Source: Echinarachnius parma
Taxonomy: Eukaryota; Echinodermata; Echinoidea; Clypeasteroida; Echinarachniidae
Direction of reading: 5' to 3'
Length of the DNA stretch: 64,000 bases
Assembly (NCBI GenBank): GCA_037951105.1
Contig: JBAMJV010003044.1
Coordinates: forward strand, 1 to 64,000
Positions 1 through 64,000 of the stretch are shown piece by piece. The notes below the pieces were generated by a model, which had not been told where the DNA came from, made no database searches, and saw nothing but the letters and a program-made list of their open reading frames with translations. Each line of letters begins with the position of its first letter. The stretch's first letter is position 1. The translations under genes were made by a program, and so were the position numbers.

Positions 1-378
1 TACTAGAGGAAAAAATGTCAGTGGTAAAAATGTCAGTGACAAAAATACCAGTGGGGGAAAATGCCCGAGGTAAAAATTTCAGTGGTAAAAATGTGAGAGG
101 CAAAAATAAATAAATAAACATCATAAACGTCATACTGTAATCAGTTGTAAAAGCTGACGCAATTTTTCGCTTTTTTAAACAGGAAAGAAGTGTTCTCTTT
201 TAATGAAACTTTCACACATCATTCGGACATATCTTACAATGAATTTGGTATAGCATTTAAGTCTCAAATGTAATTTTGGGCAATATCTGACACTTTACAG
301 GTGCACCTTTAATGACCCGTCTCCTCTTTTCGTTATAATTATTTCCGCTAGAGGTACCGAAGCGTTTACATTGGAAGC

Positions 379-476
379 AGTGGCGTAGCTACGGGGGGGG
401 GGGGGGGGGCACGGGGGGCCTGTGCCCCCCCCCCCCCCCAATAATTTTGAAAAAACAATAGAAAACATAAGGGGCC
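379..476. mobile_element. GTGGCGTAGCTACG poly-G/poly-C element fragment
   Basis: AGTGGCGTAGCTACG followed by long G and C runs and then ACAATAGAAAACATAAGG. The same 3' segment appears at 42650-42690 (after GGTGGCTACGGGAGG and a C run) and near 5565-5585. A small dispersed repeat; class unknown. Confidence 0.55.
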
Positions 477-1611
477 ATTTTTTTGAAGAAAAAAAAATTA
501 CTGGTGTGACAGCTGCAAGTCTCACGTGTTTGATGAACATAATTATAAAATTATTATTATGATGTGCTCTTGGGTTGAAAAGGTGTTTTTTGTTGTTGTT
601 GTTAGGGGGGGGGGTATGAGGGATAAACTACAATTGTAATTTCTCATGGGCGGTAGAAAAGATAACGTACGTAGACAGGGGAGGCACATTCAAGTTATGT
701 TTAATGTGTTTCTGTATAGCTTCGTTTTGTATTGTTTTCGTCAAATCCCCCCCCCCCCCCCCCCCCCTCATCCCGTAACTAAGATGAAACTTTAGAATCA
801 GCTGACGTATTGGGGAAAGAATAACTCAGGGCTTAGGGGTGTGTCTATACCCACACTGCTCTAAAAATGAATGAGTTACAGAAAGATCGAAGAGAGAGGG
901 GGGTAGAGAAAACATTACAAAGAATGAGGCCGGGGGAGATCGATAGAAAGGAGTGGAGAGGGGGTGACCGATAGGGAATGGGAGGGAGGGGGAGACAGCT
1001 GGGACCTAATGAAAGAGAATGGGAGAAATGTAGAGACTCAGGGGGGTGGGGGGGGGGGGGAGGTGTCCGTCGCCAATTTTGTTGGAGGCCTTGACCAAGA
1101 CCACTGGAGTTGTGTAAGCGGGGGGAGTCCGGAGGTCAACAAGACCCCTGGATATTAGATGGCCAAGACCGATAAAAAGTGGACCTTTATGAATTGGGGG
1201 GGGGGGCGTACGCACTTAAAGCTACCCCCCCCCCCCTCCCTCTCTCCCGCCCCCCCCCCCCCCCCCCCCGGCTACGGACCTGGAAGCAAAGGGAACAGCT
1301 CAGAATTCCTGGTGGAGAGAGGGGAGAGAGCCCCCTTAGGGACCGCGCGCAGCGCAATGCGCAGGGAGCAGTTTCAATTCAAGAGCTGTATGTACTAGTA
1401 CGTACGTACTGTGCGTTTAGCTTGTGCGGTGCAGCGCCACTTGCGACTTGTAGCAGACGACGTGGGTAAGTCACTGGTGACTGTAAACACGATAATACCC
1501 CTATTAATTCATTGTTAGATTCTTGAGAATGATATATGAGAAATAGGTTACCTTGTGAGTTGTGAAACAGAAAATAAATGTGAGATTTTATGATTTTATC
1601 CCGATCGTTCG

Positions 1612-1702
1612 CGTGAAATATCCGAATTCGGATACTATGGACGATTGAGTATCCGAATTCGGATACTATGGACGATTGAGTATCCGAATTCGGATACTCT
1701 TG
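1612..1702. repeat. Three tandem copies of a 31-bp unit with a perfect palindrome
   Basis: GTATCCGAATTCGGATAC, or TATCCGAATTCGGATAC in the first copy, recurs at a 31-base period (TCCG at 1621, 1652, 1683), separated by TATGGACGATTGA. Confidence 0.9.
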
Positions 1703-2109
1703 ACTGCGATCGAAATTAACGTCCAGTGTACTTTACGTTACTGATAAGTGTAGATGAATTATGTTTTCTTATGATACTGTTGTAGATTCAAGTTAGCCAT
1801 GCAAGATTTTTTCAGTAAGAATATGTTTATATCATTCCAAAATATGGCTGCAAGTGCAAGCAACAGCAAGGCCAAGGGCCAAGGCCAAGAGGAGAGGCCA
1901 AGTCCAAGACCAAGAGGAGGACTCGGAGCCAAGACTACTTGCGTACAATACAACCACCAAATCTGAGATAAACAGCTCCACTAAATCTCACTTTTTAGCC
2001 GCTTTAGCCACAAAACTATAGCCACTAAATCGTGACAAGTAACCACATCTACAAAGTATATGGTCCACTTAGGTGGACCATTTACACGCAATATATGGTA
2101 ATACACGGG

Positions 2110-2420
2110 AGATTACCATACTGTCTATTCATACACTGTACCGTTCATCTGTTGAACGTTGTGTGTTAGGATGCATCGGTAATGAAAACAGACGGGAAAT
2201 AATCGTTTTTTTTCTACATTTTGAAATCTTCAAAACAACAAAGTCGGTAATTATTATCAAAGTATATGACATAGGGATCACAAACAAAAAGTTTTTTTGC
2301 ATTTGCTGGTAAACTTAGGGAGAAATCGGCCGACAAAAATTGTTTATGTTTTGTGACAGTGCAGCAGGCGGAAGAGGTTGATCTCCACACAATGCTACTG
2401 TAATGTACCTATGTGTGCAA
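2110..2420 (+). repeat. First copy of the ALKBH7-upstream block
   Basis: Direct-repeat partner of 3300-3610. It retains the GTGCAGCAGGCGGAAGAGG core but is not followed by an ALKBH7-like first exon. Divergence is clear but moderate. Confidence 0.75.
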
Positions 2421-2812
2421 GTAACATGTATCTACCAAATATGCATACCTGTACTGTCATGTGTAAAATACTTTGTATGTTACACATGACTCCACACACT
2501 TCGTGGTGCCTTTGTTCTGTACCGCTAGCGTCCGGTCGTAACCATTAACAACTCATTGTCAACTGGGTCAAAGTGAATTCGCTCACACCCCTCGAAAAAT
2601 CAATTGCCCCGCCGATCGAAAAAATAACGCACTACGTCAATGTGATTCTGTATGCAAAGCACAAACGGTATAACTATAAGTGGTGGTGCTAGTGCAAATA
2701 TGTAGGGTATTTTTCACCCCTGCAAGTCAAGGGGCTTATTAGTGTTAAGGTTAACTGTAATCAACGCCGTGCGTTAGCTCCGCACAGCGCCTGGTTAGGC
2801 CTAGGTTCTAGG

Positions 2813-3167
2813 TTAAAGGAATGGTTCGGACGATTTCAAAATAAATGTACCAGAATCTAAAAAAATTACTTATTGGTAATATATTTTTATCAATTCAAAA
2901 AAAATCCCATCAGGATGATTTATACTCGATTGTTTTGTGTCTGCAATTTTGTGATCGCGTGACTCGCCAGCCTCACTTTGCTTTGTATTGGCACCAAAGT
3001 GAGGCATCGACGTCACGAATATTGCATGCTGGGATAGATCCCACTGGCGGCAGATTCAATCAAGAACTGTTACCTTATTTAGTCCAAAAGTGATTGTGAA
3101 TGATCCAGTTGGTCTTTTTTCGTCGGGACAAAGGCAATGTTGAAAATCGTCCGAACCCTTCCTTTAA
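2813..3167. mobile_element. TTAA-flanked inverted-terminal-repeat element, family A
   Basis: Begins TTAAAGGAATGGTTCGGACG and ends in the inverted match CGTCCGAACCCTTCCTTTAA. A second, more complete copy is at 28219-28580. No coding capacity. Confidence 0.8.
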
Positions 3168-3299
3168 GGTAAGGGCATCGTCTTGTTTGCAGACATATTT
3201 TGGACTGACGTAAAAAAATGCAGGACCAGCCACATGCAAAGTACATGATCCAGTCAGCTACACATCTACTAAAGAAAATGCTATTATTTAATTATGTTA

Positions 3300-3610
3300 G
3301 AGATCATACCCACCATTCGTACACTGTTGCGTTCAACAGTTGAACGCTGTGTTTTAGGATGCATCGCTACGGAAAACGGACGGGAAATAATAATTTTTTT
3401 CCCTACATTTTGTGGTCTTCAAAACAACCGAGTCGTTAATTATTATATCAAATTATATGAATTGTGGATCACATAAACAAGAGTTTTTTTAATTTACTTG
3501 TAAATAGAGGGAGGAATCGGCCGACAAAAATATTTCTGTGTTGGATAGTGCAGCAGGCGGAAGAGGTTCATCTCCGCACAACGATATTCTAATATAGCTA
3601 TGTGTGGGAC
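3300..3610 (+). repeat. Second copy of a ~310-bp block, directly upstream of ALKBH7
   Basis: This stretch repeats 2110-2420 in the same orientation, about 1.19 kb away. Shared words include GTTAGGATGCATCG, GACGGGAAATAAT, GAATCGGCCGACAAAAAT/GAAATCGGCCGAC and GTGCAGCAGGCGGAAGAGGTT. The block ends about 150 bases before the ALKBH7 start codon, so it probably holds the promoter or 5'UTR; GCGGAAG is an ETS-like core. There is no TATA box that I trust. Confidence 0.75.
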
Positions 3611-3760
3611 CAGCCAAGATTTTTCTTGTCCATTTCTATATTTTTTCTCTCCATATATTTATATAGACCGAAACCCGAGCTTTTTGAAGGATCAGTCCTG
3701 ATCAGGTTAAATCACTCAAAGGAATTTGCTTCGGAAAGAATCCCTTGTAGCATAGTGATC

Positions 3761-6700
3761 ATGAAGCTTGCAAGATACCTCTGCAATGGGCACAGAGCCA
3801 CAGCACTGTGTAGCAATAGCCTGCTTGAAATCAGAAGCTGTTCGAATCGTCACTTGCTCTTGCAGGGGACTCTTCCATGCAGACAGATGAACAAGGTTGG
3901 TGCAATCAATATTTCACCATTTTAGTACCCAGAATAAAAACAATCAGAGATTTAATAATTTAAATTGACTTCTAGGATATATTATATGTTTTAGATTGAA
4001 ATCTAAAGAAAGAAAACAAAAACTGAATCATAATGTTTTGTTTTAAAAATTTCAAATAAATAATTAAAACAATTTGAGAACTGTTTTTTCTGGGAGAGTT
4101 ACCTCTTCCCAGACCACCGTAACTTAGTATCTGCATCAGTCCAAGAAATATCCAAAATCCAAATAACCCAAAATTATGGAAATGCGTATGGAAATACAAC
4201 AAAAATGTATATATCTGTTAACTTTTATAATTACAAATCTGATTCAGTTGTTGTATTATTATGGGACTCTGTGGTCAAACATTTGTCTCATCATCTGCAA
4301 AAGAACAAAAATAAACATTTTAAAAAGGTCTTTCTGTTTTCTTTTTTTTTGTCCGTGTGATTTTAATTATATCAATTTTCTAATGAATTATATTTTGTAT
4401 TGCATTTTTTATCCCATACAGCAAATATCGCCATTGGCAAGGAGCTTCAATGTGAGTTCTTCCCCAACAATCTGTACTTCAGTACAATCACTTTCGACAT
4501 CGGCGCAAGAAACCAATGCGAGCAAGAGCTCTGAACTACTTGAATGCAGCGACGATGCCACGAGGACGGTTGTTGAGAGAGATTTCGTCATCATGGAGGA
4601 CTTTGTGATGGAGGAAGAGGAGGAGTCGCTGCTGAAGGAAGTGGAACGTTTCCTGAAGAAGACGAGATACGAGTATGATCACTGGGACAATGTACGTTGT
4701 CGAGCCATTTCGTACAGTTATCAGTGATGAATGCACATTGCTACCGAGCATGATTTTCATGATTTGCATTTTAGCCAAGGAACGCTTCTCTTTTAGGGAA
4801 GAGGGTGAAACAATTTTAGTGTTCTTTGGCATTTAGAATGCCTCTAGAATCCTCTATTCAATTCGAAACAAAGGGCCCATTATTTAGAGTTATTGTCCAG
4901 AAGGAGTGAAGACTCCATGTTGTCCGCAGAACTGCAGAGAACAGAGATTAAAAGCTCACTGTTCCACTGTAGCTGGCGCTGCCCATTTCAATAGCTTTTC
5001 AGAACTCAGGAAAACCCTCCTGAACCGTTAGCACTTGTCTTTTGTTCAGTATTGATTGGGGAATTCTAGAGCATACTACTTAACAATGACAGTCCAGAAT
5101 GGGGTGGAACTGTAAATAACACGATAGCAGAGTATATCCCTCCTCCCTTTAACCCTAATAGGGCCGGGGGGGGGGCCATAATGGCCCCCCCCTCCGCGAT
5201 TTTTTTTATTGGTCCAAAACGCTGTACGATGACGCGCCGCGGCTTGGTGGCTTTTTTCTATCGGGTCTTGCGCACATTTTAAAACAAAAATTTCGAAAAT
5301 CGGACCTACCGTTACAAAGTCACGTGACCTTTTGTCTATGCATGTCAGCCCGAAAATCGCTCAATTTCGTGATTTGTGTACAAAACATATGGAAATATCA
5401 ATTTTCGTAAAATGAGGTGTATCATTAGTTATTTGGTGTTGTTTACATGTTATATGTTGGTTTGGGATTCAAAATAGTTAAATTATAGTTAGAAATAAAA
5501 TAAACAACAAAAACAATAAAATACATAAGTTTAAAAAAACAAAGAAATACATAAGAAATTAACAAAACAATAGAAAACATAAGGAAGAACCGGGCTCTTC
5601 CAAAATTTGTTGTCGTATTATCATTACAAATGCTCTAATGAATATATGTAGTGAAAACCAGAGTTTAATTATGAAGGATATATGATTTATGGGTAAAAAT
5701 ATGAATTTCATGACTTATTTGCATAAATTACCATAAATATGCAAATTAATGAATTTTTCAAAATTTTTTAAAATTACCATTGTATTCTATACACTTCACT
5801 TATCATGCGTGCAAAATTTTACGGCGATCGGCCGCTCCGCGGCCAAGATCTTAGGGGGGGGGCCATAATGGCCCCCCCCCCCCGGCCTGCTGCAGACCTC
5901 AAATAGCCCGGCCCTTTTAGGGTTAATAGGTGCATGGCTAAAATGCCTCCATCACAGACTTTTGTGTTGTAGATCCTAATTTTGTTGGTTGCCAATACAA
6001 GATCTCTAGTGGCCAAATTAAATTTCTGGTGCCCATTGGCAGCCGAGCCACCTCCAAGAGCAAGCTCTGCATGGTAGTATTTACTATGACAGGTGAAAGA
6101 GGCAGTTTTACAGGCACAATCTCATTGAAATTTGAAACCCATTATTGCGTCACTAAATTAATTCTAGAATAGAACTACAAAACAAAGTTGCTGATCTTAG
6201 TATCGTTTTTCTCAATGCGAAATTCCCTGTAAATCAGTAGTCTTATTCATATGCCATGGGAAGAATTCTGTTCCCTTTTTCCCCTGTGCGACCCTGTACA
6301 TACTTTCATAGATGCCACCCGCTTTGATTTTAATATAATTACTATTTTTGTGTAAATTGATGTCTGTTTTTTATTGTAAATAAATTGTGAAATTCAAGTT
6401 GATTTTTTTGTGAAACAATTCTTAAATTTCAATGTTACCACCAGGCCATACACGGCTTCCGGGAGACGGAGAAATCCAAGTGGTCGGAGAGCAACGGCGC
6501 CATCATACAGCGGATCAGAGACGCAGCCTTCCCAGCATGCTCGGCCCAGCTCTCCCTGGTTCATGTTCTTGACCTGGCCCAGAACGGCTACATCAAGCCT
6601 CATGTCGACAGCATAAAGGTGAGGGGTTTTTATGCCTCCGCCAACGAAGTGGCCAGAGGCATTATGTTTTTGGGTTGTCCGTCCGTACGTACGTCCATCC

Positions 6701-9485
6701 GTCCGTCCGCACGTACGTACGTCCCGTTTTCGTTCTCGTGATAACTCAAGAACCGGTTGACGTATCAATTTCAAACTTGGTATGAGTGTACATATTGGGG
6801 TGACAATGATCTGATTAGATTTTAGTGGTCATGAGGTCAAAGGTCAAGGTCACAGGACTCAATATATATGCAAAAATGCCTCGTTCTCGCGATATCTCAA
6901 GAACCGGTAGACGGATCAATTTCAAACTTAGTATGAGTGTACATATTAGGGTGGCAATGATCTGATTAGATTTTGGGGTTCATGAGGTCAAAGGTCAAGG
7001 TCACAGGACTCAATATATGTGCTAAAATGCTTTGTTCTCGCGATATCTTAAGAACCGGTTGACGGATCAATTTCAAACGTGGTATGAGTGTACATACGCA
7101 GTCGAAGATCCATCTAGTTTTTCTTCACTTAAACCGATACATAAATTTACTTTGTCAAATTCAACCAAAATCACTCAGAGATTTCACATTTCTCTTGTAA
7201 GGGAAGTTGGAGTTATGGTAACGGAGGAATGAAATGGGTTTTGATTTTTGGAAATGTCTCCTTAATTATGTAGATAACTAAGATTGAATGAAAAGTGCTC
7301 CAGAACGCTTTTCGATGATCATAGTCAAAATCATTAGTGGGCAAAGGTGATCAAATTTGACATATTTATCACTCTTTTTTTCTAGGTGAACATTGTTCAT
7401 ATATCATTTTGAAGAATCGTACTGTGATATTGGTATATGGCTGAAGTTTTAAATACAGTGGAACATCTTTATTGCGAGGTGTTATCACAAGGTACCTGAT
7501 GAGGTTGTTTCACAGGTCCATGTTCTATGTATTTTATTATTTCTAAGCCCTGATATAACTAGGTAAATTCACTGTATCACTTTTAGAAAAATATTTTAAA
7601 GTTGATGATCACTGTAGATGAGTTTTACAATGAACTATCCATAATAATTTTTAAAAACATCTGTATCTAACATACAGTGGATCCTCTTAATAACGAGCTC
7701 TGTTATGCCGAGATCATTTCAAAGGTCCTGGTTCTATCCATATTATTGTGTTCAAGCCTAGCTGTTACAAGATATCTGATATAAGAGGTAAATTCAATGA
7801 ACCCAAGGTGCTCATTATAATGAGGTTTCACTGTATTGCATGATCTGATGAACTACTTTACCTCCTTCTGATCTCTCCTATTGTATAGTTTTGCGGCGAT
7901 ACCATCGCTGGATTGTGCCTCAATTCGCCAGCCATCATGAGACTTGTCCACACAGAGGAGCAGAGCCACTGGGTCAACGCACTTCTCAATCCCAGGTCCC
8001 TGTACATCATGAGGTGAGGTTTGTCACTATACATACAGTAAAACATAATCGTAACAAGCATGTTGGGTCAATTGATTTTACCTCGTTATATCAGATATAT
8101 TGTTATATTAGGGTTTTAAAAAATAAAATACAGAGAACCTGGACCCACCTGTGAAATCACCTCGCTATATCAGGTGTTGCACAAAGAGTTTAATTAATTG
8201 TAAAGTTACAATGAATTTAAGAAAATATGCACATTTGAACCAATCAGATTTAGTCACATGTTCTGCCTCGCAACTTAAAAATCGATTGCTTTTCTTTGTG
8301 AAACACACACCCCAGCTCTTCAAATCAAAATTTGATTTTTATATAGTTATGGAAAGAACTCTCTAAATTGATACACTGTAATTCCCCAACAAATTTAATA
8401 AAATTGAACGTAACTGTTTACTTTTAAATTTGCAATTTCTGCAAAAAAAGAGTTGCTGACATGAGACTTTGCTAGAGCTGGTTACATATACCAGCAGGGG
8501 GGTGTTTCACAAAGATTCTAAGTTGAATTCAAGTCTAAGTCGGACTTAACAATTAGGGAAAGCCATTTGTAGCCTTGAAATAAAACATATTCAAAAGCAA
8601 AAAATTGCAAGTATTTGAAACTTCCAAACAAATTAATATCAATTATTTCAAGGCTCCTCGATAACACATATAACTGATTGTATCAAACTTGATACCTTTT
8701 CAAAAGAACTATTCCAATAATTGTCAAAGAAATTAACGGCTTTCCATAATAACTAGAGTTAATTTCAACTTTGAATCTTTGTGAATCACCCCTCGGGTCT
8801 TATTTGGGTTTTGTGTTTTGTTGGTCTAATAACTCAATTTGGTGTAATGTCCCATTCGGTCCATCACTTGACTTACTTACTTACTGACTTGGGTGCACAG
8901 GACGGTGTGTCCCTTCGCTCCCCTACGAGAGATTCTGTTCCACTCAGGTCTGTTCTGGGCTATGAGCTCTGCCTCGTGTAAAGGTAGTCCCACGTCGCTC
9001 TGGGCTTGGTCTCTCCATCTTGGTCTCTCCATCTCGTCCATCACATTATGCCCCAAACTTCCACTTCCCAAACTCGACCCACAACCCCTATCAAATTTAA
9101 TCCCATGCTAAACCTTAATTCCTAATCCTCATCCACATCCTAAGCCTATAAATTCTTGATTTTTGCTTAATGTGAATTTCAGCCATAAGGTTTCCAAATT
9201 GATACTGGATTTAGAAAGGAGTTTCAAACAAATTTCAAGCAACTTGGTACAAGAATATCCAATCACTGTTAATATCTGCATTGTATCAAACACTCCATAG
9301 ATTTTGAATATGAATCAAGTACGAAATAAGTCTACATTATCTTGTTTATTTTTTACAGGGGTAAGATGCGCTATGACTACACACACGAAGTACTCAAAGA
9401 AGAAGATTCCATCTTCAAGGGAGACAGGGTTCCAAGGGGTCGCAGGATCTCAGTCATGTGTCGCAGCGAAGTGACGTCATCATGA
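3761..9485 (+). CDS. ALKBH7: ALKBH7 orthologue, mitochondrial 2-oxoglutarate/Fe(II) oxygenase (276 aa, five exons)
   Basis: Coding exons are 3761-3895, 4422-4691, 6445-6618, 7889-8013 and 9359-9485. All borders are GT/AG and phases join without a gap to a TGA at 9483. The first exon (45 aa) is rich in Arg/Lys/Ser/Leu with little acid, as expected of a mitochondrial targeting peptide; mammalian ALKBH7 acts in the mitochondrial matrix and is linked to programmed necrosis and fatty-acid metabolism. Residues 46-100 form a Ser/Thr-rich linker, making the protein longer than the human one (about 221 aa). The AlkB fold follows: iron ligands H188, D190 (HVD) and H244 (YDYTHEVL), and R264 in RGRRIS for 2-oxoglutarate. 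The 56-residue H-to-H and 20-residue H-to-R spacings match the human protein as I recall it. The start is the ATG opening the targeting peptide; an in-frame extension upstream has no similar support. Exon 5 is partly duplicated just downstream. Confidence 0.95.
5149..5926. mobile_element. piggyBac-like nonautonomous element (TTAACCCT ends)
   Basis: Starts TTAACCCTAATAGGGCC and ends GGCCCTTTTAGGGTTAA, with a subterminal inverted GGGGCCATAATGGCCCC at both ends (about 5164 and 5858). TTAACCC ends and TTAA target are typical of piggyBac; no transposase frame is present. Lies in ALKBH7 intron 2. Confidence 0.7.
6640..7110. repeat. Repeat with GTCC(G) microsatellite and three ~150-bp subunits
   Basis: A GTCCGTCC/ACGTACGT-rich head is followed by three copies of a unit containing CAAGAACCGGTTGACG, ATCAATTTCAAACTT and GAGTGTACATA, with AGGTCAAAGGTCAAGGTCAC at the end of the first two. 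Same architecture as repeats common in marine invertebrates; no family name assigned. ALKBH7 intron 3. Confidence 0.75.
7454..7576. mobile_element. TA-flanked CAGTGGAACATC short element
   Basis: TACAGTGGAACATCTTTATT at left, AGGTAAATTCACTGTA at right; member of the CAGTGRAACCTC family. Confidence 0.6.
7673..7835. mobile_element. TA-flanked CAGTGGATCCTC short element
   Basis: TACAGTGGATCCTCTTAATA at left, TATAATGAGGTTTCACTGTA at right; internal GATATCTGATATAAGAGG is shared with the copies at 8034-8175 and 14418-14606. Confidence 0.7.
8034..8175. mobile_element. Degraded CAGTGAAACCTC family copy
   Basis: TACAGTAAAACATAATCGTA at left, then TTTTACCTCGTTATATCAGATAT and CACCTCGCTATATCAGGT. The right end is truncated. 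Confidence 0.55.
8497..8794. mobile_element. GGGGTGTTTCACAAAGAT inverted-repeat element
   Basis: Left GGGGTGTTTCACAAAGATTC, right GAATCTTTGTGAATCACCCC. Near-palindromic, no frame. Related copy 47986-48297 and right-end fragment 56790-56925. Confidence 0.8.
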
Positions 9486-9513
9486 CGATGATAAGACCAT
9501 AATCTGGTTGTGC

Positions 9514-9602
9514 CAGGGTTCCAAGGGGTCGCAGGATTTCAGTCATGTGTCGCAGCGAAGTGACGTCATCATGACGATGATACAAGACCATAATCAGGTC
9601 GT
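9514..9602 (+). pseudogene. Tandem copy of the end of ALKBH7 exon 5
   Basis: Bases 9425-9513 (from CAGGGTTCCAAGGGGTCGCA through the stop codon into the 3'UTR) are repeated immediately downstream with an 89-base period and only a few differences. The copy repeats the codons for [15 protein letters not shown] and the stop, but lies after the true stop, so it is 3'UTR. Confidence 0.9.
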
Positions 9603-10364
9603 CACCGATATCCTAAAACGTTTGTGATCCCTAATTTGTGTTATTCATACACAAGGCTCGGGCGCCTTTGAGTGGTTTAAACAGATGAATGGTGCCATAC
9701 AAGTGCTGTCGATCTGACATCATCGATGATTCTATCTTGAAGGATTACTTTCATTGGTTCTAAAGATCTTGCAGGAGATGTCTTGCAGGAGAGTTCCATC
9801 ATGACAATGAGAATGCCATGTGGGGTCATAGCTGAAAACTTTTGTACTAGTTGCAATCAAGTTGTCGCTAAATGAGATTGTGAAGGAGAACAATTTTGTC
9901 TTCAATAGAAACTGAGTTCCTGGTGTAAACTCCCAGCCTTCGGGCTAGAGATAAGGTATGGGGCAAAATCTTCCCATAGACTCTGATTTGAAAAGCAGTG
10001 GTTTTCTACAGCTGAGAAAAACAGAAACTCTCTGGACGAATCGCAACAAAGGTTTACGTCTGAGTTTGTTTACATTATAGTGGCTCAATATCGGAATGTA
10101 TTGGCCCCAAACAAACAAAAAACAGTTCAAACTCTGTTATTTTGGGTTCCCCATTTGTGCAAGTAAAATTGTGCATTGATGAAAATTGTGTTGTGCAATA
10201 TTTGAACTTTGTGAATTAAACAAGATTTGAGAAATGTCTTCCGATCCAGGATATCCCTCTTATAACATGTTAATACAGTGGACCCTCGTTATAACAAGAT
10301 ACCCGATACCAGGTAATGTCCATTTCCTAAGCATCTCGTTATAAAGAGTTTCGGCCACTGTATA

Positions 10365-10996
10365 TGTGACCTTACAACACAAATCCACCAATACAATTTA
10401 CAATACAATACAATACAAAATGAGGGCCAACGATTTGGAATATGAGACCTTACACCACAAAACGACCGTTATGTCGCAGAGATAGTTTCTCTGTTATTAG
10501 CTGAAGTAGCCAAATTTGGTTTAAAATATGAGATTCCAGATTTTTGTATTTCTTGAATGAAGGTATCTTAATCTGCCTTCTGTGAAATTTTGATCATCAG
10601 AAATCATGTTTAAATATGTTTTTTCATTGAATACAAATTATCAGATATACAGCGCTTGAATGGACGCCAATCTTTAAAGTGGCCCGTTTCTCCCTTGTTT
10701 TAAAACTGCTTCAGCCATTTTCCAAATCTTTGGCGCTAATTTTCAAAGGGTTTGCCTTGTCTGGATATGACAAATTATATACCATTTTAAAATGAATTCT
10801 ATTTTAATGTGATATGAAAATCAGCACAATCAGTTTTCCCGACTTATTGGTCATTTTGTGGTGTAAGGTCACATATGGTTGATGCAATTTTAAAATAGGT
10901 AAGATGATTTCTGCCACTCAAATTTCAGCTAATAATAGAGATACATGTACTACCACCTCAACTTAACGGTCGTTTTGTGGTGTAAGGTCACATATA
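10365..10996. mobile_element. TGTGACCTTACACCACAAAA element, composite copy
   Basis: Terminal TGTGACCTTACAACACAAA at 10370, an inner GAGACCTTACACCACAAAAC at 10444, TTTTGTGGTGTAAGGTCACA near 10855-10875 and again near 10974-10994. Suggests one copy nested in or abutting another. Cleaner copy at 16053-16440. Confidence 0.65.
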
Positions 10997-11085
10997 TGAA
11001 CTGACAACTGTATGTATTAAAGTACCTACGCGAAGAATATTACAACGTTGGAAATTATAAATAATAAGAGAACTATGGTCTTAAA

Positions 11086-11496
11086 TATAGGTTTTCCCGC
11101 TCAATTTTGCGATTGTGTCATTCGAATTGATAATAGGAGCAAACGATTTCGCGCGATTTGCGATCGCCGTGTCAAAGCAGCATTCGAATTTGTAAATAGT
11201 CGTTCAAAATCACGTAGGAGCAAGTGAATTTGCACAAAGAGCATACCTTTTCATCAATGGTCATTCGAATTCGCAAAAGGGCAGTAGACAGTTGGCTGCA
11301 CATTCGCGAATTCGAATGCCCATAAATGAACTTCTGCGTCTATTCACGAAAGCTTATGCGTATGCATGAATTCGCTTGCACTTATTCGGAATTTGGAAGA
11401 CTGATACAAACGATTACGCGGTAATGCGTGAATTTGAATGACCCTTAATGAATTTGATTGAAAAAAATTTTAATTTGAGCGGGAAAACCTATATTA
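11086..11496. mobile_element. TATAGGTTTTCCCGCTCAA inverted-repeat element
   Basis: Left TATAGGTTTTCCCGCTCAAT, right TTTGAGCGGGAAAACCTATA. The interior is rich in ATTCGAATT/GAATTCG words. Confidence 0.8.
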
Positions 11497-12482
11497 TTAT
11501 TATACAAGTTTTAAGTTCCATGTGCTTCGGAGATCCAACGGAACAAGCCATTAGAAAACCCAACTCCGGATCGATACTAAATGCTCTTCGGACCAAAATA
11601 CAGGATCGTTTTAGTGACGTCACAAGTGGGGCAGAACAAGTCTTAGACGATATCTCATTGCAAATGGACATGGCTGAAGTGCACTCATTTTGTCCTTTTA
11701 ATGTTTATCGTTACCATGAGTACACATTTGTTTTATGACATTTTGAAGAAAATGTTACGCAGACCGTGGATAATATTATTGATTCCTGTAGAAACAGCTA
11801 TGGCAAGGATACAATTTTCAATGAAATACTGTCCCATTTGCAGCCTACAAGAATTGCATACAACACACCGACGTAGCAACATAATATAAGCGATTTCAAT
11901 GTAAAGTCAACGTAAGATTGTTTAGCGTTCGGCATGCCTGTGAAGTAAATACAATGGGACGGTCCCCCATTCAGTAACTTATTACACAGGGATGCCTCTG
12001 AGCAATCGTATCCTATGTTGACTTTTCATTGAAACAAGTGTATTTTGCTGCTAAGTCGCTGTATTGTGTGCAATTTGTACAGCTTTTCATTCTAAAGTTC
12101 GACATGGGCGTCAAGTGTGTAAAATGGGACAGTGTAAATAACTTATTTCATTTCATTTTGTATCCTTGCCATAGCTGTTTCTACGGGAATCAGTAATATA
12201 TCCACGGTCTGCGTAACATTTTCTTCAAAATGTCGTAAAACAAATGTGTACTCACGGTAATGATAAACATAAAAAGGACAATGAGTGCACTTCTGACATG
12301 TACATTTGCAACGAGACATCGTCTGCCAACACTTGTTTGCCCCACTTGTGACGTTACTATAACAGAGCTGAATTTTTTATCTGAAGAGCATTTAGTATCG
12401 ATCCTGAGATGAGTTTTGTAATTGCTGGTTTACTGGATCTCTGACGTACATGGGACTTTATATAATAATAATATTTTAGCCG
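11489..12482. mobile_element. Fold-back element: ~1-kb imperfect palindrome
   Basis: The left arm (to about 11925) and right arm (from about 12005) are inverted copies. For example TGTTACGCAGACCGTGGATA at 11752 pairs with TATCCACGGTCTGCGTAACA at 12199, and GTCCCATGTACGTCAGAGATCC on the minus strand with CCATGTGCTTCGGAGATCC on the plus. Arms are roughly 430-480 bases around a short centre near 11960. Frames in the arms (for example 11448-11738) match nothing I know. Confidence 0.8.
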
Positions 12483-13009
12483 CTAGCTCTCTAGTGATGT
12501 GTAATTTAAAGAATGTAATTTTCTTCACATAGCTACTTTAATACAAACAACTCTCACACAGTACCAATAAAACCAAGGACACGGTCATCATGTATGGCTT
12601 TAACAAATGATTTAATCTAGTCATTAACATCAGGAAATAACAAATTTTTCTTTTATTATAACACGACTGTAAACTGTAAATGTAGATTATTAAAATGTCC
12701 TATTGTTCCACATGTCGTCTATATGGCTTGGGTCTCATTGCCTTGAATTCTCGTCAGTGGTACAACCTTAGTCCAGGCTAAAACGACAGAAATTACCATT
12801 AACTGCTCAGACCATTTTTCACTGAACTTTGACTCTAGCCCTTTGTCTTCATTACCAATGCAAATCCCTCTGCAAAGGCATCCAGACAAAATGCCATCTT
12901 GACATTCCAGCCATAGTATAACCATAGTATAACAGTAATATTGCATCCCGGATCATGCAGGTGAACAGTAGTAACTGGAATGTCAAGCAACCCTTTGTCC
13001 AGGGCCCAT

Positions 13010-13222
13010 ACCGTAGAACACCATCGTCAAGCACCCCCCAAGCACCTATATGCATCTTGCTTTTAAAGAGCGCCCGCTCTCTGTCCAAACGGTAAACTTT
13101 AATTTAATAATGGTGAGGAATATTCATGAGGATAATAATGGAGGTGAATCTCATGGAAACGTCTTTAAAAGCAATATGCATATAGGTGCTTGGGGGGTGC
13201 TTGACGATGTTGTTGTACGGTA
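13010..13222. mobile_element. Inverted-repeat element (AAGCACCCCCCAAGCACCTA)
   Basis: Left ACCATCGTCAAGCACCCCCC with AAGCACCTATATGCAT, right ATGCATATAGGTGCTTGGGG with GGTGCTTGACGATGTTG; arms about 60 bases. Confidence 0.8.
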
Positions 13223-13225
13223 TTC

Positions 13226-13424
13226 ATGAAAGCCCACTAGCTTAGTTCCTCGCTAAGTCTATTTGGATGGAATGGCTACGAATTAACTCTGGTTATCTTT
13301 GTGGGAACCTAAAGCTTACCCAGCTATCCCTAGTTGGGGACTAGGAAAACTGTGTGTTGGTCAATAAACTACGCATTTAAAATACACTTAGCAAGAAACT
13401 AAGCTAGCAGGGTTTCATTAATAT
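13226..13424. mobile_element. Inverted-repeat element (ATGAAAGCCCACTAGCTTAG)
   Basis: Left ATGAAAGCCCACTAGCTTAG, right CTAAGCTAGCAGGGTTTCAT, with ACTTAGCAAGAAACTAAG pairing to CTTAGTTCCTCGCTAAGT. Confidence 0.8.
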
Positions 13425-13616
13425 GGGACCAGATACCTAATGGGATTGATAATGATGGCTAAAAACAATCCAATCCAGCAAGTGAAATGCCACAGGTGTA
13501 AGACAGTCTAACAGGGTACTGGTAATTTTTGTCTTTTGGGCCCAAACTAAAGCTGTGCCATCGATGAGGCCAATATGTTTATAGAGAAACTAGGTTCAGT
13601 AGCAAGAAAAGTAATT

Positions 13617-13640
13617 TTTATTGTAGCCAGAACATTTATT
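13617..13640 (-). terminator. Candidate DNAJC21 poly(A) signals
   Basis: On the - strand AATAAA occurs at 13640-13635 and again at 13622-13617, 23 and 41 bases past the stop codon. If used, the 3'UTR is very short. Downstream sequence was not conclusive. Confidence 0.4.
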
Positions 13641-13662
13641 CAATATATAATTATGACAAAGT

Positions 13663-16600
13663 TCATTCTATATCATTCCTCCCTTTATGCTTCTTTTTCC
13701 TCTTTCCTCCCTTGCCAGAGTTTTGTGACTGGTTCGTTGATGCCGAGTTGTCTTGCACTCGTAGCGCATGACCCGTTGACTTGATGTGTTTGAAGAGCTT
13801 GTTGCGAGTTTGGAAGTGCGATGAACACGTGTGGCAGAAGTTCGGTACATTTGAGGCCTGCAAAGAGAAAGAAAATGAGATAAATTGTTACAACTTGTTG
13901 TGAGTTTGGAAGTTTGATGTATGTGTGTGGCAGAAGTTCAGTACATTTGAGGCCTGTAAAGAGAAAGAAAATGAGATAAGGGCCCCATTGCAGAAAGAGA
14001 TACAATCGATTGTAAGTAAGAACATTTGGGCGTTTCAACCAATCAGATTAGCACATGTGGAACGCATGACCTGACTTACAATCGATTGTATCTCTTTCTG
14101 CAATTGTTACCGGATAACTTTGTTGTCATTGGAAGGGTTGTAGCACCCTCAAAAGTTGTTACACCAACACTGAAGTAACACTGATGCATGAAAGTTTAAA
14201 ACTTGCGGGATCCAACTGTTAAACATTTTGTCAACAAATCTTTCCCAAAATGCTCGGCCTAGGCTTTGTAAACATTTACAATTTTGCAAAATCATGTGAC
14301 TTTTAGTGATAAAGTAAGCAAAAATACATTCACATTTTTTAAACCACAAAATATATTCACATGGTAGGCAGCACATTCTTATGAATTGATGCATTCATCA
14401 TATACTTAAATTTGAAATACAGTGAAACCTCATCATAAAAAGCACCTTGCAACCATTGAATTTACCTTGTTATATCAGATATCTTGTTGTATCAGGGCTT
14501 AAAAACAACAAAAATAGATAGAACCGGGACCTGTGAAGTGTGAAATGACCTCGCTATATCAGGTACCCCCTTGTAACAGAGCTCATTGTAAAGAGGTTCC
14601 ACTGTACATGTAATTGGAAATCACAAATTAACTTTTGCGGGTGTATTCACATTTTGCAGGTGATTTATAAGGTAATTTATTATAAATATGCAAACATTAA
14701 TTTGAAATGAATATTATTACTTTACCTCTGACTGCCCTGAGGATTCATGGTTGGATTTCTGCTTTTGATTCCCCTTCTCTGTTGAAGTCCTAATGAAAAG
14801 AAAAGAAGAATAAAATGTTATTATACAATTGATTTACCGTTGATAATCGTTTTTGTCGAGCCCACCGTAGGTGGAGGGAGACTAAGGGATCCAAATTGCG
14901 TCCTTCGGTCCGTCTGTCTGTCCGTGACGCTTTCAAAAATTTGAATAACTTTCCAACCCTGCATCCGATTGTCACCAAACTTGATTGGTAGATGCCCTAT
15001 ATCGGCCTCCATGATATGTTGGGTCAAGGGTCAAAGGTCAAATGTGAAAGCTTTGGGGTAAAGAGTCTATTTGGGTCGACAACTTTCCAACCCTGCATCC
15101 GTTTGTAACCAAACTTGATTGGTAGATGCCCTATATTGGCCTATATGAAATGCTGGGGTCAAAGGTCACATAAGAAGGTCAAATGTGAAAGTTTTGGGGT
15201 AAGAGTCTATTAGGGTCGATAACTTTCCAACCCTGCATCTGTTTGTAAAAAAATGTAACCAAACTCGATTGGTAGATGCCCTATATTGGCCTCAATGATA
15301 TTCTGGGGTCAAAGGTCACATATGTAGGTCAAAGGAGGTCAAATTTCAAAGTTTACCTGCAAGACTCTATAATGGCTGATAACTTTCCAACCCTGCATCT
15401 GTTTGTAACCAAACTTCATTGGCATGACTGCGCAATTGGGCGAGACACATTACGGCTATCGCCTTATTTACAACTAAGGGATCCAACACCCAAAAATTAT
15501 TTTCTTATAAATGATTCATCGCAGCCGGTAATACAACCTAGTATGACCATTTTACATTGTAGATGTGGAAAGACCAGACTACCTACCTTGAAGGAGTATG
15601 GCCTTCATCTGTTGCTGCGGTCAGACCTTCATCCATACACAGTCTCTCTTGTAAACCGGCTGCAAGCTTGTCCTCATCTGTAACCGTCTCCTTGGGCTCT
15701 TCCGCATCATTTCTATTTTTAAAGTAAAAAAGTATACAGTGGAAGTGTGTTAGGGACCATAAAAATAACTTGGGTTATATCAGGGTAAAAACAAAAGCAT
15801 ATAAAGAGCTTTTACCAGAAAAATTACCATTTTATAAGAGAGTTTTGTTTAAATATCTTTAAAACAATGTTCCACTTTACATAGATTTAAGTTTCAATCT
15901 GCCTGAAAAACTCTAGAAACCACAAAAGTTAAGGTTAGGGTAAGATTAAGGGTCCAGGGTCAAGTTTGGTTTTGGGTAAATGAAAGTTTTCATGCATCCT
16001 TTGGTAGACCACATACAGTCAGACCCAATGAACATGAACCCGAGCAACCATATTTGTGACCTTACACCACAAAACAAACGTTACGTTGTGGTGGTACTTT
16101 CTATGTTATTAGCTGAAGATTTAGGTATTTCCTGAATGAGGGTAACTTAATCTACCTATTGTGACATTTTGAGCGTCAGAAATCGTGTTTAAATATGACT
16201 TTTCATCTAATAAAAATGATCAACTTACAGGACCCCGATCTCTGAAGCGGTCCATTTCTCCCTCATTTTATAACTGCTTCAGTCATGATCCAAATCTTTG
16301 GCACTCATTTCGAGAGGGTTTGGTTAGTCCAAATATGACAAAATTATAAACCATTCTAAAGGGACTTCAACAATGTCATACGAAAATCAGCAAGATCATA
16401 TTTCCCGACTTATTGGTCATTTTGTGGTGTAAGGTCACATCTTGTTTCATCAAATGTTGCACTCACTTGAGTTTCTCTGAATTTTGGAGTAGCTCCTCTG
16501 TTAATCTCTCTGGATCCTTTGGATCCTCTGGATCTTTCTTCTTTACCTCCTCCTCCTCCTCCTCCTCATCCTCCTTCTCATCTCCGTTCATCTGGCGCTG

Positions 16601-19600
16601 CTGCCTCCGCTTCTTCTTCTGTTTCTTGGAAAGCCTGTTAATCAACAATACATGAAAGGGATCAAGTAACATTGTCCAAATCCTCAAAACTTTCTTTGCA
16701 CTCTAGCGGTTCTCACATACCTTGTTGTATTCGTATTAACAATAGAAGCATGGAAAAGTGTTCAGATCTTTAAACTATCCACTGGATACTCGTAACCATG
16801 TACAAAGTCAGTGCAATGAGTAAGTGAATATCACTTTGCACTTTTGCTCATATCTCGGCTATACAACATCCATTTAACGTGAAATCTTCACACATTACTC
16901 AGTGGACATATCAGATCACAGCAATACACATTGCATCAACCATTCATCACTTTTTGCACATGTGAACAAAGTTACCACTAATCTCTTTAAAGATAATTTT
17001 GAGTCTTGACCAGTATGGATAGTAAACCCTGAAATCTTGCAATTGATAGTACTGACGACCCCTTAAAAATCACCCTAATAAACCTAAAATATCTTCACAC
17101 GCCCTAAATTCTTGTCATTTGGTATTACTTAAAAATCCTAAAATTGTACTATTGTTAGTGCCAGAAGCACCTAAAATCACACAAGTTAATGCGCACCAAG
17201 AAAGAAGAATGAGTCAGTAAATATCACTTTGCATCTTCACTCATTACATGGTTATGACATTCATTTTACCATTGAATTTTTACACATCAGATCACAGATA
17301 TATACAACCTTTGTACTTATTTGCAAATGTCAACAATGTTACTACATCCCTTCAAATGAAAATGAAATAGTTACTTTGTTTTTGAGAAGTCCTCCTCAGC
17401 CTCTTGGTCCAGTTGAAGCTGTTCATCAGCGATGGACTTCTCTACTTCTGCAATGGCAGCCTGCTGTTGTCTAATCTTCTTTTTCTGCTTCTTCGATAAT
17501 CTGCAAAATACGTGAAATTATAGAAGCTATAACGGCTGGAATTCACAAAAGAGATATACATAAACAATGGTTTATACCATTCACTAAATCTATGAAAATT
17601 TAGATTTCCTTTTTACACATTTTATTCTTACTTCAACATTTTCAAATTTGGTAATACTTATGTTTTGCAACCTAGCTTTTATAGCTATATTATTTCATTT
17701 TTCTGCATGGTTCAGCATTAACAATGACAACTTAAACGGAGTGTCCGCGATTTGCAAGCCAAATTTCAAAAGTTGCGAGATAATTGTCTGATATGACAGA
17801 AAATGTAATTTAAGAGCTTGCCTGAACAAATTAGGGCTTGAAATCTCCTTTTATGTGGGCGATATATTCATCCCCATCCGTCTACTGGAAACTGTTCAGA
17901 CGATTTGTAAATCGCGGACACTCGCCTACAAATGTCATTGGGTATCAGGATTTCAGTTTCTTTTTTTAAAATAATTATATTAATTCCAGCCACCAGTGTA
18001 ATATACAAAAAAAAATAATGAAAACGGGACCTGCTCTACCATCTTATAACCATTTGAAAGATATAAATCTACAAGAAAAAAGGCATAGATTTGGCATGAA
18101 TGAGGGTGTGTTAGAAGCATGAGTGCACTATAAAGTAGCACCTGCCGGAATGCTCCCCAGGGAGTGGAGAGAGTGCACAATATAGTGCGGAAGTGTATCA
18201 ATCGCTGAGTTATAGATAATACAAGGCGATAGCCATAATGTGTCTCGCCCATTTGCACGTATTTATGCCAACAAAGTTTGGTTACAAACAGATGCAGCGT
18301 TGGAAAGTTATCAACCATTATAGAGTCTTGCAGGTAAGCTTTCACCTTTGACCCCAGAATATCATGGAGGCCAATATAGGGCATCTACCAATCAAATTTG
18401 GTTACAAACAGATGCAGGGTTGGAAAGTTATCAACCGTAATAGACTCTTACCCAAAAACAAAAAAATCACATTTGACCTCATTTGACCTTGACCTACTTA
18501 TGTGACCTTTGACCCCAGAATATCATGGAGGTAAATATAGGGCTTCTACCCATCAAGTTTGGTTACAAACAGATGTAGGGTTGGAAAGTTATCAACCCTA
18601 ATAGACTCTTACCCCAAAACTTTCACATTTGACCTCATTTGACCTTTGACCTACTCATGTGACCTTTGATCCCAGAATATCATGGAGGTTAATATAGGGC
18701 ATCTATCAATCAAGTGTGGTTACAAACAGATGCAGGGTTGGAAAGTTATCAACCCTAATAGACTCTTACCCCCAAACTTTCACATTTGACCTTTGACCTA
18801 CTTATGTGACCTTTGACCCCAGAATATCATGGAGGCCAATATAAGGCATCTACCAATCAAGTTTGGTTACAAACAGATGCAGGGTTGGAAAGTTATTCAA
18901 ATTTTTGAAAGGGTCACGGACAGACGGACGCAATTTAGATCCCTCCCTCCACCTACGGTGGGCTCGATAAAAATTAGATGCAGGTCCCTACTGTCCCTCT
19001 GGGAGAACAGAGCAGAACGAAACTGAAGAGGCTAACCCCGATAAATAAGTCTAAAAAAAAAAAAATCAGATTCCTTACTTAGTCTTGACTTCAAATTCAT
19101 CCTCCCCTTCATCCTCGTCCCCTTTCTCAGCCACCAGGTCCTCCAAGTCGACATCGTCGTCTTCTGCCATCATCATCTTGCTTTGCTGCCTCTGCTTCTT
19201 CTTCTGCTTCTTGGACAATCTGTAGGATATAATCATGGAAGAATAATGGCAATATTGATGATGACGGTGGTCGTGATGATGATTGTGATGATGATAATAA
19301 TAAGAAAGATGATGATAATAATAAGAATGGGTTCTTGTACAGCGCATATCAAACCAAAATAGGGTTACTATGCGCATATTAGTAAAAGTATATAGAAGGG
19401 ATAGTATGAATACAGAGACAGATTAATAGACAAAGAGGTACAATGAAAGGCTGACACATGTGAAGGCATTGTACAAATATTCATTTAAAAAATAAGTTTA
19501 AAAATAACTTTGAAAATTGCCCTACAACTCTTCAATTGATGACGGTAATGATGATAGTCATGATGATGATGACGATGATGATGACGACAACGATGATGAT

Positions 19601-22600
19601 GATGATGATGAAAATGATATAGATGAAGATGATGCTAATAAAAAATATTTAAAAGATGCAACTTAAATAAAGATACAAATTAATGTTATCTTATAATTAC
19701 AATTTATTCCTCACTTTTTTCTTGGTTGCTCCTGGATAGCCTCTTCCGATTCTTCATCATCATCCTCCAACTCGGCAACCAATTCTCCGTCCTCTGAATC
19801 CACCTTCTTCTCCTCAACATCATCTCCATCTTCCTCCACATCCTCCTCCTCCTCCTCCTCTTCTTCCCCTTCCAGGCTCTCCTCCTCTTCCTCCTCCTCC
19901 TCCCCCATAAACTCTTCTTCTTCAGCCTCCATTTCAGCTTTCAACATGGCCATGTTTTCCTTGTGTTTTTTGGAATTTTCATGATTTGCAAACCTGTAAT
20001 TTAAGTAAAATACATATATACTGTATACAAGTCATCATATTATTCAACGACTTATCAAGTGGTTTATTAGGAGTTTTCATTAAACATTACTTAAGTTCAA
20101 ATTACATGTAATCTTTTATAAAGACTAAATGTTTGTAAAGTTATAATACATTATCCTGTACTAGACTAAGTGAAACAGATGAAACAGGCAGATACACAGT
20201 GTTACTTTCATACGCCAATAATCAGCATTCTTCTACCGAGACGTGCCCACAGCACAACAAAAAGAACGGAACATCTATGCGACTGCATGGAGCATCCATT
20301 CTTTTTGTCATGCCATGGGCAAGTCTTGGTAGACAATGCCAAATAATCTATCCAGAATTTCAGATCAGTGGGCAGACTCACGCTTTGGGGCTCTTGAAGC
20401 TCTTGTTGCAGGCCACACAGAACAGGTCGTTCAACTCTTCCTCTGAGCTCTCGGCCTGGGAATCTACAACATACAACAAAACAAAGGTAGATAATAGTCT
20501 TAATTTTTGTTTCAATTGATGTATCTAATTAAAAATTACATTAAAAAAGAAGATTGCAAAGATGTTCATATCACATATAAAATTGAAATAGGTGACGTTG
20601 AAATGAATAGCCATAACATACAGACTCAGATACCAGTGAGAACATGTTATTTTGAATTCTTAGTTAGGCAAAATAAAAGATTGTAGTTCACTCCAAAACA
20701 ATTATATTATGTATTTAGTAACTCGGATAAAAAAAATCCATTGCTCAAAATTACACTGGCAATCTAGCCGGGGATCAACAAAATTGTATTTGCCTGGCAG
20801 GGCAAAGACCTAGATCAGGGGTGTGAGACCTCCGATTTAAATCGGAATTCCGACTTTTTGCCTCAAACAGCAATCTTCATTTTCCGCTTATTTTTAATTT
20901 CTAATTTCCGATTATTTTAAATTTCCGATTATTTTGAGTATTAGCACTCAATGGTTTAGCATATTTTTTATGACATATCGAGTGCTACAGTGTATAACGT
21001 TCAATTTCGTATTTAGCACATGTGGAAATCGCACACCCGAACGCGCGCCTGTGCTAGCTATACACTATACCCGTAGCGCTAGCATGCACACCGTACCGCC
21101 GAGTGACACGGCTGCATCGAGCCTTGAACCCCGGCGCGGCGCGGCTTAAGGTAAGGGACTTTTCATTTCCGATTTTTTCCGATTTTTGGGGGGATCTTGC
21201 TCTCACACCCCTGCTAGATAGAAGAGGTATCTTTCAGATTGGTTCTGACCATCAGGGGAGATACATTTTGAGTAGGCCTGGGACGGATACCTTTTTTGCT
21301 GTTCGAATATTGGATCAGAAAGATATTCGGATAAACAGGATATCCAAATCATTTGTAAATACTATAATTTGTTTGTTTGTTTTTTGCGCTCCACCCTATA
21401 ATAAAGTCTTTTTTTCTCTCTCGTAATGGAGCTATGATATACTCTTACTAATATATATTGATGTCGATTGTTTTAAATATCATACATGATAAAACACTAC
21501 CAAAAACACTAAAATTATGGTGATAATTCTTCATTCAATCACATTATTCGGATATTAGGATATTTCTCCCAGGCCTAATTTTGAGCCATGGATTTTGGTA
21601 GTGATATAGTACCTGAGTCTTCTTCTTCGCTGTCCATTCCAAACTCAGCGTTGAGCTTGGCTTCCATTTCCTTCAGTTCTTTCTCCATCTCTTCCCTCGC
21701 AGCCTGCCCTTGCGCCGCCAACTCCTCATGCATCCTACAAAAACAGAATAAATAAATTAATGAACTAGCTCGAAACAGAAATTTAATTTAGTTACTTGCC
21801 TAACTTTGCAACTTTTCACTATGGGACAAAATAGCTGTGTTTTGAGGTCATCTAATCAAGGGGGTCATACAGGTTTATTTAACCCATCAAGGAAGAGAGC
21901 TATTTCAAGGCAAAATTGATCATTATTTCCCTCGACAAATTGGCAACTACTCATGTTTTTCTTCCTTTTAATGACATCAAAATATAGCTTGGCTTCCATT
22001 CCCTTCAGTTCTTTCTCCATCTCCTCTCTCGCAGCCTGCCCTTGGGCCGCCAACTCCTCATGCATCCTACAAAAACAGTTTAAATAAATTTAATAAAATA
22101 GCTCAAAACAGAAATTTTACTTAATTACTTGCCTAAATGTGCAACTTTTCTCTATGGCACTTGCTCGGGGCAAGTACAAATTGTATCGGGCAAGTAAAAT
22201 TTCATAAATAGCCTTATTTGCTTGCATGATCATGGAACTTTATAGTTGTAAAACTACAAGAGAACAATGTCATTTTATATGTGTGTTAATCTCATCTAGA
22301 AGTGAGAGGGCAAGTAAATTATATAATTGGGGGAAGTAAAATTTCAAAATGTATGATTTTACTTGCCTGAATGGGCCAGTACAGAAAAAGGTTAGTGTGG
22401 AGACTTGACTATGGGACAACCTAGCTGTGTTTTGAGGTCATACAAGTTTTTTTTAAAGCTTATTAATTAAACATTCTTGACCAAGAAATGACAAGAAAAT
22501 AATCATTATGAACCATGAGTAATGAATCAAAGCCTTACTTTGCTCTCTCATTTCTCTCCCTCTCTCTCCTCTCCAGCTCAAGACGTTTCTTCTCAACCGC

Positions 22601-25600
22601 CTTTTCTTCCATCAGTTTCTAAACGCAGACGACAAGAGAAAAGGACAACAAAAGATTGTTCATAATATTTATTTATCATGAAAACCTCATAACACCTGTT
22701 TTTTTGTCTGTGATATGAAAAGCAATTCAATAAAAATATGTAAACAGACAAAATAAAAACTTATAAAAATCATACTGAAAGTAAATATAATTAAACAGGC
22801 AAAAGAATATTGAAATCATTATTGCCATCAACATTCACTGTGAAAACATACCTGCCAGTGGACCACCCAAGAAATATCATTATTTAATATATCAGAAATA
22901 CAAAATTTTAAAAAATACTTTATAAGCAGGCGACCTATACATACAGGCAGTTTCTAGAAGAAGAACTGTATTGATAAATTTCATATAATGTGCTAAAGTT
23001 TATGTATTGTCCACTTCACTGAAACTGAATAGCTACATGACCCTGTTGCAGAAAGATTTACAATCGATTGTAAGTCAGATCATGTGTTCTCAGTGCACAA
23101 ATGTAATAGATTGCAACAAGCAAATTTTCTGGCTTACACTTAATTGTAACTTACCATCGATTGTATCTCTTTCTGCAACGGGGCACATGTCTACATAAGA
23201 AAAGTATGCCCGTGAAAGCACTCGTCCCAGTGATACTTGCATTGAACATCAATATGCCCACCAGCACCCACATCATATTAAATCATTGTTTAACCTATTG
23301 TCTATGGAATCTGGCGGGTCCTGCATTAACTCTATGGGGAATGTAAAATGTTGTAGCAAGCAAGTTAAGATGAGAAGAAAGCTGTGTGTAGATTATACTT
23401 ACTCTGTGAACTTGTACTCTTTTGTCCTTCTTCCTCACGTAAGAGACTAAAAGCTGAGGAAACAAAACACACATAATATGGGTTACGGAATGTGCACAGA
23501 AAATAATGCCTCCGGCCACTTTGTTGGCAGAAGAATAAAAAGTCAAAGTGATGTTTTCACATGCAAATAATAAAGCTGAAGTTATCTTACCCATAAGAAT
23601 ATAAGCACATCATTGGGTATCTATCTATCCATCTATCTATTTACCTGTCTGACAATCAGTGCAATCATTTTGTTTTTCAGCCTGTCTGTCTATCTATTGA
23701 TAATGTAATCCATCCATCCTTTCATGTATCCACCCACCTATCTTCTCTTCTATCTATCCATAAAACCATCTATCAATATAAATATGTATTTCTCTATCTA
23801 CATGTATCTATAGATCTATAGATCCATCCATCCATCCATCCATCCATCCATCCATCCATCCATCCATCCATCCATCCATCCATCCATCCATCCATCCATC
23901 CATCCATCCATCCATCCATCCATCCATCCATCCATCCATCCATCCATCCATCCATCCATCCATCCATCCATCCATCCATCCATCCATCCATCCATCCATC
24001 CATCCATCCATCCATCCATCCATCCATCCATCCATCCATCCATCCATCCATCCATCCATCCATCCATCCATCTATCTATCTATATACCATCCATCTATGC
24101 CTCACCTGAACCTGTTGGTTCCATGCCTTCTTGGCAGCCTCTCTCTTCTTCTTGTTATCTTTCTCCATGAGACGTGCCACACGTCTGTTTGGAGCTCCGC
24201 GCACGTCATACTCCTCGACCCAGATGAACGAGCGGGATGTACGGTAACTCTGCCAGTAGGCATAGAACTCATGGACAACCTGAAGACAAAAAAAAGATCA
24301 ACCACAAAAAGCATTGCGGACGTTGGTTAGTGTTCTCATTTGGGAAAGCATGGGTCTGAAAAAGGTCAAACTTCTTGACCCAACACATAAGATACCGTAA
24401 ACCAGGGTGACCCTGGCCACATTTTGAGAAGGGTGTATTTTCATCAGGCCTCACATTTAAATTTGATCCCCAATATGCAATATTCTGCAAGAAAGTTAAT
24501 GTTCTTTTAAAGATATATGTCAGAAAAAATAAATCAATATTAAAATTCTCCACCAAAATGAAAGAGAATGATGAATGGTTACTCTGCCAGTAGGTGTATT
24601 ACTCTTGAACAACATCAAGAGAAAAAAAGATAATATAAGTACTGTGCTTGCAAGTTAAATTTGAAATTTTCATGGAAGATATCTTTTAATCATTATGCAA
24701 CAGAAAATGTGTTCAGCGTAAATTTATGTAACCTGTCTATAGTGATCACGTTATTGTCTCCTAAGGTGGTCACTATACACAGGTTTGACTGTACATACTC
24801 CAAACCCTGGCGCGCATTGCAACTCTTTGTCGTTTGTAGGCAATAGTGAGTGTTGATTTTACCTCTTCATAAGAGCTCTTCGAGTCGCCAAAGCCCGAGA
24901 TGGCATCTGCATCGGAATCATCGTCCTTCATGTAGCGAATGTCCTCCTGAGCAATCTTGTCAAACACCTCGCGGTACACAGGATAGAATCCCTGAGCGAA
25001 GAAAAGAAAGGAATCAGCAAAGTTAACTGTAAAAATGTTACATTATGTCCTGAGGAAAGGAAACATGTCCAATATGCGAGGGTTTGATTCAGTACTGAAC
25101 TGAACCTCAGATTTTCCATAAAAAGAAACAAAGAATTTCTTTGTTTAGTGCAACGATAAATAAATGTTTTATAATTTATTGCCGAGTACTACATTTTTTA
25201 CAATGGGGACCCCTCATATAAGTACATTCAAGTTTATCTGATCATGCGATACACCTCCACTGAAGGTGAAAATCTTCTGGGTAGAAATAATTGTTATCAC
25301 TTCAATAGGTTTACTATATTTGTTTAAAAGTTACCTCATCATCATCTCCATAACCAGTGTACGCAGCGGGGCTCATGTATTGCATCACATCCATAAAGTC
25401 ATCGTCATAGTCTCCTCCAAAGCCTTTATGAAATGGGAGGCAATGAAATAGTAAACATTACTAAATTTTCAATTTGTCGACCTCTAGAGATGAACACTCA
25501 AACAAATGCATTATGCTGCAAGTTGACATTGTATTTCATCTCATAAGAATTATCTTAAAAACCAAACATATATAATTTTAGATTTACTTTTTATGATAAA

Positions 25601-26716
25601 ACATCATTATTTTGTCTTCAAAACTTGCAATTAAAGTACTGAGAGTTAAAGAATATTATTTCATCCCTAAAAACGCAAGGCTTAAGAAAGTAAATATTCC
25701 AAACAAATCATGTACACATTTTAGGTTCACTTTTTAAATTTCAAACTATAAAGTTTCTGATATATGTAAATTGAGTAAAATCTTGTCTTTTACTTATTCT
25801 TCTACAGTATATGAGCAACCAAAATCAAATTGCTGATTATTCTGTTACTCTAATTTGGTTGTGAACTTTTTTCGAGAAGTAGAATCGGTTCTTTCGGATG
25901 CATGAGATGCGACCGTCTCGACGATCATGCGTTTACACAGCCAATGTGAAGCGACACCACCGGGGGCTCACAACTGAGCTTACTATTACTAACTCACCTC
26001 CTTTCAGGATGGCTTCCCTGTGTTTGTCGTACCACGCCCTCTCCTGTTTGTCACTCAGCACATCGTAAGCTCTCTGGATGATGGCAAAGTACTTTGTACA
26101 CTCTTCAACTTTGTCTGGGTTTTTGTCTGTAAAGCGAATTATTTTTTTACTGTTTTATTCGTATTATTTTGATTTATTTTATCATTATTTTGTGGCAATC
26201 AGTCACATAGTGAAAACCTTGTCTGAATCATTTTCTTCATTGTAATCTTTACTTCAGTTTCCATCACTTAAATTTCAAAATCCGAGTTCAATTTTATAGT
26301 TTTATACTGCTTTATTTGTTTTCAACAAATTATAATTCCTTTTATTTTAATTCATCCCATTCTTCTTTGAGTTTGACTTTGACTTTGACCTCTTTGTACT
26401 AATGATTTAATCTTTCATTGGGTTTGTTTCATTCGGAAGCAAGGCGAATCGTTAGCTTACAAATCCACAATGCAACATTCATTCAATTTCAATCAGTATT
26501 GCAATTCTATTGTGCAATATCATGCCACGACTCTTTTTACCAACACGAATATGAATACGTGGGGCAATTCAAAAATATTTCGAGCTCTCAATTTCCAGAT
26601 TCTTACTCACCCGGGTGCCATTTCAGCGCAAGTTTGCGATAAGCCTTCTTCAAAACGTCATCTTCGACATCTTGAGACACTCCCAACACTTCATAATGAC
26701 ACTTTACCTCCGGCAT
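13663..26716 (-). CDS. DNAJC21: DNAJC21 orthologue, J-domain and C2H2 zinc-finger ribosome-biogenesis cochaperone (686 aa, sixteen exons)
   Basis: Exons in transcript order: 26716-26611, 26126-25998, 25423-25335, 24991-24863, 24279-24106, 23453-23403, 22618-22539, 21734-21613, 20463-20382, 19993-19715, 19219-19079, 17500-17375, 16634-16467, 15712-15587, 14789-14726, 13857-13663. They sum to 2061 nt with every phase matching. The J domain fills residues 6-72, with HPD at 34-36 split by intron 1. A conserved FYAYWQSY region (exon 5) and a charged helical stretch (exons 6-8) follow. Zinc finger 1 is C309/C312/H325/H331 (exons 9-10) and finger 2 is C630/C633/H646/H652 (last exon). Acidic tracts and three KLSKKQKKK modules begin near residues 414, 461 and 503. 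The family (yeast Jjj1) stimulates Hsp70 to release export factors from cytoplasmic 60S precursors. The protein exceeds human DNAJC21 (about 530-576 aa), largely through the repeated modules. Exons 11-14 are all phase 2-2, so skipping any of them keeps the frame. Confidence 0.96.
13886..13978 (-). pseudogene. Partial copy of DNAJC21 exon 16 with its acceptor site
   Basis: This piece repeats 13790-13882 at a 96-base spacing, including intron, CAG acceptor and the first part of the last exon. It would read [21 protein letters not shown] and then a stop. The second zinc-binding Cys has become His and the reading frame ends early, so splicing to it instead of exon 16 would remove the second zinc finger. 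Confidence 0.85.
13986..14105. mobile_element. TTGCAGAAAGAGATACAATC inverted-repeat element
   Basis: Left TTGCAGAAAGAGATACAATC, right GATTGTATCTCTTTCTGCAA, perfect 25-plus-base arms around ATCGAT. A longer member lies at 23041-23183. Confidence 0.9.
14418..14606. mobile_element. TA-flanked CAGTGAAACCTC short element in DNAJC21 intron 15
   Basis: TACAGTGAAACCTCATCATA at left, AAGAGGTTCCACTGTA at right, with the family interior TTACCTTGTTATATCAG. An incomplete relative is at 10274-10363. Confidence 0.75.
14855..15480 (+). repeat. Array repeat with CCCACCGTAGGTGG end, plus orientation
   Basis: Starts GTCGAGCCCACCGTAGGTGG, then a GTCCGTCTGTCTGTCCG run and about four copies of a 110-150 base unit (AACTTTCCAACCCTGCATC, TTGATTGGTAGATGCCCTAT, GGGGTCAAAGGTCACATA), then GGGCGAGACACATTACGGCT. 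Lies in DNAJC21 intron 14. The ordering is mirrored at 18195-18972. Confidence 0.85.
16053..16440. mobile_element. TGTGACCTTACACCACAAAA inverted-repeat element in DNAJC21 intron 13
   Basis: Left TGTGACCTTACACCACAAAA, right TTTTGTGGTGTAAGGTCACA, about 390 bases, interior shared with 10440-10875 (GAAGCGGTCCATTTCTCC). Ends 27 bases from the exon 13 donor. Confidence 0.85.
16651..16995. mobile_element. AAGGGATCAAGTAACATTGT element in DNAJC21 intron 12
   Basis: Left AAAGGGATCAAGTAACATTG, right TTTTTGCACATGTGAACAAAGTTAC. Same family, opposite order, as 59057-59443; a fragment begins at 45775. The interior word TCTAGCGGTTC is shared. Confidence 0.75.
17739..17933. mobile_element. GAGTGTCCGCGATTTGCAA inverted-repeat element
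   Basis: Left GAGTGTCCGCGATTTGCAAG, right TTTGTAAATCGCGGACACTC. In DNAJC21 intron 11. Confidence 0.8.
18195..18972 (-). repeat. Array repeat with CCCACCGTAGGTGG end, minus orientation
   Basis: Reverse-oriented partner of 14855-15480: ends at CACCTACGGTGGGCTCGATA, about five subunits, inner end AAGGCGATAGCCATAATGTG. In DNAJC21 intron 11. Confidence 0.85.
20815..21217. mobile_element. CAGGGGTGTGAGA inverted-repeat element
   Basis: Left CAGGGGTGTGAGACCTCCGA, right TCTTGCTCTCACACCCCTG; A/T and CCGATT-rich interior. In DNAJC21 intron 8. Confidence 0.7.
21273..21578. mobile_element. TAGGCCTGGGACGGATA inverted-repeat element
   Basis: Left TAGGCCTGGGACGGATAC, right ATATTTCTCCCAGGCCTA. The interior has ATTCGGATA words resembling the palindrome at 1612-1702. 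In DNAJC21 intron 8. Confidence 0.65.
21987..22066 (-). pseudogene. Partial copy of DNAJC21 exon 8 with intact acceptor
   Basis: Exon 8 (21734-21613) begins [20 protein letters not shown]. An almost identical piece starts at 22066 after the same TTTTTGTAG acceptor, differs by one residue (KGMEAKL for KEMEAKL) and then loses similarity before the 3' end, so it lacks the donor. Flanking intron sequence is shared too; the copy's intron is interrupted by a repeat at 22150-22400. Confidence 0.9.
22150..22400. repeat. GGGCAAGTAAAA dispersed repeat, copy 1
   Basis: Repeated words GGGCAAGTA, AATCTCATCTAGAAGTGAGAG, GATTTTACTTGCC. It interrupts the duplicated exon 8 intron, so it inserted after that duplication. 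Copies at 33066-33300 and 60850-61110. Confidence 0.7.
23041..23183. mobile_element. TTGCAGAAAGAGATACAATC family, longer copy
   Basis: Left CCCTGTTGCAGAAAGATTTA, right ATCTCTTTCTGCAACGGGG. In DNAJC21 intron 6. Confidence 0.85.
23822..24072. repeat. (ATCC)n microsatellite, about 62 uninterrupted units
   Basis: CCATCCAT repeats run without interruption for about 250 bases, flanked by looser CTAT/CCAT repeats from 23616. The edge is about 35 bases past the DNAJC21 exon 5 donor, so the pre-mRNA carries (GGAU)n there. Frames reading MDGW repeats are artefacts. Confidence 0.98.
24578..24632 (-). pseudogene. Small copy of the start of DNAJC21 exon 5
   Basis: The stretch around the plus-strand words ACTCTGCCAGTAGG and GACAACCTGAAGAC at 24246-24296 (exon 5 start plus upstream intron) reappears about 320 bases upstream in the transcript as ACTCTGCCAGTAGG ... 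GAACAACATCAAGAG followed by an A-rich run. The acceptor is altered, so it is probably inert. Confidence 0.75.
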
Positions 26717-28118
26717 TTTGTTTCGTTTTGTAGAACTCAAAACACAATTCGACAAGAGAATTTGGCCATGCCGCAGTTTTTTAGTTATTGTTGTTGTTTT
26801 AATTTTGCGATGAATGTAAAAAAAAAAAAACGCCGCCAGACCGAAGAGGGCGGAAATAATACTCTGAAAATTACAGCTCTACAACTGTAAAAGACACTAA
26901 GAATGAGGATTGAAATTATTCATACTTTCAGGCAAAAAAAAGTATTCACAAGTTAATCGCAAAGTTGAAATTGATCGAAAGGCAGAAGACATGAACACTT
27001 GAGCCAATAAGATATGCGCATTTAAGGGCATTTTCTGACTTTTTAACGCTCTTTATGCAACATCCCTGAACTGCAATATTTATGTTCAAAATCATTTAGA
27101 GACTCCAGTCGTTATTGCCATTTTTTTCTCTAAGTTTGGGGGGGGGGGGGGTATTTCTTCCTGAAATAGAACCCAAGTTATATTAGAGAGCTTCATCTAT
27201 AATATGCTCTCGATAATTTTATGCTCTCCCTAAAATGGCATAGGATCCCACACACACACGCCCTTTTTGCCCGTTTAGCTTCATCATTTTTCAGAGAGGT
27301 ACCTTTTTACACAAGTAAAAATCAATCAGTATTATTTTTCTTCAAAATATTCTGGCCAAGCAGTCAGGCATGGAATGATCAGTTCTACTGAAGTTTTTGA
27401 GAAAACAAAATTTCATCACATGATATGCAAGGCCAAGGGGAGTCTGAAAAATCAGCCAATTTGTTTAGGGTTCTTTGACCAATTTTGTTTTCTCTCACCT
27501 GTTCTATTTGGGTGGATAGTATGACATAGATCCCCCGTTACAAGATTGGATTGGAAATAATTTTAACGACACCGCAACACTAGCGTGTCATATAGTGTCA
27601 TACAGGTAAGCTTATACCCCAAATAGAGTAAAAGCTATTTCTCAAGTAAGGCATTAATGCCCAAATAACAATTTTTCAAACTACACAAAGTATTTACTAA
27701 GCTGGACCACGAGGGGTCAAAACAATTTACCTATTCCCGCACTGTTATTTAAATGTGTAAACACCCACCGGGATTTCTCCCTGCTCTTTACGAAAAAATG
27801 AGATGTGTTCTTTTGCGTGCATCTAGGCCAAGGGAGAAATTAATGAATGAGTGACCAGAAACATTTACATGCCACAGGAAACTATAAATAACCACCACTT
27901 GTCTACCACCCCCCCCCCCTTATTACCCAAACAAAACAAACAAATAAACACACACGCATGCACGCACACACACACACAAACACAACACACACATTTAGCA
28001 TCAGACAACAAACCAAACAAACAAATAACACACACACACAAACAAACAAATAAACACACACACACACACATTTTGCATCACACGCTCTTCTCATTCATGA
28101 AAACAAGAAGCATCATTG
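26717..28118. other. Region upstream of DNAJC21
   Basis: Holds the presumed DNAJC21 promoter (no clear TATA box), an A-rich run at 26819, a G run at 27138 and the CA-rich stretch. No gene supported. Confidence 0.5.
27860..28075. repeat. CA-rich microsatellite region
   Basis: (CA)n and AAACA-rich stretch downstream of a C run at 27909. Cys/Val-rich frames here come from the repeat. Confidence 0.8.
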
Positions 28119-28651
28119 TACAGTGAAACCTCATTATAACGAGCACTTGGGTCTATTGAATTTACCTCCTTATATCAGACGACTTCTTGCCTCGGGGCTT
28201 AAAAAGCAGTACAAAACATTAAAGGGATGGTTCGGACGATTTCAAAATTAATGTACCAGAATCTAAAAAAATTGCTCATTGGTAATATATTTTTATCCTA
28301 TTTTCTGTACACTTCCGATTGTTATCACGTGGTCGCGTGACGCGCCAGCCTCACTTTGCTTTGTATTGGCAGCAAAGTGAGGCATCGACGTCACGAAAAT
28401 TGCATGCTGGGATAGATCCCACTGGCGGCAGATTCGATCAAGAACTGTTACCTTATTTAGTCCCAAAGTGATTGTGAATGATCCAGTTGGTCTTTTTTCG
28501 TCGGGACAAAGGCAATATGTTGAACAAATATTGCTTCTTTGATTGGGAAATGCTGGAAATCGTCCGAACCCCTCCTTTAAACCAGGACCCTGGGAAATTA
28601 GCTCGGGTACCTCTTTATAAAAAGAGCTCGTTATAGAGAGGTTTCACTGTA
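28119..28651. mobile_element. TA-flanked CAGTGAAACCTC element carrying a nested insertion
   Basis: Left TACAGTGAAACCTCATTATA, right CTATAACGAGCTC complement ending in GGTTTCACTGTA. TA target and CAGT ends fit Tc1/mariner/pogo-type nonautonomous elements. Split by the TTAA element at 28219-28580. Confidence 0.75.
28219..28580. mobile_element. TTAA-flanked element, family A, nested in another element
   Basis: TTAAAGGGATGGTTCGGACG at the left and CGTCCGAACCCCTCCTTTAA at the right. It shares its interior with 2813-3167 (GCTTTGTATTGGCA, GCATGCTGGGATAGATCCCA). It sits inside the CAGTGAAACCTC element 28119-28651. Confidence 0.85.
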
Positions 28652-31600
28652 CATACATTCAGGGCAGTAAAACAAAGTGCAACATTTGACAACACCATGT
28701 GTAATTAAGGTTCTTTTTTAATGTTTTTGTTTTTCATCACATGTGTAAGGTTTATATCTCTTTCAACTGGTCAAGATCTTTCCCATGGTGGTGGTCTAAG
28801 CACAAGAGGGGACGCTTCAAGATATCGAAAACAAAAAGGAGAAACGACGATGGACCCAATGTCCATGCGCATGCTGCAGGTTCATGTTGGATAAACAGTA
28901 TCCATTCAACCGAAAGTGGGACAAGATGGTTGCTCAAAACATATCGAGGGTATGTTCATATTCTTATGCATTTGTTATAATACTTCAGCTAATGTAATAC
29001 ATGCCTTTTCAGTGGATAACAGATTAACAGAATATGTACGACTCTGCACATTTTTTTTTTTTATAAGAAATAAAAAACGATGCAATGTAAACGTGAAAGA
29101 TTTCTAACTAAAAAACAAATTGTATTGCAAAGGGCAGACGCGAATCGCTGCTCTTACGTAAATGAAAACATCGACGATCAAAGAAAAACATTGTCATGTA
29201 CATATAATGGCAACGATTTCTGTATGAAACCTGCACATACATTTGTATACAGCTATCACAAAACACTTCCTTTATCACTTTTTTTCAAGAAATAAAAACA
29301 CCCACTGATTACTACTGTGTTAAAAATGGAAAAATCATTAAATTAAATTAATAAAACAAAGATAAACTAAACATGGTCTACAACTAATGTACATTCATAT
29401 AATGGGAAAATCATGTACTTGTTTGCTTATACCGAAACATGATTAATAGGAGTTTGACCAAAACATGGTCAATAGGAAATGGCTACTGGTAAATAAAGAC
29501 AGTTGAGTGAACATTTGTCATACTTACATGGTTGGCATACATTTTTTTCTGTAATTTTAAATTATATAAATCCCTCTAGCACCATGTTTATAAGGTTACT
29601 AAAAGAGGCATATACAGAGAGGTTAGTGGCCGTGTTACCTTTGAAATACACATGTACAATTAATTCTGTACCCAAGCATCTAATGAAAATTAATGAAATA
29701 TACTATCCTATGCTGTAAGTTTAACAGACAGATTTCAAAATCTCAATTAATGGTCATTAAATGTGACATTTCATTTATCTATTCTTTCTGTTTAGTGTGT
29801 TACACACATTGATTTTTAAACAATTATTTCTAAATGATAACAAAAATATCATAGTTCTTCACTGCAAATCTGTACCAAAAAAATCTGGATTTTTCTTATA
29901 AAAAATGCAACATAAAGGTAAATAATGGACTTAAATTTTAAAACATTTATTATACCACATGTACAATGCATCACTCATGCATGAATTGGTCAGCACATAG
30001 TTTTAGACTCATTTCCCGTAAAATATACCGTTCTTAACATTTCCCAAAATACACACCCAGAAATCAGTCTACAAGACCAGACAACAATATCTCATTTAAG
30101 TTTACTGTAAGTAAAATGAGAGGAAGGACTTAACGGTGGTGCAAAAAAGTTATGGGAGGAGCTATCTAAACTTCAACAAAATCTACTTTAGTAAAGCCTG
30201 AATGAATACAACAAAAGAATCATAACAATGTGGTTACATTTCTTAATGTTTTTATTGACAGTAACATTTAACTGGAGCAAGTCTCGTTCAGACCATTCTC
30301 TATCTTCAAGACAAACATTTGATGTATATTTTTATTTCCCAGTCAATTGGATAAATTCTATTTTTAAAAATGAAGACAAAAAAACTATTCGACATGGAAA
30401 CAGAAATATACCAATGGTAAAAATCAAAGTTTACAGTAAAACGATGAACTGCCACATGCAAGTCTTTACAGTATTTTTCAATGTGAAAGTTGCTATCTAA
30501 CCATACTTTACAATACAGAGTATTATACATCTCCCCTTTAAATATCATGCACATATATCAAACATAAAACTTTTCCTCGCAAGGTTAACAAATTATGTGA
30601 TAAATGGTGTTAATGGAAATGGGTCTTTCATATACACCTATATCCACATTCTAAATATGACATTTTAAAAAGAAATTATCTATTAGAAACATGACCGCAT
30701 GTGCATCGACATAAGAAATAATTTTTGAATCAATCGTGATCAATTGTTAGTACTCGTTCTGATCTTAGCAAAAAATACAATTTGGCAAATACAAAAGACA
30801 ACTCTTTTTCTTCCCCTTATCAAATACAAATACTATTTTACTCTATTCCAGGTCACTTGCCTGAAATAATTTTTTTCTGTAAAGTTTTCTTGAAGGACGC
30901 TTTTTTTCTTCTTCTTTTCCTAAAAAAAGGCACCTATCTCCGAATAAATCTACATCATCCGGCTCATCCCCATAGTTTGCCTCAAACAATAACGGCCGAT
31001 TCGTGCCTTGCATTTTCTTAATCACAGCTGAAATGAGCTAACTGAACTCGTGCTCGGCAAATGTGCTATGCATCGCCTCCATAAATAGAGGAATCAACAT
31101 AATCTGTAATATATGCTCCCGCGAAGTACACTTGACTAGTCTTGCTAGATCAACAGTAATCATGTTGTCAAATTATTGTACAAACAGGTTTGAAGTCCTC
31201 AGTTTGAAGAAAATCATTGTACTTAAGACCAAAAAGCAATTGAACATAATTCAAATGATCACATTTTCTTTTTTATGAGAAATTTTGGATTGCAAAGAGG
31301 GTGTACAATGGTGCAAGTATTGTATGGATACAATTACCACACGTGGTGCTAACATAATAGCCGAGAATACACGACAGGTAGTCTTATACTTCTATTCTCT
31401 TCATATAATATACAAATGAACATGTAATAATAATCGCTACATGTTTGTAGAAGTTTATAGGCTTCAAAGCGGCCATTTCATTCACTCTGCCTGCATAGTA
31501 ACTCGCAAGGCAGATGATATTTTGCTTCAGATTCTTCTGTACAAAGATAGCATAACTCTTGACCCCGTACACCCGGTCTCCCTGGTTTGTATGTACATTC

Positions 31601-32239
31601 TTTATGTACAAGATATCTTGTGATGTAGACGTTACAGAATAATGAGTAAATGTATTGATCTACGCTGCAAATAATACATGCTCTCTCAAACAGTCAAACT
31701 TCATACAGACTGCAACTCTACCTCGATTGCTACAATTCTTCTGATTTGTGAAGAAAAAATATAGCAGCCTATGGATGAGTATGTTGTAAACACAGTATAA
31801 CAATATGATTATGCAGTGCGCAGATAAAAGTGAGAAATCTAGAAAATATTCACAAATATTTGGAAGAGAAGAGTTAAAAGACAGGAGAAAAACAAGACAT
31901 GCCAGTGATAGGGGTATCTACAAGAGCATCATAGTAAAGTAATCGCTTACTCCCTTAATCATATAAAACATGGTTTGGAAGTGTAAACCTTTCTTGCTGT
32001 ACCCTAAACTTATCTCCATACCCACTCACAAACTAGTATTGCAGCCTTTGCATGAAGAAACAAGAAACATAGCAACGTTCTCTGATTGGTTCTACAAATC
32101 AACTTGCCAAGCGTGATTCCAACGCCCTACCTGAATGAACCACAGGTAGAAAAACAAATATTTATACGAAAGGGAATAAATTACACAGCACATTATCTTT
32201 CCTCCTGCTACTCTCAACCTGCTTGCTTGCCATCCCTTT
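28652..32239. other. Spacer and probable SERBP1 3'UTR
   Basis: No exon with conserved coding content. AT-rich. Several - strand AATAAA words occur (for example 29951-29946), so a 3'UTR of up to about 2.3 kb for SERBP1 is possible; the true end cannot be fixed from sequence. Confidence 0.4.
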
Positions 32240-35200
32240 TTACTTGGAGAGGGAGGGGAATTCCTCCTCGTTGTCGACGGCGATTTGAGACTCGTCGCGG
32301 TATCTTCCTCCCCTTGGGCCACCGCCCATGCGGCCTCCACGACCACCGGGCTCACGACGGTCACGATCATCACGACGGTCACGGTCATCACGACGGTCTC
32401 CACCACGGTCTCCACCGCGATCTCCTCCACGACCACGGCCACCACCACGCTCTCCGCCACGGCCACCGCCTCCACGTCCACCGCGGCCCCCACGACCTCC
32501 GCGTCCACCACGGCCGCTGGATGTGTCGGCAAAGTGGATGTCCAGAAGGGCAGAGGCATCGGCCTTGGTATGACGGTCCTTCACGAAGGTCTCAGCATTT
32601 TGCTGGAATAGTTAAGAATTTGACAGGGAGAGAATGAAAGGAATTGATCATTAAATAACTTTGCTAAAATATGGCAGTAAGTAGTCAGACATTCTATACT
32701 CCCGATCTCGCCAACTGTGCTGGGAAACTTTGAACATTGAGTTTTTTGTGTGTGCAAGCATTACAAGGATAATATTCGATATACAATTGTGTGAAAAATC
32801 CTGCAAAAATCTATGAACAGAATAAGCAAAGATCATGAAAATAAGACACATTTTAAATACTAGAGAGCTGAATGACTTACTTGCCCTTTCTTGGTAGACC
32901 CCTTCCTGCCATTTGAGGGTAATTAATCTGCAATCGCAACATTTCCCTACACAAAAACCTGTCATTCAAAATGCTAACAAATATTGATACCTTGCTTGTC
33001 CTTGAGTAAAAGGTCCATCGCCAGTCTTCTTTTCCCCCTTCAAAACTCATCATAAGTATGCATACTTGGACAGGGCTTGACACTAGCACTTGCAAGTAAA
33101 AATTGATGTCGGGCAAGATAATTGAACTAATTGACAAGTTCGCTTCCCTAATCGGGCAACTAAAAAACAATTTAAAGTACAAGAAAACAATGGAATTTAA
33201 TGTGTAAATCTTATCTAGAAGAGAGGGGGCAAGACAATTTTTAATCTGGGCACGTAAAACGTAAAAATTTGTGATTTTGCCTAAACGGACATTACAGCAA
33301 TAGTTTAGATGCTTACTTGGAAAAATATCTTCTTTGTTTTAACCAAGATTAAATAAATCAAATGGATCACTAAAAGACTAAAACATACTTGTCCTTCCTC
33401 CTTGATAGGCTCCTTCTTGAGTGCATAGGTCAGTTTCCACCGTCTTTCGCTTGTCCCCAAGATAAAAACTAATAAGGACGAAGTCGAACGCTTGGGAAAG
33501 ATCAATCAGATTTTCTAAAGGAAGATTATATTTATTAAATGGATCACTAAAAGACTGAAACATACTTGTCCTTCCTCCTTGATAGGCTCCTTCTTGATGA
33601 CGTAGGTCTGTTTCCACTGGGAGGTATCCTCTCCCTCGCCGGCGCGGCGGGTTTTGAATTCGGTCTTGACGCGGTCCTTGTTCATCACGGCCTTCCATTC
33701 GTCCAGGGTCATTTCTTTCTCCTCCAGCTCCTTCGCTGCAATTTCGTCGGCATTCTCGGTGTTCTCGCCACCCTCTGCAGGAACAGCAGGCCTGTGGATT
33801 CACAAGTAGCAAGAAAACAAGGTAAGAAGAGTGGTTATAGATTCAAGGTTCATACACTTTATTTTCAAAATTCTGGTAAACAAGGTTCGTGAACTTCTTG
33901 TAACAAATTGGTGCAACTGCAATACCTGCAAGTGAAAAGATTGGCATCGTAGTATATTAGTCTATTCCCGACTTTCCAAGGCCTAGAAAACACACAAGAC
34001 AAATTCCATTACTTTCCAGGTCTTGTTAGACTTGCTCAGCTTGTGATCCAAAAATGGTTTCCTGTCTACATGTAGGCTTCTTCACATTCAGAATTTAATT
34101 GGATGAACTGGCTTAAATGTTCCCTGTTGAGTGAATATTGCAATTTGTGTGTTGGATTGTCAAGTGCACTTGTTATGAAGGTAATAACACCAATAATCCA
34201 CTTGGGTTAAAGTGGATAAGTGTAGTAGATATTCTTGTACATTTATTAAGTTATTAAATAAGGCCTGTAAAGATTCCACATATCCCCTTAGATACCATTT
34301 TCATTTTAAAAGGTAATACTTGTCAAAAAATATTGATTTCTATGAAAGAACATACAAAGTTATCACATACAATATTTTTTTCATAACGAAAACTCACGTT
34401 TCTGGATTTCCGGTTGATTCTCCTTCGGTCTGTTGGTATTCAGGGTTGGCATTTTCCTCGCTCACGTTGGAGGTGTTCAGATCCCTGCATGAAGACGATC
34501 GGGGGGGGGGGGGGGGGGGGGGGGGGAATACAAAAAACATTGATTGAATGGCAATTGTTTTGTAAATTAACACCACAGTAACAGACAATTGTCTGATAAA
34601 GTTACAGTTCAAGTTCAAGTTTAAAGTGAATGTTAGTGTCCTATCAGAAATTTGTTTTGTTAACACGTTTTCACCACTCATGAATACAAATATTATACAT
34701 GTACATAACTTTTTGCAGATCACTTTATACAATTGATACGTTAGCATAGTTAAATCATCACTTTTATATTTCTAGTGTGTGGCACATGTTTCTGTATTGT
34801 ATTAAAGTGGAAGGCAGAAATCAGTATCAAATAAAGATGGCATTGGACACAAATTTCCAGTTTACTTTGGATTTTACAGAAGTAGAAATGAAAGTGAAAT
34901 AGAGTAGCTAGAGAGTAGTATCTTCCAAGTCAAGTTGGTCAACAATCTTCAAAAAGGGTGCTGTTTTTTTGTTCGACTACCTTAATAAATGTAATCTAAT
35001 CTGATCTGTATTGTAATAAGCTATTCTGTTGCGCATGCTAAAAATGTGCTTATTAGAACAGTTTTTACATTTGATTTCAAAACATTTCACAAAACTATCG
35101 ACAAACATGAAAGAACAAAATTTAATGTCTCCATCTTTTTTTCCACATCTAAGCAAATATAGAATGGGACTATCATGCAAAACAAAAGTTCTCAATCACA

Positions 35201-38200
35201 ATATCACATTTTGCACATGCGCAACAAAAGACTTCTATTGACTAACGACACATCACAGGTTCACATGGGGTAATATACATGTATTTTGGTGATTGACATA
35301 GTGATGCAGCAGAGATAGGGACCACTTTGTGTTTGTAATGTTTGATTTTACTTGCTGGCAGGGCTACAGAGGAAAAACATTTAACTGAGTATTATAATGG
35401 GTCTTATTCTGAAGAAAAATATTCCAGAAAACTGCTTATCTACTAAAATTAGAGACAGCTGGGGGACCCAAAGCTTGGGATTTTATTATTTTTTTAAGCA
35501 TTGCGAATCAGAATAGAAGAGACCGTCGGCAGGAACAGTTGTGTGGGCTTACTCAATACTAGAAATTAGCACAGCTTAGAGCTACCAAATTTCATTGATG
35601 CTAGATTCCACTGGCCTGAAAGGACAACCAAATTGAAATATAATATAGAATTGTTCATGCTTTCTTTTTAGATTTGGGCTACCAGATTCCAGTTATCAGG
35701 GACACTCATATTTTGAATAATCTTGAGCCCTGCTGATCAGAAAAGTTCTAAGAGACTGTCAGCAGAAAGATTTGTACGGACTTACTTGACATCGTCCTTG
35801 ATGTTGCCCCAGTTGTGCGAGCCACTGCCCTCCCGCTTCTCCTGGCCCTTGACTGAGCTGCTGGAAGACCGATAGAGGAATGGAACCCATTGGAGGCAGG
35901 TGTATTTGATTGACATGTGCAGGCAGGGTCATGTACAAGTGTTAGGGGAGAGTATAGGGGTGTTAGGGGCGAGTATATGGGTGTAGGGGTGAGTAGAGGT
36001 GTAAGGGAGTGTAGGGGTGTGGGAGGGGGTACAAGGGTATAGGAGGACAAAACCAACATATAAATAACGAGGAAAAGCAATGCATGGTAGAAGGAAAACA
36101 GGAATGGAAGAAGAAGAAGGGAAAGCAGTGTAACAGATAAACAAAGCAGGGGCGTACATTCAATGAGTGTGGGATTGAGTAGTGTACATCACAAACACGT
36201 CAATGAAGATGGAGGGTGTATGTTCATGTTGCAATGCAGGATAGTAATGACAGGTATGTTGATAAAGTGGGACAAGAAAAGGGCAACAAAGGTGGGCCAA
36301 GAATCAGAGATAAAGAAGGAGAAATAACCATGCAAGATAAGAGACGTGAAGGGGGATACAAGAAAGAGGTAAAACAGCAGAAAAAGACAAAAACAAGACA
36401 AAAGAATGTGGGGAACACATAACATGCAGGTGGATGTATAGCAATGGGAAAGGGGAAGAGAGAGCAGAAACAATAATAAATAAATAAATAATCACTGCTA
36501 AAAAAACAGGAAAGGCCGGCCCACAGAGGTAAACATAAAACTGATGAGCAAGCAGCTTCTATACAATACTAAATATGTGCCACTATAGAAAGTCTATGAA
36601 TGGTGACATGCAGATAAACACTGTATAAACATTTATATAGAAATAACCTTCAACACCAAGTGCAACTTTTTTCTCGCAAAAGACTAATAAAATAATGCTT
36701 AAATCTGCCCAGAAAGGTTTTGATTAAAATGTTTGTAACAGCCATGATGCGGTAAAGAGCAAAAGACATCAACCATTTATCCCTTAGAGAAATGGTACGG
36801 TCAACTGGTCATAGTCCATAAAGTTTGCCACTCGGTTTATCTGCATGTATCATTGTATGTTGTGTCTTGATCCATAAATATTTTTACCATCTACCATCTA
36901 AGACTTAATATAGCAAATTGTTCTAAACTGTCATTTTATCCTGGTGTAGTTAGTAATCACAATCCAGGTAACGTTGATCTCTCGGTCAGGGGTGCACATA
37001 TTGCCACAAGCAGGGAATTTTTTTCTTTTCTTTTTCGGGGGTTACTTTTCAAGCTTGCCTGCATGAAAATAACACTCTAAAAAAATGACTTCATTGAACT
37101 CCATGCAAATTTATGGGGGCTCTTCTGGGGGCAAATTCGCCCTGAATCCCCGTGTATTGGTTTCACTGGCCAGAAGTACCCTGACCACTTAACAGAAAAC
37201 TAACCACCCACCAAATATCCCTTGTAACCAAGCCAACACTATTAGTAAACCCCACACCCTGGACATCTAGCAAGGGAAATGTTTGCTTCAGAATAAATAC
37301 CACAGCCCACAACTGCTCCAGGTAGTCATTCCTTTGTAGTTAGGCGCTTAATGACCATCACATCAACTATGTGGAACAAGACAAGATGACCTCAACTCTT
37401 TTCAGGCAGCGAGCTTAGCCTTACTGAAGTCTTCTTTCTAACCATCTGTATCACAACATGTACCTGAATCACTAACTAAATCATTGAATGCCAATTTCGA
37501 ATTAACATTTTAGATTCTAGCAGACAACTTGAAAAAAAAAAAGAGTTCTCTTGTCAGTTCCACATCGTCAACATATTAATCAAAAGTACCTGATGTTCAG
37601 TTGGTAAGTTGCTCATGTGGTAGTTGTCCCTAAAAGATAGAACCCCCGATATCTACATCTTACTCAAAATAAAGTAGACAATCTCATATTATCACATGCA
37701 TAAAGTAATGAGTACCTAATGTGATAAGGTTAGGTGTCTACTTCATTCGGAGTGCTACGTATCTTTCTGTAAAACTAACCTCTTGTCAGACCCGCTGTGC
37801 CTGTCGAATTCCCTCCTGCCTCCTCTGCCTCCTCGGCCTTCGAAGCTGCCACCACGTCCACCGCCGCTGCCGCGACCACCTCTTCCCCTGCCACGCCCTC
37901 CTCTGTACGGCCTCTCACCATCGCGGTACTCGCGAGGGGGCCTCTCCCCCTGCTGGAAGTCACGTGGGGGCCTGTCACTGTCCCCCCTGCTACTCCTGTA
38001 GTCTGACGGTGCCTGGTTCTCTTGGTTCTCTAGATGGCTGTCCTGGCCTTCGCCAGACCTCCTGTTGTCCCTGGGAGGGTTTCTCCTTGGGCCACCTGGG
38101 CCACCACGGCCTCCCCTTGGGGCACCACCTTCTCTTCTTCTGCCAGCATCCGGCCTCTCACTTCTGTCTTGCCTCGAGTCTACATAAAGATAAGAGATAC

Positions 38201-39725
38201 ATTATTAATGAGGATCACGTGACACCTTAGCATTTCTTTCATTACAAATATTTGTTCATTCTCTTGTCTTCTCCTCACTTTGTCGCACCTGGCAGATCAA
38301 TTCCCTCTTGCTACATGCAAGTCAGAAAAGGAGAAAAAAGAATTTACATCGTCATTCAGCAGTTATCCTGGCTTTCTCATGACCACCTACAACAATGTAC
38401 ATCTTTGCTGTAGTATCCCAGTAAGTATTTCTCCGGAGGCTTCACCAGTCTCTTACGGCTCGCTTCTCGTCTCTTGCCTAGAATCTAATGACAAAAATTG
38501 TGCGACTGATGAATAATGATTCTTCAGAATTGTCAAACAAATCAACCAATCGGGGAAACTTGTTGCAATGCTAAGGAATGTACATTGCATGTCACAAATC
38601 TAGTTTTTAAAAAGTGTAATTTTTACGTTATTTATTGGAATGACAATGTAATTGTGTTGTGTAGTTAGTTGAATTACAACACTGAACAGAGACGTAAATA
38701 TCAGGCATTACATTTAAAAATCATAATTCAAATAGCCACAGTAACATTACTAACAGTAACAACCCGTCGTAATTATATTTGCTGTACCGCACAATATTAT
38801 AAATAATTATTGCAAGTTATTCTAATTACGTGAAATTTAATTACGTTATGACAAATTCTGCGGAAAAATGAATTTCTACAAAAAAAATGTCAGTGTAATA
38901 AATCGTGTCAATAGAGGGCCTGAGCTTTCGATCCTAGCAGAATCTTCTTTTTTTACATCAAAAACATAAATTGTACATGTTGCCATGTGGCATTATTACA
39001 AATTGCGACATTTCCAGGGCACTCTTGTGTCCAAGTTCACATTGAAGTGTTGAGATGTGCAAGGCCCAGGCATAAATAAAATTACTTTCATCGTTCACAA
39101 TGCAATTTTTCTCAATGGCATGCGGCGCCCAACAGCCACTTCTCATTTTCAATATCATTCAACTATTATCAACATCGTACGCATGATATTCGGTCAAACA
39201 TGCACATCCTCCTCATTTTAAAAATTAGATGAAATATGGCACTCCCTCCAAACAGGGCAAGCCCTCATGCGCCCAATTACACAATCACAGGATCAGGACC
39301 CCTTTTCATTGTATGCATACCGCGACACTAGCCGCTTATGAATGTACATGACGCACATTTTCTCCACATGCACTTATTCGCACACAATCGTCATAAACTC
39401 ATAATGCAAATCAATTGTATTTGCCATTCTGAAGGGATTTGAAGACTCAACAACATCATCACACAATTAACCAAAGCTTATAGCACAAAGCCACACTCCT
39501 GAAAACTAAAATGAGAATCTCCATACCATCTTTTCTTGACTTTTGTTCAGGTTCTGGGGCCTTTTTTGGTGGCTCGGGTTTCTTCTGCTGTTTGGGTTTG
39601 CTGGCTTTCTCCTTCTTCTCCTTCAGTCGCTGTTCCTTTTCAGCGAAAATATCTTGTGGATCTGAAACAGAATCAAAGTCCAAAAGGAATCGGTTACTTA
39701 CACCTATACTGTAAGTAACCTCCAT
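32240..39725 (-). CDS. SERBP1: SERBP1/HABP4-family RNA- and ribosome-binding protein (449 aa, six exons)
   Basis: Exons in transcript order: 39725-39527, 38179-37780, 35860-35786, 34484-34398, 33791-33566 and 32602-32240, all GT/AG, phases consistent, 1350 nt. The N-terminus has the family VSNRF...SDPQDIF motif (human VTNRF...SDPFEVL) and then a Lys/Glu/Pro-rich helix. Exon 2 carries RGG repeats and ends in REFDRHSGSDK; exon 3 encodes GSGSHNWGNIKDD. Exon 5 has the HABP4/PAI-RBP1 core MTLDEWKA...NKDR. The last exon has a second long RGG/RD tract and ends EEEFPSLSK, like the human ending EAFPALA. Relatives bind mRNA and sit in the mRNA channel of inactive 80S ribosomes with eEF2; vertebrates have two paralogues. 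It is divergent with ZNF367. Exon 4 is preceded by a C26 tract and exon 5 by-products lie downstream (separate entries). The start codon assumes exon 1 is uninterrupted; an AG at its SDPQ motif is probably not used. Confidence 0.94.
32879..33045 (-). pseudogene. Two decayed further copies of the SERBP1 exon 5 end
   Basis: At 32882-32910 a sequence reading RKGSTKKGQ ends in a GTAAGT donor at the same position as KEPIKEEGQ in exon 5. Near 33000-33045 a more degraded piece resembles the copy at 33390-33441. The resemblance is short and weaker than for the copy at 33346-33441. Confidence 0.45.
33066..33300. repeat. GGGCAAGTAAAA dispersed repeat, copy 2
   Basis: GCTTGACACTAGCACTTGCA at the left, AATCTTATCTAGAAGAGAGG inside. 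Lies in SERBP1 intron 5 among the exon 5 copies. Confidence 0.65.
33346..33441 (-). pseudogene. Copy of the 3' end of SERBP1 exon 5 with an intact donor
   Basis: 177 bases downstream in the transcript, the end of exon 5 (WKQTYVIKKEPIKEEGQ) recurs as WKLTYALKKEPIKEEGQ with the same GTATGT donor and following intron sequence. No acceptor or 5' part of the exon is present. It offers a second, competing 5' splice site in intron 5. Confidence 0.85.
34501..34526. repeat. G26 homopolymer next to the SERBP1 exon 4 acceptor
   Basis: 26 consecutive G on the plus strand; in the transcript this is C26 starting 16 bases upstream of exon 4 (34484). It takes the place of the pyrimidine tract. Confidence 0.95.
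35861..37779. other. SERBP1 intron 2
   Basis: About 1.9 kb. GTGTAGGGGTGAGT-type G/T-rich low complexity near 35940-36050, purine-rich to 36480, otherwise unremarkable. Confidence 0.6.
38180..39526. other. SERBP1 intron 1
   Basis: About 1.35 kb of AT-rich sequence. I see no repeat or exon in it. Confidence 0.55.
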
Positions 39726-40861
39726 TGTGATAAAATCCTTCTTTTACTGAAGGATTGAAGAGATATTTAACGCTATAAAACGCGTTCTTGCTCTGTAATT
39801 CCCGACATTAAAGATGGCGATAATGTGAATAGTACATAAGTCAATGAGGAGCACGCGCGGAAATCATGCAGTGCAATTCAATGCAGCGCTCGCTGCATGG
39901 TTAACTTTTTACTACGCACATTTCGCATGTTTACATCGGTTTCGGACCCGTATGCTACCTATATCTCCATACATATTGGTATGCACATGTATTTTTATTG
40001 GCGCGCCATAATGCCAATATACCGTCCATGTGCGTGCGTCGGGTCGGCAGGATGTTTCATTTATAATATTTTATTTTTTTGCAAAATCATAAAAATATTA
40101 ATTTCACACATAATGAAGAAGGTAGATTTCATACTTATATTAAATATATGTTTCTTCAACACCGTACATCAAAGATGTTGTTTTAATAGATAGGTAATAT
40201 AATTAACATGCAATTTGCATGAAATGGAATAGTCCAATTTAAAGGTCTTACCAAAGAACTAAAAGAAAAAAAAAGGGTCCTGTGCATTGTACGTGATATT
40301 GATGAGAGAAAAATCTTAGTTTTGAGAAATAGTGGATCTCTCTATTACTCTTTCTTATAAAGAAGTCCTTTGCTGAATGGCACTAGCAATATGAGTAATT
40401 TTAATATTCACATGATGACATTACACATAATTATACAGAATTAGTAAGTAACCATATAAGGTATATGTATGTTCGCTCATAATTTGTAAGGGATCGTCTT
40501 TATGGTTAGCAAAAATCCGAAATGTAAAAAGATATACCGGTAAATTAATTATTTTGAATTGAACATAAATATAACGATATAATTAGTTTATATTCTAACT
40601 TACAGTATTGGACGGAAATAAACCGTCTACTCTCTACTTCTATAAAGAATGCATAATATAAAACATTTCTGAGTTTATCCCTTTAAAGAGCCCGCTCGCG
40701 CTCGAAATCGCAAACACACAGTTCGCTGCACTCGGGATTTTCGGGGCGCCAAATTTGAGATCCGTTGTTGTAAGCGCGCGTAATATATTGTACACAATAC
40801 GCCCATACTGACAGTCGCTGAACAGCTGTGTAATTGTAGACCAAGACAGCAAATTGCAAAT
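39726..40861. promoter_or_regulatory. Shared intergenic region between SERBP1 (-) and ZNF367 (+)
   Basis: About 1.1 kb separates the two divergent start codons. It has GC-richer patches near 39840-40050 and 40680-40800 and an AT-rich middle. Both promoters must lie here unless an untranslated first exon was missed. No TATA box stands out. Confidence 0.6.
40746..40753 (+). promoter_or_regulatory. E2F-like site upstream of ZNF367
   Basis: GCGCCAAA, the reverse of the E2F consensus TTTGGCGC, lies 109 bases before the ZNF367 ATG in a locally GC-rich stretch (40680-40800). Proliferation-linked expression of mammalian ZNF367 makes an E2F site plausible; function is inferred. Confidence 0.45.
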
Positions 40862-43433
<2,572 letters not shown>

Positions 43434-46185
43434 AGGAACTATGTTTTTGTTTGTCGGTTCATTTTCAGTCATGAATGATCTGAATTTAACTGAAGAATGT
43501 GAACACTGAATGAACATCAAATGTCAACATTTATTGGATGAAATCCGTTGAGTGTTTACAAATTTTGTCCCCTTCTCTTTAGCCCCAAACTTCATAATGT
43601 CAATGTGGTCAGTAATCCGCATGTCATATTTGTGAGTGCATTTTGAATCCAGTGGTACTAATAACCCTTTAACTCCAAGATTCTGTAACCTCTGTAGACT
43701 TTGTACATAGCCCACAAGGTTCCAGACAAGGGGTTGAAGTTATTTGGTAATATGCAAATAGGTGTCTTGTGCAAAAACATTTGTTGGATGGGTGAATTAT
43801 TTATCATTTTAATTGTGTATGCTTGTACAAGGCTCAAAATGTCATCGTAAACGGATTAGTTCTTGTTGAGATATGAAAAGAAAAACAAAATCAAATTTAA
43901 ACATAGAGGAAACTGACCAGAAATATATGAAATAAATGATAAATGAGCAAAGAAAATTTGGCCAACCAAGACCTCCTGATTTGCTAGGACGGTGCTCGAA
44001 TCATTGAGACACAAGGCCTTATTGATGGTGTTTCTTCCAAATTAATAAATTCAAATATATAATAAACAACAAAAAATAAAGGAACATGTCGTTCAAATGA
44101 TTTCATTAAAAATCTTAGATATTTTTATCTCTAAAGTGATAACATAATACTCCAGTATCTTTACCGTGTAAAGGAGTGTGATTCCACATTAGTTCAAAAC
44201 GTATCTGGTATATTGTTGATTTGTGTTACAAAAGAACACCAAACAAGTTTAAATTAGTACTTAGTACCTTCTCTGGTCTTTTTTAGTTTTTTAAGCCTAC
44301 AATGGTCATCTTGCATTTTTTTACATTCTTAAAATAAAAATGTAAATAAGATAATATATAAAAATGAAATAGCAGAAATAATTTTGCATGTCATTTTTAG
44401 ATCTAGAAATTGTGCAATGGTGTCGTAGTAGATTCTAACGTATATGTATAGTATATGCATGTTGTTTACTTTATACTTTTTTTTTATAAAAAGATGTGAT
44501 TTGATGTGTATTTGTTTAGTTGTAAAATGTGTTTGTTTCATGTGTACCTGTTTGAGTTTAACTCTTTAGAATGTATATTTACATGTATACAATATATTTG
44601 CAACAATTACTTTTAGTGATCGTATCATTTTATCAATGACTATTACATTTGATAGTGTGGTGTTTACTGTTTATAACCGTGTCATAGCAAATCAATATTT
44701 AGCTCCCATGTTTAAAATTCAAACTACTAAGATCAGTGTTGGTTTTAAATGAATACATCTTTGTGTTTTTAGAATGTAAGATGTATGCATTTATCATCCT
44801 CATCCATATTTTTAAAGGAAATATTGAATTATTCTGCGATTTGCTTTTTCACAATTGTATCATTTGAAATTATATTCTACTGGCATTTTTTATAAATTTA
44901 ATTTTACTTAAATAATAATCTAATTCACAAGTAGGTTACAATTAGAATAATTGTGAACATGAAAATCCCACAAGATTAATTTAACATTTTCCAAACCCAG
45001 AAATGGGGTATATAATGGGAGTTGATCATTGCGAATCAAACCATTTTACTCTCAAATTGTTATTTATTTGTACTTAAATGTAATTTTGTTGTTAATTGTG
45101 CATTTTCATTTTCTAATTGTTTGTTCATATGTAAATCTGCTGCAATTCAGTCCCTTAACCACGATGACATCTATTTTTAATAAACCTTTAGTAAATAAAT
45201 AAATAAATGAAAAAACGTAAAGTAAAAAGATTTTCACAAATTTAACTACATTGTATTTGTAGTACAGCAGCATGCCATACAAACAAACGAGGGTTTTCTT
45301 TAATACACAGCTATCTTAATATTCAATTTTAAAGTGTTTTACTGTATTTTCATTATAAATTGAGAAAGAAACGGTTTTTAGTCATTCCAAATATTTCCCA
45401 TGCCAATAGAACATATTTTTATACAATGAAGGATGTAACAAAAAAATAGCATGAATTTTCTTACCTATTCTTGTAAACAGTCGCTATTGTATGGTAATAC
45501 AAAATGTATGCATTGGAGTGTATGTACATACAAGAAAATACATGGTGTACTCAGAAAAACAAAATAATAAAGATGTGCTTATATATATTATATCTTTGAA
45601 TCTGATATATCAATGTTTTTATTAGTCTCTCATTATAGTTGATGATGATGATGATGATGATGATGATGACGACGATGACGATGGTACCTATGTGATTGCA
45701 AGGATGTTTTGATCGTTATGATCAGTATCAGGGTTGGCATTTTTAAACATTGATATAAAATGTTGAAAAATCATTTAAAGGGATCAAGTACCTTTGTTGA
45801 CTTGTGCAAACACTGACAAAGGGTTGGTAAAATGTGTATTTCTGTGATCTGATAACATGTCCACTGAGTGATGTGTGAAAATTCAATGATAAATGAATGT
45901 CATGCGATGGGTGAAAATGCAAGGTTATATATGCTAACTCATTGCACTGAATGTAATGTGTACACAGTTGAAAGTCTCCATTGATACTTTCAAATCCCAA
46001 TTTTTAAATCATCTCACATTTCAACAAGATGTTAAAAAAGGCATAACTCTTTGTGTTATTTGTCCGACTTTGATAAATTCTTTAGCAATTATTCCTCTCA
46101 TACTCCTTATTCAGATAGACAATAAATAAATGCCCGGAATTCCCCTTTTAACATCTAATAAATTGATATTGAAACACATACACAA
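43434..46185. other. ZNF367 3'UTR and spacer
   Basis: AT-rich. A + strand AATAAATAAATAAAT run near 45190 could hold a poly(A) signal. (GATGAT)n at 45640-45680. A fragment of the AAGGGATCAAGTA element starts at 45775, and 43665-43740 resembles 54480-54560 in inverse orientation (GACTTTGTACATAGCCCAC). Confidence 0.5.
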
Positions 46186-46189
46186 AACA

Positions 46190-46199
46190 AAAAAACACA

Positions 46200-46236
<37 letters not shown>

Positions 46237-46873
46237 CAGCACAATCGTGAATCAAATCAAGATCCAAGAGCTTATGGTACTGCACATCTGAGATTTGCAT
46301 TCCAGTGTTCAATGGAAAAACAGAAAAATATTTTTTTTCCCATTTTCAAATTTTCCCCACTTTCATTTGTGCATCCTTGAACACACACAGACACACATAC
46401 ACATATGCATACACAAGACAGCACAATCCTGATACAAATCAAGATCCAAGAGCCCATGTAGTGCACATCTGAGATTTGCATTTTAGAGCTCAATGGAAAA
46501 ACAGACGAAAAAAACATTTATATTTTCATCTTTCCATCCTTTCATTTGTGCATCTTCAAACACACACACGCACGCACCACACATACAAACACACACATAA
46601 GACGGCACAATCCTGATACAAATCAAGATCAGAAAGCCCATGTGGCGCACATCTGAGATTTGCATTTCAGTGCTCAGTGGAAAAACAGAAAAAATTGTTT
46701 TTTTTTCTGTTTTCACCTTTCACCCCTTTCATTTGTGCATCCTCAAACACACACGCACGCACACACACACAACTTTTTTTTGTTTTTTGGTTCATGTTTT
46801 TTCCTCCAAATAAACAGAACAAGATGCAAGATGTAAGAACACACACACACACACATAAAACACACACACACAC

Positions 46874-46910
<37 letters not shown>

Positions 46911-47130
46911 CCAAACAAACACACATTTTTGGCCAGAGCTCAATCCAAACATAAGACAGCACATAAAACCTGAAACAAATCAAGATCCAAGAGCCAGTGT
47001 AGTGCACATCTGAGATTTGTATTTCAGTGTTCAATGGAAAAACAAAACAAATCACATAGGAAAACACTTTTTTTTCTTCTCCATTTTCACCTCTCCCACC
47101 CTTTCATATGCGCATCCCCAAACATAATTA
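46190..47130. repeat. Four-copy minisatellite with embedded (CA)n tracts
   Basis: Units begin near 46235, 46417, 46601 and 46955 with GACAGCACA, then AATCAAGATCCAAGAGCC, GCACATCTGAGATTTG, CAATGGAAAAACA and CATTTGTGCATCC, each followed by (CA)n. The first periods are about 183 bases; the last unit is stretched to about 354 by CA expansion. Confidence 0.9.
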
Positions 47131-47701
47131 TATGCTACATGGGTCAAAACAGCTATATATACTTTATAGGTGAAACTCTCTTTTCTTTGGTACATGTAAA
47201 TACAGCATCATACAAGGTATTATGCTACAGTATTTCTCATCAACTTAGGTCTTAGGATGATAATATTGAGTAAAAGAGCGAATTCAGCTTTTATTTGTTT
47301 CATTAGCATATTTTTTTTTCAGAGCATAGGAAGTATGTAGTGATATATATGTACAGTACTCGATATATTGACCGATTCATTTGTAAGATGCCCCAATAAA
47401 TTTGTCCCCTAAATATCAAAATGTTGAAGACCAATGTTATAACATGTCATTCTAATTAAAATATACATGTATAATGTGAACTTTCAAACTTTCCACATCA
47501 TCTAGCACAAGTTGATGTATTGTTGGGTCCATACAAAGGTTTATATTTGATTTCATCTTATCTCAACTTCATAGTATGAGATGCCAAATCTATGAAAGCC
47601 CCCCCCCCCCCCCTACTTCAATAAACACCACCCATATACATGCATATACATGCATTTACAATCCATTCACCATTTCTTCTCTCCTTGTATTCACCTGTTC
47701 A

Positions 47702-47985
47702 GGGGGGTGTTGCAATAAAGATTTGCGATTAAACGCAACTCAACAAAATAAAAATCAATTTGTTGCAATTGATTTGATCACAGATCCGTTCTAGATAAGT
47801 TGCGTTTGATTTCATGCGCAAGATTGCCTTTGATCTTCAAATTGATTCATCAGCTAGCGCAAAGTTGCATTGGAAATCAAGCGCAACTTCTATTTATGCT
47901 TAGACTGTTGTGTTCATACACAAAATTGCGTTTAATCCCAACGTTGCAATTGATCGCAACTTAAGAGTTTTATGCAACACTCCCA
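47702..47985. mobile_element. GGGGGTGTTGCA inverted-repeat element
   Basis: Left GGGGGGTGTTGCAATAAAG, right TTTTATGCAACACTCCCAGG, with several internal GATTGCGTT/AACGCAATC-type inverted words. Abuts 47986-48297. Confidence 0.7.
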
Positions 47986-48297
47986 GGGGGTGTTTCACAA
48001 AGATCCTAAGTTGAACTTAACTCTAAGTTGGACTTAACTATTATGGAAAGCCATTTTGAGCCTTGGAATACAATATATTCAAAAGCAGCAAAGCAAGAAT
48101 GTTAGACTTTTCATAAATGTTTCTTCAAGAACATGAAATCTCCCTGATAATAGAAAATATTAATGATTTGAATCAACATTTTATGCCTTTGAAAAAGGAC
48201 TTTCACAACAATTGTTCAAAGAAACTAATGGCTTTCCATACTTTTTAAGTCCAACTTAGAGTTAAGTTCAACTTAGAATCTTTGTGAAACACCCCCA
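47986..48297. mobile_element. GGGGTGTTTCACAAAGAT inverted-repeat element, well preserved
   Basis: Left GGGGGTGTTTCACAAAGATC, right ATTCTAAGTT complement ending GTGAAACACCCCC, arms about 45 bases including TTAGAGTTAAGTTCAACTTA. Adjoins the element at 47702-47985. Confidence 0.85.
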
Positions 48298-48299
48298 GG

Positions 48300-51200
48300 A
48301 CTGTTCCCAACTATACTCAGGCTGGGATCTATGGAGAATGAATGTATACAAAAAATCAAATATTCTTGAACGAGTTTCAAAAGGTTAACAAACAAGCATA
48401 AATCAAAGCCCACATCAAAGTAAAAAGTCTGATACAAACATTGAAAATGTTCATACTTTCAAGGTTTTACCAAATTTATAGTCAATGAGTGCAAGATATA
48501 CTGATGCAAACAAACAAACAAAATATTACTAGTTTCTTCACTTCTAAAAAGATTTTTTATTAGATCAGTATTAAAGATACAACAGAAAATATTATTATTT
48601 TTTGTTGCGAATGCAGAAACTCCTTCTTTTTAAAAAGTATTATTATCTTCCCGATGATTGCTCTCAGCGCAAATAAAATAAACATTAACCATAGCGTAAG
48701 CACTGCACAATATATTTTTGCTCAAAATCATTCATACCTACCTACAAAATATTTCCTAAAGTTCATATTGTTGAATCATTTACAGTTTCTTGAGTGAAAG
48801 GAGAGGTTTGCAGATTCTACCCCTTTTTTTTTACGTTGCGGTCTAACACAAACTTATTTCTTCTTTTTTTTTACAATTTCAAAACAAACTGAGAGGAAAG
48901 GACTAATAACCTACTAGTTAAAATATTTGAGTCATCATCGACTTGCATAAAACTGGCAAAACTAACCATGTGAATGTCTACGGTAAAACTGAAAGGTTCG
49001 AAAACAATACATCAACTTGTGCTCGGATAAGACGGTCATCGTTCCTCCAATATAACATCAATCTTGGTCATGTTGTACTTGATAACAAAGCCACAATCAT
49101 ATGCCTGCATAATGACTTTATTTTTTGTATGACATCGAAATACACGCTACAGTTTATAATCATTTCTTCTCCCTTTCTGTCCGTCAGCTTCAATGTTGAT
49201 TTTATATGGCACACACTTTATCACCTTGGATACAATACAATGTATATAATACAATTCTTTGCCTTATTAGTAATAAAGTAAATATAATCTACAATATATG
49301 CACTCATAAATTGTACACCAATATACACCCTTTTCTTGGCATGTAAGAACGTTTTATGTACACTTGTATAGATATTTTGCCGTTTTTAAATTCTTATTTT
49401 ACAAATACACACCATAGATCAGTGTCTGAAACGTAATATTTACATTTTGTACATATTCGTTACTACTACAATTGTAATTTACAAAGCTTTCTTCTGTACC
49501 TTGAAGGCAAACAATGTCATATGCACCATAACAATAAAACAAACAAACAAACAAACCAACAGAAATACACACAGACAGACAGACAGACAGACATGCATAC
49601 AATAAAGCACACAAACACATACACGCACACAAACAAATGCAGCTATGCATGCTCCAGTCAAAAATATATAAATAACAAAATGAAGGTGATGTATTCACAA
49701 TTTTGAACAGAACTAAAAATGACAATGACAATAGATTACATTATCGCAAAAAATATAGCCAAGAATTTCATAACAAATAAAAAATTGAATAAAAATTAAT
49801 AACGTGCCAGAATAATTATAATAATGAAAGCAATGCTAAAAAGTTTTAAAAAGACAAAACAATGATAAACAAACAGAATGTTAACAACAAAAACTAATCT
49901 GATCACATATATGTGTCATTTTGCTAGGAATAATATTTGCATGTACTATACAACTTCTCAGGCCGCCAAGAAATTAGCAAATTCTTGCATATTGTATAAC
50001 TAACTTCATTAACCCCATAATAATACATTAGTAACTATTTGGTCAATATATTGTATATATAGGCCAATAGAGCTATGAGGATCACATCTCTATTGCACAA
50101 TAATCGTAAGCTGCACAGAACCGACGGATGGAAATAAATACATGCATGTAAATTCATTAACAAAGGTGAACATTTTGTTTTCTAGCAAGTGGAGACTTGA
50201 TATAAAAGAAAAATGATTGTGATTACAAATTCAAGATGTGAAATAAAGATGATTGATTTTAATAGCAAGCGGAAATGATTGTATGGGCATTCAATAGATA
50301 CCTTCAAGTAACTGCAAACACAAATAAATGATTGCTAAACTAGCAATTATGAGCAAGTGAAGGCTTAAAAAGGAGAGAAAATGATTGTTTGTGGTAAAAT
50401 AATAAAGAACTCATGATATGAAATAAGAATTCAAGATGCGAAACACAAAAGAATCGATAAAATCACATTTAAAAAAAACAGCAACAAAATTAAGGTAAGG
50501 GCAAACGTTTCACACAGTATAAATAGCAACCAATATAATATGTAGCACACTACAAAACTGATAATGGCGTATCGCTGGACGAAAATGGCAAGTGAAAATA
50601 AAGTGATCACTTTGTCCACAAACTATTTCAACTTTTAACACTTAATCGCTAATGCTCAGTGTTAACCCTAAACCACATGTCCAACTCAAAAGGAGGAATA
50701 ACAAAAATTTTACATCTGCCTAAATTAATAAAAACAGAACACAAAGCTAAAATATGGCAAGGTGCATCATCTATGGCACGTCAATAAAGTATATATAACC
50801 ATGCCTCAGGAACGAAAGAAGAAAAAAAAACACCACAAACAGAAACATACACAAACACACACACACACACAATCACAAGCCCATAAAACAGAAATAATTT
50901 AAAATAACTTACTAAAACGGTACTTTCTTGTCCAGTACCAGTACCAGATCAACATACACAGTACGTACAGTAATAATAAAGATGATGCACTTTTTAGATA
51001 CATACATTATAGTAACTGTCAACTAGTATCACCCGTATTTTCAAACAGGAACACAGCAAAAATAACTCTCTGAATGGAATACGTCTATCCATAAACATAT
51101 TTACAAGTACATTTATGCATAGAATATGTCGAGTAATCATATTTTGTAGTCTTGTCCTCAAGTTGATACTTTAATGGACAAAGTAGAGCGTTACTGCACA

Positions 51201-52580
51201 AAATCCTAAAATGTTCACAATAAATAAATATAATGCACATTTCTAGGCATGGTACAAACATGAACAGAGTTTTAAATAAAAACGAAAGTACTTCTCTTTA
51301 CTTCGGTTCAACTAGTGGATACTAGTACTTGAATAGTATGAAATCATTACCCACTAAAAAGTGACCTATGAAATCAATGCCATTTAGATTGTCAACATTG
51401 CCAACTAAATTACTGTGAAATACATGTACATAAAATAACCATGGCTGATGGCAAATGAAGTATTAATAGACTTGGTATATGTACTTAAAATAGTAATGAA
51501 ATCAATGCCCTGTTGATTGTCAGCACACACACAAATACTAGTACCGGTAAATAATTTTACTTGCAACGTGTACTGCATATAAAATAACCAATGATGATAG
51601 TCAATAAAGATGAGGTACTAGTACTAATACTAACATGAAATCAATGCAAACTAAATGAATACAATGAAATCAATGCCATTTTAATTGTCTACATTCACAC
51701 ATTTTTTACTGCACTATCATCATCATTTTGTATCATCACACAACTTCCTGTTAACAGTACTGCACTATGTGTACAGTAATCCATACAAAAAGTAACCTAA
51801 AGTTCGCACTATTCAGCTGCACTCAATAATGGGGTGAACATCATTTGTTTTGTTCTACAAATGTATTTGTTTTTCTGTATCTGGACGTAAAAAGCCGAAA
51901 AATATATGTACTATTCAACGCAGAATTTCTTATCCGGCTAAATTCAAGAAACTTAATAAATGTATCAGTCACGTATATATAGTTGATATTTAAACCTGCA
52001 ACAAACACATACACTCACACACATATACACATACACACATACACACATACAAACATTAACACATATCCTTACCTAATCTCCTTGCCTTTCCGATTTCATA
52101 ATATATTTTTCTTTTAATCTTTTTTTTTTGTGGAAGTGTTCTTTTTTATACATTGCACATAATGTACAACTACTGCATGGAACACAAAATATACACTTAT
52201 AGACTTGTCCAATGTTCTATTTGCAACTAAATTAAAGTGTAATGAATTGAATCTAAATAACCTCATTGGATACAGAAATATGACAATAACCAACTTCTAA
52301 ACTTTAAAAAAAATAAAGGTAAAATATTATAGGAATATTTTATATAATTAAATCAAATAAACATTTTTTTATAGGTGATAATAAAATAAAAAGTTCCAAC
52401 AATAATGATGATAATAATAATATTGATAATAATTATTAAAAAAGCAACACAGGCTGTATGCATAACAAAATATAACTGCTTATACTAGGTTTTTGCTTTG
52501 AGATGACCTCCATGGTTACATATCACCATGACAACCACAATCATGGAAAGGTGATGATGAGTTTAAGTTCATCCCAGAGT
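48300..52580. other. Gene-poor AT-rich spacer
   Basis: No gene seen. Short CA/ACAG repeats (49560-49640, 50850-50875, 52000-52060) and ATTATT/AATAAT runs. It may include a long 3'UTR of the SLC4A11-like gene. Confidence 0.55.
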
Positions 52581-52587
52581 AAAAGAC

Positions 52588-52780
52588 TTGAGTAAAGTCA
52601 AACCCACACAGAGCCAACTTGACCCGATCCGACTACTCTTTCAGTGGGAAGCCAGTTTGAAGTCAGTCGGAGCAGATTGAACATTTTGAATTGGCATCAA
52701 CTAATCGGGCCCGACTAAAAACTAGTCTGACTAAAAACCAGTTGGACCGGGTTGAGTCAGCTCTGTGTACGTTGGGCTTA
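52588..52780. mobile_element. Inverted-repeat element (ACACAGAGCCAACTTGACCC)
   Basis: Left CACACAGAGCCAACTTGACC, right GGGTTGAGTCAGCTCTGTGT, with GACTAAAAACTAGTCTGAC-type inner repeats. Confidence 0.75.
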
Positions 52781-53181
52781 TAAGCAAACGTTTTGTTTTC
52801 ATGCATAGGAACAAACGAACGACACTACAAAGCATCTAAACTACTATCAGGTGTTGCACAGTTGACTTCTTGGCTCGTACGGAGCACATCGTAGGAAGAA
52901 CCCAATCTCCCGCATTGTTTTTGCACGGTCACGGAACATTTAATAATTTTGTATGGTGGTCTCTAGATGTAGAATATTATATACACATGTAAACGGATTG
53001 AATATGCATAGTTATATATGTGGTTTTAAAATACATCTTCTTGATGTAAGCATAAATAAGTATGCAAAGATGTATGTTTTTTAATTCCTTGACGTTGATT
53101 GTAAAAAAATGTGCACTCACTATACGTTAACCCATTCAGGGCTGGTCCCCAAAATACTTGAGCTAGGGTCTATGTAGAATA

Positions 53182-53371
53182 CTGTAAACGTTATTTTCGC
53201 GAGATTAATATTTCGCTCTGAGCGAAACAAAAACACATTCGCGGCCTTTTAATTTCGCGGCCAAGAAAGTGTTCACACACATTGCAAATCGCGCATTTAT
53301 ATTCGCGGGTTTTAATATTTGCGGACGCCGACTTCAGCGCAAAATCCGCGAACATTACCACGTTTACAGTA
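53182..53371. mobile_element. TACTGTAAACG inverted-repeat element, nested
   Basis: Left TACTGTAAACGTTATTTTCG, right ACCACGTTTACAGTA, interior rich in TTCGCGG/CCGCGAA. It lies between TTAACCCATTCAGG (53128) and CCTGAATGGGTTTTAA (53396), which look like the ends of an older element. Confidence 0.75.
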
Positions 53372-54326
53372 CATGTTATAATAAGATCAATCAGTCCTGA
53401 ATGGGTTTTAATATTACATCAACCCTTCTGTATATCGTAAAGCTTAAATACAGTATGCATATATAATACGCATATTGTATATAGATATAGAATCGCTTTG
53501 TCTTACTTTAAATGAGCACATTCAAGTTCCAACTCTATTAGAATGACATCACAAGTTTGATGGCCTATAGTTATGATAGGGCTACGCTTGCCTTTCATCG
53601 ATAATATTTGCTTGTAGAGTATACATGCAGATAGAAACCTATTATGATTTTCTAGATCTTGCGATTAATTACAATGACATGTACATGTATGTCTCTTTCA
53701 TATCAGTATTCTTGCTTGTGGAATACGTAAGCATAAATATGAAGTTACAAAGAAACTGAATTATACTAGGATATAATGCACCACACTCTTTACCCCCTCT
53801 TTACCTTAGGTAAATGCTTACACAATAATTCTATGATCTATAATGATGGTTTGGTACTATAAGGGTCTAATACGAGTGGAAATGATAAGACTTGAGAAAA
53901 GTGGTGATACAGGTACTTCATGGACCATGGAATTCAACCTCCAATCTGGTCCCAGATGTAATGGGTTATCCTTGGACTAGACCTGGTCTAGGTACTAGTG
54001 ATTGCGACAACAAGACCTGGTATAGGAACTAGTGACTGTGACAACAGCCGTGATGGCGAGACTTGTGGATAATGGAGCTACTACATGGACTAAGAAACTA
54101 GTCCTCAAACTGGTCTTAGACCTGGATCGTATTCCCTTGTCTTGGCTGTTCTCGCCGTAGATCTGTTCCTGATGTGATGACTTTGGTCCAACACTTTGAG
54201 TAATGCTGGATAAAGTGAGACTTGAAGGAGTGTACATCCTGGATCAGGGTGTTCTACTCCGTCATCTGGTGCTAGACCTAGATTTTGTCACCTATCTGAT
54301 CTAAGACCTGGAATCTGGTCTTGTTC

Positions 54327-57300
54327 CTAGTGGCTGCGGTCCAGAGCATCCAGGAACTTGTTGGGGATGAGGAAGGGTACTAGCTTGTGCCTGCAGAAGA
54401 AAAATGTTGGAAAAAGAATAATGAATATCCTCGCAAATTTAGCATTTCTCTCATTTTCATCCATGATTACAAATGGAGAGGTTAACCCGTTGCTTGCGGG
54501 AACCGGGTGGGCTATGTACAAAGTCTATGGGGATTTCAGAATCTCGTATTGAACGGGATGAGAAAATGTGTCAAATATGTAGTGGACTCTTCTTTGTTTT
54601 GTTTTTTTACATATAATGACAAAATATTTGAGGTCTTAAATTACAAACATTTATTGTCCAGATTGTTATAACTAGGCTATCACAAATAATCCATTACTTT
54701 ACTTATTCCACTGGTCTCGAAGACTATTTTAAAAGTTCACTTTACTTTACAAAAATTGTGGAGCACTTTAATAATTTGAAATGTAAACATATATTTATAA
54801 GTAATGTCTGGTAAAAATACAAGGCTCAGTAAAATGAAGATAATCTGGATGCAGGGCTATATGGAGAAGCCATCATGTGATACTGTCAAACCTCTGTGTG
54901 TAGTGAACGACCAAGGGAACAAAGAAAAGTGGCCACTGTACAGGTAACTTCTATAGACAGGTTCCTCAAAACTGTTTTCCTTGGCAGGGGATAATTTTTG
55001 ATTGCCCGATAGGCAGTTTGACGGCTATAGACAGGAAGCAACTAAGGAAGGTTTAACTGTATTCAAATAATATCAGAAGAACAATTCAGTTTGACTGACC
55101 TGATAGGTAAAAACATGAGGATGAGAAGTGGGAAGACCATCTTGAGGTAGGGCCAGGGGGAGAAGCCGAACCCGCACAGCAATCCTAGCTGCACCAGCTG
55201 CACCCCGGTGAACATGTGCATCTTGCGCTGGGGCACCCGCCGCACGTAATGGTTGGGTGGGTAGGCCGACTGTAGGATAAGATACAGAAAGATGCAAGAT
55301 TTAATACATAAACCAACACCATAATCATAGGTACAAAAACCATCTACATCAACACCATCATCTCACTTTATGGTTGGGAGGGTAGGACGTCGGAGGGAAA
55401 GATGCAATATGTTTCATACGGTGTGGCAAGATTGGTAGAGCGCATGCCTTCCAATCACGAGGACTTGAGTTTGAATCCAGAGTATGCCCATTGCGTTTTT
55501 CCTTCAGCAAGAATATTCATCCACATTTGCTGCTCTCAAGCCAGGTGTATGAATGGGTACCCGGAAGGATGGAACGTAGTTCCTTAGCATTGTGTGCACC
55601 TACAAGGTTGCCTGGCTGGAATACTCCCCAGGGAGTAGAAAACGTGCACTTTGTGTGCTGGATTGAGTGCAGTATGCATCCATTAACCGGGGTAATAGTA
55701 TTATTGTAAAGCGCTTAGAGATGATATCATATTAGGTGCTATATAAATCAAAGATATTATTATTGTGTAAATTAGCATGATCATCGTTATCAACATTATC
55801 ACCACGACTTTCACAATAATCTACATCATTACATTTCCTATCATATTCATCGCCGTCATTGTCATCGTTAGCGGAACCGCCAACAAAGGATTAACATAAG
55901 GCAATCGGTAGACCATAAAAGTCATTTTTGTGATTGCTTCTTTAAAGATAGTCAAGCAAGGAGATTCTACACCGCGGATTGCCATTTTGAACTAGGACCC
56001 ATGCGCAAGGCATTTGCAAGATGGCGGCCGAACCACATTTAATATTATATTGTTATTAAAATTAAATTATTTTACCTGCTCAGTGATGAGGAGCATGATG
56101 CGTTCGAACAGCTGGTTTCCATCCAGGGCCGTGTAGGCGATGTAGAGGAAGAGTCCGTATAGCACTGCCTTGGGTATGTACTGCAGTGGCACGGGCAGCA
56201 TGAGGATGGACAGGCCGATCAAGATGTGAGATAGCAGCACTGTCAGTCGCGTCTCTCGCACTCTCACGATTCTAAACAAAATATATATATATATATATAT
56301 ATATTACTGCTATGCAATTTATGTTGGAATTGAAACCATCTCCCTGTACAAACATAGCACAACGAGGGAATGTAAAGGAAGAGATTGTATAGTGCTGCCT
56401 TGGGATTTGTAGTACAGTGGCATTGGCAGCATTAGCATCTAGACACGACTGATTCTACTAAAAACCAAAAGATAATAAACGCTGTGAAAGATATGTTTAT
56501 GTAATGGTAGAGACTTGTCTAGAAACGCAACTTTTGTTCAAAGTACAGTGGTCTTCATGGAAAGTTCATTGACTGTTTACTGATATCCCCCACATTACTA
56601 GAAGTTCAAGGCCTTCATGAGATGCACCTGTGGAATAAAATGTACCTCAAATTTGTATAGCATTATTGAATATATAACGGCCCTACGGACAGATATATAT
56701 ATATATTTTCTAATCATCAAAGAGATTTCATGAATTTTATGTAAAGATTATGAATCTCTTTGATAATTAGAAAAAATATATATGATTTGAATCAACATTT
56801 TATGCATTTCAACATAACTTTTATAAAAACTGTTTCAAGACGCTAATGGCTTTCCATAATATTTAAGACCATCTTAGTGCTATGATCAACTTAGGATCTT
56901 TGTGAAACACCCCCCAGAGCAATAGGTACAAAAGGAAGCCACGTCAGAAGAGTCCCACGCACTATCAAACTTTTTTTTTAGGAGAAATAATGTCATCTAT
57001 GACCCACCACCACAAATCAACCTTCAGGTTAGCAAATGAAAGTTTGTTAATGGTACTCTTTTAAAATACAGATTGTAAGTTTCTAATCTCGATATAGATT
57101 GTGTTATATGGTTTAGGCACACCATATTGATTAGTAATCAGAATTCTAGAACTCCATAAAAACTTTTAAAAGTCTCATCTATATACTATATAGATCATGT
57201 AATATGGTCTAGACAAACCATATAGATTAGTAATCAGAAATTTAAATCAACAGCTATAAAAGCTATACAATTTCAGAATTAATTGAAGAGAAAATGGTCC

Positions 57301-60300
57301 CAAATGAATCTATTCAAGATTGCAGTAAAGTGAAGTCACTTGCACACTAAACTGTGCATCACACAAGAAATGTGACAAGAAATTGACAGAGACTAAAATT
57401 AAGGACTTGGCACCCACCTCCAATTTGATCCTGCCAAATTTGAACGTCTGATAAATGATTTTCTAGAAGTTATGCTTCGTTGTTTTATGATAATTGTATT
57501 TTATGGTATTTTATTCAACAAAATGTCACATTCACAGCTACAAGCTGAATTGCAGTGTCATTTGCAAAAATTTTTACAAACATCAAAATAACATTAATGA
57601 ACTCACGAGGTATAAAGAAATGTTAATATATATACAATTAGAGAAATAAATCGTAATATACATGAATAGTATCACGAATTAGACATGAGTACTAATGAAA
57701 CACAGTAAATTATATTATTGTTTTATATATCAATTCATAAATTAAGTGATTACAAAAGTCAATAGCAGAGCTGCCAAGTTCCATTTGAGCGTTTCAGTAT
57801 TCTCACTCTCGAAAATCAGTATTTTGCCAAGGAAATCAGTATTTGTTCGCGCGACAAAGATATGTTGAGAAACTTTATATTTTCTTTTATTTTTATTAGT
57901 GTATAACATACAGAATGAATGAGCACGCCACTAAATATGCATTGGTGCAGAGCTGCCAACCTCTAAAGAAAAACAAATCACACTTGCTATCCTAAAAAAA
58001 AAATCATATTTGTTGCTATTTTCGAACAGTTTTTTTTTCTTCTTTTTTTTCTGTATTTATTTTTTATAATTCGTACTTCCGTATTTACATCAAAAAAACG
58101 TACTAAATACGTAAAATCTGTACTACTTGGCAGCTCTGCAATAGGCATCATGTATCAATTTATATTTCCTAATGCAAATTTGATATTTTAAGATGAAATT
58201 AAAATCATTATGATTGATATAACAATTACTGGGCTAATTAGAAATTTACGAAAATTACATAAACTAGCTGCAATGCATGGAAGTAAGTAAGAATTGTCAA
58301 GGTTAGATACTACATGAAATATGAATCATCACAGTGTCATGTGCAGCGATATTTACAAACATCAAAATAACTGGAACGACTCACGAGGTATAAGGAAATC
58401 TGAATATATATAATAATTAGAGAAAGACATAATAATCACAAATGAATAGCATAATGAATTAGCCGTGAATACTAACCAACGATGGTAATATAATAAATTT
58501 AATTTGAAAATATCATTCTTTATCATTAATATCATTTATATTAAATAGAAAAATATGATAATTTTAAAGCATATATATCAAGTATATGTTCACATCACCC
58601 CTGCTATAATTATCATGTAAAGTAGAAATATAGAGATATATCATTAATTTAGCTGTCTAAATGAAAATTACTTTAATAGTAAATATATTACTCATTGCGG
58701 ATATAGTATCGAAAATAATATCGCTAGTGATATTCGTTTGTCTCGCAATGTATGGTCACCTAGGCAACTAATCCGTCATTCTGTAGTACGCAACATTTAA
58801 TACAAAACATTATTTTCACATTGCTCCATATATCATCTCAATCTCCTTCCTTTATGAGTGAATTGTAATTCCATCTTAATCAGAATATTGCATTTCTGGT
58901 CATATTCTATTGCCTTTTAATTAATACACAACACATTACAAGGCCAGGCAAAAATTACTAAAAATTGGGTTTATCCAGGAATAATGAATTAATTTCTCAT
59001 TAATCCTCACTAAAAAAATGAATCATCTTTGTTAGTTTTCCTATAGATGCACTCACTTAAAGGGATCTAGTAACTTTGTTGACATGTGCAAAAAAGTGAT
59101 GAATGGTTGATGCAATGTATATTATTGTTATCTCATATGTCCACAGGGTATTGTGTGAAAATTTCAAGTCAAATGGACATTGTATGGCCAAGTAATGAGC
59201 GAAAATGCAAAGTGATATTCAATAACTCACTGCACTCACTTTGTACACAGAAGAAAAACTCGCCCGGAGTTTTTCTTATCTGAATACTTTGATTGTACAT
59301 ATCTTTGTAACGAAAGGGAAATTTGAAAAACCGAAACCTGTCCCATGATTTTATTGTTAATACGAATACAACAAGGTATGAGGGAACCGCTAGAATGAAA
59401 AAATTATTTTGAGGATTTGGACAATGTTACTAAGTCCCTTTAAGGCCCAGTCCCATATTGACGATTTTCACGGCGACTCGCAACGACTCGCAATGATTTA
59501 CTAGAACGAATCGACTCGATTTAGCCACGGTTTTGGGCATGGGCGTAGCGACTTACGTAATACCTATTCATCAGGGGGGATGAATGAATAGATCATCCCC
59601 CCAGTTGAATGGGTATCAATGACAGATCTACGCCCATGGTTTTGGGGAAGAACCGATACGATGTAATTACGATGCGACACGACCTAAGCGACTTTCACGA
59701 CTGCAAATCGTTGCGATTCGCCGTGAAAATCGTCAGTATGGGACTGGGCCTTAACATATAAACAGACAAGCGAGTTTGTTACATTTGGTACAAATCAACT
59801 TACATGTTGTAGACATGTCCCTGATCAACTCTTTCCTCTACATCGGCCAACGCTCTCACATGGAGCGGTGAGTGGGGCAGCGCGGCGTGCACCCATGGTA
59901 GACCAAACAGCGATACAAACGTGTTCATCACGGCCACCACGAACAGGTCGAGATGGTACGCCGACCCTTTCTTCAGCCTTTAAAGTTTAGAAACATAAAA
60001 AATGAATGGGTATTTAAATAAATCAATCAATATATTTTGTCATCAATTGACCAATCACTCAAATATATACAGTCAAACCTGTGTATAGTGACCACCGAAG
60101 AAAAGTTGCCACTGTAGACAGGTGACCTCTATAGACAGGTTCATTCCATTGGTTTTATCTGCAGGGGATCATGTTTAGTGGCCACTATAGGCAGGTTGAC
60201 TGCCCTCTATAGACAGGTGGCCACTAAGACAGGTTTGACTGTACATTTTAGATAAATTCATACAAGAGTACATGGAAGAATTGTAGCACTATGATATATT

Positions 60301-60731
60301 GTGAATAGCGCTATATAAGTAACCTGCATTAATATTATTATTATTATTAGAATTGAATTTGTATCATAGAGAGTATTCATTGATGACAATTCTGGTTATT
60401 GTAAGTTAGCAATTTGCTGAGCTTTGGTTGTTACCAATGACACTGCAATATTGCATTACAAATTTAGGGGTGGAAAATATTCTCATACCCAAGTGCTTGT
60501 ACAGTATGCATGACAATGACACATATTTAACTTCCAGAGGGAGTAAGTTACGTATGCAGACTTACTTGTTAGCAGGGTTGTTGACGAGGGCGCTGCTAAT
60601 GTTCTGGTCCATGAAGAACAGGAGGGAGAGACAGAATCCCAGCCCCATGGAACCAAACACCATCCCTACGCTGACGTTCTCAAACTTGGTCAACGTCAGA
60701 CCGTAGCTCTCCTGGTAGGCAAACTGGTCAG
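54327..60731 (-). CDS. SLC4A11: SLC4A11-like transporter, C-terminal 255 residues (partial, five exons)
   Basis: Exons in transcript order: 60731-60566, 59977-59804, 56271-56076, 55269-55100 and 54390-54327, phases consistent, TAG stop at 54327-54329. Hydrophobic membrane segments are [37 protein letters not shown], the pair around [15 protein letters not shown] and [15 protein letters not shown], and [12 protein letters not shown]. Motifs [39 protein letters not shown] and RRVPQRK match human SLC4A11 more closely than bicarbonate-carrying SLC4 members. The family moves H+/OH-, ammonia or water across the plasma membrane in vertebrates; substrate here is unknown. The tail ends [20 protein letters not shown], slightly shorter than in human. 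The 5' two thirds lie past 60731 and mostly beyond the window. The gene is convergent with ZNF367. Confidence 0.9.
54881..55061. mobile_element. TA-flanked CTGTCAAACCT element
   Basis: Left TACTGTCAAACCTCTGTGTG, right GGAAGGTTTAACTGTA; interior GTGGCCACTGTACAGG and ATAGACAGG words as in 60068-60243. Confidence 0.6.
55370..55418 (-). pseudogene. Copy of the acceptor region of the SLC4A11-like penultimate exon
   Basis: The plus-strand word TGGTTGGGTGGGTAGGCCGAC with following GAAAGATGCAAGATTT (55251-55303: exon start and intron) recurs as TGGTTGGGAGGGTAGGACG and GAAAGATGCAATATGT, with a small internal deletion that removes the acceptor. Confidence 0.7.
55413..55763 (+). mobile_element. tRNA-derived SINE
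   Basis: A box-A-like TGGCAAGATTGGTAGAGCG and a box-B-like GAGTTTGAATCC lie 28 bases apart. The 3' tail reads GTAAAGCGCTTAGAGA ... GGTGCTATATAAATCAAAG and then ATT repeats. This tail is like those of V-SINE/L2-tailed elements in fish and marine invertebrates. Body fragments (TGCTCCCCAGGGAGTGGAGA) occur at 18145-18180 and 42098-42130; a tail fragment is at 60295-60345. Confidence 0.8.
56340..56465 (-). pseudogene. Decayed copy of the SLC4A11-like exon 56271-56076
   Basis: Plus-strand pieces AGGAAGAG, GTATAG-GCTGCCTTGGG and GTGGCA-GGCAGCAT of the exon recur here in the same order, ending near a degenerate acceptor (CACGACTGATTCTAC against CACGATTCTAAAC). Frame is destroyed. Confidence 0.75.
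56690..56925. mobile_element. Hairpin plus fragment of the GTGTTTCACAAAG element
   Basis: 56698-56785 forms a long stem (TTTTCTAATCATCAAAGAGA with its inverted partner TCTCTTTGATAATTAGAAAA). The following bases to 56925 match the right half of 47986-48297, ending TTGTGAAACACCCC. Confidence 0.65.
57548..57705 (+). repeat. Direct repeat in SLC4A11-like intron, left copy
   Basis: Words TTTACAAACATCAAAATAAC, GACTCACGAGGTATAA/GAACTCACGAGGTATAA and AATTAGAGAAA recur in order at 58335-58480, about 785 bases away. Confidence 0.75.
57762..58142. mobile_element. CAGAGCTGCCAAGTT inverted-repeat element
   Basis: Left GCAGAGCTGCCAAGTTCC, right TACTTGGCAGCTCTGC. A second GCAGAGCTGCCAACCTC at 57950 suggests one copy inserted in another. 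Confidence 0.7.
58335..58480 (+). repeat. Direct repeat in SLC4A11-like intron, right copy
   Basis: Partner of 57548-57705; similarity is moderate, with small indels. The CAGAGCTGCCAAG element lies between the two. Confidence 0.75.
59057..59443. mobile_element. TTAA-flanked element, family B (AGGGATCTAGTAACTTTGTT)
   Basis: Left TTAAAGGGATCTAGTAACTT, right GTTACTAAGTCCCTTTAA, 387 bases, no frame. Shares its right TTAA with the next element. Confidence 0.8.
59440..59754. mobile_element. TTAA-flanked palindromic element, family C (GGCCCAGTCCCATA)
   Basis: Left TTAAGGCCCAGTCCCATATT, right TATGGGACTGGGCCTTAA, followed inward by GACGATTTTCACGGCGA and its inverse. A smaller inverted unit, CATGGGCGTAG to CTACGCCCATG (about 59537-59640), appears inserted in the middle. 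Confidence 0.85.
60068..60243. mobile_element. TA-flanked CAGTCAAACCTGT element
   Basis: Left TACAGTCAAACCTGTGTATA, right AGACAGGTTTGACTGTA. TA target and CAGT ends fit Tc1/mariner-type elements. The unit arrayed at 62632-63769 is made of this family's terminal sequence. Confidence 0.75.
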
Positions 60732-60849
60732 CTGCAAGGAAAAGAAGAAATCGTTGTGTTTTTTTTGTAAATTTGGTTTGATCCAAGATAAATATGCAAA
60801 GTTAGGTCTGACTGGCAATTTGCAACCAAATGCAACTCTCATTATGCAC

Positions 60850-61110
60850 GGCTCGACACTGGCACTTGCCCTGATGCCTGGGGCAAGTAAAACTTGATGT
60901 TGGTTGGTCAATTAAAATTTCATTAATGACCCAAGTTTGGTTGCCCGATTGGGCAAATAAATTATTGGTCAACTATGAAAGAATAATAATGTAATTCCTT
61001 AGGTCAAATCTCATACAGAAAGTAAACGGGCAAGTACAATTTGAAAAGTTATGATTTTACTTGCCCGAACGGGCCGGGAAGGAAAAAGGTTAGGGTTGGA
61101 GACTTGCATT
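60850..61110. repeat. GGGCAAGTAAAA dispersed repeat, copy 3
   Basis: GGCTCGACACTGGCACTTGC at the left, ATGATTTTACTTGCCCGAAC and AAAAAGGTTAGGGTTGGAGACTT at the right. Confidence 0.65.
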
Positions 61111-61572
61111 ATGAAATAAGCAGTTGCATTTAAACACAAACTTAATGCAGTAGGCCAAAGACATCATCTGTACATTTGTTCTACATTTTGGCAGTTTTTT
61201 GCTGCTGATTGTTAGTCATAGGAAACAAGTTAGCTGCCAACCTATAAAAAGAGAGAAGAGTCTGAATAAAGATATACATTATTTATTAAAATGAGGATGA
61301 AAAGAAGATAAATACAATGCTAGTGGAAAAATGATTTGAAGTGGGAACAGCAGTGGCAGCAATGCGACCTGAAGGAAGATGGTTGTTTGTATAGATGTTA
61401 TTAAACAATCACCAGCACAGAAATCACTAGTCAAGATGACCTAGAAATAAAAATTTAGAATCAAAATTAGTATGGTGAGTTACCATATATGGGTTCAGCA
61501 TTATGCCCCTTACCATATGTGACCAACTCTGGCAAATTCGGGCTCTTGTTGACAAAAATCAAATTTAAGATT

Positions 61573-61941
61573 TTAAAGGTGCACCTGTAAAGTGTCTAAC
61601 TCCACAAAAATTAATTTGAGCTTCCACATTTCTCTTCTACTGTGTTGTTTGGCTTATGGTAAGAGAAGAATAAAATAGGGTTAGATTTTTTCAAATGCAC
61701 CGTTAGTATGACGATATCTGTCATTGATAATCATTCAGCTCAAGAGCAAACCTCATACACGTCATACAGTAATTCGTTGTAAAAGCCGACGCAAATTTTC
61801 ACTTTTTTAACCAGGAAAGAAGTGTTCTTTTTTAATGAAACTTTCACACATCATTCGGACATGTCTTACAATGATGGTATAGGATTGAAGTCTGAAATGT
61901 CATTTTGGGCAATATCTGACACTTTACAGGTGCACCTTTAA
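61573..61941. mobile_element. TTAA-flanked element, family D (AGGTGCACCTGTAAAGTGTC)
   Basis: Left TTAAAGGTGCACCTGTAAAG, right CTTTACAGGTGCACCTTTAA. Its right half (GGAAAGAAGTGTTCT, CACACATCATTCGGACAT) also occurs at 128-313 as a truncated copy. Confidence 0.85.
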
Positions 61942-62631
61942 TACTAATTGGAAGAACACAACATAAGCTCCTATTTGATACTCAAATCATATCAAATCAA
62001 CAATATTTGGTAAACAGTAATGATGGTCACTTCAATTTTGCTGAGATGTGAAAATTAATACATATTTTTCACTTTAAAGGCCAATTTCTGCAAAAACTAA
62101 AGCCCAATTTCACCAAAGAAGGTCACATATGACCTGTGCAGCAAGTGCTCCAAAATAAGTTTACATGTATGCTGATTGAACAACAACACACACTGGTAAA
62201 TGTGCCGATTCGTGAATTAGCACATACACACATACACACACAGAAAGAAAAACATTTTGCATTTTTACATTTGTATCTAAAATCACTTTTCTTAACTTTT
62301 CTAATTATAGCTACTTTGAACATTCATAATTGTTATTGTGTTTTTTAAAATTAATTCATTCATAATTAAACTGAGGAATACCATAGTTAAAATCTGTACA
62401 AGAATGGTCCAGAAAAAAAACTCTGGGTGTGATCTATGAAGAATGCATTTATCATTCACTGAGTCTTGAACGGGATAAATGTACACATCTGGTTTTAATT
62501 GAATGTAACATTAGAATATCAAATGATTTAGTTATGTAATTATCTCATATAATAGCTCTTGTATATATTTCCTGCAAATAAGTGGAAAGATACAATAAGG
62601 TTTGTACTGTTGTATTATTATCATTATTACA

Positions 62632-63769
62632 TTCAAACCTGTCATAATAGTGGCCATATGTCTATAGCAGCCAACCTGCCTAAAGTGGCCATCAAAAGTG
62701 ATCCCCTGCTAGGAAAATCAATGTCATAGAGCCTGTCTTTAGAAGTCACCCATCTATAGTGGCCACCTGTCTATAGTGGCCACTTTTCTTGTTTCCCTTG
62801 GTTGGTCACTATACAGAGGTTTGACTGCACAGTGTTACAAAACCTGTATATAGTGGCCAACTGTCATTAGTGGCCACTTTTTGTGTCTTTAGAGGTCACC
62901 CATCTATAGTGGCCACTTTTCTTGTTTCCCTTGGTTGGACACTATACACAGGTTTGACTGTACAGTGTTATGAAACCTGTCTATAGTGGCCACTTTTGTT
63001 GTTTCCCTTAGGTGGTCACTATGCACAGGTTTGACTGCAGTGTTATGAAACCCGTCTATAGTGGCCACTTTTCTTGTTTCCCTTGGTTGGACACTATACA
63101 CATGTTTGACTGCACATTGTTATGAAACCTGTCTATAGTGGCCACATTTCTTGCATCCCTTTAATGAGTGGTCACTATACACAGGTTGGACTGCACAATG
63201 TTATGAAACCTGTCTATAGTGGCAACTTTTCTTGCTTCATTTTGTTGGACACTACACACAGGTTTCACTGCACAATGTTATGAAACCTGTCAATAGTGGC
63301 CACTTTTCTTGCATCCCTTTAATGAGTGGTCACTATACACAGGTTGGACTGCACAGTGTTATGAAACCTGTCTATAGTGGCCACTTTTCTTGCATCCCTT
63401 TAATGAGTGGTCACTATACACAGGTTGGACTGCAGTGTTATGAAACCTGTCTATAGTGGCCACTTTTCTTGCTTCATTTTGTTGGACACTACACACAGGT
63501 TTCACTGCACAATGTTATGAAACCTGTCAATAGTGGCCACTTTTCTTGCATCCCTTTAATGAGTGGTCACTATACACAGGTTGCACTGCACAGTGTTATG
63601 AAACCTGTCTATAGTGGCCACTTTTCTTGTTTCCCTTGCTTCACCAACAGCACATCACCAACAGCACGCAACACAGCACAGCCCTCTCCAGGACAGCGTT
63701 TACGCTTTTGGGAGAGTAATTATTCAAGGTTCCAGGTTCAAGGTGGTCACTATACACAGGTTTGATTTT
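62632..63769. repeat. Tandem array of CAGTCAAACC-element ends
   Basis: About ten to twelve units of roughly 75-80 bases, each with ATGAAACCTGTCTATAGTGG, CCACTTTTCTTG and GGTCACTATACACAGGTT(T/G)GACTG. Regular unit starts occur near 62970, 63045, 63121, 63201, 63281, 63361, 63437, 63517 and 63597. The last unit carries an insertion rich in CACCAACAGCAC. Confidence 0.9.
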
Positions 63770-63811
63770 TAAATCATTTCTATTTATATAGTGATATCAG
63801 CGCCCTCTTAC

Positions 63812-63832
63812 CTGCTTCTTTCATTACGGCTT
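63812..63832 (-). CDS. Possible short upstream exon of the SLC4A11-like gene
   Basis: On the - strand an AG acceptor is followed by 21 nt that can read AVMKEA and then a strong CAG/GTAAGA donor. Its end phase (one base) is what the exon starting at 60731 requires. There is no clear similarity to the family in so short a piece, and the acceptor is not preceded by a good pyrimidine tract. Only the donor and phase support it. Confidence 0.2.
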
Positions 63833-64000
63833 CTATTCATCCATCAAATCACATGCCAAGCAAGAAGCAGTTACAAATCAAAAAAACATTACACGTTTAA
63901 ATGTCATGAAAGAGAAGGACCCTCAATTAGAAAATAGTACACATGTCTACATACATATATATGATTCATACAGTATACAGAGCAAATAGACAAAATTGTG

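Follow-up and report, generated by a model that had tools for sequence, protein, structure and literature searches.

Local same-strand copies of exon pieces beside exons in four genes of Echinarachnius parma

Why do pieces of exons recur within a few hundred bases of the exons themselves in several genes of one contig, and is the exon itself the cause? We address this in a window of 64,000 nt from Echinarachnius parma (assembly GCA_037951105.1, contig JBAMJV010003044.1, positions 1 to 64,000, forward strand), which was chosen for its exon-copy pattern. It contains ALKBH7 on the + strand (PDB chain 4qkd_A, E 4.7e-69) and, on the - strand, DNAJC21 (from protein homologues), a SERBP1-like gene (Pfam HABP4_PAI-RBP1) and the C-terminal part of an SLC4A11-like transporter (7x1g_A, E 4.3e-98). 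The fifth gene is a C2H2 zinc-finger gene at 40855-43433 on the + strand (Pfam), which we take to resemble ZNF367. Sea urchins provide the best matches of the assembled DNAJC21 draft – 73% over 51% of the query for Strongylocentrotus purpuratus, 71% over 51% for Lytechinus pictus, and 51% over 100% for Diadema antillarum. Exon borders were read by eye, giving a set of 34 exons (5740 bp, 9.0% of the window) from which one DNAJC21 exon is probably absent. A candidate SERBP1 exon at 38478-38510 reads into a stop, and was removed before the exon tests.

Self-alignment of the window with base-by-base realignment gives six strong direct pairs, with offsets of 89, 96, 332, 334, 177, and 230. The exon-piece copies belong to ALKBH7, DNAJC21 (three exons), SERBP1, and the SLC4A11-like gene, and lie 89-334 bp from their sources (Table 1). 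An ungapped diagonal scan was run with a cut-off score of 18, a level that no segment attained when the window was block-shuffled five times. The occurrence of exon-edge copies is confirmed, as the original prediction had it: exon fragments repeat locally and in the same orientation, with the listed pairs recovered and all of them direct. Four of the five genes were said to be affected, and the zinc-finger gene indeed has no copy at z of at least 5 in the exon scans; the copies were described as of mixed age, and the divergence of the pairs spans 3% to 24%; and the SERBP1 exon 5 copy was said to cover the 5′ splice site, where its donor is intact. Four probable copies had been overlooked, at 32880-32908 (a candidate), 35480-35619, and 38440-38542 (marginal) in SERBP1 and at 54770-54871 in the SLC4A11-like gene.

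Table 1. Positions of exon pieces, their local copies, and associated inserts and spacers in the window
Feature	Positions	Strand	Match
ALKBH7 terminal exon (final coding codons, stop, 3′ UTR), first unit of 89-bp head-to-tail duplication	9425..9513	+	
ALKBH7 duplication unit 2, now 3′ UTR	9514..9602	+	84/87 aligned bases identical
DNAJC21 last-exon start and 3′ splice site; functional unit of 96-bp tandem duplication	13798..13893	-	
DNAJC21 last-exon start, decaying upstream copy; acceptor TTTACAG intact	13894..13979	-	
MITE-like element (inverted ends) interrupting the DNAJC21 last-exon copy of 96 bp	13980..14102	.	
DNAJC21 exon 8 start, 3′ splice site, and intron 7 end; putative source of ~198-bp copy	21654..21851	-	
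Spacer between DNAJC21 exon 8 copy and source, ~134 bp	21852..21985	-	
DNAJC21 exon 8 start, upstream copy; acceptor intact, split by inserted repeat	21986..22441	-	
Inserted repeat (~244 bp) in DNAJC21 exon 8 copy, flanked by short CCATAG near-repeat	22161..22404	.	
DNAJC21 exon 5 start and 3′ splice site, putative source	24214..24294	-	
DNAJC21 exon 5 start, old copy; acceptor AG lost, in-frame stop	24548..24628	-	62/81 identical
SERBP1 exon 5 donor segment, candidate third, old copy	32880..32908	-	score 25.5, 0/1000 shuffles
SERBP1 exon 5 end, copy; donor GTATGT intact, 81-bp unrelated spacer between	33345..33440	-	88/95 identical
SERBP1 exon 5 end and 5′ splice site, putative source	33522..33617	-	
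SERBP1 exon 35785-35870, end and donor side, old copy	35480..35619	-	score 31.0, shuffle maximum 21.0 (300)
SLC4A11-like exon D 3′ part and donor side, old copy	54770..54871	-	score 27.5, shuffle maximum 23.5 (300)
SLC4A11-like exon D, putative source of two decayed copies	55099..55269	-	
SLC4A11-like exon D start and acceptor side, old copy	55364..55419	-	score 27.0, shuffle maximum 18.5 (300)
SLC4A11-like exon C, putative source	56076..56270	-	
SLC4A11-like exon C middle, old copy	56365..56453	-	score 41.5, shuffle maximum 23.0 (300)

Two pairs, in ALKBH7 and the DNAJC21 last exon, abut head to tail, unlike those of SERBP1 and DNAJC21 exon 8. The ALKBH7 copy repeats the last codons, the stop, and UTR sequence and lies within the 3′ UTR of the terminal exon rather than in an intron; aligned as 9425-9511/9514-9602, the units differ by about 3% plus a 2-base gap, and the exon part by one synonymous and no non-synonymous change. 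A difference of ~3% is typical of sea-urchin heterozygosity, and the ALKBH7 pair could thus be seen as two haplotypes joined in tandem during assembly. As an account of the copies, such an artefact is extremely improbable, because the other pairs are 7-24% diverged, two have repeats inserted in one copy only, and one has lost a splice signal. One of these insertions is in the DNAJC21 last-exon pair (13798-13883/13894-13979, 77/86 identical), where the MITE-like element is flanked by GAGATAA and ATTGTTAC, which adjoin each other in the source. The last-exon copy differs at 2 synonymous and 6 non-synonymous positions and, read in frame, has one zinc-finger cysteine replaced and reaches a stop. 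There are two copies of the MITE-like element, at 13980-14102 and 23046-23192, with inverted ends TTGCAGAAAGA...TCTTTCTGCAA, the right end of the former being a few bases shorter than that of the latter.

The DNAJC21 exon 8 and SERBP1 exon 5 pairs are also young, and have spacers. The exon 8 copy (21654-21827/21986-22160) matches at 158/174 positions, including 77/81 in the exon part with 3 synonymous differences and one non-synonymous, and keeps the acceptor TTTTTGTAG. It resumes past the inserted repeat (21815-21851/22405-22441), where the last 24 bases alone are matched in 0/1000 shuffles, so that about 198 bp was copied. A 332-bp tandem unit including the spacer was considered for this exon and first scored 28.5 against a shuffle maximum of 21.0, with 20 points coming from the block already matched; beyond that block there is no detectable relation between the spacer and the stretch upstream of the copy (score 14.0, equalled in 183/1000 shuffles), and the upstream half, at 10.5, stays below the shuffle maximum (11.5). 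The 332-bp unit was therefore dropped, leaving two abutting pairs rather than three, raising the rating of repair at a break, discussed below, and slightly lowering that of the main reading. The SERBP1 exon 5 pair extends over 96 bp at 93%, with 2 synonymous and 3 non-synonymous differences, and no relation of its spacer to either flank was detected (196 and 295 of 300 shuffles score as high). As both spacers are unrelated to their flanks, the process does not appear to be purely one of tandem duplication; the young spaced pairs look like copies inserted near their source, or tandems later interrupted at the joint. Of the local tandem duplication originally proposed, a recurrent local same-strand process thus stands, and its tandem form is supported only in part.

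The remaining copies are older or weaker. The DNAJC21 exon 5 copy gives a weak tblastn match (E 0.17) and has 6 synonymous and 10 non-synonymous differences; 22/300 shuffles equal the score of its spacer against the flank. For SLC4A11-like exon C, 55/68 positions are identical in the core (56140-56207/56370-56438), and 24/300 shuffles equal the spacer score; at these levels both old pairs are compatible with either an abutting or a spaced origin. The acceptor-side pair of exon D (55243-55307/55364-55419) is weak, yet none of 300 shuffles matches its score. Exon D appears to be flanked on both sides by its own decayed partial copies (55364-55419 and 54770-54871). In SERBP1, the 35480-35619 copy is mostly intron, with per-exon scans giving it no more than z 3.2 and 2.7, and an RGG exon copy at 38440-38542 is marginal (score 21.0 against a shuffle maximum of 19.5, 0/300 shuffles; per-exon z 5.2 and 4.4). 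A gappy match between a SERBP1 exon and the RGG exon end (z 7.0) is of low complexity by eye, and was not counted as a copy. The expectation that most DNAJC21 and SLC4A11-like copies span the 3′ splice site is borne out for DNAJC21 (3/3); in the SLC4A11-like gene it applies, within the aligned part, only to the copy of exon D, and not to that of exon C.

Orientation and range were compared by scanning the 34 exons against three 700 bp rings on each side, direct and inverted, at z of at least 5. In the nearest ring (up to 700 bp) there are direct matches in 11/65 exon-side tests, or 8 once three of low complexity are removed, and in the outer rings in 3/63 and 2/66; four of these outer matches are coding LSKKQKK exons of DNAJC21 matching each other, and the fifth is a gappy SERBP1 exon-region match. 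Mutual matches of DNAJC21 exons 10 and 11 and a match of exon 7 are of low complexity by eye, and are not regarded as copies. No inverted match reaches z of 5 in any ring (0/65, 0/63, and 0/66; 0/194 over 2.1 kb), the highest inverted z being 4.6. With direct matches nearby and inverted ones lacking, the process is same-strand and short-range.

These features bear on the possibility that all or most of the copies are repair-mediated, with synthesis-dependent strand annealing copying a nearby exon edge into an intron break in place of tandem slippage. In the sections of Pace et al. (2009; PMC2671141) that deal with proximal duplications, 824 human examples with a mean of 162 bp are described, formed by a process continuous in time; 4 of the 824 proximal donors are listed as partial exon/intron, and pairs within 50 bp are excluded as tandem duplications. 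The SERBP1 and DNAJC21 exon 8 copies are what such repair predicts, being separated from their sources by spacers of 81 and ~134 bp that show no relation to the flanking sequence, and the sizes and distances are within the range given there for the proximal class, with 753/1,136 within 3 kb. The SERBP1, DNAJC21 exon 8 and exon 5, and SLC4A11-like exon C copies are 50 bp or longer, each with one donor that lies within 5 kb but more than 50 bp away; the abutting pairs do not show this combination. Those two pairs have the very form left out in that account as tandem duplication, and none of the 194 inverted tests yields a copy at z of at least 5, whereas an inverted exon copy is named in the same source (PMC2671141). 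We therefore consider repair as the general cause to be a serious possibility, although somewhat short of even.

What has become of the copies? The DNAJC21 copies sit in introns, and the exons on either side align collinearly with the DNAJC21 of relatives. In the four intron copies of DNAJC21 (three) and SERBP1, the exon parts contain 20 non-synonymous and 13 synonymous differences, a mixture that comparison of an unconstrained copy with a constrained one should give, although exon 8 is poor in non-synonymous change (n=4). Signs of decay include stops, a lost AG, and a lost zinc ligand, and two copies carry repeat insertions. In none were both splice sites seen – the aligned parts hold at most one – and no whole exon copy with acceptor, donor, and an open frame is present among them. 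Neutrality is supported, and judged from their sequences the intronic copies look non-functional; the exon 8 copy, with an intact acceptor and a single non-synonymous change among four exon differences, counts against this.

Intact acceptors in the DNAJC21 last-exon and exon 8 copies and the intact SERBP1 exon 5 donor would also be expected if some copies worked as alternative exons or as decoys for splicing, and echinoid DNAJC21 does retain three coding LSKKQKK exon copies. We judge such use to be very unlikely for the copies described here, because none was seen with both splice sites, the last-exon acceptor runs into a stop, splicing from the SERBP1 copy's donor would bring in a stop soon after the genuine donor, and the AG is gone from the exon 5 copy. 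The coding triplet consists of exons at 19078-19221, 17374-17502, and 16466-16636 (- strand), each starting RLSKKQKKK. Among sea urchin relatives there are three KKQK motifs in P0001, P0002, P0004, and P0005 and two in P0003; there is one in the listed crinoid, brittle star, and sea cucumbers and in two of three sea stars, and none in Asterias. Among the 120 relatives listed, four have three KKQK motifs and four have two. It seems likely from these comparisons that an exon triplication has been kept as coding sequence in echinoid DNAJC21, a gene in which new coding exons thus seem to have come from local duplication.

In our view the copies are likely to be neutral remnants left by small local duplications on the same strand, the spare exon piece being spliced out. 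About 70-200 bp would be copied and placed 89-334 bp away, either head to tail or behind a short unrelated spacer. Where an exon edge was duplicated, one exon would stay whole with its splice site in working order, and a spare piece would come to lie in the adjacent intron – upstream of the exon in acceptor-side events and downstream in donor-side events – there to be spliced out and decay. The molecular cause may be slippage during replication, or a template switch within the same strand where a DNA end has stalled or broken, with the spaced pairs representing templated insertions. With one copy under coding constraint, exon-anchored pairs would be recognisable for longer than intron-only pairs.

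Whether exons are hit more often than introns was assessed with nine hand-picked direct two-copy pairs with offsets of up to 1000. Simple repeats, multi-copy arrays, and families with more copies in the window (such as 10842/10961, 16815/17208, and 5167/5854) were excluded, as were pair 2127/3315 (1188 apart) and the weaker pairs (SLC4A11-like exon D, the later-found SERBP1 copies, and 54770-54871). A random pair overlaps an exon by at least 15 bases with probability 0.16 to 0.32, allowing for two copies. Six of the nine pairs are exonic, with P=0.005 for random placement and P=0.064 if the detection time of exon-anchored pairs is doubled, a factor argued from the constraint on one copy rather than measured. 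In an age-matched set (divergence up to 10.5% for exonic and 20% for non-exonic pairs) 4/7 are exonic (P=0.049), and counting seven non-exonic tandem arrays as events gives P=0.35 (age-matched, 4/14) and 0.11 (6/16). Non-exonic local pairs are also present (51320/51616, 57092/57188, and 57553/58332), as are non-exonic tandem arrays at 6730, 14945, 18344, 46193, and 62903.

Other repeats were seen in the window. A tandem-unit family is found inside DNAJC21 at 14850-15422 and 18223-18980 (~157 bp units in the latter), in opposite orientations. A long array of ~80-bp units occupies 62603-63770, with inverted relatives at 54880-55061 and 60067-60272. The direct pair 2127-2417/3315-3606 (~290 bp, 82%, 1.2 kb apart) lies outside the genes as read.

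The nominal P=0.005 and borderline age-matched P=0.049 are possible signs of exon bias that count against a simple neutral-duplication reading, and would be expected if exon neighbourhoods were preferred duplication sites in this genome, for instance through transcription or base composition. Copies at z of at least 10 lie beside 6/34 exons as compared to 10/350 control intervals, 4 of those 10 overlapping exon copies, and at z of at least 5 beside 9/34 exons (two of low complexity) as compared to 36/350 controls; this excess was set aside as a basis for the link, because the control intervals overlap mutually and some are exon copies. Such a preference is unlikely, given P=0.064 with doubled detection time, 0.11-0.35 with the arrays, and a window chosen for the pattern, and for these reasons we regard the exon link as unproven. 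The longer recognisability of coding sequence, already raised as a caveat in the original interpretation, suffices for the exon excess at this sample size. The proposed enrichment of splice-site-proximal sequence is rejected, because 4/6 observed pairs straddle an exon edge, which is the chance rate: 67% of random 96 bp placements that overlap exons do so.

A broader proposition, that same-strand short-range copying in echinoids falls on transcribed exon edges at a higher rate than on adjoining intron, we likewise hold to be quite unlikely. If true, many introns near conserved exons would contain degenerating exon fragments whose splice sites are still live, a lasting reservoir from which decoy sites and further coding exons, like those of the DNAJC21 triplet, could be drawn. 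An exon bias that was real genome-wide and age-matched would point to a mutation process tied to gene structure. As neutral relics, exon-anchored pairs could act as slow clocks in which one copy is held by selection and the other decays, and their count and age could be read as a simple gauge of how often small duplications arise in a genome; they also show a possible origin of decoy splice sites.

How do these copies compare with known systems? Among the entries listed by a brief literature search there was no report on partial exon copies in echinoids, which says little. Tandem exon duplication is a familiar class in which local exon sequence is copied within a gene; it shares with the pairs here the local copying in the same gene, and differs in that only part of an exon is copied here and no more than one splice site was seen per copy, whereas the DNAJC21 LSKKQKK exon triplet fits the class. 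The small tandem duplications or doublets of Thomas et al. (2004) and Messer and Arndt (2007), as summarized in PMC2671141, are similar in having adjacent or nearby copies of tens to hundreds of bases, although doublets are identical or nearly so and the pairs here are 3-24% diverged. The proximal class of Pace et al. resembles them in its short local duplicates with a spacer, its exon/intron edges and UTRs, and its neutral divergence, and differs, as presented in PMC2671141, in being from vertebrates, while our copies surround echinoid coding exons and are in direct orientation only. Regional tandem duplication in Drosophila genes is discussed by Lehmann et al. (2010; PMC2891723), whose text cites 1901 duplications in natural lines, mostly tandem and with a median of 367 nt. 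The intron gain or shift described in that text also involves regional duplication within genes with one copy turned intronic, although the duplication creates a new intron, and here the copy seems to lie inside a pre-existing one. Duplication of exon edges, whether as small tandems or by repair as in the proximal class, is thus a known and published process (PMC2671141, PMC2891723). The present set belongs to these two kinds, and relative to the sets presented in those two sources the copies described here are distinct in their taxon, their direct-only orientation, and their crowding in one window.
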